Below are positions 1-64,000 of a stretch of 64,000 nt of DNA, in pieces. Each line of letters opens with the position of its first letter. Position 1 is the first letter of the stretch. Source of the stretch: Acidovorax sp. SRB_14. Its GTDB lineage: Bacteria > Pseudomonadota > Gammaproteobacteria > Burkholderiales > Burkholderiaceae_C. The notes below the pieces were generated by a model that was given only the letters and a program-made list of their open reading frames with translations, was not told where the DNA came from and ran no database searches. The stretch is from the NCBI RefSeq assembly GCF_012932145.1, contig NZ_MWOK01000007.1:1-64000 (forward strand). Direction: 5' to 3'. The translations under genes and the position numbers were made by a program.

Positions 1-55
1 CCGCAGGCTGCGGGACGCGCGAGCGCCAAGCCTTGCCCTGGTCTAACGACGGAAA

Positions 56-118
56 GACTTCTTTTTGATAGCTGCCAGCGCTTTGTCCATCAGCGTTTGG
101 GGCCAAAAACACTTCAAA
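56..118. repeat. Comamonadaceae-type intergenic repeat, copy 1
   Basis: Contains the core GATAGCTGCCAGCGCTT followed by CATCAGCGTTTG and GGGGCC. The same arrangement (ATAGCT, AGCGCTT, a short spacer, AAGCG or CAGCGTT, then GRGGC or GAAGC) recurs at seven other places in the window. The AGCGCTT and AGCGTT parts can pair as a small hairpin. It lies just beyond the 3' end of the minus-strand dnaE2 gene, so it may act as a 3'-end or termination element. The function is inferred from position only. Confidence 0.75.
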
Positions 119-152
119 CTCATGCGCCAGCGCGCGCGGACAAAGGCCTGCG

Positions 153-3100
153 TCAATGGAAGTCGCGGCTGCCCTGCAGCGCATCGGCCAGGCGCCCCAG
201 CAGCGGTGTGAGGTCCTTGCAGCGCTGCAGCACCAGGTGGCGCACCACGGCAGCGCCTTCGGCCGGATCGGCGCTGCATTGCCAGAGGCCCTCGACCGCC
301 AGCAGTTGCGACCGCAGCAAGGCGTCGCGCCAGCGCTCCACCAGGGCGGGCCAGACGATGGTGTTGACCGGGCCAGTCTCGTCCTCGAGCGTGATGAACA
401 GCGTGCCCTTGGCGGTGCCGGGGCGCTGGCGCACGGTGACGATGCCGCAGGCGCGCACGCGCCGCCCGTCGGGCACCGACGCCAGTTGCTGCGCGGTGAG
501 CAGGCGCGAGCGCGCCAGCCGCGCGCGCAGCAGGGCCAGCGGGTGGCGGCGCAGCGTGAGGCCGGTGGCGGCGTAGTCGAAGACGATCTCTTCGCCCTCG
601 GGCGCGGCGGGCAACGCCAGCGGCGCCTCGTTCACGGGCGCGTCCTGCAGCAGGGCCGGTGGGCGCTGCTGCGCGGCGGCGTCCCAGGTCTGCTGGCGGC
701 GGTGGCCGGACAGGGCCTGCAGCGCATCGGCGGCGGCCAGGGCCTGCAGGTCGGCGGCATCCAGGCGCGCGCGCAGGGCCAGGTCCTCGGTGCTGGCAAA
801 CGGCGCCTGCGCGCGTGCCTGCACCAGGCGCTCGGCCGCATCGGCGCGCAGGCGGGCGACGAGGCGCAGCCCCAGGCGCACGGCGGGCTGAGGCAACGGG
901 CCGGGCGCCGGGCCTGCACGCCGGCCCGGGGGCGGCGGCACAGGCACCAGCTCGCCCTCGAGCGTGCAGTCCCAGGCGCTGCAGGCCACGTCGATGGGCA
1001 GCACGCGCACGCCATGGCGGCGCGCATCCTGCACCAGCTGCGCGGGCGGGTAAAAGCCCATGGGCTGCGCATTGAGCAGCGCGGCCAGAAAGCACGCGGG
1101 CTCGTGGCACTTGAGCCAGCTGCTGGCATAGGCCAGCAGCGCGAAGCTGTGCGCATGGCTTTCCGGGAAGCCGTATTCGCCAAAGCCCAGCATCTGCTGG
1201 AAGATGCGCTCGGCAAAACCTCGGTCATAGCCGTTGTCGACCATGCCCTCGATTAGCCGCGCCTCGAAGCGGTGCACGCCGCCCCTGCGCTTCCAGGCGG
1301 CCATGGAGCGGCGCAGCGCGTCGGCCTCGTCGGCGCTGAAGCGGGCGGCGACCATGGCGATCTGCATCACCTGCTCCTGGAAAATCGGCACGCCCAGCGT
1401 GCGCTTCAGGGCTTTTTTCAATTCCTCTTTTTCCAGCACCAGCGGCAGGTTCTGGCGCTGGCGCTCGCGCGCCTGCAGGTAGGGGTGCACCATGCCGCCC
1501 TGGATGGGGCCGGGCCGCACGATGGCCACCTGCACCACCAGGTCGTAGAACACGCGCGGTTGGAGGCGCGGCAGCATGCCCATCTGCGCGCGGCTCTCGA
1601 TCTGGAACACGCCCACGGTGTCGGCGGCGCAGACCATGTCGTAGGTGGCGGCGTCATCGCGCGGGATGTCGGCCAGCGCCCAGCGCTCGGCGCGCAGCAG
1701 CGCGCGCAGGTCCAGGCAGCGGCGCAGCGCGCTGAGCATGCCCAGGGCCAGCACGTCGACCTTCATGAGGCCCATTTCATCGAGGTCGTCCTTGTCCCAC
1801 TGGATGATGGAGCGCCCGCCCATGGCGGCGGGCTCCACCGGCACGAGCCGCGTGAGCGGGCCGTCGGTCAGCACGAAGCCGCCCACATGCTGGCCCAGCT
1901 GGCGCGGAAAGCCCTTGAGCTGCCGGGCCAGTTCCAGCCACAGCCGGGCGGTGTGCGCTCCCAGGGATACGCCCAGCGCCTGTGCCAGATCCTGCAGCTT
2001 GTGCTCGGCCAGTGCATCGTCGAACCAGTGGTGCTCCTTGGCAAAGGCATCGACCAGCGCCGGCGCCACGGCCAGCGCCTTGCCCACGTCGCGCAGCGCG
2101 CTGCGCGTGCGGTAGGTCGTGACCACGGCGGCGATGGCGGCGCGCTCGCGGCCGTATTTGGCATAGATGTACTGGATGACCTCCTCGCGCCGCTCGTGCT
2201 CGAAGTCCACGTCGATGTCGGGCGGCTCCTTGCGTTCCTTGCTGATGAAGCGCTCGAACAGCAAGGTGGACTCCTGTGGGTTCACCGCCGTGATGCCCAG
2301 GCAGTAGCACACGGCCGAATTGGCGGCCGAGCCGCGCCCCTGGCACAAGATGCCCTGGCTGCGCGCAAAGCGCACGATGTCGTGCACCGTAAGGAAGTAC
2401 ATCTCGTACTCGCACTGCGCGATCAGTTCCAGCTCGCGCAGGATCTGCGCGCGCACCGCCCCAAGCACGCCTTCGGGGTAGCGCCCGGCCGCCCCCTCCC
2501 AGGTGAGCCAGGCCAGGGCCGTGCCGGGGGTCATGCCGGGCGGCACGGTTTCCTGCGGGTACTGGTACCTGATCTCGTCGAGGCTGAACGTGCAGCGCGC
2601 GGCCACCTGCAGCGTGGCGGCCAGCAGGGCGGGCGGGTAGATGCTGGCCAGGCGCACGCGCTGGCGCAGGTGGCGCTCGGCATGCGGCTGCAGCGCGAAG
2701 CCGCATTCGGCCACGGGCGTGCCCAGTCGCACGGCGGTGAGCACGTCCTGCAGCGGCTTGCGCGAGCGCCGGTGCATGTGCACGTCGCCCGCCGCCACGA
2801 GCGGCAAGTCCAGGGCCGCGCCCACGCGCTGCAGGGTGGCCAGCCACAGGCCGTCGTCGGGGCGCAGCAGCAGCTCAGTCACCAGCCAGAAGTTTTTCTC
2901 AAACAAGGCCCTGGCCCTTACCACGCATGCGCTGACAGCTGCGAAATCAGGAGCACACAGGGTATCGCGGCACGGCACCAGCAACAGTTCGCAGCCCTGC
3001 AGTCGCGCAAAGTGCCCGCCCGCCGGGTCGCTGCTGTAGCGGCCTTTGGCCGCGCCGCGCCGCGCCGCCGTGATGCATTCGCACAGATTGCCCCAGCCCT

Positions 3101-3383
3101 CGGCGTCGCGCGCCAGCGCCACCACGCGAAAGCCGGCAAAGCGGAACTCGCTGCCGACGATGAGCGGGAGCCCGAGCGCCTTGGCGCGCACATGGGCGCG
3201 CACCACGCCGGCCACCGAGCATTCGTCGGCCAGCGCCAGCGCGGCGTAGCCGAGGGCAAACGCGCGCTCGACCAGCTCCTCGGGGTGCGAGGCGCCGCGC
3301 TGGAAGCTGAAGTTCGAGACGCAGTGCAGCTCGGCATAGCCGGGCAGCGCCGGGGGCGCGACAGCGCTGGGGGACTCAGGCAT
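153..3383 (-). CDS. dnaE2: Error-prone DNA polymerase DnaE2 (ImuC)
   Basis: A 1076-residue C-family DNA polymerase, the catalytic part of the SOS mutasome that copies past DNA damage. The N terminus has a PHP-domain start of the DnaE2 type (YAELHCVSNFSFQRGASHPEEL, about residues 15-36). The polymerase active site motif PDIDVDFEHERR begins at about residue 388, preceded by QGRGSAANSAV. A C-terminal OB-type segment carries RRVRACGIVTVRQRPGTAKG. The open frame extends 96 codons further upstream, but that stretch lies inside imuB and reads as shadow. The ATG at 3383 gives the normal N terminus and overlaps the imuB stop by 8 bases, implying translational coupling. It is the last gene of the imuA-imuB-dnaE2 operon. 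Length is normal for the family and no disruption was seen. Confidence 0.96.
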   Translation of the reverse strand: MPESPSAVAPPALPGYAELHCVSNFSFQRGASHPEELVERAFALGYAALALADECSVAGVVRAHVRAKALGLPLIVGSEFRFAGFRVVALARDAEGWGNLCECITAARRGAAKGRYSSDPAGGHFARLQGCELLLVPCRDTLCAPDFAAVSACVVRARALFEKNFWLVTELLLRPDDGLWLATLQRVGAALDLPLVAAGDVHMHRRSRKPLQDVLTAVRLGTPVAECGFALQPHAERHLRQRVRLASIYPPALLAATLQVAARCTFSLDEIRYQYPQETVPPGMTPGTALAWLTWEGAAGRYPEGVLGAVRAQILRELELIAQCEYEMYFLTVHDIVRFARSQGILCQGRGSAANSAVCYCLGITAVNPQESTLLFERFISKERKEPPDIDVDFEHERREEVIQYIYAKYGRERAAIAAVVTTYRTRSALRDVGKALAVAPALVDAFAKEHHWFDDALAEHKLQDLAQALGVSLGAHTARLWLELARQLKGFPRQLGQHVGGFVLTDGPLTRLVPVEPAAMGGRSIIQWDKDDLDEMGLMKVDVLALGMLSALRRCLDLRALLRAERWALADIPRDDAATYDMVCAADTVGVFQIESRAQMGMLPRLQPRVFYDLVVQVAIVRPGPIQGGMVHPYLQARERQRQNLPLVLEKEELKKALKRTLGVPIFQEQVMQIAMVAARFSADEADALRRSMAAWKRRGGVHRFEARLIEGMVDNGYDRGFAERIFQQMLGFGEYGFPESHAHSFALLAYASSWLKCHEPACFLAALLNAQPMGFYPPAQLVQDARRHGVRVLPIDVACSAWDCTLEGELVPVPPPPGRRAGPAPGPLPQPAVRLGLRLVARLRADAAERLVQARAQAPFASTEDLALRARLDAADLQALAAADALQALSGHRRQQTWDAAAQQRPPALLQDAPVNEAPLALPAAPEGEEIVFDYAATGLTLRRHPLALLRARLARSRLLTAQQLASVPDGRRVRACGIVTVRQRPGTAKGTLFITLEDETGPVNTIVWPALVERWRDALLRSQLLAVEGLWQCSADPAEGAAVVRHLVLQRCKDLTPLLGRLADALQGSRDFH

Positions 3384-4725
3384 ACAAGCCTTGCAGAAAC
3401 CAGCGGTACGGCCCCGGGGCCTGGGCCTGCGGCCCGAGCCGCTCGCGGTACACCCAGACCAGGCCGACGGTGTCGTTGTGCGCCACGAAGTAGTCGCGCA
3501 CGGCCGCCGCCGCACCACCCTCTTCCGGCACGGTCCACCAGCCGGCCTCCACGCGGTGCGGGCCGGCCAGCAGGCGCAGCAGCCCGTGGTGGTACGGGCG
3601 GTGGCCCTGCACCGCCAGGCGCAGCGGCGGGCGCACCAGCCAGGCGGGCAGCAGCGCGGCATCGGGGGCATGCGGGCCGTCCGGGCACGCCGGCCCCTCG
3701 GGGGCCAGCGCGGCCGCCGCCGGGGGCGCCTGCCAGCGCTGCATGCACTCGGGACGGTGGTCGGCCAGGAGCGCGGGCGCCTGCACCTGTGCGGCGCCCA
3801 GGCGGGCGCTCAGGCGCTCGACCAGCTGGTGCCAGGGCTCGCCCGGAGGTCTGGCCGGCGCGGCGTAGCGCAGGCTGGCGCTGGCATGGGGCAAGGGCGC
3901 GGCCTGCAGCACGCGCAGCCGGATCTGGCGGGCGGGCGCGGCCAGCGTGGTGCGCGCCAGGTGCTCGGACAGCAGGCGGCGCAGGTGCGCCATGTCCTGC
4001 GTGGGCTGCGCCGTGCGCACCGGCAGGGCCTGCTGCGCGGGCAGGTCCACGCCGTTGCAGCGGCGCAGCTCGTGCTCCCAGGCCAGCTCAAGCCCCAGCG
4101 CGCCCTGCTGGCGCGCCCGCAGCCAGGACTGCAGGGCGGCGAGCAGATCGCTGGCGGCAGCCAGCAGGGCCGGGCCGGAGTCGACCGGCGCGGGCAGCTC
4201 CAGCGCCAGATCGAAGCGGTCGGGCAGCGCCAGCCAGGCCAGGGCGTCGGGCGCGTCGCCCCAGCCCTGGTCGAGCGCGTGCAGCAGGGCCGCGCCAAAG
4301 CGCCGCGCCACGCCGGCACGCGGCAGCGCGCGCAAGCCGCCCCAGGTGGTGCAGCCCATGCGCGCCAGGCTGGCGGCGTGGGGGCGCGCGGCGCTCAAGG
4401 TGTGAAGTGGCAAATCCTGCGGCACGCTTGCGGGCGCGGCATGCCCGCTCTGCCGCAGGCGCAGCAGCGCCAATGCCGCCAGGGCCGTGGCGCTTTCGGC
4501 CCAGGGACCACCGGACGCGGGCCGATCCGCCTGCAGTTGCCCGATCAACCGGGGGCGGCCGCCCCACAGGCGCTCGGTGCTGGATACCTCCAGCAGCAGC
4601 GCTTCGTCGAGCACGGCCACGCGCGGTGTCCAGCGCAGCGCCCACCAGGCGTGCAGACATGCGGCCGGGGCGCCGGCCGCCAGCGGCGCCTCATCGGGCC
4701 GCCAGGGGAACGCGATCCAGTGCAT
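3376..4725 (-). CDS. imuB: ImuB, Y-family polymerase-like mutasome protein
   Basis: A 449-residue protein starting MHWIAFPWRPDEAP. It has features of Y-family polymerase-like ImuB: VAVLDEALLLEVSSTERLWGG near residues 40-60, and the helix-hairpin-helix-like stretch LARMGCTTWGGLRALPRAGVARRFG. In characterised systems ImuB is not itself an active polymerase but bridges the beta clamp, ImuA and DnaE2. The open frame runs 192 codons further upstream through imuA; the ATG at 4725 overlaps the imuA 3' end by 35 bases and gives the expected family length. It sits between imuA and dnaE2 and presumably shares the LexA-controlled promoter. Confidence 0.93.
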   Translation of the reverse strand: MHWIAFPWRPDEAPLAAGAPAACLHAWWALRWTPRVAVLDEALLLEVSSTERLWGGRPRLIGQLQADRPASGGPWAESATALAALALLRLRQSGHAAPASVPQDLPLHTLSAARPHAASLARMGCTTWGGLRALPRAGVARRFGAALLHALDQGWGDAPDALAWLALPDRFDLALELPAPVDSGPALLAAASDLLAALQSWLRARQQGALGLELAWEHELRRCNGVDLPAQQALPVRTAQPTQDMAHLRRLLSEHLARTTLAAPARQIRLRVLQAAPLPHASASLRYAAPARPPGEPWHQLVERLSARLGAAQVQAPALLADHRPECMQRWQAPPAAAALAPEGPACPDGPHAPDAALLPAWLVRPPLRLAVQGHRPYHHGLLRLLAGPHRVEAGWWTVPEEGGAAAAVRDYFVAHNDTVGLVWVYRERLGPQAQAPGPYRWFLQGLYA

Positions 4726-5497
4726 GGCTGGCGCTGGCGCGTGCCGTGCCCACGGCGGCGCGCACTTGAAGGGGGGCGGAAGAAGCCGGCAGGCCGGCAC
4801 GCCGTGCGACCGGCGCCGCCAGCACATCGGCCAGGCGCGCCGCTCTGGCGGCCAGCCACAGCGGCTCGGCCAGCGGCGGCCCACGCCGCTTGACGATGCG
4901 CACCTGCATGCCCGCGCTCTGGGCGCCCTGCCCGCCCTGCACCAGCAGGCGCAGCGCGGCGGGCGACGCCTGGTGCTGCCATGGCGCGGGGCGGAACACC
5001 CACAGCAGCGCGCCCTGCTGCGCTGCGGCCAGTTGCAGGCGGCGCAGGGCGGAGGGCGGCGCCTGCGGCAACCAGGCCAGCACGGCGAGCACGTCGCGGC
5101 AGTGCAAGGCCTGCTCGCTGGTCCACAGGCCGGCGCTGCCCGTGGCGGCCACGCGGCAGCAGCGCGCGGCGGGCAGGCCCTGGGCCTGCAGCGCCGGCCC
5201 CAGCGGCTCGTGCGGCGGCGCCACCAACACCACCGCGCCCGCACGCCCCGCGGTGGCCTGGGCCAGCGCTGGCAAGACCAGGCGCCACTCGTGCGTGCCA
5301 TGGAGCGGCTGCAGCACTTCGGTCAGCGCGCCCACCGGCCAGCCGCCACCGGGCAGTTGCGCGTCCAATGCGGCATGGCCCGACGGCTGCACCCGCGCCG
5401 CCTGGCCCAGCTGGTCCGCCTGCCACACGCCGGGCAGCGCCAACAGCGCGGGCCGGGGTCCGAGGGCAGCAGTCGGAGGGGCGTGAGAAGCAGGCAT
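4691..5497 (-). CDS. imuA: ImuA, RecA-like SOS mutagenesis protein
   Basis: A 268-residue protein beginning MPASHAPPTAALGPRPALL. It carries the ImuA/SulA-like core: a segment resembling the RecA fold around HAALDAQLPGGGWPVGALTEVL (about residues 41-62), and VRIVKRRGPP near residue 198, as is usual for this family. It is first in the imuA-imuB-dnaE2 cassette. The ATG at 5497 lies only 7 bases from a perfect LexA-type palindrome, leaving little room for a leader and a good ribosome binding site. Expression is therefore expected to be damage-inducible and tightly repressed. No lexA2 or recA copy is present in the window, unlike some imu cassettes. Confidence 0.9.
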   Translation of the reverse strand: MPASHAPPTAALGPRPALLALPGVWQADQLGQAARVQPSGHAALDAQLPGGGWPVGALTEVLQPLHGTHEWRLVLPALAQATAGRAGAVVLVAPPHEPLGPALQAQGLPAARCCRVAATGSAGLWTSEQALHCRDVLAVLAWLPQAPPSALRRLQLAAAQQGALLWVFRPAPWQHQASPAALRLLVQGGQGAQSAGMQVRIVKRRGPPLAEPLWLAARAARLADVLAAPVARRAGLPASSAPLQVRAAVGTARASASHALDRVPLAAR

Positions 5498-5504
5498 TGG
5501 GCGT

Positions 5505-5540
5505 CCGATAAATACTGTTCAAATATACAGTATTTATCGG
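5505..5540. promoter_or_regulatory. LexA operator (SOS box) of the imu operon, long palindrome
   Basis: The left arm CCGATAAATACTGT (5505-5518) and the right arm ACAGTATTTATCGG (5527-5540) are perfect reverse complements separated by TCAAATAT. The centre is an exact CTGT-N8-ACAG SOS box at 5515-5530. The 14-bp arms are much longer than the minimal site. The site lies 7 bases upstream of the imuA start and probably covers the promoter, since the AT-rich stretch on the minus strand offers a TATATT-like -10 within the spacer. Confidence 0.95.
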
Positions 5541-5589
5541 ATTTTTCTCGCTCCTTCACAGAAGACGCGCATCCTCTGGAGCGCAATGC

Positions 5590-5645
5590 GCTATCGAAAA
5601 ATAGCTTTCAGCGCAATACCATCAAGCGTTTGAAGCGGTTTTGAT
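5590..5645. repeat. Comamonadaceae-type intergenic repeat, copy 2
   Basis: Diverged copy: CTATCGAAAAATAGCT, TCAGCGC, then CATCAAGCGTTTGAAGC and TTTTGATGG. It lies between the 3' end of the HD-GYP gene and the LexA operator of imuA, so it may insulate the two minus-strand units. Confidence 0.65.
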
Positions 5646-5668
5646 GGAAATACCCGAAAACCCTGCGG

Positions 5669-7000
5669 CTACAGCCGCTGGGTCACCCAATCGCACCAGT
5701 CGGCCACCGCGGCATCGGCAGGGTGCTGGCGCTCCATCACCGCGGGCCAGCGGCGCTGGCTGGCGTTGACGATGGTTTTGAGCTGCCACAGGGCTTCGCG
5801 CCCGACGAAAGCGACTTCGGCCAGGCCGGCGGTGTCGCCCTGCAGCGGTTCAAGCCACTGGCTTTGCTGGTCGGGGTGCGCGCCGGCCTCGACCAGCACC
5901 TTTTGCAGCGCACGCAGCCGCCCCTCCACAAAGGCCAGGGCACTGTCCGCGTCCGACGGGGACAGGCCGGGCAGCGCGCCCTTGGCACGCTCCCACTGGC
6001 CGAACGCACTGGCCAGCGCCTCGATGTGGCGCGCCGCATCGGCCCCCACCGGCTCCAGGCCCGCGCCCCGGTCCGCCCGGTCCGCCGCGTGCGCCGGCTG
6101 CTGCAGCAGCGGCAGCACGTGGGCCACCAGGTCGGACGGGAACTTGCGGTGGTTGAGCCGCAGCATCAGCGACAGCTGCTGCGCTGGCATGTCGGGGTAC
6201 TTTTCGTAGAACGCGGCCACGACTTCGGCCAGCAGAAGGATGCGGCCCAGGGGCGAAATGTCGGCACCTTGCAGGCCGCGCGGGTAGCCGGTGCCGTCCA
6301 TGCGTTCGTGGTGTTCCAGCACCGCCAGCTCCACCGGGCGCGGATAGACCTGCGCAGCGCGCAGCACCAGCATGGCCGTGACCGGGTGGGCCACCAAGTG
6401 CTTGCGCCCGGCGCCCACGACCTTGTGCAGCGGATCCTGCCATGCGGGTTCCATGTGCAGCACGCCGACATCGTGCAGCAGCGCGGCGGTCGCCAGCGGC
6501 ACGCAGCCGCGCTCGTCCATGCCGCTTTGAACGCCCAAGAAAACCGCGACCATCATCATCTGCAGGCTGTGCTGGTACAGGTCGGGCCGCTGCTCGCGCA
6601 TCACGGTGAGCCGGAACGCGAGCGGCGCGGGCAAGGGGATCAGCGGCAGCGGCGCCAACAGGCGGGCCGGTGAACCCAAGGCCCGCACCAGCAATTGCGT
6701 TAAGGGCTGCTGGGCCACACCGCGCCCCGCCGCCACCAAAGCGGCGTGGTCGACCATGTCTTCGGCGACCAGATGGGTGTCGATGGGCTCGCGCAGCTTG
6801 TGCTGCACCAGCCGCTCATAGAGGCGGCTGTCGATGCGCGTGCCCTGGTCCACGAGCTTGATGCCGCTGTGCGAATAGATGGCGCCCCGGGTCACCACCC
6901 GGCACTTGTCCGCCAGGTCGGTGACCGCGCGCAGGTAGGGCGCGTTGTCGACAAGAAGCTCGGATGCGCTGGCATCGGTGGGGGTCGGCAGGTCATGCAT
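5669..7000 (-). CDS. HD-GYP-type phosphohydrolase (putative c-di-GMP phosphodiesterase)
   Basis: A 443-residue protein with a recognisable HD-GYP core at about residues 130-300: H144 (YQHSLQ), H176-D177 (ALLHDVG), H205 (AHPVTA), H230-H231 followed by ERMDGTGYPRGL, and DISPLGRILLLAE. These are the metal-ligand and GYP signatures of enzymes that hydrolyse cyclic di-GMP. The Lys that normally follows HDxG is Val179 here, so activity is uncertain. The N terminus (1-120) has a DUF3391-like look, and the C-terminal 130 residues are Ala/Gln-rich without a recognised domain. No transmembrane segment is apparent, so a cytoplasmic location is likely. No clear ribosome binding site precedes the ATG. Confidence 0.85.
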   Translation of the reverse strand: MHDLPTPTDASASELLVDNAPYLRAVTDLADKCRVVTRGAIYSHSGIKLVDQGTRIDSRLYERLVQHKLREPIDTHLVAEDMVDHAALVAAGRGVAQQPLTQLLVRALGSPARLLAPLPLIPLPAPLAFRLTVMREQRPDLYQHSLQMMMVAVFLGVQSGMDERGCVPLATAALLHDVGVLHMEPAWQDPLHKVVGAGRKHLVAHPVTAMLVLRAAQVYPRPVELAVLEHHERMDGTGYPRGLQGADISPLGRILLLAEVVAAFYEKYPDMPAQQLSLMLRLNHRKFPSDLVAHVLPLLQQPAHAADRADRGAGLEPVGADAARHIEALASAFGQWERAKGALPGLSPSDADSALAFVEGRLRALQKVLVEAGAHPDQQSQWLEPLQGDTAGLAEVAFVGREALWQLKTIVNASQRRWPAVMERQHPADAAVADWCDWVTQRL

Positions 7001-7073
7001 GGGAGAAGGTCAAAGGGCAAAACACTGCCAGCGAATATACGGTGCCCTGCGCAGGGAGCCGCCGGAGCCGGCC

Positions 7074-8600
7074 CTATCGCTCAGGCAGCGCGTGCGGCGC
7101 CGCAGCCCCCCGCCCAGCAGACAGCACGGCCTGCGCCACCAGCACGACGAGCACATTGAGCAGCAGCGCGCTGAGGCCGGTGTACAGGGCATAAGAATGG
7201 CCACCCAGCACGAAGGCATGCACGGGCTTGATGCCGTCGGCAAAGGCCAGCGCCGTGCCGGTGGCCATGCCCACCACCCAGCCCAGCAGCAGGGCCGGCG
7301 CCCGGAAGACCTTGGCGAACAGGCCGAACACCACCGACGGGAAGGTCTGCACGATCCAGACGCCACCCAGCAGCTGCAGGTCCAGCGCGTACTGCGTGGG
7401 CACGAACAGGATGAACAGCAGGGCGCCGAACTTGACCACCAGCGAGGCGATCTTGGCGACCTTCGCCTCGCCGTGCGGCGACACGGCCGGGTTCACGTAG
7501 GCCTTCCAGAAATTGCGCGTGAAGAGATTGGCCGCACCGATGGACATCACGGCCGCTGGCACCAGTGCGCCGATGGCAATCGCCGCAAACGCAAAGCCGC
7601 TGAACCAGGCCGGAAACAGCGCACCGAACAGCGCCGGCACCACGTCGTTGGGGGTCTTGATTGCCAGGTGCGCGGCATGCGCCATGTAGCCCAGCAGCGC
7701 AATCAGGCCCAGCAGCAGCGTGTAGGCCGGCAGGAACACCGCGTTCTTGCGGATGGTGTCGGCGCTTTTGGCGGCGAAGATGCCGGTCAGCGTATGCGGG
7801 TACATGAAGGCCGCCAGGGCCGAGCCCAGCGCCAGGCTGGCATAGGGCAGCATCTGCGCGGGCTGCAGGATCAGGCCGGTGGCGCCGCCCTTGGCCGCAA
7901 AGGCATCGCCAGCCGCCTGGAACACGGCGCCATAGCCGCCCAGCTTGGCCGGCACCAGCACCACCGCCACCAGCACCACAATGTAGATCATCAGGTCCTT
8001 CACGAAGGCGATCAGCGCCGGCGCGCGCAGGCCGGCCGAGTAGGTGTAGAGCGCCAGGATGACGAAGGCCGCCGCCAGCGGAAACTCACCCGACAGCCCC
8101 AGCGCCTTGATGACCACCTGCATGCCCACCAGCTGCAGCGCGATGTACGGCATGGTGGCCACCACGCCTGTCAAGGCCACGGCCAGCTCCAGCGTGCGCG
8201 AGCCGTATTGACCATAGACCACGTCGGCCGCCGTCACGTGGCCGGCCTCTTTGGCCACGCGCCAGAGCCGCGGCATGATGGCAAAGACGATCGGATAGAC
8301 CACGATGGTGTAGGGCAGCGCGAAGAAGCCGTAGGCCCCCACGGCATACACCAGCGCGGGCACCGCGATCACGGTGTAGGCCGTGTAGAAATCGCCGCCG
8401 ACCAGAAACCAGGTGATCCAGCCACCGAAACGGCGCCCGCCCAGGCCCCACTCGTCCAGGTGCTGGCCCTGCGGACCGCCCGGCGGCGGCGCCGGGCCCC
8501 GCTGCCAGCGCGAAGCCACGAAGCCCATCACCGTGACCAGGGCGAAGAAAAAGATGAACACCGCCAAAGCGGTCCAGTGGATGGGGGAGTTGTCCATCAT
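7074..8600 (-). CDS. Sodium:solute symporter, probable monocarboxylate permease (MctP-like)
   Basis: A 508-residue integral membrane protein with about 13 hydrophobic segments, starting MMDNSPIHWTALAVFIFFF. SSS-family features include GGRRFGGWITWFLVGGDFYTAYT near residues 50-70 and AFMYPHTLTGIFAAKSADTIRKNA mid-protein. Pairing with a small DUF3311 protein is typical of MctP-like permeases for short organic acids such as lactate, pyruvate or acetate. The start at 8600 overlaps the DUF3311 stop by ATGA; the open frame upstream is shadow. Location two genes from scoAB fits uptake of small acids or ketone bodies, but the substrate is inferred. Confidence 0.88.
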   Translation of the reverse strand: MMDNSPIHWTALAVFIFFFALVTVMGFVASRWQRGPAPPPGGPQGQHLDEWGLGGRRFGGWITWFLVGGDFYTAYTVIAVPALVYAVGAYGFFALPYTIVVYPIVFAIMPRLWRVAKEAGHVTAADVVYGQYGSRTLELAVALTGVVATMPYIALQLVGMQVVIKALGLSGEFPLAAAFVILALYTYSAGLRAPALIAFVKDLMIYIVVLVAVVLVPAKLGGYGAVFQAAGDAFAAKGGATGLILQPAQMLPYASLALGSALAAFMYPHTLTGIFAAKSADTIRKNAVFLPAYTLLLGLIALLGYMAHAAHLAIKTPNDVVPALFGALFPAWFSGFAFAAIAIGALVPAAVMSIGAANLFTRNFWKAYVNPAVSPHGEAKVAKIASLVVKFGALLFILFVPTQYALDLQLLGGVWIVQTFPSVVFGLFAKVFRAPALLLGWVVGMATGTALAFADGIKPVHAFVLGGHSYALYTGLSALLLNVLVVLVAQAVLSAGRGAAAPHALPER

Positions 8601-8782
8601 GCATCCTCCCCGCCCCGCGCCTTGTAGTAGCGGTACACCAGCCACGTCAGCAGCGCGGTGACGAACACCCAGGCCAGCTGGTACCAGTAGAAGAAGGGGA
8701 AGCCGAAAAGCGCGGGCTGTGCGTGGTTGTAGAACGGCACGTACAGCAGGCCGACAAACGGCAGCAGAAGAAGCACCCACAT
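8597..8782 (-). CDS. DUF3311 small membrane protein, partner of the symporter
   Basis: A 61-residue protein starting MWVLLLLPFVGLLYVPFYN with two hydrophobic helices and the motif PFFYWYQLAWV typical of DUF3311. These small proteins are usually encoded directly upstream of an SSS symporter and presumably assist it. The stop overlaps the symporter start by 4 bases (ATGA). A GAAAGGCC-like purine tract lies just before the ATG. Confidence 0.88.
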   Translation of the reverse strand: MWVLLLLPFVGLLYVPFYNHAQPALFGFPFFYWYQLAWVFVTALLTWLVYRYYKARGGEDA

Positions 8783-9034
8783 AGGTGGCCTTTCTTCACG
8801 AGGCGATGCCGAAAACTATACGCCTGGGCGCCGCAATGTACAGCGGCCGGCATTTCCTCTTTTCCCCACAGGGACATGGGTGGGCGCAGCATGCCCCTGG
8901 CCCGCAGCGCCCTGCTCGCGCATCCGCCAGCGCCCTTCCATGTTCAATCCAGCGCGAATGCCAAGGATGGCCGCAGACCGTGCCTTCGCACGGCCAGGCA
9001 CTCCACCAAAGTGCGTTGGATTGGGCGCGGGGAA

Positions 9035-9670
9035 TCAGAGCAGCGTGACGCCGGTCTTGGACTGCAGAAACGCGCGCGTGACCCCTGGGGCCAGCTCGAC
9101 CACCTTCAGGCCCTGCGGCGTCACGTCCATCACGGCCAGGTCGGTGATGATGCGGTCCACCACACCCACGCCCGTGAGTGGCAGCGTGCACTGCGGCAGG
9201 ATCTTGAGGTCTTCGGTGCCATCTTTCTTTTTGGCGACATGCTCCATGAGCACGATCACGCGCTTGACGCCCGCCACCAGGTCCATCGCACCGCCCATGC
9301 CCTTGACCATCTTGCCGGGGATCATCCAGTTGGCCAGATCGCCTTTTTCGCTGACCTGCATGGCACCAAGAATGGACAGGTTGATCTTGCCGCCGCGGAT
9401 CATGGCAAAGCTGTCATGGCTGCCGAAGATGGACGACCCCTTAATGGTGGTCACGGTCTGCTTGCCCGCGTTGATGAGGTCGGCGTCGACCTGGTCTTCG
9501 GTCGGGAACGGGCCGATGCCCAGCATGCCGTTTTCCGACTGCAGCCACACTTCCTTGTCGCCCGTGAAATTGGCCACGAGCGTGGGGATGCCGATGCCGA
9601 GGTTCACATAGAAACCGTCCTCGAGTTCCTGCGCGGCACGCGCCGCCATCTGGTCTTGGGTCCACGGCAT
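9035..9670 (-). CDS. scoB: 3-oxoacid CoA-transferase subunit B
   Basis: A 211-residue beta subunit of a family I CoA-transferase (succinyl-CoA:3-oxoacid type). It carries the catalytic-glutamate motif [10 protein letters not shown] at about residues 50-59, plus GIGIPTLV near residue 26 and [10 protein letters not shown] near residue 150. The enzyme moves CoA from succinyl-CoA to acetoacetate, feeding ketone bodies into central metabolism. It follows scoA with a 2-base gap. Downstream on the minus strand, a hairpin CCGTGC-GAAG-GCACGG lies at 8978-8993 without a T-run. Confidence 0.95.
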
Positions 9671-9672
9671 GG

Positions 9673-10380
9673 TCAGGCTCCTGTCTTTTCGCTGAGGGTG
9701 CGCTTTTCAATGCGCTTTTCGGGGTGCGGGTTGTGCACGATGCGGTGCACATAGATGCCCGGCAGATGGACCTCGTCGGGCACCATGTCGCCGGTTTCCA
9801 CGATCTCCTCGACCTCCACGATGCAGACCTTGCCCGCCATGGCGGCGGCCGGGTTGAAGTTGCGCGCCGTCAGGCGGAACTGCAGGTTGCCGGACTTGTC
9901 GGCGCGGTGCGCCTTGACCAGGGCCACGTCCGGCACGAGCGAGCGCTCCATGACATAGGTCTCGCCATCGAACTCGCGCAGCTCCTTGCCCTCGGCCACC
10001 ACGGTGCCCACGCCAGTCTTGGTGAAGAACGCCGGAATGCCGGCGCCCCCGGCGCGCAGCTTCTCGGCCAGCGTGCCCTGGGGCGTGAATTCGAGCTCGA
10101 GTTCGCCCGCCAGGTACTGGCGCTCGAACTCCTTGTTCTCGCCGACGTAGCTGGCGATCATTTTCTGGATCTGGCGCGTGTTGAGCAGCTTGCCCAGGCC
10201 AAAGCCGTCCACGCCGGCGTTGTTGGAGATCACCGTGAGGTTTTTCACCCCGCAGTCGCGCAGCGCATCGATCAAGGCCTCGGGAATGCCACACAGCCCG
10301 AAACCCCCGACGGCCAGCAACTGGCCATCGGCAACGACGCCCCGCAGCGCCTCGGCTGCAGAGGGAAATACCTTGTTCAC
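9673..10380 (-). CDS. scoA: 3-oxoacid CoA-transferase subunit A
   Basis: A 235-residue alpha subunit with the CoA-binding signature [14 protein letters not shown] at about residues 23-36 and [13 protein letters not shown] mid-protein. The start is GTG at 10380, chosen because AGGAGA lies 5 bases upstream (10386-10391); an ATG two bases away is out of frame. It forms the transferase with ScoB. It is divergent from a PAS-LuxR regulator with about 80 bases between them, a likely control region. Confidence 0.95.
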
Positions 10381-10415
10381 ATCGGTCTCCTAGTACAAAT
10401 GGGTACGGTTAAGAT

Positions 10416-10437
10416 ACTACGTATTTTTATAAGTAGT
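10416..10437. promoter_or_regulatory. Possible operator between scoA and the PAS-LuxR gene
   Basis: ACTAC (10416-10420) and GTAGT (10433-10437) form an inverted repeat with a 12-base AT-rich spacer in the divergent intergenic region. The position would suit control of both genes. The arms are short, so this is only a candidate. Confidence 0.3.
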
Positions 10438-10459
10438 TTTCCGTAGAGATTTGCACTAT

Positions 10460-11002
10460 ATGGGTTTTGATTACCGGCTGGCTTTCGATATGGCTCCTAT
10501 GGGCTTGGTGCTCTCACGCAACCGCACGATGGTGGATTGCAACCAGCAATTGTGCGAGATGTTCGGCGCTTCGCGCGAAGTGCTGATCGGCCAGTCTTTT
10601 CAGATCCTCTACCCCAGCGCCGATGAATACGAAAGGTTGGGCGCGCGCATGGCGCCCATCCTCAACGCCCACGGTTATTACGCCGACAACCGCATCATGA
10701 AGCGCACCACGGGCGAGATGTTCTGGTGCCATGTCGCGGGCCGCGCGATCAACCGCGAAGCGCCCCACGAGTCGGGCATCTGGAGCTTTGAAGACCTGAG
10801 CGCGCAGCGCCCGGTCAAGGCCGACCTGACGGGCCGCGAGCGCGAAGTGGCAGCGCGCCTGCTCGAAGGCATGACCTCCAAGGAGATCGGCAAAGCGCTG
10901 ACCATCAGCCACCGCACGGTCGAAATCTACCGCGCGCGCCTGATGCGCAAGTACGGCGCCTCCACCGCGGCCGACCTGGTGCACAAGCTGGTGACGGGCT
11001 GA
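10460..11002 (+). CDS. PAS-LuxR transcriptional regulator
   Basis: A 180-residue regulator with an N-terminal PAS domain (about 1-110, including FDMAPMGLVLSRNRTMVDCNQ and TTGEMFWCHVAGRAI) and a C-terminal LuxR helix-turn-helix (TGREREVAARLLEGMTSKEI then HRTVEIYRARLMRKYG). There is no receiver domain, so a small ligand or redox signal may act through PAS. An in-frame TTG at 10451 is possible, but the ATG at 10460 has AGAG at a better distance. Divergence from scoAB suggests it controls ketone-body or short-acid metabolism. Confidence 0.88.
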   Translation: MGFDYRLAFDMAPMGLVLSRNRTMVDCNQQLCEMFGASREVLIGQSFQILYPSADEYERLGARMAPILNAHGYYADNRIMKRTTGEMFWCHVAGRAINREAPHESGIWSFEDLSAQRPVKADLTGREREVAARLLEGMTSKEIGKALTISHRTVEIYRARLMRKYGASTAADLVHKLVTG

Positions 11003-11166
11003 AGACGCAGGCTTAAAGCGCCAAGTGCCCTTTGGCGAAAGTGGAACGTCGACCACAGCGACGAGACTCCCGGCACCGCAGACGCCCCTCCTCCTTTTTG
11101 ACGGGCCGGAACGAAGCCCGTCACCTGCACAGCGGGCGCGCAACGCTCGCGCCCCTGCCCAGCCGG

Positions 11167-12105
11167 TTACGCCGCTGCCGTCGCGGCGGGCGAGCGTCCC
11201 AGCACTTCGAGCAGGTTCTTCGCCGCGCCCACGCCCATGTTCACGTAGGCGTCGCTGGTCACGCCGCCGATGTGCGGGCTGAGAATGAAATTCTTCTCGC
11301 CCTGGAACGGATGGCCGGCCGCCATGGGCTCCACGGCAAAGCTGTCGAGCCCCGCCGCCATCACCTGGCCCGAGCGCACGGCCGCCAGCAGCGCCGCTTC
11401 GTCGATGAGCCCGCCGCGCGCGGTGTTCACCACGATCACGCCACGCTTGCATTGCGCCAGCGTGTCGGCGTTGAGCATGCCGCGGTTCCCATCGGTCAGC
11501 GGGCAGTGCAAGGAAACAGCATCGGACTCGCGCCAGAGGGTCTCCAGATCCACGCTCTGCACCCAGGCCGGAAGGTTGCTGGCGAACGGGTCGAAGCCGA
11601 TGACACGCATGCCGAACGCGTCGGCCATCCTGGCAAAGCGCAGGCCGATGGCGCCCAGGCCCACAAGGCCCACGGTGCGGCCGCAAAGCTCCAGGCTCTT
11701 GTGCGTGGCCTTGTCCCAATGGCCGGCGTGCATGCGCGCATCCAACGCCACCACCGACTTGGCGCAGGCCAGCAGCAGCGCCAGCGCCTGCTCGGCCACG
11801 GCCGCTGCGTTGGCACCCACGGCGGCCACCACCTCGATGCCACGCGCTTGGGCTGCCACCTTGTCGATCGTGTCCGTGCCGCTGCCGTGCTTGGAGATGA
11901 CCTTGAGCGAGGGCGCCGCATCCATCACCGCTGCGCCCACCTTGCCGTAGCGCACGATGATGGCCACGGGGTCGTGCCGCTGGCACAGCGCCACCAGATC
12001 CTCCTCGGTGGGTGTCTTTCCTGCATAGACGATCTCGTACCCGCTGAGCAGGTCCAGCGCCTGCTGCGCCAGGTCGGCGCCCGTGACGATGATGGCGGCG
12101 CTCAC
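11167..12105 (-). CDS. D-isomer-specific 2-hydroxyacid dehydrogenase
   Basis: A 312-residue NAD-dependent dehydrogenase. It has the Rossmann motif GLVGLGAIGLRFARMADAFG at about residues 140-159, the substrate Arg in VNTARGGLIDE, a Glu-containing GLDSFAVEP segment and the catalytic His in SPHIGG. The GTG start at 12105 overlaps the stop of the RraA-like gene by GTGA; upstream codons are shadow. With the upstream aldolase-type gene and Bug binding protein it probably handles a hydroxy-acid or oxo-acid taken up from outside. The exact substrate is unknown. Confidence 0.9.
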   Translation of the reverse strand: MSAAIIVTGADLAQQALDLLSGYEIVYAGKTPTEEDLVALCQRHDPVAIIVRYGKVGAAVMDAAPSLKVISKHGSGTDTIDKVAAQARGIEVVAAVGANAAAVAEQALALLLACAKSVVALDARMHAGHWDKATHKSLELCGRTVGLVGLGAIGLRFARMADAFGMRVIGFDPFASNLPAWVQSVDLETLWRESDAVSLHCPLTDGNRGMLNADTLAQCKRGVIVVNTARGGLIDEAALLAAVRSGQVMAAGLDSFAVEPMAAGHPFQGEKNFILSPHIGGVTSDAYVNMGVGAAKNLLEVLGRSPAATAAA

Positions 12106-12788
12106 AGCAACTCCCCTTCCTTGAGCACACCCGCGGCGCGCAAAGCGGCTGGCAGCCACTTGGAGGCCGTGTCGCCACGCGCGATGGCTGCGATGCGCGC
12201 CGCTTCGTCAGCCACCTTCTTGGCGGCCAGCGCCAGCATGGCGGGCGCCTTGGCGCGCTCGATGACGACCACGCCGTCGGCGTCGCCCACCACCAGGTCG
12301 CCCGGGTTCACCATGGCGCCGCCGGCCGAGATCGGGTGGTTGATGCGGCCGGGCACATACTTGGTCGGACCGGCAGGGTTGAAGCCGGCGCTGAACACGG
12401 GAAAACCCAGATCCAGCAGTTCCAGCCTGTCGCGGATGGCGCCATCCACGATCACGCCAGCCAGGCCCAGCTTCTTGCAGGCGCTGAGCATCAGCGTGCC
12501 CATGAGCGCGGCAGTCTGGTCGCCCTTGCCGTCGACCACCAGCACGTCGCCGGGCTTGGCCAGTGCGATGGCGGCGTGGATCATGAGGTTGTCGCCCGGG
12601 CGCACCTCGACGGTGAAGGCCGGGCCGGCGACCTTCATGTCATGGTGCACGGGCGCCACGCGACTGTGCATGGTGCCGCGTCGGCCAGCCACGTCGGCCA
12701 GGATGGCGGCCTGGAAGGTCGCCGCTTTATTCACGACCTCGGCGCTCACGCGCTCGATGTCACGGATGACTTCGGAAAGTGGGCTCAT
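12102..12788 (-). CDS. RraA-like aldolase/decarboxylase family protein
   Basis: A 228-residue protein of the RraA/4-hydroxy-4-methyl-2-oxoglutarate aldolase fold. Motifs include HSRVAPVHHDMKVAGPAFTV near residues 40-60, LVVDGKGDQTAALMG, and GVIVDGAIRDRLELLDLGFPV, whose G-x-x-R-D part is the metal/substrate site. Family members cleave hydroxy-oxo-diacids to pyruvate, or inhibit RNase E. The neighbourhood (hydroxyacid dehydrogenase, Bug protein, IclR regulator) favours the catabolic role. Older annotations as a menaquinone methyltransferase are wrong for this fold. Confidence 0.85.
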   Translation of the reverse strand: MSPLSEVIRDIERVSAEVVNKAATFQAAILADVAGRRGTMHSRVAPVHHDMKVAGPAFTVEVRPGDNLMIHAAIALAKPGDVLVVDGKGDQTAALMGTLMLSACKKLGLAGVIVDGAIRDRLELLDLGFPVFSAGFNPAGPTKYVPGRINHPISAGGAMVNPGDLVVGDADGVVVIERAKAPAMLALAAKKVADEAARIAAIARGDTASKWLPAALRAAGVLKEGELL

Positions 12789-12913
12789 GGTGGTTCAGTC
12801 CGATGAAGAGGAAAAAGAAGAAATAGAGAGTGGTGCGGTAGTACGGCGGAACCCGGCCTTAATCGGCCTTGATGCCGGCCCGGATGACCCTGTTCTGGGA
12901 CGGAGTCCACCTT

Positions 12914-13040
12914 CTATGGGTATCCGAGCGCCTTGCCGACTTCCTGGCTCAGGCGCTGCACGGTGGCGACGTGGCAGACGCGAACACGGTCTGGCTCTGC
13001 TCGACCACGAAGTCGCTCATGCTGGGGACGTTGGGGGCCG
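12914..13040 (-). pseudogene. Remnant of a Bug/TctC-type binding protein gene
   Basis: On the minus strand, directly after the stop of the intact Bug gene, one frame reads APNVPSMSDFVVE and ends near TSPP. A shifted frame then reads VQRLSQEVGKAL before a stop. Both fragments match the C-terminal region of Bug proteins in the right order (typically PNVPSM...W..GLFAPAGTP...VQRLSQEV). The frame change and missing remainder indicate a decayed second copy, probably from tandem duplication or deletion. Confidence 0.6.
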
Positions 13041-13042
13041 CG

Positions 13043-14047
13043 TCAGTCCAGGCTCGCGCCCGAATCCTTGACGATCTTGGCCCAGCGGGGCACTTCAGTG
13101 CGCAGCAGTTGGCCGAACTGTTCTGCGGTCCCGCCCAGGATATCGCCGCCTTCGGAGCGCAGCTTGTCGGCCACGTCGGGCTGTTGCAGCGCCTGGTTGA
13201 TAGCCTTGTTGAGCTGCGCCACGATGGGCGCAGGCGTTCCAGCCGGTGCAAGGATTCCGAACCAGGTCACTGCCTCAAAGCCCTTGTAGCCCGACTCTGC
13301 CAGAGTGGGTGTATCCGGCAACTGGGCTGCGCGCTTGGCCGAGGTGATGGCAATGACCTTGAGTTTGCCGTTGCGCACTTGGCCCAGCAGCGTGGGCACC
13401 GACGACATGTACAAATCAATCTGCCCACCCAGCAGGTCCGTCATGGCCTGGGAGGCGCCCTTGTAGGGGATGTGGCGCAGCTTGATGCCGGCGGCGTTCT
13501 CGGCCAGTTCACCGGACAGGTGGGCCACGGTGCCGTTGCCGGAATAACCCAGGGTGACGACGTCGGGCTTGCTCTTGGCGGCGGCCACCACGTCGGCAAA
13601 GGTTTTATACGGGGAACTGGCGGGTGCAGCGATCACGATGGGCGAAGACGACACCAGCGCCACGGGCACGAGGTCCTTGAGGGGGTCGTAGGGCAGCTTG
13701 GCGTAGAGCGAGGGGTTGATGGCCAAGTTGCTGGTCTGGCCCATGACCAGGGTGTAGCCGTCAGGGGCAGCCTTGGCCGCGGCATCCACACCCAGGTTCC
13801 CGCCCGCACCAGGGCGGTTGTCCACGATCACATTCCACTTGTTCTGATCGGTCAGCTTCTGCGCCACGGTACGGGCAATCATGTCCGTGCCGCCGCCGGG
13901 TGGGAATGGCACGATGAAGCGGATCGGCTTGTTCGGATAGGCGGCCTGCGCCCAGGCCGCCCCGGTGGGCAAGACAGCAGCGGCAAGGCCCAAGAAGGTT
14001 GCACACAGACGTGTGGCAAAGGAATGCGAACGCGATGAAATTGGCAT
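13043..14047 (-). CDS. Bug family (TctC) periplasmic solute-binding protein
   Basis: A 334-residue protein with a signal peptide ending at TGAAWAQAAY, followed by YPNKPIRFIVPFPPGGGTDMIAR and VDNRPGAGGNLGVDAAAKAAPDGYT, the hallmarks of Bug proteins that bind carboxylates in the periplasm. The start ATG at 14047 has GGAGA upstream and gives a clean signal peptide; a longer open frame is shadow. No TctA/TctB membrane genes are nearby, so it is one of the orphan Bug proteins common in this lineage. It heads the operon with the RraA-like and dehydrogenase genes and is divergent from an IclR regulator. Confidence 0.93.
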   Translation of the reverse strand: MPISSRSHSFATRLCATFLGLAAAVLPTGAAWAQAAYPNKPIRFIVPFPPGGGTDMIARTVAQKLTDQNKWNVIVDNRPGAGGNLGVDAAAKAAPDGYTLVMGQTSNLAINPSLYAKLPYDPLKDLVPVALVSSSPIVIAAPASSPYKTFADVVAAAKSKPDVVTLGYSGNGTVAHLSGELAENAAGIKLRHIPYKGASQAMTDLLGGQIDLYMSSVPTLLGQVRNGKLKVIAITSAKRAAQLPDTPTLAESGYKGFEAVTWFGILAPAGTPAPIVAQLNKAINQALQQPDVADKLRSEGGDILGGTAEQFGQLLRTEVPRWAKIVKDSGASLD

Positions 14048-14143
14048 GGATTTGTCTCCGTTGTGGTGATCGTCACGGCGTCGGCATGCGGGTCCGAGGC
14101 CGTGGGGCGCGACTGTACGCAGGCGTTTCAATCCATACAATGG

Positions 14144-14157
14144 CGTTGCGCACAACG
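14144..14157. promoter_or_regulatory. Candidate IclR-type operator
   Basis: CGTTG-CGCA-CAACG is a perfect inverted repeat in the 124-base divergent region between the Bug gene and the IclR gene, 14 bases before the IclR start. Placement suits autoregulation and control of the divergent operon. No binding data are available from sequence alone. Confidence 0.4.
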
Positions 14158-14171
14158 AAACGAATTGCACC

Positions 14172-14996
14172 ATGGGCAACCCACAGAAAACCGCCTCGGC
14201 CAGTGCCGAACCAGCGCCGCCTAGTCCGTCCTTCCCCGGCAACACTGCCGCACCGATAGTCGGCAACGACGCCGGGGGCGTCGCCGCGGTCACCCGAGCC
14301 CTGCATGTGCTGGAAGCGTTTGCCCTGGGCGAATCCAGCCTTTCCCTGGCCGAGTTGAGCCGCCGTTGCGGCTTACACAAGAGCACGGTGCTGCGCTTGG
14401 CGCGCACGCTTGCGCAGTCGGGCTTCATGGTGCAGCGCGAAGACGGCGACTGGCGCCTGGGCCCCGCCGCAGGCTGGCTGGGAGCGCGCTACCGGGCGGG
14501 GTTTGACGTACAAAACGTGCTCGAACCCGCGCTGCGCGAATTGACACACGCTACGGGTGAAAGCGCTGCCTTCTACGTGCGCGAGGGCCAGGTGCGCACC
14601 TGCCTGGTGCGCGTGGAAGGTCCCCAGGCTCTGCGCCACCATGCACGCATGGGCGAGGGCCTGCCACTGGACAAGGGGTCGCCTGGGCGGGTGATTCTGG
14701 CCTTCTCGGGAGAGCCTGGCAAAGCGTATGAAGAAATCCGCCGAAAGGGCTACCACTGGTCCATCGGCGAGCGCGAACAGGGCGTAGCCACCGTGTCGGC
14801 CCCGGTGTTCGGCATGCACTGGCGGCTCATGGGTTCGGTGTGCATCTCGGGCCCGGCATCGCGCCTGCCTGCCCCCAAGCTCGAAGCCCTCGCACAGACC
14901 GTGATCGCCGCAGCCACCCGCCTTTCGTACGCACTGGCCGGCAACACGGCACCACCTTCGCAGCGTCTGGTGCGCGCCGCCCAATGGCATCCGTGA
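14172..14996 (+). CDS. IclR family transcriptional regulator
   Basis: A 274-residue regulator. A flexible Pro/Ala-rich N terminus (1-35) precedes the winged helix (VTRALHVLEAF to DGDWRLGPAAG, about 38-100; recognition helix LSRRCGLHKSTVLRLARTL) and an effector-binding domain (from about 115) with APVFGMHWRLMGSVCISGP near residue 215. It probably senses the substrate of the divergent hydroxyacid operon. An AhpD-like gene follows 31 bases downstream on the same strand. Confidence 0.92.
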   Translation: MGNPQKTASASAEPAPPSPSFPGNTAAPIVGNDAGGVAAVTRALHVLEAFALGESSLSLAELSRRCGLHKSTVLRLARTLAQSGFMVQREDGDWRLGPAAGWLGARYRAGFDVQNVLEPALRELTHATGESAAFYVREGQVRTCLVRVEGPQALRHHARMGEGLPLDKGSPGRVILAFSGEPGKAYEEIRRKGYHWSIGEREQGVATVSAPVFGMHWRLMGSVCISGPASRLPAPKLEALAQTVIAAATRLSYALAGNTAPPSQRLVRAAQWHP

Positions 14997-15027
14997 TACT
15001 GCCGGTGCACGACAACAGGAGACCGAC

Positions 15028-15612
15028 TTGACCCGCTACCCCTTTCCCGACCTCAACACCCTGCCCGAAGACATCCAGGCCAAAGTGCTGGAAGTGCAAG
15101 AAAAAGCCGGTTTCATTCCCAACGTGTTTTTGGCCTTTGCGCGGCGCCCGGCCGAGTGGCGAGCCTTTTTTGCCTACCACGACGCACTGATGGATCCCGA
15201 AAGCGCGGGCCGCACCAGCAGCCTCACCAAGGGCGAGCGCGAGATGATCGTCACCGCCACCAGCGCGACCAACCAGTGCCTGTACTGCGTGGTGGCGCAC
15301 GGCGCCCTTCTGCGCATCTACGAGAAGAAACCCTTTGTGGCCGACCAGGTGACGGTCAACCACCGCAAGGCAGACATCACACCGCGCCAGCGCGCCATGC
15401 TCGACTTCGCTATGAAGGTCTGCCAGCGCTCGCACGAGATCGAGGACGCCGACTTCGCCGCGCTGCACGCGCACGGCTTCGACGACGAGGACGCCTGGGA
15501 CATCGCCGCCATCACCGCGTTCTTTGGCCTGTCCAACCGCATGGCGAGCTTTGCCGGCATGCAGCCCAACCCCGAGTTCTACCTGATGGGCCGCGTGCCG
15601 CGGCAGAAGTAA
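15028..15612 (+). CDS. AhpD-like peroxidase-related protein
   Basis: A 194-residue protein of the carboxymuconolactone decarboxylase/AhpD superfamily, peroxidase-related subgroup. The redox motif CLYCVVAHG (about residues 89-97) provides the CxxC and the downstream His. It also has AGFIPNVFLAFARRP near residue 30 and GLSNRMASF near the C terminus. The start is TTG, supported by AGGAGA (15017-15022) 5 bases upstream and by the family's usual N terminus. The function in the cell is not established. Confidence 0.85.
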   Translation: MTRYPFPDLNTLPEDIQAKVLEVQEKAGFIPNVFLAFARRPAEWRAFFAYHDALMDPESAGRTSSLTKGEREMIVTATSATNQCLYCVVAHGALLRIYEKKPFVADQVTVNHRKADITPRQRAMLDFAMKVCQRSHEIEDADFAALHAHGFDDEDAWDIAAITAFFGLSNRMASFAGMQPNPEFYLMGRVPRQK

Positions 15613-15670
15613 TACTATCTTTTTGATAGCATCCAACGCTTACCCTGAAAGCGCTGCAGCCACTTTTCAT
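15613..15670. repeat. Comamonadaceae-type intergenic repeat, copy 3
   Basis: ACTATCTTTTTGATAGCATCCAACGCTT, then AAGCGCTGCAGCC. It lies between the convergent stop codons of the AhpD-like gene and the thioesterase gene, where a bidirectional terminator would be expected. ACTATC and GATAGC arms plus AACGCTT/AAGCGCT can form hairpins. Confidence 0.7.
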
Positions 15671-15677
15671 TCAAAAA

Positions 15678-16118
15678 TCAGGCTGTGACCAGGGCCCGCA
15701 TCCAGTCGGGCAAGGACTCGGCCTTTTGCCGGGGAAAATCCACCCAGATGGTGGTGGCGCCGCCGGCGGCGCAGATGACGCCGGGCTCGCCCACGCGCTC
15801 GAGCGTGCCCCAGGTCTCGAACGTGGTGCGGCCCGGGTCGCTGACATACAGCTTGAGCAACACCTCGTCGGGGTACTGCAGCTGCTGGTAGAAATTGCAG
15901 AACGCGTTGACGATCACCGGGCCCTGGCCCTGCGGGTCGGGCGTGCAGCCCACCTTGTACATCCACTCGATGCGCGCGGTCTCCAGGTAGCGAAAGTACA
16001 CCGTGTTGTTGACGTGGCCCATGGCATCCATGTCGCCCCAGCGCACCGGAAAGCGCAGTTCGTGCACCAGCTTTTTGGTTTCGGGAATCTCGATCTTCAC
16101 GCCAGCACCCGCCGTCAC
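15678..16118 (-). CDS. Hotdog-fold acyl-CoA thioesterase (4HBT-like)
   Basis: A 146-residue single hotdog domain. FPVRWGDMDAMGHVNNTVYFRYLE at about residues 22-45 contains the catalytic Asp and the HVNN motif of 4-hydroxybenzoyl-CoA-type thioesterases. The GTG at 16118 overlaps the SDR stop (GTGA) and is chosen; a second GTG at 16100 is possible. The longer frame into the SDR gene is shadow. Coupled with the SDR it may act on acyl-CoA or hydroxyacyl-CoA intermediates. Confidence 0.87.
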   Translation of the reverse strand: MTAGAGVKIEIPETKKLVHELRFPVRWGDMDAMGHVNNTVYFRYLETARIEWMYKVGCTPDPQGQGPVIVNAFCNFYQQLQYPDEVLLKLYVSDPGRTTFETWGTLERVGEPGVICAAGGATTIWVDFPRQKAESLPDWMRALVTA

Positions 16119-16897
16119 ACCGCAAAACCGTCGTCGGCCGCGATCACCGCGCCGTTGACAAAATGGCTCTGGTCGCTGGCCAGCAGCACGATCAGGGCGT
16201 CCAGGTCCTGCGGCTGGCCGACGCGCTTGCGCGGCAGCATGGCCACGAGCTTCTGGCCCGGCTCGGTCTCCCAGTGGTGGTGGTTGATCTCGGTGTCGAT
16301 GTAGCCCGGGCACAGCGCGTTGACGTTGATACCAAAGCGCCCCCATTCCAGCGCCATGGCCTTGGTCATTTGCACGACGGCCGCCTTGCTCATGCAATAG
16401 ACGCCGATCTGCGGCAGCACCTTGAGCCCCGCCATAGAGGCGATGTTGATGATGCGCCCGCCCGTGAAGCCCCCGGGCGCGGCGCCGCGCGAGCGCGCGA
16501 TCATGCGTTTGCCCACTTCCTGCGCCACGAAGAAGGCGCCTTTGACATTGGTGTCGAAGATGAAGTCGCAGTCCTCAGGCGTCACGTCCTGCAGGCGCTG
16601 CGTGGTGCTCACGCCCGAGTTGTTGACCAGGATGTCGATCGAGCCCATCTCGGTTTCGGCGTGGGCGACGGCCGCCTTGATGGAGTCGGGGTCGGTCACA
16701 TCGAGCTCGACCACGTGCGCGTCGCCCCCCTCGGCCTCGATGCGCGCGCGCAGGTCCTTGAGTTTTTCCAGGCGCCGGCTGGCCAGCACCACGCCCGCGC
16801 CAGCGGCCGCCAGCGTGCGCGCAAACTGCGCCCCGAGGCCGCTGGAGGCGCCGGTCACGAATGCCACGCGGCCTGATAAATCGATGCTGTAAGCCAT
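16115..16897 (-). CDS. SDR family oxidoreductase
   Basis: A 260-residue classical short-chain dehydrogenase: TGASSGLG (about 15-22), DVTD, NNSG, Ser153, Tyr167 and Lys171 (YCMSK). The start ATG at 16897 has AGAGG upstream; the longer frame is shadow. It is translationally coupled to the thioesterase gene and is divergent from the ETF-QO gene across about 150 bases. 3-hydroxyacyl-CoA or a related secondary alcohol is a plausible substrate, inferred from the neighbours. Confidence 0.92.
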   Translation of the reverse strand: MAYSIDLSGRVAFVTGASSGLGAQFARTLAAAGAGVVLASRRLEKLKDLRARIEAEGGDAHVVELDVTDPDSIKAAVAHAETEMGSIDILVNNSGVSTTQRLQDVTPEDCDFIFDTNVKGAFFVAQEVGKRMIARSRGAAPGGFTGGRIINIASMAGLKVLPQIGVYCMSKAAVVQMTKAMALEWGRFGINVNALCPGYIDTEINHHHWETEPGQKLVAMLPRKRVGQPQDLDALIVLLASDQSHFVNGAVIAADDGFAV

Positions 16898-17050
16898 GGA
16901 CACCTCTTGGACTGTTCGGCCATTGTTCAGTGGTAGGACGCACGTTCGATTGTGTGCGCAGCCCCCAATACAATCAGTCGCGCGCCAGACAGAGCCTGCA
17001 GGCCCTGTCTGCTGAGAATCCTCCATTATCAAACGCCCGACGAGACGCTC

Positions 17051-18757
17051 ATGACCAACGAAGAAATCCTCGCCCAGTACGGCCCCCGCGAAGCCATGGA
17101 ATACGACGTGGTCGTAGTCGGCGGCGGCCCTGCCGGCCTGTCCACCGCCATCCGTCTCAAGCAGCTTGCCGCGCACAGCGGCAAGGACCTCTCGGTCGTG
17201 GTGCTCGAAAAGGGCTCCGAGCCCGGCGCGCACATTCTCTCGGGCGCCATCATGGACCCCAAGGCGTTGACCGAGCTGTTTCCCAATTGGAGGGAGCTGG
17301 GCGCACCGCTGCACCAGCCCGTCACCGACGACGCCATGGTGTTCCTGGGCGAAAAATCGTCATTCCGCACGCCCAACTTCCTGCTGCCCGAGTGCTTCCA
17401 GAACCACGGCAACTACATCGTCAGCCTGGGCAATGTCACGCGCTGGCTGGCCGAGCAGGCCGAGGGCCTGGGCGTGGAGATCTTCCCCGGCTTTCCTGCG
17501 GCCGAGGTGCTCTACAACGCCGACGGCTCCGTCAAGGGCGTGGCCACCGGCAACATGGGCGTGGGCAAGGACCACGAACCCACGGCCGACTTCCAGCTGG
17601 GCATGGAGCTGCACGCCAAGTACACGATTTTTGCCGAGGGCGCGCGCGGCAGCCTGGGCCGGCAGCTGCTGGCCCGGTTCAAGCTCGACGAGGGCCGTGA
17701 TCCGCAGGCCTATGGCATCGGCGTCAAGGAGCTGTGGGAGATCGATCCGGCCCGCCACCAGCCCGGCTTCGTGCTGCACACCGCCGGCTGGCCGATGGAC
17801 GCCGACACCTACGGCGGCGCCTTCCTCTACCACGCCGAAGACAACAAGGTGGCGCTGGGCTTCATCACGGGCCTGGACTACAGCAACCCCTACCTGAGCC
17901 CGTTCGAGGAATTCCAGCGCTGGAAGACCCACCCCAACATCCGCTGGTACCTTGAAGGCGACGCTTCCAAGGGCATCAAGCCGGCCAAGCGCATCGGCTA
18001 CGGCGCGCGCGCCATCACGGCCGGCGGCCTGATGTCGCTGCCCAAGACGGTGTTCCCCGGCGGCGCGCTGGTCGGCTGCGAGGCCGGCTACCTGAACGTG
18101 AGCCGCATCAAGGGCAGCCACGCCGCCATCAAGACCGGCATGCTGGCCGCCGAGGCCGCGTTCGACGCGATCCAGGCGGGCCGCCAGCACGACGAGCTCA
18201 GCGCCTACCCCAAGGCGTTTGAGGACAGCTGGCTCTACACCGAGCTCAACAAGGCGCGCAATTTCAAAGCCTGGTTCAAGAAGGGGCTGACCACCGCCAC
18301 GCTGATGAACGGCATCGAGCAGTTCGTGCTCAAGGGCAACATCCCGTGGACGCTGCACCGCCACACGCCCGACCACGCCAGCCTCAAGCCCGCGGCCCAG
18401 TGCAAGCCCATCGTCTACCCCAAGCCCGACGGCAAGCTCACCTTCGACCGACTCTCGAGCGTGTTCATCAGCAACACCAACCACGCCGAAGACCAGCCGG
18501 CCCACCTCACGCTCAAGGATGCGAGCGTGCCGGTCAACGTCAACCTGGCCCAGTACGCGGGCCCCGAGGCGCGCTACTGCCCGGCCGGCGTGTACGAATT
18601 CGTGCCCGACGAAGCCCAGGGCGGCAGCGCCCAGCGCCTGCAGATCAATGCGCAAAACTGCGTGCACTGCAAGACCTGCGACATCAAGGACCCGACGCAG
18701 AACATCGTCTGGGTCACGCCCGAAGGCGGCGGCGGCCCGAACTACTCTGGCATGTAA
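17051..18757 (+). CDS. Electron transfer flavoprotein-ubiquinone oxidoreductase
   Basis: A 568-residue membrane-associated flavoprotein passing electrons from ETF (fatty acid and amino acid oxidation) to ubiquinone. The FAD-binding VVVVGGGPAGLSTAIRL lies at about residues 19-35 and the mid-domain GGCEAGYLN-type motif reads GALVGCEAGYLNVSRIKG. The C-terminal 4Fe-4S ligand segment is CPAGVYEFVP then NCVHCKTCDIKDPTQNI. The ATG at 17051 gives the usual N terminus; upstream in-frame codons are unlikely. A strong terminator follows. Confidence 0.96.
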   Translation: MTNEEILAQYGPREAMEYDVVVVGGGPAGLSTAIRLKQLAAHSGKDLSVVVLEKGSEPGAHILSGAIMDPKALTELFPNWRELGAPLHQPVTDDAMVFLGEKSSFRTPNFLLPECFQNHGNYIVSLGNVTRWLAEQAEGLGVEIFPGFPAAEVLYNADGSVKGVATGNMGVGKDHEPTADFQLGMELHAKYTIFAEGARGSLGRQLLARFKLDEGRDPQAYGIGVKELWEIDPARHQPGFVLHTAGWPMDADTYGGAFLYHAEDNKVALGFITGLDYSNPYLSPFEEFQRWKTHPNIRWYLEGDASKGIKPAKRIGYGARAITAGGLMSLPKTVFPGGALVGCEAGYLNVSRIKGSHAAIKTGMLAAEAAFDAIQAGRQHDELSAYPKAFEDSWLYTELNKARNFKAWFKKGLTTATLMNGIEQFVLKGNIPWTLHRHTPDHASLKPAAQCKPIVYPKPDGKLTFDRLSSVFISNTNHAEDQPAHLTLKDASVPVNVNLAQYAGPEARYCPAGVYEFVPDEAQGGSAQRLQINAQNCVHCKTCDIKDPTQNIVWVTPEGGGGPNYSGM

Positions 18758-18781
18758 AAACCATAGCACTCTGCGCTTTGT

Positions 18782-18805
18782 GGGCCTGCGTTGCAGGCCC
18801 TTTTT
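18782..18805 (+). terminator. Rho-independent terminator after the ETF-QO gene
   Basis: GGGCCTGC-GTT-GCAGGCCC (18782-18800) forms a perfect 8-bp stem with a 3-base loop followed by TTTTT. Confidence 0.92.
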
Positions 18806-18957
18806 CATGTCGCATCCAAACCGGCCACCGCAGCAGCGCAGCGGGCGCCTCCGCGCCCTGGCCGCGGTCCGGCACAAACCCAGAAATAGGAACATACTGG
18901 CGCCACCTCACCCCCCGGGGTCTCCTCGCGGGCGTGACCCCACGATGGAGAAATGGC

Positions 18958-19467
18958 ATGCCGTCCACCCCATTGAGCCCGCCCTTTGCCCTGCGCAGGC
19001 GCCACGTCATCGGCGGGGCCCTGGCCGCCGCCACCGTGGCGCTGTGGCCCTGGACACCGGCCTTTCCGGTGGAAGGCGGTGCGCAGACCACCTTCCTGAC
19101 CTTGTCCCAGCTGCTCACCGGACGCGACACGCTGGACCCGACGCTGGGCCGCCGCTTGCTGGAGGCGCTGCAGGCCAGCGACACGAGCTTCGACCAGCAC
19201 GCCACCGATCTGCTCGGCCTCCTGCAAACGCGCAAAGTCCTGCTGCCCAACTTGCCAGCGCTGCTGACCGCTGAAAAGCCGCCCTTCGCCGCACTGCCCA
19301 GCCAGGTCATGGCGGCCTGGTACCTTGGTGTCGTGGGCGATGGACCACAGGCCCGCGTCGTGGCCTTCGAACACGCCCTCAATGCCGCCACCGTCTCGGA
19401 CAAGCTCAGGCCGCCCACCTACGCCTATGGCGCGCCCGGCAGCTGGAGCGCCAACCCCAACACCTGA
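18958..19467 (+). CDS. Small Tat-exported subunit of a membrane-bound FAD dehydrogenase (FAD-SLDH-like)
   Basis: A 169-residue protein with a Tat-like signal (LRRRHVIGGALAAATVALWPW, about 13-33) and a mature part like the small subunit of sorbitol/gluconate dehydrogenases: FLTLSQLLTGRDTLDPTLGRRLLEAL and PSQVMAAWYLGVVG. Such subunits help export and stabilise the large flavoprotein. The ATG at 18958 has GGAGA 7 bases upstream. It leads a three-gene operon with a GMC flavoprotein (7-base gap) and a triheme cytochrome c. Confidence 0.85.
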   Translation: MPSTPLSPPFALRRRHVIGGALAAATVALWPWTPAFPVEGGAQTTFLTLSQLLTGRDTLDPTLGRRLLEALQASDTSFDQHATDLLGLLQTRKVLLPNLPALLTAEKPPFAALPSQVMAAWYLGVVGDGPQARVVAFEHALNAATVSDKLRPPTYAYGAPGSWSANPNT

Positions 19468-19474
19468 GGTGCCT

Positions 19475-21115
19475 ATGCCGCAAGACCTCTCCGCAGATTT
19501 CGTCATCGTCGGTTCCGGCATCATCGGCGCGCTGCTGGCACGCAAGCTTGCCCTGGCTGGCGCCTCGGTGCTGATGCTCGAAGCCGGCCCGCTCGTCACG
19601 CGGGCCGAACTGGTGGCGCGCTTTCGCAACTCGCCGCGCCGCAGCGACTGGATGTCGCCCTACCCGCCCTCGCCCTGGGCGCCGCACCCCGTCTACCAGC
19701 CCGAAGACAACGGCTACCTGGTGCACGCCGGCCCCTACCCCTACAAGGCCGAATACATCCGGCAGGTGGGCGGCAGCACCTGGCACTGGGCCGCGCAGGC
19801 ATGGCGCAACGTGCCCAACGACTTCCGCATCCACAGCCTCTATGGCGTGGGCGTAGACTGGCCCTTTGGCTACGACGAGCTGGAGCCCTATTACCAGGAG
19901 GCCGAGGAGATCATGGGCGTCTCGGGCGCGCCCAATACCGGCTCGCCGCGCAGCAAGCCCTTTCCCATGGAGCCGGTGGCCGAGGTCTGGGCGATGCGCC
20001 GCCTGCGTGAACGCCTCGCCCCCGAATACGCCGTGGTCGGCAACACCACCGCGCGCAACAGCCGCGCCTACGATGGCCGCCCGCCCTGCTGCGGCAACAA
20101 CAGCTGCCAGCCGATCTGCCCGATCGACGCGCAATACCACGGCGGCCTGGCCGTGGACGCGGCCCTGGCGGCCGGCGCCAAGCTGCAGGTCAACGCCAAT
20201 GTGTTCAAGCTGGAGCACGATGGCGCCGCCCGCATCACCGCGGCGCACTACTACGACCCCGACAAGCGCTCACACCGCGTCACCGGCAAAACCTTCATCG
20301 TCGCGGCCAACGGGGTGGAAAGCCCGCGCCTGCTGCTGCTGTCGCAAAGCGACAAGTTCCCGCACGGCCTTGCCAACAGCCGCGACATGGTGGGCCGCCA
20401 CCTGATGGACCACCCCAGCACCTCGCTGACCTTCGACGCCGACGAGGACGTGTGGCTGGGCCGGGGGCCGCAGAGCCCCAATTCCATCAACACCATGCGC
20501 GACGGCGCCTTCCGCTCGGAGCATGCGGCCTACCGGCTCGACTTCACCAACATCTCCCGCGTGGACGTGACCACCAGGACGCTGATCTCTGAAGGGGTGT
20601 ACGGGCCCGAGTTCGAACGCCGCCTGCGCTACAGCGCCGCCCGCGAAATGAACGTCAAGAATGTGCTGGAGGTGCTGCCGAGGCCCGAGCACCGCATCGC
20701 GCTCAGCGACCAGAAAGATGCCATGGGCCTGCCCAAGCCCCAAACCCACTACTCGATCGACGACTACACCCGCGCCGGCCATGTGCGTTCGCAGCAAGAC
20801 TTCAAGCGCATTGCCGAACTGATGGGGGGCATCAACCTGCGCTTCAGCAAGGATGGTGACTTCGCCAACAACCAGCACATCTGCGGCACCGTGAGCATGG
20901 GCACCGACCCGGCCGTGTCGGTGTGCGACGAATGGGGCCGGGCGCACGACCACGAGAACCTGTACCTCGCGGGCACCGGCGTGCTGCCCACCTCTTCCAC
21001 CTGCAATTCGACGCAAAACGGCATCGCGGTGGCCCTGCGCAGCGCGCAGCACCTGCTGGCGCAGCGGACCGGTCAGCCGGTGCCGCGCGCCGCCGCCCCC
21101 AGCGCCAGGAGCTGA
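19475..21115 (+). CDS. GMC oxidoreductase, large FAD subunit of a periplasmic dehydrogenase
   Basis: A 546-residue flavoprotein: DFVIVGSGIIGALLARKLALAGASV at about 8-32 binds FAD, GGSTWHWAAQAWRNVPNDF near residue 95 is the second GMC signature, and a C-terminal CGTVSMGTDPAVSVCDEWGRAHDHENLYLAGTGVLPTSSTCN contains the active-site region. A Cys-rich stretch (PPCCGNNSCQPICPID, about residue 206) resembles the Fe-S ligand region of gluconate and fructose dehydrogenases. It has no signal of its own and presumably rides out with the small Tat subunit. Electrons would go to the cytochrome encoded next. The sugar or polyol substrate is unknown. Confidence 0.9.
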   Translation: MPQDLSADFVIVGSGIIGALLARKLALAGASVLMLEAGPLVTRAELVARFRNSPRRSDWMSPYPPSPWAPHPVYQPEDNGYLVHAGPYPYKAEYIRQVGGSTWHWAAQAWRNVPNDFRIHSLYGVGVDWPFGYDELEPYYQEAEEIMGVSGAPNTGSPRSKPFPMEPVAEVWAMRRLRERLAPEYAVVGNTTARNSRAYDGRPPCCGNNSCQPICPIDAQYHGGLAVDAALAAGAKLQVNANVFKLEHDGAARITAAHYYDPDKRSHRVTGKTFIVAANGVESPRLLLLSQSDKFPHGLANSRDMVGRHLMDHPSTSLTFDADEDVWLGRGPQSPNSINTMRDGAFRSEHAAYRLDFTNISRVDVTTRTLISEGVYGPEFERRLRYSAAREMNVKNVLEVLPRPEHRIALSDQKDAMGLPKPQTHYSIDDYTRAGHVRSQQDFKRIAELMGGINLRFSKDGDFANNQHICGTVSMGTDPAVSVCDEWGRAHDHENLYLAGTGVLPTSSTCNSTQNGIAVALRSAQHLLAQRTGQPVPRAAAPSARS

Positions 21116-21117
21116 GC

Positions 21118-22524
21118 ATGCGCACTTGCCTGAACTCTTGTCTTCGCACAGGCCTGGTTGCGGCCCTGTGTCTGGTGGCGCTCAGCGCCCGGGCCCAGGC
21201 CCCGGCCACCGCACCCCAAGACCTGGTCGAACGCGGCCGCTACCTCGCGACGGCGGGCGACTGCGTGGCCTGCCATACAGCGCCCCAAGGCGCGGCCATG
21301 GCCGGCGGCCTGGCTATCGCCACCCCGCTGGGCGCCATTTACTCCACCAACATCACGCCCTCGAAAACCTCGGGCATCGGCAACTACACGCTGGCGCAAT
21401 TCACGGCCGCCCTGCGCCAGGGGCGGCGCGCCGACGGGGCCTACCTGTACCCGGCCATGCCGTACACGGCCTATGCCAAGACCACCGACGATGACATGGC
21501 GGCGATGTACGCCTACTTCATGCACGGCGTCGCGCCCATCGACAGCGCCCCCCCGGCCACCCAGCTGCCTTTCCCTTTCAGCATCCGGGCCTCCCTGGCC
21601 GTGTGGAATGCCTTGTTCCTCGACACCACGCCCTACCAGCCCAACGCACAGCAGACGCCCGAATGGAACCGGGGCGCCTACCTGGTGCAGGGCCTGGCCC
21701 ATTGCAGCGCCTGCCATACGCCGCGCAACGCCCTGATGGCCGAAGACCCCAAGCGCAGCCTGGGCGGCGGTGAAGCCGGGCCATGGCACGCGCCCAACAT
21801 CTCGTCCGACACCCAGGGCGGCATCGGTGGCTGGTCCGAAGACGAACTGGTGCGCTACATGCGCGAAGGCCATGTGGTCGGCAAAGGCTCCAGCGGCGGC
21901 CCGATGGCCGAAGCCGTGGACCACAGCCTCAGCCGACTGTCCGAGGCCGACCTGCACGCGATGGCCGTGTACCTCAAATCCACGCCCGCCATCGCAGACC
22001 CCGCCGCTACCCAGCCCGCCTACTCCTGGGGCCAGGCCACGGACCAGCTGGCCAGCATCCGCGGCGTGGCACTGCCGCAAAACCTCGGCAGCATGACCGG
22101 ACCGCAGCTCTACGACGCGTTCTGCGCCAGCTGCCACCAGGCGCAGGCGCAAGGCAGCGCCGACGGCAAGCTGCCCGCGCTGTTCCACCACAGCACCCTG
22201 GGGCGCAGCAACACCAACAACCTCGTGCTGTCCATTCTGCAAGGCGTGCCACGGCACGGTCGCGACAGCATCATGCCGGCCTTCGCGCACGAGCTCACCG
22301 ACCCGCAGATCAGCACCTTGAGCAACTATCTGCTCAAGGAATATGGCAACCCCCAGGCCCGCGTCACCAAAAGCCAGGTGGCCCGATTGCGCAGCAACGC
22401 CCCGGACAACACCCTGGTCCAGCTGGCCCGCTGGGGCATGGCCATCGCTGTTCTGATCGTGCTGCTCGTGCTGGGCTGGGCCATCCGGCGCGCGCAAAGG
22501 CGCAAGCACGCTCCGCCGCGCTGA
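21118..22524 (+). CDS. Triheme cytochrome c subunit of the dehydrogenase
   Basis: A 468-residue protein with an N-terminal signal (LVAALCLVALSARAQA), three CxxCH haem sites at about 49-53 (CVACH), 196-200 (CSACH) and 336-340 (CASCH), and a C-terminal anchor WGMAIAVLIVLLVLGWAI followed by basic residues. This is the architecture of the cytochrome subunit of gluconate/alcohol/sorbitol dehydrogenases, which hands electrons to ubiquinone. It starts 2 bases after the GMC stop, with AGGAG inside the preceding codons. Confidence 0.93.
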   Translation: MRTCLNSCLRTGLVAALCLVALSARAQAPATAPQDLVERGRYLATAGDCVACHTAPQGAAMAGGLAIATPLGAIYSTNITPSKTSGIGNYTLAQFTAALRQGRRADGAYLYPAMPYTAYAKTTDDDMAAMYAYFMHGVAPIDSAPPATQLPFPFSIRASLAVWNALFLDTTPYQPNAQQTPEWNRGAYLVQGLAHCSACHTPRNALMAEDPKRSLGGGEAGPWHAPNISSDTQGGIGGWSEDELVRYMREGHVVGKGSSGGPMAEAVDHSLSRLSEADLHAMAVYLKSTPAIADPAATQPAYSWGQATDQLASIRGVALPQNLGSMTGPQLYDAFCASCHQAQAQGSADGKLPALFHHSTLGRSNTNNLVLSILQGVPRHGRDSIMPAFAHELTDPQISTLSNYLLKEYGNPQARVTKSQVARLRSNAPDNTLVQLARWGMAIAVLIVLLVLGWAIRRAQRRKHAPPR

Positions 22525-22655
22525 CTGCGCGCCGCGCCACCCCTGCCCCCTCGCTGCGCTGCAGTAGACTCGCCCGCGGGGCCCGGCGACCCTCCTGCGC
22601 GGGCCTTCTCGGAATCAAGCAGGACACAACGACAGATACAAGGTTGGAGATGGAA

Positions 22656-23621
22656 ATGAAGCAAATGTCTTGGGCACCCCTGGGCGCATTGGCACTGGCC
22701 ATGGCGTTCATCGCACCGGCCCACGCCCAGCAGAAATCGGTCGCCGTCACGGCCATCGTCGAACACCCGGCACTCGACGCCGTGCGCGACGGTGTGCAGG
22801 CCGCCCTCAAGGAAGCGGGCTTCGAATCGGGCAAGAACCTGAAGTGGCAGTACCAGAGCGCCCAAGGCAACACCGGCACGGCCGCGCAGATCGCGCGCAA
22901 GTTCGTTGGCGACAAGCCCGACGCCATCGTCGCCATCGCCACGCCCTCGGCCCAGGCCGTGATCGCCTCGACCAAGACCGTGCCCGTGGTGTTCTCGGCC
23001 GTGACCGACCCCGTCGCCGCCAAGCTCGTGCCCAGCTGGAACGCCTCGCACACCAACGTGACCGGCGTGTCCGACCTGCTGGCGCTCGACAAGCAGATGG
23101 ATCTCGTCAAGCAGGTCGTGCCCAATGCCAAGCGCGTGGGCATGGTCTACAACCCCGGCGAAGCCAACTCGGTGGTCGTGGTCAAGCAGATGAAAGAGCT
23201 GCTGCCCAAGCTGGGCATGACGCTGGTCGAAGCCGCCGCGCCGCGCTCGGTGGACGTGGGCAGCGCCGCGCGCAGCCTGATCGGCAAGGTCGACGTGATC
23301 TACACCAATACCGACAACAACGTGGTCTCGGCCTACGAAGCGCTGGTCAAGGTCGGCCAGGAAGCCAAGATCCCGCTCGTCGCCTCGGACACCGACAGCG
23401 TCAAGCGCGGTGCGATTGCCGCTTTCGGCATCAACTACCGCGACCTGGGCGAGCAGACCGGCCGCATGGTCGCGCGCATCCTCAAGGGCGAGAAGCCCGG
23501 CGACATCAAGCCCGAAGTGAGCACCAAGATGGAGCTGTTCGTGAACCCCGGCGCCGCCGAGAAGCAGGGCGTGAAGCTCTCCGACGCGCTCGTCAAGTCG
23601 GCCGCGCAAGTGGTGCAATGA
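22656..23621 (+). CDS. ABC transporter substrate-binding protein (ABC_sub_bind family)
   Basis: A 321-residue lipid-free binding protein with a signal peptide (ALALAMAFIAPAHAQQ). The mature part has VAVTAIVEHPALDAVRDGVQAAL, PDAIVAIATPSAQAV, VVFSAVTDPVAAKLV, GVSDLLALDKQMDLVKQ, YTNTDNNVV and AAFGINYRDLGEQTG, typical of the family associated with aromatic amino acid-type (TrpX-like) importers. ATG at 22656 is preferred over 22650 because GGAG lies 6 bases upstream. Permease and ATPase genes follow after a hairpin. Confidence 0.92.
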   Translation: MKQMSWAPLGALALAMAFIAPAHAQQKSVAVTAIVEHPALDAVRDGVQAALKEAGFESGKNLKWQYQSAQGNTGTAAQIARKFVGDKPDAIVAIATPSAQAVIASTKTVPVVFSAVTDPVAAKLVPSWNASHTNVTGVSDLLALDKQMDLVKQVVPNAKRVGMVYNPGEANSVVVVKQMKELLPKLGMTLVEAAAPRSVDVGSAARSLIGKVDVIYTNTDNNVVSAYEALVKVGQEAKIPLVASDTDSVKRGAIAAFGINYRDLGEQTGRMVARILKGEKPGDIKPEVSTKMELFVNPGAAEKQGVKLSDALVKSAAQVVQ

Positions 23622-23665
23622 GCGCCTGAGCGCCCTTGGGGCGCCGCACGGCGCAACCCACCGGC

Positions 23666-23700
23666 AGGGGCCATGCACCGCATGGCTCCTGCTTTCTTTT
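23666..23700 (+). terminator. Hairpin with T-rich tail between binding protein and permease genes
   Basis: AGGGGCCATGC (23666-23676) pairs with GCATGGCTCCT (23680-23690), one G-U pair, loop ACC, followed by GCTTTCTTTT. As a partial terminator or RNA-stabilising hairpin it would keep the binding protein more abundant than the membrane parts. Confidence 0.65.
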
Positions 23701-23720
23701 AATTCCACCGTTGGCCGTCC

Positions 23721-24611
23721 ATGTCTCTCTTTTCCCTGCTCGGCGCCATTGAAATCGGCCTGATCTTCAGCCTCGTGGCGCTGGGCGTGTTCATTTCGTT
23801 CAGGCTGCTGCGCTTTCCCGACCTGACCGTGGACGGCAGCTTTCCGCTCGGCGGCGCGGTCTGCGCCATCCTGATCTCCTCGGGCGTCAACCCCTGGCTG
23901 GCCACGCTGGCCGCCACCGTCGCGGGCGCCTTCGCCGGGCTCGTCACCGGCTGGCTCAATGTGCGCCTCAAGATCATGGACCTGCTGGCCAGCATCCTGG
24001 TGATGATCGCGCTGTACTCGATCAACCTGCGCGTCATGGGCGGCCCCAATGTGCCGCTCATCAACGACCCCACGCTGTTCACCCTGCTGCAGCCCGCCGG
24101 CATGGACGACTACGTGGCGCGCCCGCTGCTGCTGGCCGTCATCGTCATCGCCGCCAAGCTGTTCATGGACTGGTTCTTCTCGACCGAACGGGGCCTGGCG
24201 ATCCGCGCCACCGGCTCCAATGCGCGCATGGCCCGCTCGCAGGGCGTCAACACCGGCGCCATGGTGCTGCTGGGCATGGCCGTCTCCAACGCCTTGGTGG
24301 GCTTGGCGGGCGCGCTGTTTGCCCAGACGCAGGGCGGCTCCGACATCTCCATGGGCATCGGCACCATCGTCATCGGCTTGGCGGCGGTGATCGTGGGCGA
24401 GAGCATCCTGCCGTCGCGCCGCCTGATCTACGCCACGCTGGCCGTCGTCATCGGTGCCATCGTCTACCGCTTTTTCATCGCGCTGGCGCTCAACAGCGAC
24501 TTCATCGGCCTCAAGGCGCAGGACCTGAACCTGGTCACGGCCGTGCTCGTCACCATCGCGCTGGTCATTCCCCAGCTCAAGCGCAAGCTGGCCAAACGCC
24601 GCCCGAACTGA
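23721..24611 (+). CDS. ABC transporter permease
   Basis: A 296-residue membrane protein with about 8-9 hydrophobic segments. FPDLTVDGSFPLGGAVCAILISSGVNPWLATLAATVAGAFAG (about 33-75) and MGGPNVPLINDP are characteristic of the permease that pairs with ABC_sub_bind proteins. NARMARSQGVNTGAMVLLGMAVSNALVGLAGAL is the ATPase-contact and inner-helix region. The ATPase gene follows 20 bases downstream. Confidence 0.92.
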   Translation: MSLFSLLGAIEIGLIFSLVALGVFISFRLLRFPDLTVDGSFPLGGAVCAILISSGVNPWLATLAATVAGAFAGLVTGWLNVRLKIMDLLASILVMIALYSINLRVMGGPNVPLINDPTLFTLLQPAGMDDYVARPLLLAVIVIAAKLFMDWFFSTERGLAIRATGSNARMARSQGVNTGAMVLLGMAVSNALVGLAGALFAQTQGGSDISMGIGTIVIGLAAVIVGESILPSRRLIYATLAVVIGAIVYRFFIALALNSDFIGLKAQDLNLVTAVLVTIALVIPQLKRKLAKRRPN

Positions 24612-24631
24612 GCGCACCCGAGAGAAGACCC

Positions 24632-25426
24632 ATGCTGAGCGCCCAAAACCTCGAAATCACCTTCAACCCCGGCACGCCGATCGAAATGCGCGCGCTGCGC
24701 GGCATGTCGCTCGACATCCCGGCCGGCCAGTTCGTCACCGTCATTGGCTCCAACGGGGCCGGCAAGTCCACCTTCCTGAACGCCATCTCGGGCGACCTGG
24801 CGGTGGACAGCGGCCGCGTCACCATCGACGGCAGCGACGTCACGCGCCTGCCCGTATGGGAGCGCTCATCGCGCGTGGCCCGCGTGTTCCAGGACCCCAT
24901 GGCCGGCACCTGCGAAGACCTGACCATCGAAGAGAACATGGCCCTGGCGCAGCAGCGCGGCACGCGCCGCGGCCTGCGCAGCGCCGTCAAGACCGCACTG
25001 CGCGAGACCTTCCGCGCGCGCCTGGCCACGCTGGGCCTGGGGCTGGAGAGCCGCCTCACCGACCGCATCGGTCTGCTCTCGGGCGGCCAGCGCCAGGCCG
25101 TGAGCCTGCTGATGGCGGCGCTGCAGCCCTCGCGCATCCTGCTGCTCGACGAGCACACCGCCGCGCTCGACCCGCGCACCGCCGACTTCGTGCTGCAGCT
25201 GACGGCGCGCATCGTGGCCGAGAACCGGCTCACCACCATGATGGTCACGCACAGCATGCGCCAGGCGCTGGACGTCGGCGAGCGCACCGTCATGCTGCAC
25301 CAGGGCCAAGTGGTGCTGGACGTGTCGGGCGAGGAACGCAGCCGCCTCGACGTGCCCGACCTGCTCCAGATGTTCGAGAAGGTGCGCGGCGAAAAACTGG
25401 CCGACGACGCACTGCTGCTGGGCTAA
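24632..25426 (+). CDS. ABC transporter ATP-binding protein
   Basis: A 264-residue ATPase: Walker A GSNGAGKST (about 46-54), a Q-loop in VFQDPMAGTCEDLTIEENM, the signature LLSGGQRQAVSLLMA (about 150), Walker B RILLLDEHTAALDP and the switch His in MMVTHSMRQAL. The Walker B Glu is followed by His rather than the usual Pro, which is common in this subgroup. It completes the three-gene importer whose substrate cannot be fixed from sequence. Confidence 0.94.
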   Translation: MLSAQNLEITFNPGTPIEMRALRGMSLDIPAGQFVTVIGSNGAGKSTFLNAISGDLAVDSGRVTIDGSDVTRLPVWERSSRVARVFQDPMAGTCEDLTIEENMALAQQRGTRRGLRSAVKTALRETFRARLATLGLGLESRLTDRIGLLSGGQRQAVSLLMAALQPSRILLLDEHTAALDPRTADFVLQLTARIVAENRLTTMMVTHSMRQALDVGERTVMLHQGQVVLDVSGEERSRLDVPDLLQMFEKVRGEKLADDALLLG

Positions 25427-25472
25427 GCCCGTGGCACCTGCCTGCGCTCCTTCCGGGGCTGCAGACAGGCCT

Positions 25473-25540
25473 TCAACATCAAAATCGATAGCTGCTAGCG
25501 CTTTACCAACAAGCGTTAGAGGCCGATTTGACCTGAAACA
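25473..25540. repeat. Comamonadaceae-type intergenic repeat, copy 4
   Basis: The cleanest copy: CATCAAAATCGATAGCTGCTAGCGCTTT, ACCAACAAGCGTTAGAGGCC, then GATTTGACCTGAAA. AGCGCTT and AAGCGTT can pair. It sits between the convergent ends of the ABC ATPase gene and the Lrp gene. Confidence 0.8.
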
Positions 25541-25543
25541 GAC

Positions 25544-26011
25544 TCAATCGGCGAACAGCGGCAGATCGGCTTTCTTCAGCGTGCGCAGCACGAAGCTGGA
25601 GCGACTGTGGCGGATGCCCTTGATCTTGTAGAGCTTCTCGCGCAGAAGGCGCTCGTAGTCGCGCGTGTCCTTGACCACCACGCGCAGCAGGTAGTCGTAG
25701 TCGCCCGACACCAGGTGCGCCTCGATCACCTCGGGAATGCTGGCCAAGGTTTCGCCAAACTTTTCCAGCGTGTTGTCGGAGTGGCTGTCAAGCGTGACCT
25801 GCACCAGCACCGTGTCGCCCAGCCCGAGGGCGTGCGGGTTCAGGCGCACGGTGTAGCCCTCGATCACGCCGGCCTCTTCCATCTTCTTGATGCGCCCCCA
25901 GCAGGGCGAGGGGCTCAGGCCCACGGCCTGGCCGATGTCCTGCAGGCTGGCGCGCGCATTGCCCTGCAGAACGGCGAGAATTTTTCTGTCCAATCGATCC
26001 ATTCGCCGCAT
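25544..26011 (-). CDS. Lrp/AsnC family transcriptional regulator
   Basis: A 155-residue regulator with an N-terminal helix-turn-helix (LDRKILAVLQGNARASLQDIGQAVGLSPSPCWGRIKKMEEAG) and a C-terminal RAM ligand domain (VSGDYDYLLRVVVKDTRDYERLLREKL). The alternative start MDRLDRK at 26002 would also be normal. It is convergent with the ABC importer and divergent from the TRAP genes. A near-perfect Lrp box and three further CAGAA motifs lie upstream, so autoregulation and control of the TRAP system are likely. Confidence 0.93.
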   Translation of the reverse strand: MRRMDRLDRKILAVLQGNARASLQDIGQAVGLSPSPCWGRIKKMEEAGVIEGYTVRLNPHALGLGDTVLVQVTLDSHSDNTLEKFGETLASIPEVIEAHLVSGDYDYLLRVVVKDTRDYERLLREKLYKIKGIRHSRSSFVLRTLKKADLPLFAD

Positions 26012-26016
26012 TATTC

Positions 26017-26079
26017 ACAGAATGGCGATTTGTCAGAATAATTTTCTGCATTCTCAGAAAAACGTCGCAAATTCAGAAA
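26017..26079. promoter_or_regulatory. Lrp-box array upstream of the Lrp-type gene
   Basis: CAGAATAATTTTCTG (26034-26048) is a perfect palindrome around a TAATT centre and matches the Lrp consensus YAGHAWATTWTDCTR at 14 of 15 positions. Additional CAGAA motifs start at about 26017, 26055 and 26074, so spacing is about 17-21 bases. The 357-base region 26012-26368 otherwise holds a GCGCTC-TTACCG-GAGCGC hairpin at 26119-26136 and the dctP leader. Confidence 0.65.
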
Positions 26080-26368
26080 AACCGTCTCCCCCCGCCGCAC
26101 CATACTTGAACCATCAAGGCGCTCTTACCGGAGCGCACAAACCGACAGGCCCCCGACTGGTTACCGCCAGCTCCGGGGGCGCCTGGCAAGCCCGCGCCCC
26201 CTGCGGCATCCCGTCTCCCCCTGCACCACGGCCTTTTCTGGCACACCCGCGCAAACCCCGATGTCCCTGGCCATGTTGCAGCGCCATAATTTTTGCGAGT
26301 GGCACGCCGCACGCCCGCCGTGGCAGGCACCCCGCCCAACCCCCGCAAAAATCCCGACAGGAGACTCC

Positions 26369-27340
26369 ATGCAATTGACCAAACTCGCCCTCGGCCTGGG
26401 CCTCGCGCTCGGCTTTGCTGCCGCCGCATCCGCACAGACCACCATGCGCATCAGCATCTCGACGGCGCAGAACTCGCACCAGGGCGTGGCCATCGATACG
26501 TTTGCCAAGGAAGTCGAAAAGCGCACGGGCGGGCGCTACAAGGTGCAGACCTTCTACAACGGCGCCCTCGGCGGCGAGCGCGAATCCATCGAAGCCGTGC
26601 AGCTGGGCACGCAGGAACTCGCCTTCAGCTCGACCGGCCCGGTGCCCAACTTCGTGCCCGAGACGAAAATCCTCGACGTGCCCTTCCTGTTCCGCGACAA
26701 GGCGCACGCCCGCGCCGTGCTCGACGGCCCCATCGGCCAGGAGATGCTGACCAAGTTCGACGCCAAGGGCTTCAAGGCCCTGGCCTGGGCCGAGAACGGC
26801 TTTCGCCACATGACGAACAGCAAGCGCGATGTGAAGGACCCGGCCGACCTCAAGGGCCTGAAGATGCGCACCATGGAGAACCCGGTGCACATCGCCGCCT
26901 ACAAGGGCTTTGGCATCATCACCACGCCCATGGCCTTCCCCGAGGTGTTCACCGCGTTGCAGCAGGGCACCGTCGACGGCCAGGAGAACCCGCTGCCCGT
27001 CATCATCTCGGCCAAGTTCGACCAGGTGCAAAAGCACCTGACGCTGACCGGCCACGTCTACTCGCCCTGCATCTTCGTGATGAACAAGGCGTCTTTCGAC
27101 AAGCTCTCGGCCGCCGACAAGCAGGCCTTCCTCGACGCCGCCAAGGAAGGCACCAAGGCCAACCGCGCGCGCGTGGACGAGGACGACGCCAAGGGCGTGG
27201 CCGACCTGCGCGCCAAGGGCATGACGGTGATCGACACCATCGACAAGGCCAAGTTCGTGGCGGCGCTCGCCCCGGTCAACGCCGAGTTCGAAAAGCAGTT
27301 CGGCAAGGCCACGCTCGACAAGATCCGCAACGTCAAGTAA
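26369..27340 (+). CDS. TRAP transporter substrate-binding protein (DctP type)
   Basis: A 323-residue periplasmic protein with a signal peptide (LGLGLALGFAAAASAQ). TRAP binding-protein features include FAKEVEKRTGGRYKVQTFYNGALGGERESIEAVQLGTQELAF, the substrate Arg region LKGLKMRTMENPVHI (about 145-160) and MAFPEVFTALQQGTVDGQENP. ATG 26369 is preceded by AGGAGA. It supplies the small and large membrane subunits encoded next with a carboxylate, identity unknown. Position next to the glycine-cleavage operon and an Lrp regulator makes an amino-acid-derived acid plausible, but this is inference. Confidence 0.93.
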   Translation: MQLTKLALGLGLALGFAAAASAQTTMRISISTAQNSHQGVAIDTFAKEVEKRTGGRYKVQTFYNGALGGERESIEAVQLGTQELAFSSTGPVPNFVPETKILDVPFLFRDKAHARAVLDGPIGQEMLTKFDAKGFKALAWAENGFRHMTNSKRDVKDPADLKGLKMRTMENPVHIAAYKGFGIITTPMAFPEVFTALQQGTVDGQENPLPVIISAKFDQVQKHLTLTGHVYSPCIFVMNKASFDKLSAADKQAFLDAAKEGTKANRARVDEDDAKGVADLRAKGMTVIDTIDKAKFVAALAPVNAEFEKQFGKATLDKIRNVK

Positions 27341-27351
27341 GTCGATCCAAC

Positions 27352-27414
27352 TTCTCTTTTCATAGCTATCAACGCCCGTCGGTATTGCACCAACGGGCGT
27401 TTTCATTCCAAAAC
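27352..27414. repeat. Intergenic repeat copy 5 with terminator-like hairpin
   Basis: Begins TTTTCATAGCTATCAACGCCC. AACGCCCGT (27371-27379) and ACGGGCGTT (27393-27401) form a 9-bp stem followed by TTTC. It separates dctP from dctQ, so it may reduce expression of the membrane subunits relative to the binding protein. It looks like a member of the window's repeat family whose hairpin has been replaced by a stronger one. Confidence 0.65.
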
Positions 27415-27457
27415 TCTGCTCTTTGGGGTGCGCATCCCGGCGCGCCCGTGCAGTCCC

Positions 27458-27952
27458 ATGAAAAATCAATTCCTTACTTTTGAACGCTGGTGCACGTCGG
27501 TCGCCATGTGGGGCGCCTGCGCCATGCTCGCCATCGCGTCCGCGCTCGGCATGTTCCAGATTCTGATGCGCTTCGTGTTCGAGCAACCCGCCGAGTGGAC
27601 CGAGGTGCTGATCCGCTTCAGCCTGATCTGGATGGTGTTCCTCGGCATCCCGGCGGCCTTCCGCCAGGGCGCCATGGTCAGCGTGGACGTGCTCTACCGC
27701 TGGAGTCCACCCCATCTGCAGCGCGTGCTGGAATGGGTCGTGGCGCTCGCCGCGCTCACGCTGATCGCCATCATCATCTGGTGGGGCTGGGACTACACCC
27801 AGCGCGGCGCCGTGCAGAGCATGGCGGGCCTCGAATCGGTGTCGATGTTCTGGGCCTATCTGGCGATGCCGGCCGGTGGTGTGTTCTGCGTGGTCGGCAT
27901 CATCGGCAACCTGATCGATCCGCGCCGCATGGAACTGGAGACCGCGCAATGA
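27458..27952 (+). CDS. TRAP transporter small membrane subunit (DctQ type)
   Basis: A 164-residue protein with four hydrophobic helices. FQILMRFVFEQPAEWTEVLIRFSLIWMVFLGIPAAFRQGAMVSVDVL is the conserved DctQ region. An in-frame GTG at 27428 exists, but the ATG at 27458 gives the usual N terminus; neither has a strong ribosome site. The stop overlaps the dctM start by ATGA. Confidence 0.9.
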   Translation: MKNQFLTFERWCTSVAMWGACAMLAIASALGMFQILMRFVFEQPAEWTEVLIRFSLIWMVFLGIPAAFRQGAMVSVDVLYRWSPPHLQRVLEWVVALAALTLIAIIIWWGWDYTQRGAVQSMAGLESVSMFWAYLAMPAGGVFCVVGIIGNLIDPRRMELETAQ

Positions 27953-29226
27953 CCAGCGTCATGATCTCCACCATGGTGGTGTGCTTCGCGCTCACCGTTT
28001 CCGTTGCGGTGTCCATCGGATTGGCGGCCATCCTGGGCATCCAGGCGTCGAACGCGCACATGCTGATTTCCGTGAAGGAAATGTTCGGCGCCATCAACAA
28101 GTTTCCGCTGGCCGCCATTCCGTTCTTCATCCTGGCCGGCAACCTGATGGAGACCGGCGGCATCTCGCGCCGCCTGGTCGAGTTCGCCAAGAGCATCGTC
28201 GGCGGCGTGCAGGGCGGCCTGCCGATGACCTGCGTGCTCACCTGCATGATCTTCGCGGCGGTGTCGGGCTCGTCGGTGGCGACCACGTTCGCGATCGGCG
28301 CCATCCTGATCCCCGCGCTCATCAAGCACGGCTACCCCACCAGCTACGCCGCCGCGCTGCAGGCCACGAGCGCCGAGCTCGGCGTGATCATTCCGCCGTC
28401 GATTCCGCTGATCCTCTACGGCGTGAGCGCCGAGGTGTCGATCGGCGAACTGTTCATCGCGGGCTTTGGCCCGGGCTTTCTCATCAGCGGCGCGCTGATG
28501 CTGTTCGTGTGGCTCTATTGCAAATGGAAGGGCTGGGGCAAGAACGACGGCACGGGGCGCATGCCGCTCGGCCGCGCCACGCTGCAGGCCGGCTGGGCGC
28601 TGCTCATGCCGGTGATCATCCTGGGCGGCATCTACGGCGGCATCTTCACGCCCACCGAGGCCTCGGCCGTGGCGGTGTTCTATGCGCTGGTGGTGGGCGT
28701 CGTGATCTACCGCGAGATCAAGCCCCAGGACCTGGCCGCGATATTGCGCAAATCGGTGCTCTCGTCGGCGGTGATCATGTTCATCATCGCCAACGCCGGG
28801 CTGTTCGCCTTCCTGATCACGCGCGCCGGCGTGCCCGACGCCATCGGCCGCTGGCTGCAGGAGGTGCTGCAGTCGCCCGCGCTGTTCCTGCTCGGGGTGA
28901 ACGCCGCCCTGTTCATCATCGGCATGTTCATCGAGACCAGCGCCGCCATCATCGTGCTGGCGCCCATCCTGGCGCCGGTGGCCCAGCATTTCGGCATCGA
29001 CCCGGTGCACTTTGGCCTGATCATGGTGGTCAACCTGGCGCTCGGCATGATCACGCCGCCGTTCGGCGTGAACCTGTTCGCCGCCTGCACGGTGGCGCGC
29101 ATCTCGCTCGACCGCATCGTCACGCACCTGCTGCCCTTTGTGCTGGTCATCCTGGCCTGCCTGATGGTCATCACCTACGTGCCCTCGCTGTCGCTCGCGC
29201 TGCGCGATCTGGTCTACGCAAAATAG
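27949..29226 (+). CDS. TRAP transporter large membrane subunit (DctM type)
   Basis: A 425-residue transporter with about 12 helices. NKFPLAAIPFFILAGNLMETGGISRRLV (about 51-78), SGSSVATTFAIGAILIP, ELGVIIPPSIPLILYG and GMITPPFGVNLFAAC are standard DctM signatures. It is translationally coupled to dctQ. The glycine riboswitch begins only about 13 bases after the stop codon, with no obvious terminator between. Confidence 0.95.
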   Translation: MTSVMISTMVVCFALTVSVAVSIGLAAILGIQASNAHMLISVKEMFGAINKFPLAAIPFFILAGNLMETGGISRRLVEFAKSIVGGVQGGLPMTCVLTCMIFAAVSGSSVATTFAIGAILIPALIKHGYPTSYAAALQATSAELGVIIPPSIPLILYGVSAEVSIGELFIAGFGPGFLISGALMLFVWLYCKWKGWGKNDGTGRMPLGRATLQAGWALLMPVIILGGIYGGIFTPTEASAVAVFYALVVGVVIYREIKPQDLAAILRKSVLSSAVIMFIIANAGLFAFLITRAGVPDAIGRWLQEVLQSPALFLLGVNAALFIIGMFIETSAAIIVLAPILAPVAQHFGIDPVHFGLIMVVNLALGMITPPFGVNLFAACTVARISLDRIVTHLLPFVLVILACLMVITYVPSLSLALRDLVYAK

Positions 29227-29238
29227 GTAGAATTCGCC

Positions 29239-29455
29239 GGTTCAGGAGAGAGTGCCCCGCCATTGCCTGGTGCGCGGTACCGCCGAAGGCGCAGGTGAAA
29301 ACCAAACGCTCAGGCAAAAGGACTGACAAGCGCCCGCAGGGATGCGGGCGTTCCCTTGCTGGAGAGAGGCGGCCGCAACAGCGGCCACCCACCGAAGGAG
29401 CAACCCCCGTGCTTTACAGCGCCGGGCGAATCTCTCAGGTAAAGCGGACAGCGGG
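29239..29455 (+). ncRNA. Tandem glycine riboswitch controlling gcvTHP
   Basis: Two glycine aptamers in series. Aptamer I (about 29239-29328) has GGAGAG, CCGCCGAAGGCGCAGG and CTCAGGCAAAAGGAC. Aptamer II (about 29360-29455) has GGAGAGAGGC, CACCGAAGGAGCAACC and AATCTCTCAGGTAAAGCGGACAG. Between them CGCCCGCA-GGGA-TGCGGGCG (29331-29350) forms a strong linker hairpin. In this family glycine binding usually switches on the cleavage genes. gcvT starts about 50 bases downstream with GGAG near its ATG, so the switch probably affects translation or early termination. Confidence 0.93.
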
Positions 29456-29506
29456 GCAAATCGCGTGGCCTGTGGGCCACGGCCCCCATTTGCCCTGGAG
29501 ATCTCC

Positions 29507-30643
29507 ATGTCCGCCACCGCCGCCGCCCCCTTGCTGACCACGCCGCTCAACGCGCTGCACCTCGAACTGGGCGCGCGCATGGTGCCGTTCGCCGGCTACT
29601 CCATGCCCGTGCAGTACCCCGCCGGCCTGATGGCCGAGCACCTGCACACGCGCCAGGCAGCCGGCCTGTTCGATGTCTCGCACATGGGCCAGCTGCGCCT
29701 GGTGGGAGCCGAGGCCGCGGCCGCGTTCGAAACCCTGATGCCCGTCGACGTCGTCGACCTGCCCGTGGGCAAGCAGCGCTACGGCCTGCTGCTCAACGAC
29801 GCGGGCGGCATCATCGACGACCTGATGTTTTTTCGCGTGGCGCAGGACGAGATCTTCGCCATCGTCAACGGCGCCTGCAAGCTGGGCGACATCGCGCACA
29901 TCCAGGCAGAAATCGGCCAGCGCTGCCAGGTCATTGCGCTGCCCGACCAGGCCCTGCTGGCGCTGCAGGGCCCGCACGCCGCAGCCGTGCTCGCGCGCCT
30001 GGCGCCCGGCACCGACAAGCTGGTGTTCATGACCGGCGGCAACTTCCGCATCGCGGGCAGCGACTGCTTTGTCACGCGCAGCGGCTACACCGGCGAGGAC
30101 GGTTTTGAAATCTCCGTGCCCGCCGCCCAGGCCGACACCCTGGCGCGCGCGCTGCTGGCGCAGCCCGAAGTCAAGCCCATCGGACTGGGTGCACGCAACT
30201 CGCTGCGCCTGGAAGCGGGCCTGTGCCTGTACGGCAACGACCTCGACACCAGCACCACGCCGCCCGAGGCGGGCCTGAACTGGGCGATCTCGAAGGTGCG
30301 TCGCAGCGGCGGCGCGCGCGCGGGCGGCTTTCCCGGCGCCGGCACGGTGCTGGCGCAGCTCGACGACCCCGCCCTGCTCACGCGCAAGCGCGTCGCCCTG
30401 GTCGCCAAAGAGCGCATCCCCGTGCGCGAACTCGCCGTGCTGGAGAACCTGGACGGCCAGGCCGTCGGCCAGGTCACCAGCGGCCTGCTGAGCCCCACGC
30501 TGAACCAGCCCATCGCCATGGCCTATGTGCAGCCCGACTACGCCCCCGTTGGCACCGAACTGTTCGCCCTCGTGCGCGGCAAGCCCGTGCCCATGGTGGT
30601 GGCGCCCACGCCCTTCGTGCCCACGCGCTACCACCGCGGCTGA
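29507..30643 (+). CDS. gcvT: Glycine cleavage system T protein (aminomethyltransferase)
   Basis: A 378-residue protein that transfers the methylene group from lipoyl-GcvH to tetrahydrofolate and releases ammonia. Motifs: MVPFAGYSMPVQYPAG (about 25-40), TRQAAGLFDVSHMGQ, the substrate-region SGYTGEDGFEISVP (about 195) and GLGARNSLRLEAGLCLYGNDL. The ATG at 29507 follows GGAG and the riboswitch. It is first in gcvT-gcvH-gcvP. Confidence 0.96.
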   Translation: MSATAAAPLLTTPLNALHLELGARMVPFAGYSMPVQYPAGLMAEHLHTRQAAGLFDVSHMGQLRLVGAEAAAAFETLMPVDVVDLPVGKQRYGLLLNDAGGIIDDLMFFRVAQDEIFAIVNGACKLGDIAHIQAEIGQRCQVIALPDQALLALQGPHAAAVLARLAPGTDKLVFMTGGNFRIAGSDCFVTRSGYTGEDGFEISVPAAQADTLARALLAQPEVKPIGLGARNSLRLEAGLCLYGNDLDTSTTPPEAGLNWAISKVRRSGGARAGGFPGAGTVLAQLDDPALLTRKRVALVAKERIPVRELAVLENLDGQAVGQVTSGLLSPTLNQPIAMAYVQPDYAPVGTELFALVRGKPVPMVVAPTPFVPTRYHRG

Positions 30644-30731
30644 CCGCAGCTGCGGGCGTGCGCCCATGCGTTTTTTGCCTGCGCCGCCCGTTACATTCCT
30701 GATTCCACCACTTTGACCGGAGAACTGTTCC

Positions 30732-31106
30732 ATGTCCATCCATTACTCGCGCGACCACGAATGGGTCAACGCCGCTGACCCCCAGGCCGCCGTTGTCGGC
30801 ATCACCGTGCACGCGCAAGACGCGCTGGGCGATGTGGTCTTCGTCGACCTGCCCGAAGTCGGCGCCACCTTTGCGCAGGGCGATGTCGCCGGCGTGGTCG
30901 AGTCGGTCAAGGCCGCGGCCGATGTGTTCATGCCGCTGAGCGGCGAAATCGTCGAAGTCAACGAAGCCCTGCGCGCCGACCCGTCGCTCGCCAACTCCGA
31001 CCCGCTGGGCGCAGGCTGGTTCTTCAAGGTCAAGCTCAGCGACCCGGCGCAACTGACCGAGCTCATGGACGAGACCGCCTACACCGACTTCGCCCAGAAC
31101 GCCTAA
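30732..31106 (+). CDS. gcvH: Glycine cleavage system H protein (lipoyl carrier)
   Basis: A 124-residue lipoyl-domain protein. Lys60 in VVESVKAAADVF is the lipoylation site; EWVN, VGIT and GDVVFVDLPEVG mark the H-protein fold. It shuttles the aminomethyl group from GcvP to GcvT. An 88-base gap from gcvT contains a weak GCGTG/CATGC hairpin followed by six Ts (30656-30676), not strong enough to call a terminator. CCGGAGAA precedes the ATG. Confidence 0.96.
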   Translation: MSIHYSRDHEWVNAADPQAAVVGITVHAQDALGDVVFVDLPEVGATFAQGDVAGVVESVKAAADVFMPLSGEIVEVNEALRADPSLANSDPLGAGWFFKVKLSDPAQLTELMDETAYTDFAQNA

Positions 31107-31130
31107 CCCCCTTCCAGACTGGCCCTTCCC

Positions 31131-34034
<2,904 letters not shown>

Positions 34035-34140
34035 GTCCGCCCGCCGCGGGCGGTCGGCAGGCGGCGGCGCGCTTACACTGCCGCAGCCGACACCCCGGCG
34101 CGCAGCGCAGCTGCCGCCGGCCTGTGCGGCCACCCCCTTT

Positions 34141-36357
34141 ATGAGCCGCCCCGACCTCTCCTTTCTTCTGCGCACCGCCGAGTCCCCAGCGCCACCGCCG
34201 GACGCGGCCGCCGACACCGATCGCCGGCAGATGGCCGACCGGCCCACCGGCGCCGTGGCCAGCCTGATCGCCGAGCTGCGCGCCTACCAGGCCGAACTGG
34301 AGGTGCAAAACAAGGTTTTGCGCTACAGCCAGGCAGCGGCCGAAAGCGCCTCCGAGCGCTTCGAGACGCTGTTTTCGAGCGTGCCGCTGGCCCTTATGGT
34401 GCTCGACGAGCACGACATGGTGGTACAGGCCAATGCGATGGCGCACCGCTCCTTCCAGCCCACCGAAGGCGACCGCCCTCTCACGTCGCTGCTGCCTTTC
34501 GTCAGCGCCGCAGACACCGAGCGCGTGCAGCAGGCTTTTGCGCGCGCGCGCACCGAAGGCCACGGCGAGGCGACCGAAGTGGTGTTCCGCTGCGGTGCGC
34601 ACAGCCACATCACTGGCGACCTGCACATCGCCCGCATCGAGGCGCCGCAGGACGGCGAGCCCACGCTGCTGCAGTTTCTCTGCGCCGTCATCGACCAGGG
34701 CCCGCTGCTGGCCGAGCGACGGGCGCTGCAGCACAGCGCGCAGGCACTGCAGCAGCGCAACGCCCAGCTGCACGCCAGCGAACGCCGGCTCGAAGCGGTC
34801 ATCAACTCCGCCCTCGACGCCATCGTCTGCGTCGACCAGCACCAGCGCATCACGGTCTTCAACCCCACGGCAGCGGTGCTGTTCCAGTGCGCCGCCAGCG
34901 ACGCGCTGGGCAGCCCGCTCACGCGCTTCCTGCCCGAGGCCGGGCAGGCCCTGGCCTTCGCCCAGCTCACCACCCAGGCCCTGCTGGGCGAGATGACCGC
35001 GATCAGCGCCAGCGGCAAGGAGTTGGCCGTGGAAGTGAGCGTGTCGTTCGAGCGCCACGCCGAGGGCGAGACCACGACCGTGTTCGCGCGCGACCTCACG
35101 GGCCGCAAGAAGGCCGAGGCGCACCGCAACGAGCTCGAAGCCCAGCTGCGCGAGTCGCACAAGATGCAGGCCGTGGGCACCATGGCCGGCGGCATTGCGC
35201 ACGACTTCAACAACATCCTCAGCGCCATCCTGGGCAACGCCGAGCTGGCCAAGGCCGACTGCGGCCCCGATGCGCCGGCCTTCGAAAGCCTGGTCGAGAT
35301 CGAAAAAGCGGGCCGCCGCGCGCGCGACCTGGTGCGCCAGATCCTCACCTTCAGCCGCAACGAGCCGCCGCACCGCAGCGCCGTGGTGGTGTCCGAGGTG
35401 CTGCACGACACCCAGCGCCTGCTGCGCGTGACACTGCCGCCGGCCATCGAGCTGTGCCTGCACACCGCCCGCCCGCTGCCGGCCATCCACGCCGACCCCA
35501 CCCAGGTCGAACAGGCCCTGCTGAACCTGTGCACCAACGCCATCCACGCCATCGGCGAGGCGCGCGGCACGGTCACCGTGGAGACCGTGCTGGCCCACCC
35601 CGACCCGCGGCTGTGCGAGCGCCTGGGCCTGGCGCAGGGCAGCTACGTGGCCATCACCGTGCACGACAGCGGCCCGGGCATGGACTCGGCGACCTTGCAG
35701 CGCGTGTTCGAGCCCTTCTTCACGACCAAGCCCGTGGGCCAGGGCACGGGCCTGGGCCTGGCCGTGGTGCATGGCGTCATGCGCACGCACCAGGGCGCGG
35801 TCGACGTGCACAGCACGCCCGGCCAGGGCAGCCGCTTCACGCTGTACTTCCCGGTGGCCGAACCCGCGCCGCCCGGCACCGCTGCTGCGGCCGCGGCGCC
35901 TGCCGCAGCAGCCGCCGCACCGGCCCCCGCAGCCACGCCAGCGCCTGCGCACCACCACCACGTCATGTACGTCGACGACGACGAGGCGCTGGTCTTTCTC
36001 GTGCAGCGCCTACTGCGCCGGCGCGGCTACACCATCAGCGGCTTCACCGACCCGCGCGCCGCCGCCGCCGCGCTGCGTGCCGACCCGCAGCGCTACGACC
36101 TGCTGGTGACCGACTACAACATGCCCGGCTACTGTGGCGTGGACCTGGTGCGCGAGGCGCGCGCCATCCGCGCCGATCTGCCGGTGGCGCTGGCCTCGGG
36201 CTATGTCACGGCCGAGATCGAGCAGGCCGCGTTGGCCGAAGGCGCACGCGCCCTGATCCACAAGCCCAACGACGCCGAGGAATTGTGCGCCACCGTGCAG
36301 CGCCTCCTCAGCGGCGAAGTCAGCGGCGCCCCGGGCACCGGCCATGCCGGGCACTGA
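34141..36357 (+). CDS. Soluble hybrid sensor histidine kinase with PAS domains and receiver
   Basis: A 738-residue protein. Predicted order: a short coiled region (ELRAYQAELEVQNKVLR), PAS1 (from about 74, FETLFSSVPLALMVLDEHD), PAS2 (from about 215, LEAVINSALDAIVCVDQHQ), a dimerisation/phosphoacceptor region with His354 (AGGIAHDFNNIL), a HATPase with DPTQVEQALLNLCTNA and GTGLGLAVVHG, an Ala/Pro-rich linker, then a C-terminal receiver with Asp658 (LLVTDYNMPGY). There is no transmembrane segment, so it senses a cytoplasmic signal. No partner regulator is adjacent. The last 14 bases overlap the pseudouridine synthase gene. Confidence 0.93.
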   Translation: MSRPDLSFLLRTAESPAPPPDAAADTDRRQMADRPTGAVASLIAELRAYQAELEVQNKVLRYSQAAAESASERFETLFSSVPLALMVLDEHDMVVQANAMAHRSFQPTEGDRPLTSLLPFVSAADTERVQQAFARARTEGHGEATEVVFRCGAHSHITGDLHIARIEAPQDGEPTLLQFLCAVIDQGPLLAERRALQHSAQALQQRNAQLHASERRLEAVINSALDAIVCVDQHQRITVFNPTAAVLFQCAASDALGSPLTRFLPEAGQALAFAQLTTQALLGEMTAISASGKELAVEVSVSFERHAEGETTTVFARDLTGRKKAEAHRNELEAQLRESHKMQAVGTMAGGIAHDFNNILSAILGNAELAKADCGPDAPAFESLVEIEKAGRRARDLVRQILTFSRNEPPHRSAVVVSEVLHDTQRLLRVTLPPAIELCLHTARPLPAIHADPTQVEQALLNLCTNAIHAIGEARGTVTVETVLAHPDPRLCERLGLAQGSYVAITVHDSGPGMDSATLQRVFEPFFTTKPVGQGTGLGLAVVHGVMRTHQGAVDVHSTPGQGSRFTLYFPVAEPAPPGTAAAAAAPAAAAAAPAPAATPAPAHHHHVMYVDDDEALVFLVQRLLRRRGYTISGFTDPRAAAAALRADPQRYDLLVTDYNMPGYCGVDLVREARAIRADLPVALASGYVTAEIEQAALAEGARALIHKPNDAEELCATVQRLLSGEVSGAPGTGHAGH

Positions 36358-37012
36358 ACCGCGCGGCGCGCCCGCCGTCGCCTGCCTGCACGCCGACGAC
36401 GCCCTGCTGGTGCTGGCCAAGCCCGCCGGCCTGCTGTGCGTGCCCGGGCGCGGCGCCGACAAGCAGGACTGCCTGAGCGCGCGCGCCCAGCAGCACTGGC
36501 CCGGCGCCCTGGTGGTGCACCGGCTGGACATGGCCACCTCGGGCCTGGTGCTGATGGCGCGCAGCGCAGGCGTGCAGCGCGCCCTCAGCCAGGCCTTTGC
36601 CGAGCGCCAGGTCCAAAAGCGCTACCAGGCCGTGGTGCAGGGCTGCATGGCCCTGCCCGCGGACAGCGCGTGGGGCGACATCGACCTGCCGATTGCCGCC
36701 GACTGGGAGCGGCGCCCGCTGCGCGTGGTCGATGCCGCGCAGGGCAAGCCCAGCCACACGCGCTGGCGCGTGCTCGACCACGATGCTGCCGCGCAGACCA
36801 CGCGGCTCGAGCTCGAACCCGTCACCGGCCGCACGCACCAGCTGCGCGTGCACCTCGCGGCCCTGGGCCACCCCATCCTGGGCGACGCGCTCTATGCCGA
36901 CGCCGCCACCGCAGCGCGCACGCCGCGCCTGCTGCTGCACGCCACACGGCTGGCCTTCGCGCACCCGGAATGCGGCGCCTGGGTGCAATACGCCCTGCCG
37001 GCAGAGTTTTAA
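36344..37012 (+). CDS. RluA family pseudouridine synthase
   Basis: A 222-residue enzyme converting a uridine in rRNA or tRNA to pseudouridine. The catalytic Asp62 lies in VVHRLDMATSGLVLMAR. Further motifs are KRYQAVVQG and LEPVTGRTHQLRVHLAALGHPILGDALY. It has no S4 domain, matching short RluA-like members. The target site cannot be told from sequence. It overlaps the kinase gene by 14 bases in a different frame. Confidence 0.92.
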   Translation: MPGTEPRGAPAVACLHADDALLVLAKPAGLLCVPGRGADKQDCLSARAQQHWPGALVVHRLDMATSGLVLMARSAGVQRALSQAFAERQVQKRYQAVVQGCMALPADSAWGDIDLPIAADWERRPLRVVDAAQGKPSHTRWRVLDHDAAAQTTRLELEPVTGRTHQLRVHLAALGHPILGDALYADAATAARTPRLLLHATRLAFAHPECGAWVQYALPAEF

Positions 37013-37067
37013 GCCAAAACAGCCCAAAACGCTGATGGTACAAGCGCTGGCAGCTATCATTTCAACC
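37012..37067. repeat. Comamonadaceae-type intergenic repeat, copy 6 (reverse orientation)
   Basis: AGCCAAAACAGCCCAAAACGC, ACAAGCGCTGGCAGCTATCATTT. This is the core in reverse orientation to copy 1. It begins at the stop codon of the pseudouridine synthase gene. Confidence 0.7.
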
Positions 37068-37138
37068 ACCATCGGGCCAACGTTACCGCCGTCGCTGCCA
37101 CGACAGGCCCGCGCGCTGCGGCCCGCTAACATCACGCC

Positions 37139-37897
37139 ATGCCTTACCACCTCACCATCCTCACAGGCGCCTCGCGCGGCATGGGCCTGGCCATGGCGCG
37201 CCAATTGCTGCGCCCCGGCCACCTGCTGCTGGCCATTTCCCGCCACGCCAACACCGACCTGGCCGCCCAGGCCCAAGCGTCGGGCGCCCAACTGGAGCAG
37301 TGGCAGCAAGACCTGGCGCAGGGCGAGGCAGCGGCCGAGCGGCTGCGCAGCTGGCTGGGCGCCCAGCCCCGCGGCGAGGTGCAGAGCGCCGCACTGATCA
37401 ACAACGCCGGCGTGATACCGCCGGTGGCGCCGCTGTCCGCCAGCGCGCCGGCAGACCTCGCCCGCGCCCTGCGCGTGGGCCTGGAGGCACCCCTGCTGCT
37501 GTGCGCGGCCTTCCTGGGCGCGACCGCGGACTGGGGCGTTCCGCGCAAGGTGCTCAACATCTCGTCGGGGCTGGGCCGGCGCGCCATGGCGTCGCAGTCG
37601 GCCTACTGCGCAGCCAAGGCCGGCATGGACCATTTCACGCGCTGCCTGGCGCTCGACGAAGCGCTGCAGCCGCACGGCGCCAAGGTATGCTCGCTGGCTC
37701 CCGGTGTGATCGACACCGACATGCAGCTCCAACTGCGCGGCACCGACCCGGCCGCCTTTCCGGATGCACAGAGCTTTGCCCGCCTCAAAACGGCGGGCCA
37801 GCTCACCTCGACCGACGACGCCGCGGCCCGCGTGCTGGCCTGGCTGCAGCGGCCGGACTTTGGCACCCACCCGGTCGCCGACGTGCGGGAGGCCTGA
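37139..37897 (+). CDS. SDR family oxidoreductase
   Basis: A 252-residue short-chain dehydrogenase. The nucleotide site is TGASRGMG (about 9-16), NNAG is present in INNAGVIPP, the catalytic Ser lies in NISSGLG, and Tyr156/Lys160 form SAYCAAK. It resembles the sepiapterin/benzil reductase-like subgroup (first strand very short, GASRGMGLAMARQLL). Flanked by repeat copies 6 and 7, so it is probably a single-gene unit. Substrate unknown. Confidence 0.88.
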   Translation: MPYHLTILTGASRGMGLAMARQLLRPGHLLLAISRHANTDLAAQAQASGAQLEQWQQDLAQGEAAAERLRSWLGAQPRGEVQSAALINNAGVIPPVAPLSASAPADLARALRVGLEAPLLLCAAFLGATADWGVPRKVLNISSGLGRRAMASQSAYCAAKAGMDHFTRCLALDEALQPHGAKVCSLAPGVIDTDMQLQLRGTDPAAFPDAQSFARLKTAGQLTSTDDAAARVLAWLQRPDFGTHPVADVREA

Positions 37898-37907
37898 GCG
37901 CCTCCAG

Positions 37908-37965
37908 AATTATTTTGATAGCTACCAGCGCAGGCAGAGCAAGCGTTTGAAGCCCATTTGACCCT
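37908..37965. repeat. Comamonadaceae-type intergenic repeat, copy 7
   Basis: TTATTTTGATAGCTACCAGCGC, then GCAAGCGTTTGAAGCCCATTTGACCCTTAAAA. It fills the gap between the SDR and thiolase genes. Its 3' end almost touches the thiolase ribosome site (AAAAGGAG), so it may contribute to the thiolase leader. Confidence 0.78.
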
Positions 37966-37980
37966 TAAAAGGAGTTTCCC

Positions 37981-39165
37981 ATGACCCGTGAAGTCGTAGT
38001 TGTCAGCGGCGTGCGCACCGCCATCGGTACCTTTGGCGGCAGCTTGAAGGACGTGCCCCCCACCGAACTCGGTGCCCTGGTCGTGCGCGAATCGCTGGCG
38101 CGCGCCCACGTCGACGGCCAGGACGTCGGCCACGTGGTGTTCGGCCACGTCGTCAATACCGAGCCCAAGGACATGTACCTCTCGCGCGTGGCGGCGATCC
38201 AGGGCGGCTGCGGCGAACGCACGCCGGCCTACAACGTCAACCGCCTGTGCGGCTCGGGCCTGCAGGCCATCGTCAACGCCAGCCAGTCGATCCTGCTGGG
38301 CGACGCCGATATCGCCATCGGCGGCGGCGCCGAGAACATGAGCCGCGCGCCCTATGCCAGCCTGGCCACGCGCTTTGGCGCGCGCATGGGCGACACGAAA
38401 ATGATCGACATGATGATGGGCGCGCTGCACGACCCGTTCCACACCATCCACATGGGCGTGACGGCCGAGAACATCGCCGCCAAATGGGGCATCACGCGCG
38501 AAGAGCAGGACCGGCTGGCGGTGGAAAGCCACCACCGCGCCGAGCGCGCCACGCAGGCGGGCTACTTCCACGGCCAGATCGTCCCGGTCATGCTCAAGGG
38601 CCGCAAGGGCGAAGTGGCCTACGCCACCGACGAGCATTTCCGCCCCGGCGCCACGCTCGAAGACATGGCCAAGCTCAAGCCCGTGTTCGCCAAGGAAAAC
38701 GGCACCGTGACGGCCGGCAATGCCTCGGGCATCAACGATGCTGCCGCCGCCGTGGTGCTGATGGAAGCGAAGACCGCCCAGGCCCGCGGCGCCAAGCCGC
38801 TGGCCCGCCTCGTGGCCTATGCGCACGCGGGCGTGGACCCGAAGTACATGGGCATCGGCCCCGTGCCGGCCACGCAGCTGGCGCTCAAGAAAGCCGGCCT
38901 CACGGTCAACGACCTCGACGTGATTGAGGCCAACGAAGCCTTTGCCGCGCAAGCCTGCGCCGTCAGCCGCGACCTGGGGCTGGACCCGGCCAAGGTCAAC
39001 CCCAACGGCTCGGGCATCTCGTTGGGCCACCCGATCGGCGCCACCGGCGCGCTGATCACCGTGAAAGCCCTGCACGAGCTGCAGCGCATCCAGGGCCGCT
39101 ACGCCCTTGTCACGATGTGCATTGGCGGCGGCCAGGGCATCGCCGCCATTTTTGAACGCATGTAA
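37981..39165 (+). CDS. Acetyl-CoA acetyltransferase / beta-ketothiolase
   Basis: A 394-residue thiolase. The nucleophilic Cys90 lies in NRLCGSGLQAI, the His in GISLGHPIGATG (about 350) and the second catalytic Cys in TMCIGGGQG (about 380). NEAFAAQ is also present. It condenses or cleaves acyl-CoA, either in beta-oxidation or as the first polyhydroxybutyrate step (BktB/PhaA type). No phaB or phaC is adjacent, so the pathway is open. AAGGAG precedes the ATG. Confidence 0.94.
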   Translation: MTREVVVVSGVRTAIGTFGGSLKDVPPTELGALVVRESLARAHVDGQDVGHVVFGHVVNTEPKDMYLSRVAAIQGGCGERTPAYNVNRLCGSGLQAIVNASQSILLGDADIAIGGGAENMSRAPYASLATRFGARMGDTKMIDMMMGALHDPFHTIHMGVTAENIAAKWGITREEQDRLAVESHHRAERATQAGYFHGQIVPVMLKGRKGEVAYATDEHFRPGATLEDMAKLKPVFAKENGTVTAGNASGINDAAAAVVLMEAKTAQARGAKPLARLVAYAHAGVDPKYMGIGPVPATQLALKKAGLTVNDLDVIEANEAFAAQACAVSRDLGLDPAKVNPNGSGISLGHPIGATGALITVKALHELQRIQGRYALVTMCIGGGQGIAAIFERM

Positions 39166-39319
39166 CCCCGTACCTGCGCCGCGCCCGCCGTTTGCGCTGC
39201 CGCCCGCCCGATGGGCAAGGTTGCGCACCGTCCATGATCAGCGATCATGCCCGGTGCCTTCCAGGCCACCGCAGCGGCGCGCGCAGACGCAGCCCTTCTT
39301 TTTTTGGAGACCCTACCCG

Positions 39320-40297
39320 ATGATTCGCCACCTTCTTTCGTTCACCGCCCTCGCGCTCGCGCTGGGCACCGCGGCCCATGCCCAGGCCCCCGCCGCGGCC
39401 TACCCCACCAAGCCGGTGCGCATGATCGTGCCGTTCCCGCCCGGCGGCGGCACCGACATCCTCGCGCGCCTGGTGGCCACCAAACTCGCCGAACAGGCGC
39501 ATTGGACCGTGGTGGCCGACAACAAGGCCGGCGCGGGCGGCACCATCGGCATCAGCGAAGCCGTGAAGGCCGCCCCCACGGGCTACGACATGGTGATGGG
39601 CCAGAAGGACAACCTCGTGATCGGCCCGTGGCTGTACAAGAACCTGCCCTGGGACCCCACCAAGGACCTGGTGGCCGTGGCGCACGTGGCCTACACGCCG
39701 GTGGTCATCGCCACCAGCGCCAACTCCAGGTTCAAGACCCTCGCGGATGTGATCGCCGCAGCGCGCGCCGAGCCCGGCAAGATCACCTACGGCTCGCCCG
39801 GCAATGGCACGTCCATCCACCTGGCGGGCGACCTGTTCGAAAAAGCTGCCGGGATCAAGCTCAGCCACATCCCCTACAAGGGCTCCAACCCCGCGCTGAT
39901 GGACGCGCTGGCCGGCAACGTGGACCTGCTGGTGTCGTCCCTGCCCTCGGCCATGGGCCAGATCAAGTCCGGCAAGCTGCGCCCGCTGGCAGTCACCTCG
40001 GCCAGGCGCAGCTCGTCGCTGCCCGAGGTGCCCACCGTGGCCGAGTCGGGCTTCAAGGACTTTGACGTGAGCACCTGGTACGGCCTGTTCATGCCTGCCG
40101 GCACGCCCGCTGCCATCGTGAACACCGTCAACGCCGAGGTGAACAAGCTGCTGGCCACGCCCGAGATGAAGGCCGCTATCCAGGCCCAGGGCGCCGAGGC
40201 CGAGGCCATGAGCCCCGAACGCTTTGCCACGCTGCTCAAGACCGACTACGCCAAGTGGAAGGGCATCGTGCAGGCTTCGGGCGCCAAGATCGAATAA
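39320..40297 (+). CDS. Bug family (TctC) periplasmic solute-binding protein
   Basis: A 325-residue protein with a signal peptide (FTALALALGTAAHAQA), then YPTKPVRMIVPFPPGGGTDILAR and ADNKAGAGGTIGISEAVKAAPTGYD, as in Bug proteins. The ATG at 39320 has GGAGA upstream and gives the signal; the longer frame is shadow. No tctA/tctB nearby. It is clearly paralogous to the Bug gene at about 13-14 kb. A strong terminator follows. Confidence 0.94.
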   Translation: MIRHLLSFTALALALGTAAHAQAPAAAYPTKPVRMIVPFPPGGGTDILARLVATKLAEQAHWTVVADNKAGAGGTIGISEAVKAAPTGYDMVMGQKDNLVIGPWLYKNLPWDPTKDLVAVAHVAYTPVVIATSANSRFKTLADVIAAARAEPGKITYGSPGNGTSIHLAGDLFEKAAGIKLSHIPYKGSNPALMDALAGNVDLLVSSLPSAMGQIKSGKLRPLAVTSARRSSSLPEVPTVAESGFKDFDVSTWYGLFMPAGTPAAIVNTVNAEVNKLLATPEMKAAIQAQGAEAEAMSPERFATLLKTDYAKWKGIVQASGAKIE

Positions 40298-40317
40298 GCC
40301 GGCCCGGCACCAACAAC

Positions 40318-40346
40318 AACGGCTCCAGAACGGAGCCGTTTTTTTT
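40318..40346 (+). terminator. Rho-independent terminator after the Bug gene
   Basis: AACGGCTCC-AGAAC-GGAGCCGTT (40318-40340) is a perfect 9-bp stem running into eight Ts. The reverse strand has the complementary A-run, so it may also serve the convergent uspA transcript. Confidence 0.93.
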
Positions 40347-40388
40347 CCCTTGCGCAGGGTCACGCCCCTGCGGGCCGCCAACGCGCCA

Positions 40389-40826
40389 TCAGTCGCGCAC
40401 CACCAGCACAGGCACCTTCACCACGCCCAACACGCGCTGGGTCACGCTGCCGAGCATGAGTTTTTCGAGGCCGCGGCGGCCGTGCGAGCCCATGACCACC
40501 AGGTCGGCGCCCGTGCTTTCGATGGCACGCACGATGCCGTCGTGCACCGCATGGCCCTCGCCCACCACGGTATTGACCGCGATGCCAGCCTCTTCCATCG
40601 CTTTCTTGACCGCATCGAGCGCGGTGTTGGCCTCGGCCGTGGCGGCCGCGAGGTACTGGGCCTGTCCGTAGGCGAAATCGGCGCCGACGCCGGTGAACGG
40701 GTAAGGATCGATCACATACAGCGCCGTGATCGCGCTGCCAAACGTCTTGGCCAGGGCAGCGGCCTTGGACACCGCCAGCATCGCGGTGGGCGAGCCGTCC
40801 ACAGGAACCAGAATGTGTTTGAACAT
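40389..40826 (-). CDS. Universal stress protein (UspA family)
   Basis: A 145-residue single-domain Usp. It has ILVPVDGSPTAMLAV at the N terminus and the ATP-binding pattern MGSHGRRGLEKLMLGSVTQRVL (about 114-135, G-x2-G-x9-G-S/T). VVKVPVLVVRD ends the protein. GGAGAGG lies just before the ATG. Role in stress survival is known for the family only in general terms. Confidence 0.94.
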   Translation of the reverse strand: MFKHILVPVDGSPTAMLAVSKAAALAKTFGSAITALYVIDPYPFTGVGADFAYGQAQYLAAATAEANTALDAVKKAMEEAGIAVNTVVGEGHAVHDGIVRAIESTGADLVVMGSHGRRGLEKLMLGSVTQRVLGVVKVPVLVVRD

Positions 40827-40922
40827 GAAACCTCTCCTTCGGTGGTTGTTATCAGGCGGCGCCTGAGGAAGTAAAGCCCAAGTGTCGCCCCCGCGCGGCG
40901 CGGCGTCTTGACTCGCGTCAAA

Positions 40923-41693
40923 TCAGGTGCGATCGCGCATGGCATCGCTGCCCTGAAAGCTGCCACGCCGGCAGGTCACCACCAGCGTGTCGCGGTGCCC
41001 GCCCTCGGCCAAGGGCTGGATCGGCGTGGTCTCGTGCACCATGCGCGCGTCGTCGAGCAGCAGCAGCGACCAGGGCTCGGTCAGTGTAAAACGCTGGCCG
41101 CCGCGCGCACTGGCCTCGAACACCCGCGTTTCCCCGCCCTTGACACCGCTGCGCCCCACCAGGAAGACCGCCACCAAGTCCACGCCGTCGCGGTGCGCGC
41201 CCTCGGGGGTGGGCCGGCCAATGCCGTCGGTGGTGTCGATGCGGAACTGGTGCGCCTCGACAAACCACGGCAGCGCAGTGCCTGCCGGCGCGAACAGCGC
41301 ATCGCACACATCCGCCAGCGCTCGCAGCAAGTGCCCCCACGCGGGGTGCTGCAGCGAATCGGCACGCATGGGCTCGAACCACCGTTCCATGCCACCGTGC
41401 AGGGCGTTGTACTCGATCGGCTGCCAGTGTGCACGGTGCGGCACCTGCTGCACCACGCCCTCCTGCACCACAAAGCACGAATGGCGCCGGTGCCTGTAGC
41501 GCCCACCGTCCTTCAGGTAGGCGTCGGGCGGCAGTTCCTCCCAGTCCGCCCGCAATGCCTGCAGGTCGCTCAGCGAACAGCCCGCCCATGCGGCCACGTC
41601 GGCCGGGGCGAGCACGGCAAAACCCTCATTGCGCAAAGCCTGCGCGACATGCGAGGGAGAAGACAGCGGGGGAGAAAAAGTGACAGACGCCAT
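40923..41693 (-). CDS. 2OG-Fe(II) dioxygenase family protein
   Basis: A 256-residue protein of the small dioxygenase family that includes free amino-acid hydroxylases. The iron site is HRD in PEGAHRDGVDLVAVFLVG (about 165-182) with a distal His in ARMVHETTPIQPL; RDTLVVTCRR supplies the 2-oxoglutarate Arg. HRRHSCFVV and EAHQFRI are also family-like. Substrate not predictable. It stands alone between uspA and a small secreted protein. No ribosome site is evident before the ATG. Confidence 0.85.
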   Translation of the reverse strand: MASVTFSPPLSSPSHVAQALRNEGFAVLAPADVAAWAGCSLSDLQALRADWEELPPDAYLKDGGRYRHRRHSCFVVQEGVVQQVPHRAHWQPIEYNALHGGMERWFEPMRADSLQHPAWGHLLRALADVCDALFAPAGTALPWFVEAHQFRIDTTDGIGRPTPEGAHRDGVDLVAVFLVGRSGVKGGETRVFEASARGGQRFTLTEPWSLLLLDDARMVHETTPIQPLAEGGHRDTLVVTCRRGSFQGSDAMRDRT

Positions 41694-41753
41694 AGCGTGC
41701 GAGCTTACCCCCAGAATGGGCGGCCCCAGGCAAGCACGCGCCCTGCAGGCAGC

Positions 41754-42221
41754 TCAGTCGCCGTGCCGCCCGTGGCCTTTGCCGTGGCCCTTGTCGTGGC
41801 CCCGGCCATGGTCGCGATCACGGTCGCGGCCGTGGTCGTGCCTCGCATCGCCGTGCCAGCGGTCGTCGCGGCCGCCCTTCCCGCCGTGCGGGCCGCGGCG
41901 GGGCGGCTCCTTGACAAAGTACACCGGCTGGGCGCAGGCGTTGTAGCGCGCGCAGTGCTTGCGCCAGTTCTTGGCATGGCCTGGCGGCACGTACAGGTAC
42001 AGCGGTTCCTGGTGCACCACCACGGGCGGTCGCTGGATCAGCACCGGCTGCGCATACAGCAGCGGGGGCGGCGCGTTGCCAATCTGGACCCGGCCATACA
42101 CGCCGGGAGCAATGACGCCGTCCACCGTGGCATTGACATAGGCCTGCGCATGAGCGCCCGCGGCGGTCGCCCAAAGCAGTGCTGCGGCACCTGCACAAAG
42201 CAGGCTGCGTATTGGATTCAT
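41754..42221 (-). CDS. Secreted His/Asp/Arg-rich protein of unknown function
   Basis: A 155-residue protein with a signal peptide (LLCAGAAALLWATAAGAHAQA), a conserved-looking middle (YVPPGHAKNWRKHCARYNACAQPVYFVKE, about 75-103) with two Cys that could form a disulfide, and a low-complexity tail made of HGD, HDHGRD and KGHGKGHG repeats. The tail could bind metal. The ATG at 42221 has GAGGAAT upstream. I recognise it only as a widespread betaproteobacterial secreted hypothetical protein; the function is unknown. Confidence 0.85.
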   Translation of the reverse strand: MNPIRSLLCAGAAALLWATAAGAHAQAYVNATVDGVIAPGVYGRVQIGNAPPPLLYAQPVLIQRPPVVVHQEPLYLYVPPGHAKNWRKHCARYNACAQPVYFVKEPPRRGPHGGKGGRDDRWHGDARHDHGRDRDRDHGRGHDKGHGKGHGRHGD

Positions 42222-42378
42222 GGGGGATTCCTCAAAGATGGGTGAACTCTTCCGTTGTAACAAGTCCTGGGGCACTTCCGGTGCCACCACCGGTTAAAAG
42301 TGTAAGTAAATCCAATGTCGCGCGGCATGGCGCCTGCCAACACGCCACCTAAATCCCAGCAAAATCGCCACATACCGT

Positions 42379-42405
42379 TTGCCTATCATCGTCTATTGCT
42401 ATATT
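42379..42405 (+). promoter_or_regulatory. Candidate promoter for the PilZ gene
   Basis: TTGCCT (42379-42384) and an extended -10 TGCTATATT (42397-42405) with a 15-base spacer, in the AT-rich divergent region 42222-42566. It would give a leader of about 155 bases before the PilZ start. The rest of this 345-base region shows no gene. Confidence 0.4.
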
Positions 42406-42566
42406 TTTAGAAGCAAACAACGGCACCATCGGTGTGGGACTGCGGCCACAGACGCTTGAAGGACATGGCTCGCGCGATGGCTGTCGCGGGGCATGCCCGG
42501 AACTGCACATTTCGCTTCCCCTGCATTAGCATGGCGACCATTGGCTGGAGCCGCGCGGAGAACACC

Positions 42567-42947
42567 ATGCCCTACGAACGACGCCATTTCATCCGGGTCC
42601 TCTTTGAGGCGCCAGCGCAGTTGGCCATGCCCAGCGGCACGCGTCGGACCCAGGTGCTGGACCTCTCACTCAAGGGGGCTTTGGTGGTGCTGCCCACGCT
42701 GGCCCCCCTGGAGCCCGGCGCACTGTGCCGTCTCACGGTGCCCCTGACCGGCACGGGAACACACATCGCCATGTCGGTACAGGTGGCCTATGTGGAGGGG
42801 CGCCACGCCGGCCTGTTGTGCCGCGGCATCGACCTCGACAGCGTGACACATTTGCGCCGGCTGATCGAACTGCAACTCGGAGACCCTGCGCTGCTCGAAC
42901 GCGATCTGGCGGAACTCGGTGCCCCTGGTGCGGCGCTCGCACGCTGA
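42567..42947 (+). CDS. PilZ domain protein (putative c-di-GMP receptor)
   Basis: A 126-residue single PilZ domain. The c-di-GMP-binding arginines lie in ERRHFIR (residues 4-10) and the second motif in LDLSLKGALV (D32-x-S34-x-x-G37). The ATG at 42567 has GGAG 6 bases upstream and places RRxxxR at the N terminus as expected; the longer frame is not needed. Together with the HD-GYP protein it is one of two c-di-GMP-linked genes in the window, though they are far apart. Confidence 0.9.
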   Translation: MPYERRHFIRVLFEAPAQLAMPSGTRRTQVLDLSLKGALVVLPTLAPLEPGALCRLTVPLTGTGTHIAMSVQVAYVEGRHAGLLCRGIDLDSVTHLRRLIELQLGDPALLERDLAELGAPGAALAR

Positions 42948-43322
42948 GCGCACCGGTTCCCGGTCCTCAGGCCGTGGGATGGGTCTCTTGCGGCGCGCGC
43001 CAGCGCTGCGGGCTCATGGTGGCCCGGGGCCCCGAAGCCACCGGCCAGCCAGCGCACAAAGCGCTGGTCGATCTTGAGACGTGCCAAACCACCAGCGCGG
43101 TGGCGCTTCGGTGAAAGCGGCACACGTTTCGTTCGATGACCTGGACAAGGGGCAGCAACGAGGCCACGACCACTCCGCTGCGCTGCCAGGATCGGTGAGC
43201 ACCACCGGCGATCGACGCATGAAAGCGATGCGTCCGTTGCACCGACAGAACCGGGTGGCTCGACGGCCGTGTGATTGGTGGGCAGAACGATGCTCGGGCA
43301 CCGACCTCTTATACTAAATTGA
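42948..43322. other. 375-base gene-free stretch with a possible EAL-domain scrap
   Basis: No intact gene is seen. On the minus strand at about 43035-43090 one frame reads GGLARLKIDQRFVRWLAGG, which resembles the LKIDxxFV motif of EAL c-di-GMP phosphodiesterases, but no DDFGTG or other EAL motif is recognisable around it. It may be a decayed remnant or chance. The right end carries the likely moeA promoter. Confidence 0.35.
43310..43315 (+). promoter_or_regulatory. TATACT -10 element immediately before moeA
   Basis: TATACT ends 7 bases before the moeA ATG (43323) and is embedded in TCTTATACTAAATTGA, the only AT-rich stretch nearby. Transcription would start at or next to the ATG, and no ribosome site exists between. 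No good -35 is seen. Confidence 0.4.
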
Positions 43323-44576
43323 ATGCCCACACCCCACCTCACCGCTCCCTCCGACGTGCGCATGCGCGGCTTCTCGCAGCGCGCGGAGGTTGCATCCGCA
43401 CTGGCCTGGATTGATGCCAACACGCCGCTTTTGTCCAGCGAAACCGTGGCAGTCGAAGAGGCCAGTGGACGTGTCCTCTCCCAAGACGTGATCGCCCCCA
43501 TCGCGGTACCCGAGTTCGACCGCGCAGCCATGGACGGGTACGCGCTGCACGGCAAAGAAACCATGGGTGCCGGCGAATACAACCCGCTGGAATTTCCACT
43601 GGTGGGCGAAGCGTGGCCTGGTCGGCCTTTCGAAGGCGACGTGTTGTCTGGTACCGCCATCCGCATCATGACGGGAGCACCGGTGCCCTGCGGATGCGAC
43701 GCCGTAGTGCCCGCCGAATACGCGAGCGAGCATGAGGGGCGCCTCACCATCACTCGCGCGGTCGCTCCGGGGCAGCACGTGGGTCACGTTGGCGAAGACA
43801 TAGCGCGCGGTAGCACGGCGCTCCACGCCAGTCGTCGACTGCGCCCGCAGGATGTGGGGTTGGTCGCGTCGTTGGGCATAGCGAGCCTGGAGGTGGTGCG
43901 TCGGCCGCGGGTGCGTCTGCTGGTCACCGGGAACGAAGTGCGCCCCCCCGGAAGCCCCAAAGGCCCCTACGAGATCTATGACGCCAATTCGATAACATTG
44001 CGCGGCCTGGTGGCGCGGGACGGGGGGGTGCTCGAATCGCACCAGCGGCTGGGCGACGATGCGGGGACGATCGAGCAAGCGCTGCAGGCCCCCGGCGCTG
44101 ACGTGGTGCTGGTTTCTGGTGGCTCGAGCGTCGGCGCAGAAGACCATGCCCCTCGTGTGTTGGCCAAGGTGGGCGAGTTGGCGATCCACGGCGTTGCCAT
44201 GCGTCCGTCCAGCCCGGCTGGCATGGGGCGCATCGCAGGCGCACTGGTATTTTTGTTGCCCGGCAACCCGGTGTCGTGCCTGTGCGCGTACGACTTTTTT
44301 GCAGGCCGCGCAGTCCGCACCATGGGCGGTCGGCCTGGAGACTGGCCATATCGCACACAACGTGCCACGGTGGCGCGCAAGATCGTCTCGCAAGTGGGCC
44401 GCGTTGACTATGTGCGCGTGCGGCTCGGCGCCGACGGCGTGGAGCCCCTCGCACTGTCGGGGGCCTCCATGCTGAGCACCACCACGCGGGCCGATGGTTT
44501 CGTGATCGCGCCCTCTGAAAGCGAAGGCTATGGCCCCGGCTCCGAAGTGAGCGTCTATCTCTACGAATGGCCGTGA
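43323..44576 (+). CDS. moeA: Molybdopterin molybdotransferase MoeA
   Basis: A 417-residue MoeA that inserts molybdate or tungstate into adenylated molybdopterin. Motifs: FDRAAMDGYAL (about 60-70), GTAIRIMTGAPVPCGCDAVVP, VRLLVTGNEV, VVLVSGGSSVGAEDH and LPGNPVSCLCAYDFF. It opens the formate-dehydrogenase island. The stop lies 10 bases inside the next MoeA gene. Two MoeA genes side by side may reflect separate metal or sensing roles. Confidence 0.94.
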   Translation: MPTPHLTAPSDVRMRGFSQRAEVASALAWIDANTPLLSSETVAVEEASGRVLSQDVIAPIAVPEFDRAAMDGYALHGKETMGAGEYNPLEFPLVGEAWPGRPFEGDVLSGTAIRIMTGAPVPCGCDAVVPAEYASEHEGRLTITRAVAPGQHVGHVGEDIARGSTALHASRRLRPQDVGLVASLGIASLEVVRRPRVRLLVTGNEVRPPGSPKGPYEIYDANSITLRGLVARDGGVLESHQRLGDDAGTIEQALQAPGADVVLVSGGSSVGAEDHAPRVLAKVGELAIHGVAMRPSSPAGMGRIAGALVFLLPGNPVSCLCAYDFFAGRAVRTMGGRPGDWPYRTQRATVARKIVSQVGRVDYVRVRLGADGVEPLALSGASMLSTTTRADGFVIAPSESEGYGPGSEVSVYLYEWP

Positions 44577-46492
44577 AAGCTCAAACCCAATTCCTCCATG
44601 TTGTCACGCGGGACGAAGCCGAGCGCCGCTTCCGTGAACACCTGACGCTCAAGCCCCTCGGCAGCGAGACCGTCGCGTTGCATGCCGCTCTTCGCAGGGT
44701 TTTGGCCGAGGATGTGGTGGCCCCCATCGATGTCCCCGGGTTTGACCGGTCCAACGTCGATGGCTTCGCCTTGCAGGCAGCCGACACCTGGGGTGCGATG
44801 GAAGAAGAGGCGCGCGCAGTGGCGCTGACCGATGAATCGCTGGCGCCTGGCACCGTGCCGCGCCGCGAAGTGGCGGCTGGCCTGGCTACGTCCATCGCCA
44901 CCGGGGGCATGCTGCCACGCGGAGCGGATGCGGTGGTGATGGTGGAGCACACCGACGTCGATGGCGGCAGCGTACAAATCCGACGCGCTGCAACGGCCGG
45001 AGAGAATGTGAGCTACGCGGGCACCGACATCGCACGCGGCGAAACCGTGCTGCGCGCAGGCCAGCCACTGAGCTCGCGGGAGATTGGCGTGCTGGCGGCG
45101 CTGGGATTGGCCGAGATCAGAGTGCACCGCAGGCCGCGTGTGGCGATCTTTTCCACCGGCAATGAAATTGTTGCGCCCGGTGCGCCGCTGCCCACGGGCG
45201 CGGTGTACGACTCCAACGCCGCCATCATCGCTGCTGCCGTAGAGGAATTGGGTGGCGAACCTGTGCGGCTGGGCGTGGTCCCCGATGACGAGGCAGCCCT
45301 GTCAGCCGCGCTCACGAAGGGGTTGGATTGCGACGCTGTGGTTTTCTCCGGCGGCACATCGAAGGGCGAAGGCGACCTGTCCTACCGCGTGGTGGCCGCG
45401 CTCAGCGACCCGGGGATCGTAGCGCACGGCGTGGCGCTCAAGCCTGGGAAGCCGGTCTGCCTGGCGGTCACGGACGGCAAGCCGGTGGTGATCCTGCCGG
45501 GCTTCCCGACCTCGGCCGTTTTCACCTTCCACGAATTCCTCGCGCCCGTGATCCGCGCCTTCGCGGGCCTGCCGCGCGAGCAGCGCACGCAGGTGCCTGC
45601 CACGCTGCCCATGCGCGTGAACTCCGAGCGCGGCCGCACCGAATACCTGCTCGTGGGACTGGTGCCCACCGACGAAGGCCTGGCAGCCTACCCCATGGGC
45701 AAAGGCTCGGGCTCGGTCACCACCTTCAGCAGTGCGGACGGCTTCATCACGATCGGTCAGCACACCGAGATCCTCGATGCAGGCGCGCTCGTGCAGGTGC
45801 AACTGCTCGGCGAGGGCCTGGACCCGGCGGACCTCATTCTCATCGGCAGCCATTGCGTGGGGCTGGATTGGCTCTCGGGCGAACTCATGCGCCAGGGCAT
45901 TCGCATCAAGACCATGAGCGTTGGCAGCACCGGCGGCCTGATGGCGGCCAAGCGCGGCGAATGCGATGTGGCGGGCATCCATCTGATGGATCCGGCCACG
46001 GGCGAATACAACCGGCCGCTGCTCACACCGGCGCTGGAGCTGATTCCCGGCTATGGCCGCATGCAGGGCATCGTCTACCGCCCCGGGGATGTGCGCTTTG
46101 AAGGCCGCAATGCCGCCGCGGCCATTGCCGCCGCCATTGCCGAACGCGGCTGCACGATGGTCAATCGCAATGCGGGCAGCGGCACCCGCATCCTCATTGA
46201 CCGGTTGCTGGGTGATGCAAAACCCGCGGGCTATGGCGTGCAGACCAAGTCGCACAATGCGGTAGCGGTCGCCGTCGCGCAGCAACGCGCCGACTGGGGA
46301 CTGGCCATCGACACGGTCGCGCGGCAGTACGGGCTGGGCTTCATTCCGGTGCAGGAAGAGCGCTATGACTTCGTGGTGCCCAAGGCGCGACTGGAGCGGG
46401 CCGCAGTGAAAGCGTTCATCGCGCTGCTGCAATCCGAGGCTGCGCGCACGGCGCTGCGCAATCTGGGCTTTCGAATCGACCCGCGCAGTTGA
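44567..46492 (+). CDS. MoeA fused to a C-terminal periplasmic-binding-like domain
   Basis: A 641-residue two-domain protein. Residues 1 to about 410 are MoeA-like (FDRSNVDGFAL, TGGMLPRGADAVVMVEHTD, IFSTGNEI, VVFSGGTSKGEGD, LPGFPTSAVFTFHEF). Residues about 422-641 form a PBP_like domain (LIGSHCVGLDWLSGEL, GGLMAAKRGECDVAGIHL, NRNAGSGTRILIDRLL, SHNAVAVAVAQQRADWG). There is no signal peptide, so the binding-like domain is cytoplasmic and may sense or hold molybdate, tungstate or the cofactor. The same domain recurs in the regulator at 47510-48628. It overlaps moeA by 10 bases. Confidence 0.93.
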   Translation: MAVKAQTQFLHVVTRDEAERRFREHLTLKPLGSETVALHAALRRVLAEDVVAPIDVPGFDRSNVDGFALQAADTWGAMEEEARAVALTDESLAPGTVPRREVAAGLATSIATGGMLPRGADAVVMVEHTDVDGGSVQIRRAATAGENVSYAGTDIARGETVLRAGQPLSSREIGVLAALGLAEIRVHRRPRVAIFSTGNEIVAPGAPLPTGAVYDSNAAIIAAAVEELGGEPVRLGVVPDDEAALSAALTKGLDCDAVVFSGGTSKGEGDLSYRVVAALSDPGIVAHGVALKPGKPVCLAVTDGKPVVILPGFPTSAVFTFHEFLAPVIRAFAGLPREQRTQVPATLPMRVNSERGRTEYLLVGLVPTDEGLAAYPMGKGSGSVTTFSSADGFITIGQHTEILDAGALVQVQLLGEGLDPADLILIGSHCVGLDWLSGELMRQGIRIKTMSVGSTGGLMAAKRGECDVAGIHLMDPATGEYNRPLLTPALELIPGYGRMQGIVYRPGDVRFEGRNAAAAIAAAIAERGCTMVNRNAGSGTRILIDRLLGDAKPAGYGVQTKSHNAVAVAVAQQRADWGLAIDTVARQYGLGFIPVQEERYDFVVPKARLERAAVKAFIALLQSEAARTALRNLGFRIDPRS

Positions 46493-46614
46493 GGCAGCGG
46501 CACAGCCACCCCACCCGGGTTGCGCGCTCCACCTATGCTCTGCTGCTCATATGGTGCATTGAAGAGCAATCTTCGAAAATCGGCCCATCCTTGTCGTCAG
46601 AGGTACCCACACCC

Positions 46615-47454
46615 ATGGTCTCGCGCAAACGCCTCGTCCTCATCGCCCTCCCCGCCATTGTTGCCACTGTGCTGCTCGCGCCCTTGGCTCAGGCCCAGAG
46701 CAAGTTCATCGTGATGGCCTCGACCACCTCCACCGAGCAGTCGGGCCTGTTCAAGCACCTTCTGCCACAGTTCACGCAGGCCTCCGGCATTGAGGTGCGG
46801 GTGGTGGCTGTGGGCACCGGCCAAGCGCTGGACATGGCCCGGCGTGGCGACGCCGATGTGCTGTTCGTGCACGACCAGCCCGCCGAGGAAAAGTTTGTTG
46901 CCGAGGGATTCGGACTGGAGCGTCGGCCGGTCATGTACAACGACTTCATCCTGGTGGGCCCGAAAGCCGACCCGGCCGGTGTTCGCGGCAACAACATCGC
47001 TAACGCGCTCAAACGGCTGCGCGACACGGGCATGGCCTTCGTCTCGCGTGGCGACAAAAGCGGAACACATTCCGCCGAATTGCGCCAGTGGAAGGTGGCC
47101 GGCGTGGACCTCGCCGCCGCCAAGCCAGCCGGCTACAAAGAGTGCGGCTGCGGCATGGGTCAGGCGCTCAACATCGCGGCCTCCACCAACAACGCCTACG
47201 TGCTCTCCGATCGCGGCACCTGGCTCAACTTCAAGAACCGTGGCGATTTGGCCATCGTCGTCGAAGGTGACAAGCAGTTGTTCAATCAATACGGCGTGAT
47301 GGTTGTGAACCCGGCCAAGCATCCGCACACGAAGAAGGACCAGGCGCAGGTCTTCGCCGACTGGGTCGTTTCGCGCGCTGGGCAGGATGCCATCGCCTCG
47401 TACAAGATCGGCGGCGAACAACTCTTCTTCCCGAACGCCAACCCAGGCGTGTAA
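46615..47454 (+). CDS. tupA: Tungstate ABC transporter substrate-binding protein TupA
   Basis: A 279-residue periplasmic protein with a signal peptide (VLIALPAIVATVLLAPLAQAQS) and the oxyanion motif MASTTSTEQSGLF that marks TupA rather than ModA. DVLFVHDQPAEEKFV, GTHSAELRQWK and NAYVLSDRGTWLNFKN fit the family. ATG 46615 gives a proper signal; the earlier in-frame start does not. Its membrane/ATPase partner is the fused TupBC gene at 59900, about 12.4 kb away beyond the fdh genes. Tungstate is the expected ligand; molybdate cannot be excluded. Confidence 0.92.
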   Translation: MVSRKRLVLIALPAIVATVLLAPLAQAQSKFIVMASTTSTEQSGLFKHLLPQFTQASGIEVRVVAVGTGQALDMARRGDADVLFVHDQPAEEKFVAEGFGLERRPVMYNDFILVGPKADPAGVRGNNIANALKRLRDTGMAFVSRGDKSGTHSAELRQWKVAGVDLAAAKPAGYKECGCGMGQALNIAASTNNAYVLSDRGTWLNFKNRGDLAIVVEGDKQLFNQYGVMVVNPAKHPHTKKDQAQVFADWVVSRAGQDAIASYKIGGEQLFFPNANPGV

Positions 47455-47509
47455 ACGCTGTTGCACAGCTGCGGAACGCGAAACACTGCGGAGTATTCAG
47501 CTTTTGCCC

Positions 47510-48628
47510 ATGCCCTCTTCACGCCGCGGCATCCATCTGCGCTATACCTTCGAGACCGCCAAAGCCACCAGTCAGCTGGGGGCCGAAATCGAAAACCCGC
47601 TTTTCGACCTGCTTTCGGCGCTTCAGGCCCACGGCTCCATCAGCGCGGCCGCGCGCGCTCAGAACGGCTCTTACCGGCATGCCTGGAGCTCGCTCAAGCA
47701 TTGGGAAGATGTGTTGGGCGCGCCCCTGGTGCATTGGGGGCAAGGCAAGCGTGCACGGCTCACCCCGTTCGCCCAGCGCCTCATGTGGGCCGAGCGCCAG
47801 GCGCGCGTGCGCATGACGCCCCATGTGGAGGCACTGCGTGCCGAACTGGCACGCGTGTTCGCGCTGGCCGATGACGCCACGCTGCAGGTGCTGGAGATAT
47901 TCGCCAGCCATGATCTGGGCCTGCCACGGCTGCAGGCCCTGGCCGAGGAATGTGACGGTTTGCACATAGGCCTGCGCTTCGCGGGTAGCCAGGAGGCACT
48001 GCGTGCACTCAAAGATGGCCGCTGTCGCGTGGCCGGCTTTCATGTGGCGCAGGATGCGGCACCCGACAGCGTGATGGCACGCGCTTTGCGACCGCTGCTT
48101 CAGCCTGGACAGCACAAGCTCATCGGCAGCCATTGGCGGCGTCAGGGCTGGATCTGGCGGCCGGGCGAGCCCCGGCCCGACAGCATCGCGGCGCTGCGCA
48201 CCGGGCGCTGGCGTTTCGTGTCACGCCGACCCGCGTCGGGCACGCGGCTGCTCACGGATCACCTGCTCGAACAAAGCGGGCTGCAGCCAGAACAGGTGCC
48301 GGGCTACACCACGCGCATGGAGGACACGCATGTGGCCGTGGCGGCGGCCATCGCCTCAGGCGCGGCGGACGTGGGCATTGGCATCGAAGCCGCAGCCATT
48401 CAAGCGGGTCTCGTCTTCTCGCCCCTGGTGCACGAAAACTATTACCTGCTGTGCCTGAAGGAAGACCTGGAGACGCCGCCCCTGAGGGCTTTGCGCAAGC
48501 GACTGGCGTCACCGGCTTGGGCCGAGGCGCTGGAGAAACTGCCCGGTTACGGGGTGAATCGGCCGGGCGAGGTGCTTGCGCTCACGCAGGCGCTGGCGTG
48601 GTGGCGCTACACAAAGCCGAAGCAGTGA
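47510..48628 (+). CDS. ModE-like helix-turn-helix regulator with periplasmic-binding-like domain
   Basis: A 372-residue protein. The N terminus is a LysR/ModE-type winged helix (LLSALQAHGSISAAARAQNGSYRHAWSSLKHWEDVLGAPLVHWG, about 38-80). Residues about 124-360 are a PBP_like domain with ALRALKDGRCRVAGFHV, RRPASGTRLLTDHLLEQSG, DTHVAVAAAIASGAADVGIG and LVFSPLVHENYYLLCLK. These match the C-terminal domain of the MoeA fusion in order. It likely senses molybdate, tungstate or cofactor status and controls this island. It ends 3 bases from the convergent mobA stop, with no terminator between. Confidence 0.87.
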   Translation: MPSSRRGIHLRYTFETAKATSQLGAEIENPLFDLLSALQAHGSISAAARAQNGSYRHAWSSLKHWEDVLGAPLVHWGQGKRARLTPFAQRLMWAERQARVRMTPHVEALRAELARVFALADDATLQVLEIFASHDLGLPRLQALAEECDGLHIGLRFAGSQEALRALKDGRCRVAGFHVAQDAAPDSVMARALRPLLQPGQHKLIGSHWRRQGWIWRPGEPRPDSIAALRTGRWRFVSRRPASGTRLLTDHLLEQSGLQPEQVPGYTTRMEDTHVAVAAAIASGAADVGIGIEAAAIQAGLVFSPLVHENYYLLCLKEDLETPPLRALRKRLASPAWAEALEKLPGYGVNRPGEVLALTQALAWWRYTKPKQ

Positions 48629-48631
48629 TGC

Positions 48632-49258
48632 TCAACGCTGCAGTTGGTGCAACTCGTCCAGCGTATTGGCGTTGAAGAACGCGGCTGCGTCGTCGAACGG
48701 CACTTCCAGCGTGCGATGCTGCGCTGTCCACTTGTCGAACTTGCGTTCGCCCGCGTGCAGGAAGGCCACCAGGCTTTCAATCAGGTCGGTGCGCAACAGG
48801 CAGAAGACGGGCTGCGGGCGCAGCTGGCCGTCCTCGCGCGTCGCCACCATGGCGATGTCGGCACCCTGCTCGGCTGCAGCCGCGGCCAGACGTTCAACGA
48901 AGTCCTCGGGAAAACCAGGCGTGTCGCAAGGCACGGTGACCAGCCAGCCGGTCTCCGCATGCTCCAGTCCGGTGAGCAACCCCGCCAGCGGCCCGGCGTA
49001 GCCCTCGGTGGAATCGGGCCACACGGGCACGCCCATGGCCTCGTAGGCCGACAGGTTGCGGTTGGCGCTGATCATGCTCGCGCCCACGTGCGGCTGCAGG
49101 CGCAGCAGTGTGTGCAGCGCAAGCGGCATGCCGCGATGGTTCTGCAGCCCCTTGTCCACCCCGCCCATGCGGGTGCCCCGGCCGCCTGCAAGCACCAAGC
49201 CGGTGATGTCTTCGCGTGCAATCGTGCTTATCGTTGTGTTCATGGTGCTCTTGCTCAT
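48632..49258 (-). CDS. mobA: Molybdenum cofactor guanylyltransferase MobA
   Basis: A 208-residue enzyme adding GMP to the cofactor to give the bis-MGD form needed by formate dehydrogenase. GTP-binding [19 protein letters not shown] lies near residues 15-33, SANRN near 63, and [16 protein letters not shown] near 105. The ATG at 49258 overlaps the chaperone stop (ATGA); a second ATG at 49243 is possible. It is the last gene of the minus-strand maturation operon. Confidence 0.94.
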
Positions 49259-49860
49259 GCTTCCAGCAGGTCGAAGGCCTGCGTCTCGATCTGCACGAAG
49301 GCCCGCGTCATCGCCGCGACGTCGCGCCACAAGCTGGCGCTCGGCTGCTCGTCCACGGCCCGGCACAACGGCTCGATCCATGATTGCACATGGACGCGGA
49401 AGAAGCGACGTTGCTGCTCCAGGTTGCTCACACCAGCGTCATCGCCCGCGATCAGATAGCGCATCACCTCGAAGACGTAAGCGATGTGGTCCTCGGTCTC
49501 GAACTGCGCCGTGTCGCGCGTCAGGCCCAGCGCTGCCAGATCGGTGCGCAACTGCGCCAGCGGCTTCTCATTGACGAATCCGGCCAGAAAGAAGGACGCA
49601 TAGGGAAAGACCTCGGGCTTCCCCACGCCCTGGAACAGCGCCGCGAATTCGGCCGCGGCCGATTCCACGCTGGCTTCGCGCATGCGCGCGACCAGCGCCT
49701 GCCATGGGGCCTCCAGATAGCCACCGGCCTCGGGGGCTTCGGTCACGGCGACGCGGAATTGGTCCAGCAGCGCCGCATCGGGCGGTGCCAGCCACAGACG
49801 CGCCAGCAGGCCATAGAGTTCGGCGCGGGCAATCTCTTCGCTGAAAGGTTCGGTTTTCAC
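49255..49860 (-). CDS. TorD/DmsD-family formate dehydrogenase chaperone
   Basis: A 201-residue all-helical chaperone of the TorD family: [17 protein letters not shown] at the N terminus, [34 protein letters not shown] near residues 70-100 (the Y/ASxY-like binding region) and [17 protein letters not shown] (the E-x2-H-x2-F-E motif). Such proteins bind Tat signal peptides and deliver cofactor; here FdhA is the likely client. The GTG at 49860 overlaps the polyferredoxin stop by GTGA. Confidence 0.9.
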
Positions 49861-52028
49861 AGATCGGTGATGCGTTGTTCGTTGGGATTGGAATACATGT
49901 CGACGACGCGGCAGTCCGAGCACATTTTCAGGCGCTCGGCAGCCGCGCCCTGGAAGGCTGCGTGGCCCGCAAGCTTGGTGATCATGTTCTCGATAGCGCG
50001 CAACGTCCCGAAAGGTTTGGCACAACGAACGCAATGGAACGGCGGTGCTTCGTGTAGCACCCGCGAGCGGGTGCGCGCGCGGCCGCCATCGGCCAGCAGC
50101 AGACGCGGCTCGAGCCGAATCGCATCTTCTGGGCAGGTGGTCTGGCACAGGCCGCACTGCACGCAGTTTTTTTCGATGAACTTGAGCTGCGGCTGATCGG
50201 CGTTATCGGCCAGAGCGCTGGACGGGCAAGCGCCCACACAGGAAAGGCACAAGGTGCACTTGCTGCCATCCACGCGCACGCCTCCATACAGCGCACCGGG
50301 CGCGGGCAGCGCGATCGCATCGGGAGCAATGAAAGTCTGGGGCAGCTGATCCAGCAGATGCGCAAGCGCAAGTTCGAGAGTCCCGCGCTTGTCAGACTGA
50401 ACGGCGAAAGTAGCGGGTTTGGCCACGCCCTGAGCGGCAGGCGCGCGCAGCGCGTCGTCCAGAGCGCTCACGCTGGAGGCGGTGATCAGCCGGAAATGCT
50501 CCCCTGCGTAACCCAAACCATGCAAGATCGCCTGCGCTTGCGCCATCTGCTCGGACAGCGCCTGCAGGTACTGAGGCGCCTCCGAATCACCGACCAGCAC
50601 CCAAACCTGGTTTGCGCCCTGAGCGAAGGCAGCGAGCCAGACGTCCAGACCGACGCTGGCGCTATGCCACAAGGACAGCGGCAGCACACGCGACGGCACG
50701 CCATGCGCCCGGCCCGCACTCGCGGCGCGGCCTAGGGCATTGATGCTGGCCGCTCCCTCCTCCTGGCTGTGCAACAGCAGCGCGGCATCGCGACCACCAG
50801 CCGCGGCATACGTGCCCAGCAACGTGCGCACGCGCTTGCCCAGGTCGGCAGGCCTGGGATATCCATAGCTCAGCGCCCCGCTCGGGCACACCGTGCCGCA
50901 GGCACCGCAGCCCATGCACAGATGGGGCTCAACAACAATGCCAGCTTTGGGATGGGCGACAGCACCGCGCCCACGGCCCGCCGTTTTTCCCTTGAGAGAC
51001 GCGTCAGAGCGGATGGCCTGGGTGGAGCAGACATCGATACACGCCGAGCAGCCAATTTGCTGGTTGCGGCTGTGTGCGCAAAGTCGCTGTTCATAATGAA
51101 AAAACTTGGGCTTCTCAAACTCACCCACCATCTCGCGCAATTCGAGGACAGCTTGCGCAAGCTCGGCTTCGCCAGACACGTGGAAATACCCTTGCGGCGG
51201 TTCGTAGATGGCGCACGCAGGTGTGCTGCCAAGATCCAGCACCAGGTCGAATTGCCCCTCGTCGATGCGAGCACTGCGATTGAAATCGATCGCGCCTGCC
51301 GCTTCGCAGGCAGCCACACAGTCGCGGTGCGCTTTGCATCGTCCAAGATCAACCTGGTAACCGAAGTCGATTGCGCCCTCCGGACAGGCGGCAATGCAGG
51401 CATTGCAACGCGTACACAGATCCAGATCAATGGGGTTGGTGCTTTCCCAACCCGCTTCGAACGCACCAAGCCAACCTGTCAGGTACGTGAGGCGGCCACG
51501 CATGACGACACGCTCATGGGCCTGCGGCAACTCGCCACCATCGATCAGCAGTGTCAAATTTAGCTTGTCGCCCAGCATGGCCGCAGCACCCTCGGCCCGG
51601 GCGCCCGGACCAATGATCAGGCACCGACCAGCCGAACGGTAACTCACCGTGGCCACAGGCTCGGGCGGCGGCAACTGGGCGGCAGCGATCAGTGCCGCCA
51701 GCTTGGCGGTGGATGCCGCGCCGTCGCGCGACCAACCGCCGGTTTCGCGGATGTTGACGAAGCGAATCGGCCGCTCGTTCGTTGACGGCGCACCTTCGGT
51801 CTGTTCGGACAGTTCCAGGAACAGGCGGCTTTCCTGCGTGCAGGCGACCAGCAGGTCCTCACCCGACTTCGCGGCACGCTGAAAGGCAGGCGCCTCGCGC
51901 CGGCAGAGAACGGAATGGACGTCGCCGACGCCGTCAGCACTGGCCCCTGGGGTCTTCGCCAGAACCCGGATCAGGGCCGGGCGATCCAGGGGCATGGTGC
52001 GATTGCAATCGCAGATCAGGGTCTTCAT
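49857..52028 (-). CDS. Polyferredoxin of the formate dehydrogenase island (multi-4Fe-4S)
   Basis: A 723-residue cytoplasmic iron-sulphur protein without signal peptide, starting MKTLICDCNRTMPLD. Cys motifs in order: CTRCNACIAACP, CKAHRDCVAACE, CSACIDVCS, CMGCGACGTVCP, CTLCLSCVGACP, CVQCGLCQTTCP, then a C-terminal CVRCAKPF and CSDCRVV pair that looks zinc-like. At least six cubane clusters are possible. Similar genes accompany fdh loci with DUF3305/DUF3306 in other proteobacteria, where they may store electrons or assist assembly. Its 5' end overlaps the DUF3306 gene by 95 bases. The function is not established. Confidence 0.9.
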   Translation of the reverse strand: MKTLICDCNRTMPLDRPALIRVLAKTPGASADGVGDVHSVLCRREAPAFQRAAKSGEDLLVACTQESRLFLELSEQTEGAPSTNERPIRFVNIRETGGWSRDGAASTAKLAALIAAAQLPPPEPVATVSYRSAGRCLIIGPGARAEGAAAMLGDKLNLTLLIDGGELPQAHERVVMRGRLTYLTGWLGAFEAGWESTNPIDLDLCTRCNACIAACPEGAIDFGYQVDLGRCKAHRDCVAACEAAGAIDFNRSARIDEGQFDLVLDLGSTPACAIYEPPQGYFHVSGEAELAQAVLELREMVGEFEKPKFFHYEQRLCAHSRNQQIGCSACIDVCSTQAIRSDASLKGKTAGRGRGAVAHPKAGIVVEPHLCMGCGACGTVCPSGALSYGYPRPADLGKRVRTLLGTYAAAGGRDAALLLHSQEEGAASINALGRAASAGRAHGVPSRVLPLSLWHSASVGLDVWLAAFAQGANQVWVLVGDSEAPQYLQALSEQMAQAQAILHGLGYAGEHFRLITASSVSALDDALRAPAAQGVAKPATFAVQSDKRGTLELALAHLLDQLPQTFIAPDAIALPAPGALYGGVRVDGSKCTLCLSCVGACPSSALADNADQPQLKFIEKNCVQCGLCQTTCPEDAIRLEPRLLLADGGRARTRSRVLHEAPPFHCVRCAKPFGTLRAIENMITKLAGHAAFQGAAAERLKMCSDCRVVDMYSNPNEQRITDL

Positions 52029-52602
52029 CGTGGACTTTCATCGCGGCCGCATCAGATCTTTCGGCGGAAGAAATGGCAGCCGACACATTGTCGGCTGCGC
52101 ATTCATGGGGGGACTGTTGCGCCAGTTCCAGCGCAGACTCAGGGGCGGGCGGCAAAGCGGATCTTTCCGCGTGAGCCTTTCCAGGCTCCGGCTCGACCAG
52201 GCCCAGGTAGGCCGCCTGCGCCATTTTCCGCAGCATCGACGCAGGAAGCGGATCGGGTTTGCTGTAGTCGTCGATGTAGGTATCGAGCCCGTCCATCACA
52301 CTGAAGTGAGGGTCGCTGAACAGTTTCTTGAGCGCGGCATTGCGCACTTCGCCACTCACTTCAGGCTTCACGAAACGCGTAAAATCAGACTCGCGGGTGA
52401 GCGCAGCCACATCGTCCAACGTGGGCGGCGGCGGTGCGGGCTTAGGCGCGGAAGGCTGAACGACCGGAGCCTGCACGTCCGCCGTCTCTGCCTCCGCTGG
52501 ATGGGCTTGCGCCGCGGCCGCAGTGAGCGCGGGTGCCTCCCCCACTCGCGCCTGCACTTTGCGCTGAGACCAGCGCGACAGGAAGCCGTCGTCTTTTGCC
52601 AT
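51934..52602 (-). CDS. DUF3306 protein of the formate dehydrogenase island
   Basis: A 222-residue acidic protein. The conserved part begins MAKDDGFLSRWSQRKVQAR and continues with LTRESDFTRFVKPEVSGEVRNAALKKLFSDPHFSVMDGLDTYIDDY (about 68-115), the DUF3306 hallmark. The last 31 residues lie in the 95-base overlap with the polyferredoxin start and are low in complexity, suggesting that an original stop was lost. It probably takes part in formate dehydrogenase maturation; the mechanism is unknown. It starts 5 bases after the DUF3305 stop. Confidence 0.88.
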   Translation of the reverse strand: MAKDDGFLSRWSQRKVQARVGEAPALTAAAAQAHPAEAETADVQAPVVQPSAPKPAPPPPTLDDVAALTRESDFTRFVKPEVSGEVRNAALKKLFSDPHFSVMDGLDTYIDDYSKPDPLPASMLRKMAQAAYLGLVEPEPGKAHAERSALPPAPESALELAQQSPHECAADNVSAAISSAERSDAAAMKVHDEDPDLRLQSHHAPGSPGPDPGSGEDPRGQC

Positions 52603-52607
52603 TGCGT

Positions 52608-53135
52608 TCAGCGCCGCTCTTCGGGCGCTATAAAAGAGGCTGGGCGTTTGCGCTTCTTGGGCTCGGGACGGTAGTTGGCATCGACGTAGCCTTGCAAGGC
52701 CTCCCTCACACCTATATCCAGCGGACAGTTGTCAACCCGCTCCTGGGCATCGAGCCAGCGTCCCGCTTCGTTGTATGACAGGGTCACAATCTCGGGCCAA
52801 GCCAGCGACGGGTCCGCATGATCGGTGCGCCACATCACGAACCACACGGGGGATCCAGACGTGAGGTTGAGGTAATAGCCCTCCGCTTCATCCCGATGGA
52901 GAGTCACGGGCAGATGGGGGAAAAGCCATTGTGCGCACTGACCATCGTCGCGCAGCACCCGGCGCTCATCACCGAATCCACCATCGTCAATAACCACTTC
53001 TGCAATATTGAAGCGCCAATCTTCCCAGCGGGTTGGTTGCCGCAAACGGTCAATACGTACAGCGACGCGCATAGAAGGGGGAATGTCGTTCGAGAACACT
53101 GTAGGAATATGCACCTTGGCAGAGCACAGGGTCAA
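52608..53135 (-). CDS. DUF3305 protein of the formate dehydrogenase island
   Basis: A 175-residue protein with the DUF3305 pattern: MRVAVRIDRLRQPTRWEDWRFNIAEVVIDD, LHRDEAEGYYLNLTSGSPVWFVMWR and EIVTLSYNEAGRWLDAQERVDN. The annotated start is TTG at 53135; the ATG at 53072 (residue 22) would begin directly at the conserved region and is equally possible because neither has a good ribosome site. First gene of the minus-strand maturation operon, divergent from the structural fdh genes. Confidence 0.85.
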   Translation of the reverse strand: MTLCSAKVHIPTVFSNDIPPSMRVAVRIDRLRQPTRWEDWRFNIAEVVIDDGGFGDERRVLRDDGQCAQWLFPHLPVTLHRDEAEGYYLNLTSGSPVWFVMWRTDHADPSLAWPEIVTLSYNEAGRWLDAQERVDNCPLDIGVREALQGYVDANYRPEPKKRKRPASFIAPEERR

Positions 53136-53264
53136 TGTTGAACAGCGAGTTTAGCCAGCGCACAGCTGGCCGGAAGATGGGTACTAACCCTTAGCATGGT
53201 TTTAGGTACACGGCATATGCTCAAGTCAGTAGTAATACGTTGCTATGCGAAAGAGGTTAGCCCG

Positions 53265-53492
53265 ATGTCCCTGCCAAACCCCCCGCGTGATTTGCACCAG
53301 CCCGCTCTTTCACGCCGCACTGTCTTCGCCGGAGCGGGAGCCGCGGGCGCGACCGTTGCTGCAGCCGCAGTACTTCCTGGAATGCTGCAAAAACCTATTT
53401 CCTCCGTTGCCACAGCCTCTTTCAGCGCCAGTTCGGGAGGCTACCAGCTAACGGAACACGTCCAGCGCTATTACGAGACCGCCAAGGTCTGA
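53265..53492 (+). CDS. Small Tat-signal protein of the formate dehydrogenase region
   Basis: A 75-residue protein consisting mainly of a Tat signal (SRRTVFAGAGAAGATVAAAAV, about 16-36) followed by a short mature part ending TEHVQRYYETAKV. It matches the small 'formate dehydrogenase region TAT target' type. ATG 53265 has AGAGG 8 bases upstream. It is 16 bases from fdhA and is presumably exported with the enzyme. The role is unknown. Confidence 0.88.
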   Translation: MSLPNPPRDLHQPALSRRTVFAGAGAAGATVAAAAVLPGMLQKPISSVATASFSASSGGYQLTEHVQRYYETAKV

Positions 53493-53508
53493 GCGCAAGG
53501 AGTCCGCC

Positions 53509-56484
53509 ATGCTGCTTAGCCGCAAAAAAACGTCTTCCGTCGCTACGCCCGTGTACTCGGGCCTGGTCTCCCATCTCGCGCGCGGGCTGGCACATGCGGT
53601 GCCGACCATTGATCGCCGGGCCTTCTTGCGTCGCTCAGGCCTAGGGGTCGGCGCGGGAATCGCTGCCTCGCAGCTTTCGCTCGTCAAGAAGGCCGAGGCC
53701 GCCGATCCCGCCCCACAGACCGGCACTGGCAAGGTCGAGGTCAAGCGCACCGTATGCGGTCACTGCTCGGTAGGCTGCGCTGTGGATGCAGTGGTCGAAA
53801 ACGGTGTGTGGGTGCGCCAGGAACCAGTCTTCGACTCGCCCATCAACTTGGGTGCGCACTGCGCTAAAGGTGCTGCACTGCGCGAGCACGGCCATGGCGA
53901 GTTCCGTTTGAAATACCCGATGAAGCTCGTCAATGGCAAATACGAACGTATCAGCTGGGACCAGGCCCTTACAGAAGTCAGCGCCAAACTACTTGAACTG
54001 AAGAAGGCCAGCGGCCCCGACTCAGTCTTCGTGGTGGGTTCATCCAAGCACAACAACGAACAGGCTTATCTACTGCGCAAGTGGATGTCCTTCTGGGGCA
54101 GCAACAACACGGATCACCAAGCCAGAATCTGTCACAGCACCACCGTCGCCGGCGTCGCGAACACGTGGGGTTATGGGGCGATGACCAACTCTTACAACGA
54201 CATGCAGAACTCCAAGGCGGCGCTCTACATCGGCTCCAACGCCGCTGAGGCGCACCCGGTGTCGATGTTGCACATGTTGCATGCCAAGGAGACGGGCTGC
54301 AAGATGATAGTGGTCGACCCTCGCTTCACGCGCACGGCAGCGAAGGCCGACGAGTACGTGCGCATCCGCTCGGGCTCCGACATTGCCTTCCTCTTTGGCG
54401 TGCTCTACCAGGTGTTCAAGAACGGCTGGGAAGACAAGCGGTACATCGAGGACCGCGTCTATGGGATGGACAAGGTACGCGAAGAAGTGCTGGCCAAGTG
54501 GACGCCCGACAAGGTCCAGGAAGTCTGCGGTGTCGATGAAGCCACTACCTTCAAGGTCGCCAAGATCATGGCGGAGAACCGCCCCAGCACACTGGTGTGG
54601 TGCATGGGCCAGACCCAGCACTCCATCGGCAACGCAATGGTGCGCGCCTCGTGCATCCTGCAGCTGGCGCTGGGCAATGTTGGTGTGTCGGGCGGCGGCG
54701 CCAATATCTTCCGAGGCCACGATAACGTGCAAGGTGCGACCGACGTGGGCCCGAACCCCGATTCGCTGCCCGGCTATTACGGCCTGAGCGAAGGTTCCTT
54801 CAAGCACTTCGCGGCCACCTGGGGTGTGGACTCCGAGTGGATCAAGCAGCAATACGCGCCGGGCATGATGACCAAGCCAGGCATCACAGTGTCACGCTGG
54901 ATCGATGGTGTGCTCGAGAAGAACGAGCTGATCGACCAGGACAGCAACTTGCGCGGCCTCTTCTTCTGGGGCCACGCGCCCAACTCGCAAACGCGCGGCC
55001 TGGAGATGAAGACCGCGCTTGACAAGTTGGACCTGCTGGTCGTGATCGACCCTTTCCCCAGCGCCACCGCAGCCATGGCCGCCATGCCCGGCAAGACTGG
55101 TGACCTCAACCCGAATCGCGCGGTCTACCTGCTGCCGGCCAGCACGCAGTTCGAAACCAGCGGCTCGGTAACGGCCTCCAACCGCTCGCTGCAGTGGCGC
55201 GAGAAGGTGATCGATCCACTGTGGGAAAGCCGCAGCGACCACATGATCATGTACCAACTGGCCGAGAAGCTGGGCTTCGGCAAGGAACTTGTCAAGAACT
55301 ACAAGATGCAGAAAGTGAAAGGCCTGGACGAGCCCATGCCCGAGGACATCCTGCGGGAGATGAACAAGTGCGTCTGGACCATTGGCTACACCGGCCAGAG
55401 CCCCGAGCGGCTCAAGGCGCACATGCGCAACATGAACGTCTTCGACGTGAAAACGCTGCGCGCCAAGGGCGGCATCGACAAGGCAACGGGCTACTCGCTG
55501 GACGGCGACTACTTCGGCCTGCCCTGGCCCTGCTGGGGCACGCCCGAGATGAAGCACCCAGGCACGGCCAACCTGTACGACACCAGCCAGCACGTGATGG
55601 ACGGCGGCGGCAACTTCCGCGCCAACTTTGGCGTGGAGCGCGAGGGCGTCCCGCTGCTGGCCGCCGATGGATCGCACAGCAAGGGTGCCGACCTCACCAC
55701 CGGCTATCCAGAGTTTGACCACCTGCTGCTCAAGAAGCTGGGTTGGTGGACTGAACTCAGCGAAGCCGAGCAAAAAGCCGCCGAAGGCAAGAATTGGAAA
55801 ACCGACCCCACGGGTGCGATCATCCGCGTGGTCATGAAAAACCATGGCTGCCATCCGTTCGGCAACGCCAAGGCGCGCGCGGTGGTCTGGAACTTCCCCG
55901 ACCCGATCCCGCAGCACCGCGAGCCCATCTATAGCACGCGCTCTGATCTCGTCGAAAAGTACCCCACGCACGAGGACAAAAAGGCCTTTTGGCGCCTGCC
56001 GACCCTCTACAAGTCACTTCAGGACAAGAACAAGGACATCGGCAAGACCTTCCCGTTGATCATGACATCCGGCCGCTTGGTCGAGTACGAAGGCGGGGGC
56101 GAGGAAACGCGTTCCAACGCTTGGCTCGCCGAGCTTCAGCAGGAGATGTTCGTCGAAATCAACCCCAGGGCAGCCAACGACCGGGGCATTCGCAACGGTG
56201 AGTTCGTTTGGGTGAAGACCCCCCCCATGGCGGCCGTGCCCGATTTCAAGGGCCTGAAAGTGCGCGCCCTTGTGACCGAGCGCGTCGACGCGGGCACCGT
56301 GTTCTTGCCTTTCCACTTCTCTGGGCGTTGGGGCGGCATTGACCTTGCGCAGTACTACCCCGAGGGCGCCAAGCCAATCGTACGGGGTGAGGCAGTGAAC
56401 ACCGCCACCACCTACGGCTACGACAGCGTCACGATGATGCAGGAAACCAAGACCACCGTGTGCCAGATCGAGAAGGCTGCATAA
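53509..56484 (+). CDS. fdhA: Formate dehydrogenase catalytic (alpha) subunit, Mo/W-bis-MGD
   Basis: A 991-residue periplasmic enzyme oxidising formate to CO2. Tat motif DRRAFLRR (35-42) with GLGVGAGIAA; Fe-S ligands Cys83, Cys86, Cys90 and Cys118. The metal-coordinating position is Cys208 in QARICHSTTVAG, encoded by TGT rather than the Sec codon TGA. Further motifs: NTWGYGAMTNSYND, WCMGQTQHSIGNAM, GGGANIFRGHDNVQGATDVG and the C-terminal MGD-binding domain with TSGRLVEYEGGGEETRSN. Nearby tup genes suggest tungsten may be the metal. It is followed after 11 bases by fdhB. Confidence 0.97.
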   Translation: MLLSRKKTSSVATPVYSGLVSHLARGLAHAVPTIDRRAFLRRSGLGVGAGIAASQLSLVKKAEAADPAPQTGTGKVEVKRTVCGHCSVGCAVDAVVENGVWVRQEPVFDSPINLGAHCAKGAALREHGHGEFRLKYPMKLVNGKYERISWDQALTEVSAKLLELKKASGPDSVFVVGSSKHNNEQAYLLRKWMSFWGSNNTDHQARICHSTTVAGVANTWGYGAMTNSYNDMQNSKAALYIGSNAAEAHPVSMLHMLHAKETGCKMIVVDPRFTRTAAKADEYVRIRSGSDIAFLFGVLYQVFKNGWEDKRYIEDRVYGMDKVREEVLAKWTPDKVQEVCGVDEATTFKVAKIMAENRPSTLVWCMGQTQHSIGNAMVRASCILQLALGNVGVSGGGANIFRGHDNVQGATDVGPNPDSLPGYYGLSEGSFKHFAATWGVDSEWIKQQYAPGMMTKPGITVSRWIDGVLEKNELIDQDSNLRGLFFWGHAPNSQTRGLEMKTALDKLDLLVVIDPFPSATAAMAAMPGKTGDLNPNRAVYLLPASTQFETSGSVTASNRSLQWREKVIDPLWESRSDHMIMYQLAEKLGFGKELVKNYKMQKVKGLDEPMPEDILREMNKCVWTIGYTGQSPERLKAHMRNMNVFDVKTLRAKGGIDKATGYSLDGDYFGLPWPCWGTPEMKHPGTANLYDTSQHVMDGGGNFRANFGVEREGVPLLAADGSHSKGADLTTGYPEFDHLLLKKLGWWTELSEAEQKAAEGKNWKTDPTGAIIRVVMKNHGCHPFGNAKARAVVWNFPDPIPQHREPIYSTRSDLVEKYPTHEDKKAFWRLPTLYKSLQDKNKDIGKTFPLIMTSGRLVEYEGGGEETRSNAWLAELQQEMFVEINPRAANDRGIRNGEFVWVKTPPMAAVPDFKGLKVRALVTERVDAGTVFLPFHFSGRWGGIDLAQYYPEGAKPIVRGEAVNTATTYGYDSVTMMQETKTTVCQIEKAA

Positions 56485-56495
56485 GGAGACTGACC

Positions 56496-57092
56496 ATGGC
56501 GCGAATGAAATTCATCTGCGACGCCGAGCGTTGCATTGAGTGCAACGGCTGCGTGACCGCATGCAAGGCCGAGAACGATGTTCCCTGGGGGGTGAACCGG
56601 CGCCGTGTAGTCACGCTGGGAGACGGCGAGCCGGGCGAAAAGAGCATCTCGGTGGCTTGCATGCACTGCAGCGATGCGCCCTGCATGGCCGTGTGTCCGG
56701 TGGATTGCTTCTACCGCACGGACGAGGGCGTGGTGCTGCATGACAAGGACGTATGCATCGGCTGCGGCTACTGCAGTTATGCCTGCCCCTTCGGCGCACC
56801 TCAGTTTCCGAGCAACGGCACCTTTGGCTTGCGCGGCAAGATGGACAAGTGCACCTTCTGCAACGGCGGCCCCGAGGCCAATGGCAGCGCCGCCGAGAAC
56901 GAGAAGTACGGTCGCAACCGTCTGGCTGAAGGCAAGCTGCCCGCCTGCGCTGAGATGTGCTCAACCAAGGCCCTGCTCGGCGGCGATGGGGACGTCGTGG
57001 CCGACATCTTCCGCACCCGCGTGCTGCACCGTGGCAAGGGCAGCGAAGTCTGGGGTTGGGGTACGGCCTACGGAAAGCCGAGCAAGTCATGA
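56496..57092 (+). CDS. fdhB: Formate dehydrogenase iron-sulphur (beta) subunit
   Basis: A 198-residue four-cluster ferredoxin subunit: CIECNGCVTACKAEN, CMHCSDAPCMAVCP, CIGCGYCSYACPFGAP, and CTFCNGG with CAEMC. It passes electrons from FdhA to the cytochrome b subunit. ATG 56496 has AAGGAGA 6 bases upstream. The stop overlaps the next start by ATGA. No signal peptide, so it probably travels with FdhA. Confidence 0.96.
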   Translation: MARMKFICDAERCIECNGCVTACKAENDVPWGVNRRRVVTLGDGEPGEKSISVACMHCSDAPCMAVCPVDCFYRTDEGVVLHDKDVCIGCGYCSYACPFGAPQFPSNGTFGLRGKMDKCTFCNGGPEANGSAAENEKYGRNRLAEGKLPACAEMCSTKALLGGDGDVVADIFRTRVLHRGKGSEVWGWGTAYGKPSKS

Positions 57093-57334
57093 AAGACTTT
57101 AAGCTGACTCCCCGAATGACCGTGGTCGCCGCGGCACTGACTGTGCTGCTTAGCGCGTGCGGGGAAAAGCCGCAGACCGCTGGAACGCGCTCCGCCGACG
57201 TCCAAGCCTGGAACGGCGGAGCCCAGACGACCTTCAATGTCCCCGGCTGGGCGCCAGGCGACAAGGTCAGCTGGGAAGAGCAGATCAAGCAGCGCAATCG
57301 TAGCCAGAACGAGTACGTGCGCATGGCGCCTTGA
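57089..57334 (+). CDS. Small lipoprotein in the formate dehydrogenase operon
   Basis: An 81-residue protein with a signal and lipobox (TVVAAALTVLLSACGEK, Cys about residue 24) and a short mature part ending SWEEQIKQRNRSQNEYVRMAP. It overlaps fdhB by ATGA and precedes fdhC by 22 bases, so it is an operon member. I do not recognise the family; it may anchor or stabilise the complex. Confidence 0.85.
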   Translation: MKDFKLTPRMTVVAAALTVLLSACGEKPQTAGTRSADVQAWNGGAQTTFNVPGWAPGDKVSWEEQIKQRNRSQNEYVRMAP

Positions 57335-57356
57335 GATTGATGCGGAGGCCCTCACG

Positions 57357-58520
57357 ATGAATATGGCATTCTCTCGCTGGTTGGCTGCGGGTCTGCTGAC
57401 CATCGCCAGTGCCTGGGTGCAGGCGCAATCGCCCACATCTTTACCTGCAGCGCCGCCTGTCTCCACAGCAGACAAGGCCAGTGGCCCACCCGCAGACTTT
57501 GTGGTGCCCGCCGATCCAAAACCGGATGAAAACAATGCTGCCCGAGCGAAATCGCAACCGGGCAACAATGCGCCCTTCTGGCGCAGTGTTCGTCAATCCG
57601 GTGAAGTCGAGGGTGTGACCAACCTCCCCGGCGTCGAAAAAGGCGTGCTGATTCAGCGTTTCGTGACTTATCCCGCCTCTGACCACACCAACGCTGGCGA
57701 AGCGTGGCGCCAGGTACGCAATCGCGTGATCATTCCCTACGGGGGCTCGCTCATGCTGATCGTGCTGGTGGCCATCGCCCTTTTTTACTTCAGGCGTGGC
57801 GCTGTAGGCCATGAACACCCTGAAAGCAGAGGAAGGATCGAGCGCTTCACGTCCTTTGAACGTGCTGCACACTGGCTCAACGCGATTGCCTTCGTGCTTC
57901 TCGGCATCTCCGGTGTGGTCATGGCCTTCGGCAAGATTCTGCTGTTGCCATGGATGGGCCATGACATCTTTGGAGCGCTCACGTATGGACTGAAGACGCT
58001 GCACAATTTCGTCGGTCCGCTGTTTGCAGTGTCGCTGCTTGTCATCATTCTCACGTTCCTTCAGGACAACATTCCTCGCGCCTGGGATTGGCTGTGGATC
58101 AAAAAAGGCGGAGGCCTGTTCACGGGCGAGGAAGTTCCGTCGCACCGATTTAACGCAGGCGAGAAAGGTGTATTCTGGATCGGTGCCTTCGTGCTGGGCC
58201 TCACCGTCGTGGCCTCGGGTTTGGTGCTGAACCACCTGATTCCGAACATGCTTTACACACGGGGACAGATGCAAGCCGCTCACATGTTTCATGCCGTTGC
58301 TGCCGTTCTGATGCTGTGCATCATTTTTGGACATATCTACCTGGGCACACTCGGCATGCGCGGCGCCTACCGCGCCATGCGCACCGGCTATGTCAGCGAA
58401 GGCTGGGCCAGGGAGCACCACGAACTGTGGTACGAGGACATCCAGGCAGGAAAGATTCCAGCTCAACGCTCGAGCGCATCGCCTTCCCCAGAGCCACGAA
58501 CGCAGCCGCGCAAGGCATAA
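57357..58520 (+). CDS. fdhC: Formate dehydrogenase cytochrome b556 (gamma) subunit
   Basis: A 387-residue membrane protein. After a signal-like N terminus (WLAAGLLTIASAWVQAQ) comes a roughly 95-residue periplasmic region, then membrane helices starting at GGSLMLIVLVAIALFYF and the FdoI-like cytochrome core: FTSFERAAHWLNAIAFVLLGISGVVMAFG, LHNFVGPLFAVSLLVI and AAHMFHAVAAVLMLCIIFGHIYLGTLG, whose His residues would bind two haems. It moves formate electrons to the quinone. GGAGG lies 8 bases before the ATG. Confidence 0.94.
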   Translation: MNMAFSRWLAAGLLTIASAWVQAQSPTSLPAAPPVSTADKASGPPADFVVPADPKPDENNAARAKSQPGNNAPFWRSVRQSGEVEGVTNLPGVEKGVLIQRFVTYPASDHTNAGEAWRQVRNRVIIPYGGSLMLIVLVAIALFYFRRGAVGHEHPESRGRIERFTSFERAAHWLNAIAFVLLGISGVVMAFGKILLLPWMGHDIFGALTYGLKTLHNFVGPLFAVSLLVIILTFLQDNIPRAWDWLWIKKGGGLFTGEEVPSHRFNAGEKGVFWIGAFVLGLTVVASGLVLNHLIPNMLYTRGQMQAAHMFHAVAAVLMLCIIFGHIYLGTLGMRGAYRAMRTGYVSEGWAREHHELWYEDIQAGKIPAQRSSASPSPEPRTQPRKA

Positions 58521-58551
58521 GGCGCCGCGCCATTGCACACGGAGACGCCAC

Positions 58552-58932
58552 ATGAGATTCCAGATCACCCTGCTGGCTATTGCCCTGTCGGCACTGAGCG
58601 CAAGCACCGCCAATGCCAAGCTGCCTCCAGTGTCCGACGAGGCAAAGGCGAAGGCGGATGAGGCTGCTGCGAAAACCGCATGGAGTGACAAGGTCGCCAA
58701 CTACAAGCTTTGTCAATCCATGGATCGCGTGGCCGCTACCTACCTGGATCGTGCCAGGGCCGCCGGCCACTCGGTTCAGCCGGTGGCCACCCCCCCCTGC
58801 ACCGACCCAGGCCCTTTCAGCTACACACCGGCTGAGCCAAAGCCGATCGAAGCATCCGGTGCGCATTCACCACCGCAAACCGCTTCCACGCCGCCCAGCA
58901 CCACACAACCTGCAGCAGGAACGAAGCCCTGA
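58552..58932 (+). CDS. Small periplasmic protein in the formate dehydrogenase operon
   Basis: A 126-residue protein with a signal peptide (LLAIALSALSASTANAK), a short conserved-looking core (SDEAKAKADEAAAKTAWSDKVANYKLCQSMDRVAATYL) with Cys in KLCQSM and PPCTDPG, and a Pro/Thr-rich tail. GGAGA precedes the ATG. Such proteins appear at this place in several betaproteobacterial fdh loci, as I recall. The function is unknown. Confidence 0.85.
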   Translation: MRFQITLLAIALSALSASTANAKLPPVSDEAKAKADEAAAKTAWSDKVANYKLCQSMDRVAATYLDRARAAGHSVQPVATPPCTDPGPFSYTPAEPKPIEASGAHSPPQTASTPPSTTQPAAGTKP

Positions 58933-59015
58933 TTCCACAGCTTTCCGGACCTGCAAGCGCGCTCGGTTTTGAAGCCGACCTTCGCGCCTACCCGCCCCTG
59001 CCCCACGCGCCGCGC

Positions 59016-59858
59016 ATGACCCATGCCAGCGCAGCTCTGCTGCGCGACATCGAGATCCTGGATCACCACGGCGTGCGGCGGAGCATTCAGATACCCGTTG
59101 AACGTCCGCTCACGGTCTTCGTCGACAAGCGCGAACTCGTTACGCTGATGACGTTGGGTGCGCGTCCCGAATTGCTGGTGCTGGGCTACCTGCTCAACCA
59201 GCGCTTGATAGACCGGTTAGAGGATGTCATTGCTGTCAGCGTGGACTGGGAAGTCGATGCCGCAGCCATCACCACCCGTGGGGGCATCACCGATCTGCAG
59301 GGTCGCACCGCGCACCGCATCGTCACGACCGGCTGCGGCCAGGGCACCGTGTTTGGCGAGGCCATGGACGCGCTCGGCCATATCCGTCTGCCCGACGCAC
59401 GCGCCGCCCGCATCACGCAGGGCCAACTCTACAAGCTGCTTGACAGCCTGCGACAGCGTGACACCGTGCACCGTCGCGCGGGATCAGTCCATGGCTGCGC
59501 ACTCTTCGAAGGCTCACGGATGCTGGTCTTCGTTGAAGACGTCGGGCGACACAACGCCGTCGACACCATTGCCGGATGGATGCTCATGCACGGCGTGAGC
59601 GGCACCGACAAGGTCTTTTTCACCACCGGACGGCTCACGAGCGAGATGGTCATCAAGGCGGCTCAGATGGGTGTGCCCATTGTCGTCTCTCGGAACGGCG
59701 TCTCCGCCATGGGCCATGACCTCGCAACCCGTCTGGGCATGACCCTCTTTGGGCGCGCAGCGAATCGACACTTTTTCTGCTACACGGGCTTCGAGCGCTT
59801 TGATGCGGAACCGGAGCCTTCACCTGAAGCGAATTCGGATCACGCCATCTCGAGCTGA
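59016..59858 (+). CDS. fdhD: Formate dehydrogenase accessory sulphurtransferase FdhD
   Basis: A 280-residue FdhD, which in E. coli passes sulphur from IscS to the Mo cofactor. Features: LMTLGARPELLVLGYLLNQRLI, SVHGCALFEGSRMLVFVEDVGRHNAVDTIAGW and FFTTGRLTSEMVIKAAQMGVPIVVSRNGVSA. The normal CxxC loop is replaced by TTGCGQGTVFG with one Cys, so the sulphur relay may differ. No better start than ATG 59016 exists in frame. Confidence 0.93.
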   Translation: MTHASAALLRDIEILDHHGVRRSIQIPVERPLTVFVDKRELVTLMTLGARPELLVLGYLLNQRLIDRLEDVIAVSVDWEVDAAAITTRGGITDLQGRTAHRIVTTGCGQGTVFGEAMDALGHIRLPDARAARITQGQLYKLLDSLRQRDTVHRRAGSVHGCALFEGSRMLVFVEDVGRHNAVDTIAGWMLMHGVSGTDKVFFTTGRLTSEMVIKAAQMGVPIVVSRNGVSAMGHDLATRLGMTLFGRAANRHFFCYTGFERFDAEPEPSPEANSDHAISS

Positions 59859-59899
59859 ATTGGACGACCGCCAACGGTCTTGATGAAAATCAGCTCCCC

Positions 59900-61384
59900 A
59901 TGAACACCATGTCTGAAAGTTGGGTGTTGGCCTGGCAGCTCATTGCCCATGCCGAACCCGAACTGGTGCACATCGCATCGCTCTCGCTGCAGGTCAGCGC
60001 TACGGCGTGCGTTGTAGGCGCCTCGATCGGCCTGTTGCTAGGTGCTTGGCTTGCGGCGGCACGTTTTCCCGGCCATGCCCTGATCGTATGGCTCGTCAAC
60101 ACCCTGCTGGCCTTGCCAGCCGTGGTGGTAGGCCTGTTTGTGTACCTGCTGCTCTCGCGCTCCGGGCCGTTGGGAGAGTTGGGCATTTTGTTCACTCCGT
60201 CCGCCATGGTGGTCGCACAGAGCGTACTTGTTACCCCCTTGATTGCAGCCCTGTCGCGCCGACTCGTGCTCGCAGCCCTGAACGATGGAGGGAGCCAGTT
60301 GCAGTCGCTGGGCGCCCGCCCACTCACCGCCGCCTTGTTGATGCTGGTGCATGACCGCATGGGCGTGGCCACGGTGCTGCTCACGGCCTTCGCCCGAGCC
60401 ATCGCCGAAGTGGGCGCCGTGATGATCGTGGGTGGAAATATCGCTGGCGTGACACGCGTGATGACCACCACCATCGCGCTTGAGACCAGCAAAGGGGACC
60501 TTGCATTGGCGCTCGCACTGGGCTTCGTGCTGCTGGCCGTGGTGGCCGCAGTCAACGGCGCAATTGGGCTGCTGCACTGGTTGGCCTCCCGCCCGCGGGT
60601 GGGCAATCCGCTGACCAACACCCCCTTGGCGCTTGCTCAACCGGCCAGCGCGCCTCCATCTGCGGCGGAGGCGACACCCCTGGTGGTGATCGAGCGTGCC
60701 ACCGTGCGCTTCGGCAATGTGGTCGCACTGCACGAGGTCTCACTGACGCTCACACGAGGTGAGCGCCTGGTCCTGGTCGGAGCCAACGGCTCGGGCAAAA
60801 CCACGCTGCTGCGGCTGCTGCACGGCTTGCTGCCTTGCGAAGGCCGCTATGAGCGCCTGCCGCTGCGCCCCGAAGGCCATGTCTCGCGCGCCTCCATGTT
60901 GTTTCAACGGCCCTTTCTGCTGAGCCTCTCGGTCTGGCGCAATGTTTGGGTCGGCCTGTGGCTGGCGGGGGTGCCCGGAGCTGAACGCCGTGAGCGATGC
61001 CACCGGGCGCTGGCGCGTGTGGGCTTATTGGAGCACGCTGCTCGGCATGCACGTACGCTCTCGGGTGGCCAGCAGCAGCGCCTGGGAATTGCGCGCGCCT
61101 GGGCGCTGTCACCGGACATCTTGTTTCTGGACGAACCTACCGCCAGCCTGGACCCGAGCGCAAAAAGCGAAATCGAACTGTTGATCGAAGAAGTGGCCGC
61201 CAGCGGTGTCACGATTGTGATGAGCACGCACAACCTGGGCCAGGCCAAACGCTTGGCAACGCGCGTGGCTTACCTTCAAGGAGGGCGGCTTATTGTGCAG
61301 CGCTCGGTGGCGGCATTCTTCCATAGCGAGGACCTGCCTCCTGAGGCCGCCCAGTTTCTTCAAGGCGAACTCGGCTGGCGGTGA
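59900..61384 (+). CDS. tupBC: Fused tungstate ABC transporter permease-ATPase (TupB-TupC)
   Basis: A 494-residue single polypeptide. Residues 1 to about 235 are a TupB-type permease (LVHIASLSLQVSATACVVGASIGLLLG, NTLLALPAVVVGLFVYLLLSRSGPLG, AFARAIAEVGAVMIVGGNI) and, after a Pro/Ala linker, about 258-494 are the ATPase: Walker A VGANGSGKTTLL (about 292), signature LSGGQQQRLGIARA (about 387), Walker B DILFLDEPTASLDP (about 406). No stop or frameshift interrupts the linker. It partners TupA encoded at 46615. Normally these are two genes. Confidence 0.93.
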   Translation: MNTMSESWVLAWQLIAHAEPELVHIASLSLQVSATACVVGASIGLLLGAWLAAARFPGHALIVWLVNTLLALPAVVVGLFVYLLLSRSGPLGELGILFTPSAMVVAQSVLVTPLIAALSRRLVLAALNDGGSQLQSLGARPLTAALLMLVHDRMGVATVLLTAFARAIAEVGAVMIVGGNIAGVTRVMTTTIALETSKGDLALALALGFVLLAVVAAVNGAIGLLHWLASRPRVGNPLTNTPLALAQPASAPPSAAEATPLVVIERATVRFGNVVALHEVSLTLTRGERLVLVGANGSGKTTLLRLLHGLLPCEGRYERLPLRPEGHVSRASMLFQRPFLLSLSVWRNVWVGLWLAGVPGAERRERCHRALARVGLLEHAARHARTLSGGQQQRLGIARAWALSPDILFLDEPTASLDPSAKSEIELLIEEVAASGVTIVMSTHNLGQAKRLATRVAYLQGGRLIVQRSVAAFFHSEDLPPEAAQFLQGELGWR

Positions 61385-61565
61385 TGGTGAAGTGCGCCGT
61401 TGCATGCCGTGCAGGCTCGAAGCCCAGGGCGTGAGCCCATTGGCAGGCGCGCATTCGGACCATTTTGGTGTTGACGTGCCATCCCAATGGTGCATCGACA
61501 TTTTCATGCCCGCGCCAAACAATCGGCCAGTTGCTGTCCCGCAGATGGCATCGAATCCGTGGTGT

Positions 61566-63251
61566 TTATGGATTTTCAGATTCCTGCAGCGCGCGCCACA
61601 TCACCTTGCCGCTGCCACTCTTTGGCAGCGCCGTGACGAACTGCACGCTGCGCGGCACCTTGTAGACCGCCATGTGTTCGCGGCACCAGTCGATGATCTG
61701 CTGCTCGCTGGTGTCGGCGTGGCTGGTGCGCAGTACCACCACGGCCTTCACGCTTTCGCCGCGGTAGCTGTCGCGCGTGCCGATGACGCAGGCTTCCTGG
61801 ATGGCCGGGTGGCGGAACATCAGGGCCTCGACCTCCGCCGGCCAGACCTTGAAACCCGAGGCGTTGATCATGCGCTTGAGCCGGTCGGTGAGGAAGAAGT
61901 AGCCCTCTGCGTCCATATGCCCGAGGTCGCCGGTGCGAAAGAAGCGCTGTCCCTCAAGCTCCATGAACGCCGCCGCCGTGGCCTGGGGCTGCTTCCAGTA
62001 GCCCTCGAACACTTCCGGCCCGCGCACGACGATTTCGCCCTGCTCGCCCACGGGCAGCTCCTGCAGCGTCTCGGTGTCGACCACGCGCGCGTCCGTGCCC
62101 ATGAAGGGAATGCCCAGGCACTGCTGTTTGGGGCGGTCGGGCGGGTTCGAATGCGAGGGAGCGGCGGTTTCCGTCAGGCCATAGCCCTCGGCGTACTGCA
62201 ACCCGTACTGCTCCAACAAGCGCTGCGCGACCGCCTGGGGCATGGCCGCACCGCCGCCGCCGATGTAGACCAGGCTGGAGAGGTCGTATCGGGCGAAGTT
62301 CGGACTGCCCAGCAGGTCGATCACCATGGTGGGGATGTTGGTCCAGCTGGTCACGCGCCAGCGCGAAATGAGGCGCCCCGCCAGTTCGCGGTCCCAGCGC
62401 GGCATGACCACCAGCGTGGCGCCCAGGTAGATGGCGGTGTGCATCACGCTCACCATGCCCGTGATGTGGAACATCGGCACCACGGCCAGCGCCACGGTTT
62501 CGGGCGAGCCGGTGCCCCACAGGCTGCCGGCCACGGCGTTGTGCATGATGCTGCGGTGCGGATGCATGCAGCCCTTGGGCAGGCCGGTGGTGCCGCTGGT
62601 ATAGGGCAGCAGCGCCAGGTCTTCGGGCCCCACTTCCAGGGGCGGTGGCGCTTGGCCGCATGCGAGCGCATCGGCCCAGCGGTGCACCTGTCCGCCGTCG
62701 AGCGCAGGCAGCGCGTGCACCGTGCACAGCCACTCGTGCCAGGCCGGGGGCGGTGCATCGCCGCCCGCAGCGGCCGCATCGAAGGCGTCGGTGAACTGTG
62801 TGACCACCAGGTGCGCCAGGCGCTGCCCCGGCGCCAGCGCATTGCTGGCGCGCGCGAGTTCCGGCGCCAGGTCGGCGGTGGTGATGGCGACCCTGGCATC
62901 GGGGTCGGTGATGTAGTGCTTGAGCTCTTCAGCCCGGTTCATGGGGTTGACCGGCACCACCACGGCATTGGCGCGCAGGATGGCGAAATGCGCCAGCACC
63001 AGCTGCGGACAGTTCTGCATGCACAGCAGCACGCGGTCGCCGCGCCGCACGCCCAGGGAATGCAGACAGGCCGCCATGCGCTGTGCGCCGTCGGCGAGCG
63101 CCCGGTAAGCCAGGGTCTCGCCGAAGAACGCCAACGCCGGCTTGTCCGGATAGCGCAGCGCGCTGACCGCCAGGTTGTCCCACAGCGAGGTGGCGGGCGG
63201 CGTGATGGCCTGGGGCAGGCGGCGGGGCCAGAACTGGTAATGCGGGCGCAT
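61566..63251 (-). CDS. AMP-forming acyl-CoA synthetase (fatty-acid-CoA ligase family)
   Basis: A 561-residue adenylating enzyme. The P-loop is LLPYTSGTTGLPKGCMHPH (about 217-235), with YGLTETAAPSH, RFFRTGDLGHMDAEGYFFLTDRLKRMINASGFKVWPAEVE and the C-terminal Lys motif PKSGSGKVMWR. It activates a carboxylic acid, probably medium or long chain, as the CoA thioester. It is monocistronic and convergent with tupBC across a 181-base gap without an obvious terminator. Confidence 0.94.
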   Translation of the reverse strand: MRPHYQFWPRRLPQAITPPATSLWDNLAVSALRYPDKPALAFFGETLAYRALADGAQRMAACLHSLGVRRGDRVLLCMQNCPQLVLAHFAILRANAVVVPVNPMNRAEELKHYITDPDARVAITTADLAPELARASNALAPGQRLAHLVVTQFTDAFDAAAAGGDAPPPAWHEWLCTVHALPALDGGQVHRWADALACGQAPPPLEVGPEDLALLPYTSGTTGLPKGCMHPHRSIMHNAVAGSLWGTGSPETVALAVVPMFHITGMVSVMHTAIYLGATLVVMPRWDRELAGRLISRWRVTSWTNIPTMVIDLLGSPNFARYDLSSLVYIGGGGAAMPQAVAQRLLEQYGLQYAEGYGLTETAAPSHSNPPDRPKQQCLGIPFMGTDARVVDTETLQELPVGEQGEIVVRGPEVFEGYWKQPQATAAAFMELEGQRFFRTGDLGHMDAEGYFFLTDRLKRMINASGFKVWPAEVEALMFRHPAIQEACVIGTRDSYRGESVKAVVVLRTSHADTSEQQIIDWCREHMAVYKVPRSVQFVTALPKSGSGKVMWRALQESENP

Positions 63252-63462
63252 GGACGACTCCTTTGCGCCAAAGTCTAGCCCTGCCCTCCCGCGCTGCGGC
63301 GCGGGTTTCTCCCATTCCGCTGTCGCGTGAAGCTCAGCGGCGCGGCACGCTTTTCACCCGGGCTGTGCGTGCAGTCTGCACCCGGTGCGACAGCCGGGCA
63401 GCCGCTGCCGCGCGCGGTGCCCTACCCTTCGGCGCATGCGCCCGCCACGCAGCAGAATTAAC

Positions 63463-63519
63463 AGTCAAAACGGCCTCTAGCCCTTATCCATCAAGCGCTA
63501 TCAGCTATCTTTTTTGAAT
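63463..63519. repeat. Comamonadaceae-type intergenic repeat, copy 8 (reverse orientation)
   Basis: GTCAAAACGGCCTCTAGCCCTT, CATCAAGCGCTATCAGCTATCTTTTTTGA. Reverse orientation relative to copy 1. It lies just after the stop of the minus-strand 2H gene. In the 290-base region 63252-63541 nothing else was recognised. Confidence 0.72.
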
Positions 63520-63541
63520 CACGCCTGCTGCCGCAAGCGCA

Positions 63542-64000
63542 TCACCTCTGCAAGGGCCAGCGCCCCAGCACGGTATAGGGCCCGCGCGAGCCGACGAAGT
63601 TGTAGAGCAGGACAAACTCGCGCACGGTCCACGCCAGCGGGGCGATGGCCTGCTCGGCCAGCGCCTGCGGTGCGCGCAGCACGGTCATGTGCGGGGTGAA
63701 CGCCGGTTCCGGCCCCTCGGAGAGATCGTCGTGCAAGGCCGCGAGCAGCGCCTGGTGCAAGGCCACCACGCCGGCAACGCTCGCGTCGCTTCCGAGCAAC
63801 ACCCAAGGCAGCGCCTTGCGCCCGGAAAAACTTTGCGCCCGGTCCAGGCAGACGCGAAAGGCCGGCAGGTGCACACGCTCTGCCACCTCCACGGCACGGT
63901 CCGCCGTGCGCGCCGGAAACGCGGCATGGGCGCCCAGCCAGAGCAATGTCAGATGCAGGCGCTCGGCACGCGCCCGCCAGGGGACCTTCAGGCCATGGCT
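63542..64000 (-). CDS. 2'-5' RNA ligase / 2H phosphoesterase (ThpR-like), 5' end outside the window
   Basis: At least 153 residues; the reading frame is open to the window edge, so the true start lies beyond 64000. Both HxT motifs of the 2H phosphoesterase fold are seen: RLHLTLLWLG near the window edge and PAFTPHMTVLRAP. The C terminus FVLLYNFVGSRGPYTVLGRWPL is typical of ThpR-like RNA 2',3'-cyclic phosphodiesterases. The physiological substrate is uncertain. Confidence 0.88.
   Translation of the reverse strand, partial: SHGLKVPWRARAERLHLTLLWLGAHAAFPARTADRAVEVAERVHLPAFRVCLDRAQSFSGRKALPWVLLGSDASVAGVVALHQALLAALHDDLSEGPEPAFTPHMTVLRAPQALAEQAIAPLAWTVREFVLLYNFVGSRGPYTVLGRWPLQR

Follow-up and report, generated by a model that had tools for sequence, protein, structure and literature searches.

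Described tungsten systems

A locus dedicated to tungsten has precedents, namely, moeA1-mobB-tupBCA in Methylorubrum extorquens and, in Desulfovibrio, TaoR, which reportedly regulates tupABC and tungstoenzymes and belongs to a family whose DNA-binding domain is excisionase-like. Tungsten has mostly been sought in anaerobes, and oxygen-tolerant tungsten formate dehydrogenases (W-FDHs) are wanted for CO2 reduction. The Methylorubrum genes provide dedicated tungsten uptake and insertion for an aerobic W-FDH, the alpha-beta enzyme MeFDH1, with MoeA1 as the tungsten insertase together with MobB (PMC13197769). The Desulfovibrio TaoR/TupR family appears in a paper title (Rajeev 2019) and in a mention of tupR in a further report (PMC10102598), the accessible part of which describes genetics in which both moeA copies, one with a PF12727 domain, were required for the tungsten cofactor of Aor. 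For MoeA-PBP and TupA, co-occurrence of 86% and a shared locus in 28% have been published in an account whose accessible text mentions neither an FDH3 island nor an HTH-PBP regulator (PMC11733289).

Here, we compare with these systems an island in Acidovorax sp. SRB_14. Like the Methylorubrum genes, it combines what would be dedicated tungsten uptake and insertion with a formate dehydrogenase; unlike them, it has no mobB and has a MoeA-PBP. It also has gene content in common with a TorD-fdh operon with DUF3305, DUF3306, a TAT protein, and fer4, for which the accessible description names neither tungsten genes nor a lipoprotein or periplasmic protein of the kind found here (PMC4464133). What is new is a predicted operator, TATG-N10-CATA, for the HTH-PBP regulator.

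The Acidovorax island

The window is the whole stretch of DNA that was analyzed, 64,000 nucleotides from contig NZ_MWOK01000007.1. The island, at 43323-61384, comprises 17 genes, and profile searches reproduced the identities that a sequence-only reading had proposed for them, including a regulator with a ligand-binding-like domain, now seen as HTH plus PF12727 (Table 1). Some details changed: TupBC is present as one fused gene rather than as separate tupB and tupC genes, the otherwise correct gene list lacked the formate_TAT gene, and of the two MoeA genes rightly counted, only the second has KPGK. The GTG start of the chaperone gene overlaps the stop of the polyferredoxin gene.

Table 1. Genes and predicted operator of the island (window positions)
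Feature	Coordinates	Strand	Evidence
moeA paralogue, 417 aa	43323..44576	+	PF03453/PF00994/PF03454; RPSSPAG in place of molybdate-binding KPGK
moeA-PBP fusion, 641 aa	44567..46492	+	NF011068; C-terminal PF12727 (oxyanion-binding-like); KPGK present
predicted operator TATG-N10-CATA	46534..46551	.	upstream of tupA; core motif and matrix
tupA-like, periplasmic tungstate-binding protein	46615..47454	+	NF041772, 232.4 bits (cut-off 400); solved TupA 3lr1/5my5
regulator, HTH (LysR/ModE-like) plus PF12727, predicted tungstate sensor	47510..48628	+	Pfam/NCBIfam profiles, structure model
mobA, MGD synthesis	48632..49258	-	TIGR02665, 221 bits (cut-off 151.85)
TorD/NarJ-type chaperone	49255..49860	-	PF02613, 90.7 bits
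polyferredoxin, 723 aa	49857..52028	-	several Fer4 stretches
DUF3306 protein	51934..52602	-	PF11748, 123.8 bits
DUF3305 protein	52608..53072	-	PF11749, 156.9 bits
small TAT-signal protein (formate_TAT)	53265..53492	+	TIGR02811, 34.2 bits (below cut-off 48.45)
fdhA, catalytic subunit, Cys type, twin-arginine start	53509..56484	+	9VAP, 1267.6 bits
fdhB, FDH3-type beta subunit	56496..57092	+	NF038355, 331 bits (cut-off 240); 9vap_B
small lipoprotein, lipobox LSAC, CGEKPQT...QNEY	57089..57334	+	conserved in relatives
fdhC, cytochrome b gamma subunit	57357..58520	+	TIGR01583, 150.1 bits (cut-off 115.85)
small periplasmic protein, two conserved cysteines	58552..58932	+	conserved in relatives
fdhD sulphurtransferase	59016..59858	+	PF02634, 248 bits
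tupB-tupC fusion, permease and ATPase in one chain	59900..61384	+	NF038017, 209 bits (cut-off 100); NF041773, 134.5 bits (cut-off 320); ABC_tran

With FdhB over the FDH3 beta cut-off and FdhC over that for the gamma subunit, the enzyme is, by profile, an FDH3-type formate dehydrogenase. The closest solved match of FdhA, over residues 34-990, is SoFdhAB of Shewanella oneidensis (9VAP), which also matches FdhB (327.8 bits) and has the identical Cys region, ARICHSTTVAG. The accessible part of its description reports SoFdhAB as an oxygen-tolerant Cys-W enzyme (PMC13397495). Unlike SoFdhAB, the island FDH3 has its own tungsten cassette at the locus, and by analogy with this relative it may likewise hold tungsten.

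The TupA-like and TupB-like parts fall below their NCBIfam equivalog cut-offs, and no TupA-like match in 120 family genomes exceeds that for TupA (NF041772); thus, we call them Tup-type on similarity, residues, and context. The published site residues of TupA (TTTS, His59, Arg118, Thr124, and Asp170; accessible text of PMC5517513) are kept in an alignment to 5my5, except that the first Thr is Ser. MoeA-PBP unites the MoeA domains with PF12727 and scores 756.8 bits on NF011068 (cut-off, 534). The first MoeA lacks the canonical KPGK oxyanion motif, and RPSSPAG is found in the window, G018, G069, and VAI-C copies. The tungstate-biasing residues of Methylorubrum MoeA1 (KPGR and Ala) are not found in the island MoeA genes, and RPGR/NPVA is carried by a MoeA outside the island; the idea that the metal can be called from MoeA signatures was rejected. 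In Methylorubrum, W-FDH1 was still active after deletions of moeA2 to moeA5 (PMC13197769), an observation that counts against a tungsten-island reading.

The whole gene order is retained in genomes G018 and G069, the order from moeA to fdhC is kept in six named records as far as the fetched stretches reach, and a seventh record, Ottowia thiooxydans, has it up to the contig end; the layout is therefore not chance. Within the genus, MoeA-PBP occurs in 1 of 26 genomes, namely, that of the window, and in the family it occurs in at least 5 of 120, each time at an FDH3 locus with tup (counted from strong PF12727 matches whose open frames span at least 560 aa, each examined). The same cassette is found in several genera and lies on plasmids in Diaphorobacter and Variovorax. 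The proposed portability is thus supported, the cassette is an accessory module, and the island is probably an acquired stretch. The proposal that it is self-contained fails, however: profile searches found no early pterin-synthesis gene among the 17, and the genome has two further MoeA genes and one ModA elsewhere.

A predicted tungstate switch

The HTH region of the regulator matches Pfam HTH_1 (31.4 bits; cut-off, 26.6) and scores 39.1 bits on the ModE model TIGR00637, short of its cut-off of 98.5. The Pfam search found no excisionase-type domain, which sets this HTH_1/ModE-like protein apart from the excisionase-like TaoR family. The sensor domain belongs to the same family (PF12727) as the PBP domain of MoeA-PBP. 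The top structural matches of its model are phosphate binders (Z 19.0); tungstate-bound ModA (1wod, Z 17.4, 3.4 A over 210), tungstate-bound WtpA (3cg1, Z 16.0), and TupA (3lr1, Z 15.7) are similar to it as well. We propose that the protein is probably the oxyanion-responsive switch of the island, with tungstate as its predicted ligand.

The TATG-N10-CATA core is present in 30 of 31 regulator/tup intergenic regions (the divergent ones among 35 listed pairs; two same-strand and two not divergent were left out), as expected for autoregulation. A matrix trained solely on those 30 sites matched, at a score of 9 or more, 28 of 58 FDH3 and 24 of 34 aldehyde oxidoreductase (AOR) upstream regions, the remaining 30 and 10 scoring lower. 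The FDH3 scan took in 57 of 61 FDH3 genomes (out were G041, plus G055, G101, and G104, whose stretches contained no fdhA start; G017 was represented by a second locus), and G055 was later added from L166 to make 58. The AOR scan used 34 of 40 listed matches (out were G008, G090, G107, and the second matches of G017, G040, and G061; the second match of G082 was kept). Spacers altered by -3 to +4 gave 0 to 2 of 58 FDH3 and 0 to 1 of 34 AOR matches, except for +2, with 9 of 34 AOR regions; dinucleotide shuffles passed the threshold in 5/580 (FDH3) and 3/340 (AOR) cases, as did 1 of 48 real 2.5-kb stretches (12.4; L014, beside a second-kind HTH-PBP gene). A chance product of AT-rich promoters was rejected on the wrong-spacer models and shuffles, with the +2 AOR result as the exception. 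In relatives, an operator-like motif stands before both tup and aor genes.

In the window's own genome (3.85 Mb), the core occurs exactly once, 63 bases before tupA, and the reversed control pattern occurs six times. This site scores 15.5, lower than any of the 30 training sites, which range from 19.7 to 33.7. At loci of this island order, a matrix match precedes tupA in 9 of 9 examined, with the exact core in 7. A strict 12-base pattern allowing two mismatches gave 3 matches in the window versus 3.4 expected by chance and, among the matches listed, did not occur in exact form in the own genome; over 120 genomes, a hand count among the matches listed gave about 115 sites versus about 66 for the reversed control, so that many single exact matches are chance. 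Control of fdh in the window by the same regulator was rejected, since the fdh promoter there lacks an intact copy of the motif (best score, -1.4; the left half is kept and the right half displaced). Among the matches listed, and with adjacency assigned by eye, the FDH3 motif is present in 21 of 36 genomes with a tup-adjacent regulator versus 6 of 21 without (p 0.008) and thus follows it only loosely. Top-ranked results from the open-access literature, with Rajeev 2019 outside that coverage, yielded no printed operator or regulator recognized as being of this kind and no paper under the name TunR.

Tungsten or molybdenum?

Among the matches listed for the family sample (120 genera), a strong TupA-like match is present in 57 of 61 FDH3 genomes versus 14 of 59 without FDH3 (p 7e-16); in the order sample (250), the counts are 51/52 versus 19/198 (p 6e-36). 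The family figure rests on 71 genomes, after six with weak matches were dropped from the 77 that had any match, and a G042 gene with an inner stop was retained; the four FDH3 genomes without a strong match are 76 to 97% complete. The sequence-only reading had named unlinked tup and fdh genes in relatives as evidence against it, and the outcome is mixed: of the 57 family genomes that have both, 8 have them linked (by eye, among the matches listed), as do 20 of 51 order genomes, and co-occurrence is strong. That reading had also left the metal as molybdenum or tungsten. Tungsten is now the better, partly supported choice, given the co-occurrence with TupA-like genes, the tungsten reported for 9VAP, and an operator-like motif common to tup, AOR, and FDH3 promoters of relatives.

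In total, the island is best read as a tungsten island that probably has its own oxyanion-responsive switch, with tungstate as the predicted ligand. We put at about two in three the probability of an acquired tungsten-use island with uptake, insertion, maturation, FDH3, and a tungstate switch before tupA. In this model, TupA and the fused TupBC would import tungstate, and the tandem MoeA and MoeA-PBP would insert it into pterin supplied by genes outside the island, with the PBP domain as a cytoplasmic tungstate catcher. MobA would add guanylates and FdhD sulfur, and maturation would fall to the TorD-type chaperone and, we infer, to DUF3305, DUF3306, and the polyferredoxin. FdhA, FdhB, and FdhC with the TAT protein would form a periplasm-facing, membrane-anchored, Cys-type FDH3 that delivers formate-derived electrons to the quinone pool. 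We posit that the HTH-PBP protein binds TATG-N10-CATA before tupA and tunes tungstate uptake and that its control probably extends, in relatives, to AOR and often to the FDH3 operon. A wider proposition, to which we give slightly better than even odds, is that HTH-PBP is the Burkholderiales tungstate switch, that it has a defined operator and a regulon made up of tungstate uptake, W-AOR, and FDH3, that FDH3 would therefore be a native tungsten enzyme, and that the core is condensed in a transferable island. The FDH3 meant there is the respiratory one of many aerobic Betaproteobacteria.

Could HTH-PBP instead sense molybdate or another oxyanion and, like a ModE variant, repress tup and related genes at high molybdenum? 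The ModE score of its HTH region and the likeness of its sensor model to ModA with molybdate and to phosphate binders would fit, but the promoters matched are those of tup and AOR, the latter called an almost exclusively tungstoenzyme family in the accessible text of PMC6365974, and six other sites inspected include no molybdenum enzyme and one FDH3 promoter. We consider this unlikely. Some AOR-family enzymes (class V) may contain molybdenum, according to the accessible part of PMC13328260; this counts against a tungsten reading of the motif-bearing AORs, here pooled irrespective of class.

It is also unlikely, slightly more so, that the enzyme accepts either metal, with TupABC serving just as an additional oxyanion importer and the cassette doing no more than raise cofactor supply. 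FDH3 tracks the TupA-like gene in both samples, its motif is common with AOR promoters, and its solved relative is reported with tungsten (PMC13397495, accessible part); against this stand the genomic ModA, a tungsten preference of the window enzyme drawn from sequence comparison, and the statement, in the accessible part of PMC6147048, that most such enzymes follow no metal-specific sequence rule.

Less probable again is that the palindrome is the site of some other regulator, global or redox, that happens to act on tup, aor, and fdh genes. Among the matches listed, exact ones precede an H-NS-like gene, a flavin oxidoreductase, and a TPR gene, the strict pattern exceeds its reversed control about 1.7-fold genome-wide, and FDH3 sites occur in 6 of the 21 genomes that lack a regulator next to tup. 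However, all but one of the divergent regulator/tup promoters carry the palindrome, the own genome has a single exact core site, and the G034 locus, where the cassette and FDH3 are not accompanied by a regulator gene of this type, has no matrix match of 9 or more. That the genes were gathered as a mere by-product of transfer, with no significance for function, is very improbable: gene order does differ at G034, G098, G100, G077, G090, and VAI-C, and among the matches listed, tup sits elsewhere in most family members, but in the family genomes where MoeA-PBP was found (at least 5 of 120) it is each time at an FDH3 locus with tup, and co-occurrence is strong even when the genes are unlinked.

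Implications and the small proteins

The tungsten-island reading carries the prediction that a common formate dehydrogenase of Betaproteobacteria uses tungsten. Because the data name an uptake system, two genes that probably act together as insertases, and a regulator along with its predicted DNA site, the metal question and the discrimination of tungstate from molybdate in the cytoplasm are open to bench tests. A likely binding site of the sensor, recurring ahead of tungsten-related genes in many related bacteria, makes an overlooked metal testable in ordinary aerobic bacteria, and the island offers a parts list that an expression host may need for W-FDH.

The DUF3305 model reached middling confidence (pLDDT 72.6), the other four models scoring 42 to 46. 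The small periplasmic protein had no PDB match up to E 10, the small lipoprotein had four (best E, 0.019), and the DUF3305 model had none at E <= 0.001. The sole lead for DUF3305 is a weak match to a curated MobA-DUF3305 fusion family, NF011058.

The island and its enzyme

The island encodes 17 genes, and profile searches identify moeA, moeA-PBP (MoeA fused to PF12727), a TupA-like gene, a tupB-tupC fusion, the HTH + PF12727 regulator, mobA, a TorD/NarJ chaperone, polyferredoxin, DUF3306, DUF3305, formate_TAT, fdhA and fdhB (FDH3 type), fdhC and fdhD. Neither the small lipoprotein nor the small periplasmic protein matches a family of weight in these searches; both were called from their start sequences and conservation. 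The gene list of the sequence-only reading holds, except that it overlooked the formate_TAT protein and that tupB and tupC are fused. A PilZ gene adjoins the island on the left, and an AMP-ligase gene, on the opposite strand, on the right. The overlap of polyferredoxin and DUF3306, annotated likewise in Diaphorobacter HDW4B, hints at translational coupling.

FdhA aligns with chain A of 9VAP over residues 34-990 at 1267.6 bits (next solved relative, 291.5 bits), and FdhB with chain B at 327.8 bits. According to an excerpt of a review (PMC13397495), 9VAP is an oxygen-tolerant Shewanella enzyme with a Cys-W centre; the Cys region ARICHSTTVAG is retained in FdhA of the window.

Coordinates of features in the window and in compared stretches
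Feature	Location	Positions
Tandem glycine riboswitch aptamers (n=2; 53.9 and 50.6 bits)	window	29233-29461
Island	window	43323-61384
MoeA-PBP (+)	window	44567-46492
Predicted operator, core match	window	46534-46551
Regulator (+)	window	47510-48628
Polyferredoxin start/DUF3306 end, 95-base overlap	window	51934-52028
fdhF + NADH-oxidoreductase subunit E pair or distant fdhA homologues beside FDH3 core	L168 (V. paradoxus VAI-C)	1-2585
FDH lipoprotein gene labelled CAE-1 beta-lactamase in PLSDB	L168 (V. paradoxus VAI-C)	10753-11004
Palindrome TATGCAACTGGTTGCATA	L167 (genome G085)	4291

Co-occurrence and linkage of FDH3 and tup

We compared a family sample of 120 genomes, one per genus, and an order sample of 250, with a few genomes, the source genome included, common to both. 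In the family sample, FDH3 beta is above the cut-off in 61 genomes and DUF3305 in 61; 60 genomes have the two together. A strong TupA-like match was found in 71/120 genomes, that is, in 57/61 with FDH3 versus 14/59 without it, among the matches listed. In the order sample, FDH3 occurs in 52 genomes, TupA-like proteins in 70, and both in 51. The two lie within 25 kb of each other in at least 8 of 57 family genomes with both (assigned by eye, among the matches listed) and at least 20 of 51 order-sample genomes, counts that are lower bounds because contigs are draft. Co-occurrence is therefore the rule, and linkage the minority state.

In the FDH3 loci examined, the recurring core is DUF3305-DUF3306-polyferredoxin-TorD with tat (formate_TAT)-fdhA-fdhB-lipoprotein-fdhC-periplasmic-fdhD, some components being undetected in single loci. 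Across 15 rows (14 distinct loci) for each, the mature lipoprotein mostly begins with a sequence like CGEKPQT and ends with one like QNEY, and the periplasmic protein conserves two cysteines. The fdh genes that adjoin the VAI-C lipoprotein gene suggest that its beta-lactamase label is a false resistance call. The neighbours tabulated for L168 also occur beside the core in other stretches (L021, L023, L025).

The window-type cassette order recurs in two family genomes (G018 and G069), and the window order runs from moeA to fdhC or slightly past, to the end of the stretch compared, in Pseudorhodoferax Leaf274 and Leaf265, P. aquiterrae, Hydrogenophaga 2FB, Variovorax boronicumulans DE0202 and V. 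dokdonensis; in Ottowia thiooxydans it is kept as far as the contig end. The tungsten cassette joins FDH3 in other orders in G034, G098 and V. paradoxus VAI-C. MoeA-PBP occurs in 5/120 family genomes among the matches listed, all five at an FDH3 locus with tup, and in 1/26 genomes of the genus, namely the source genome; other matches in the genus span the MoeA or the PBP part alone. Elsewhere, MoeA-PBP adjoins an fdhF/NADH-oxidoreductase subunit E gene pair (Methylobacterium radiotolerans pMRAD01, where it also adjoins an ABC transporter, and Mesorhizobium AR07).

A predicted operator shared by tup, fdh and AOR promoters

Relatives often carry the regulator gene in divergent orientation to tupBCA, and 30 of 31 such intergenic regions compared contain TATG-N10-CATA, usually as CCTATGCAyG-N4-TTCATAtcG. 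A weight matrix built from those 30 sites alone and symmetrised was then run on other promoters, with scores of at least 9 counted as matches. Upstream of fdhA, 27/57 regions match (28/58 with one locus added), and 26 of the 27 matches are located 259 to 399 bases upstream of its start, around tat or shortly ahead of it. Genes for aldehyde oxidoreductase (AOR, PF01314) occur in 36/120 family genomes; 24/34 of their upstream regions match, and the matches lie 1.20 to 1.33 kb ahead of the AFOR_C domain, at the expected start of the aor operon. As set out in part of PMC6365974, AOR family enzymes are almost exclusively tungstoenzymes, and an excerpt of PMC13328260 adds that class V members may contain Mo.

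In the controls, 168 windows within fdhA reach a maximum of 6.6, 285 simple shuffles have their 99% point at 8.7 and their maximum at 14.3, and dinucleotide shuffles match in 5/580 (fdhA regions) and 3/340 (AOR regions). Matrices with spacers altered by -3 to +4 bases match 0 to 2 of 58 fdhA and 0 to 1 of 34 AOR regions, except +2 in AOR regions (9/34; L128-L161), perhaps through a second overlapping site. The strict 12-base motif has about 115 sites across the 120 genomes versus about 66 for the reversed motif used as control (counted by hand, among the matches listed); a single exact match therefore carries little meaning, and the weight rests on promoters.

Where a regulator adjoins tup, FDH3 promoters have higher scores (at least 9 in 21/36) than they do elsewhere (at least 9 in 6/21; Mann-Whitney p 0.008), a loose link. 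In G085 a further site precedes a NuoEF-like gene that probably belongs to an NAD-linked FDH; others precede an H-NS-like gene, a flavin oxidoreductase, a TPR gene and a gene of unknown kind. The tabulated palindrome, identical in G003, G026 and G082 and located before the flavin oxidoreductase in G085, may be the target of another regulator.

In the source genome, the strict motif is absent among the matches listed, and the core has exactly one match (reversed control, 6), between moeA-PBP and tupA, 63 bases upstream of the tupA ATG. With a score of 15.5, this match falls short of every training site (19.7 to 33.7) but far exceeds the window's next score (7.2). All nine island-order loci examined (window, G018, L173 to L179) have a match before tupA, at 15.5 to 25.7, with the exact core in 7/9. 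At the fdh promoter of this lineage, the left half TATGCT is kept in 8/8 aligned loci and the right half is GTCATA, ATCATA or GTAATA in 7/8; in the window this half is shifted by about four bases, so control of fdh by the regulator there is not supported.

Among the matches listed, we recognised no description in the literature of the operator, the HTH_1-PF12727 regulator or the regulator-FDH3 link. Rajeev 2019 reportedly treats Desulfovibrio regulators of tungstoenzymes and tungstate transport. Based on excerpts of the respective papers, already published are the MoeA-PBP/TupA pairing (PMC11733289), a maturation pathway specific for W that has linked tup genes (PMC13197769) and a TorD-fdh operon with DUF3305/3306 (PMC4464133).

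Predicted sensing and metal insertion

Between the regulator and MoeA-PBP, the PBP domains share 33% identity (E 9e-23). In the regulator's AlphaFold model (33 sequences, pLDDT 86.9), a helical N-terminal part lies where sequence profiles place the HTH, and Foldseek ranks whole LysR-type regulators first. Because the modelled C-terminal domain resembles phosphate binders (Z 19.0), tungstate-bound ModA (Z 17.4), tungstate-bound WtpA (Z 16.0) and TupA (Z 15.7), it would likely bind an oxyanion. A second type of HTH-PF12727 regulator, 36-39% identical, is located away from tup in the stretches compared (L013, L014, L028, L031).

Of the four MoeA genes in the source genome (3.85 Mb, 63 contigs), two belong to the island, and ModA is encoded outside it; a search for AOR (PF01314) gave no match there. 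The KPGK motif is absent from the first island MoeA and present in MoeA-PBP. In Desulfovibrio, according to part of PMC10102598, Aor needs both MoeA copies, one with PF12727, for its W cofactor, and in the authors' view the copies are not divided by metal; joint action of the island pair would fit this. In Methylorubrum, per an excerpt of PMC13197769, MoeA1 together with MobB serves as the W insertase, and the remaining MoeA copies are dispensable for W-FDH1. One MoeA outside the island (L004, contig C6 of the source genome) has RPGR and NPVA, resembling reported tungstate-biasing Methylorubrum residues (KPGR, Ala).
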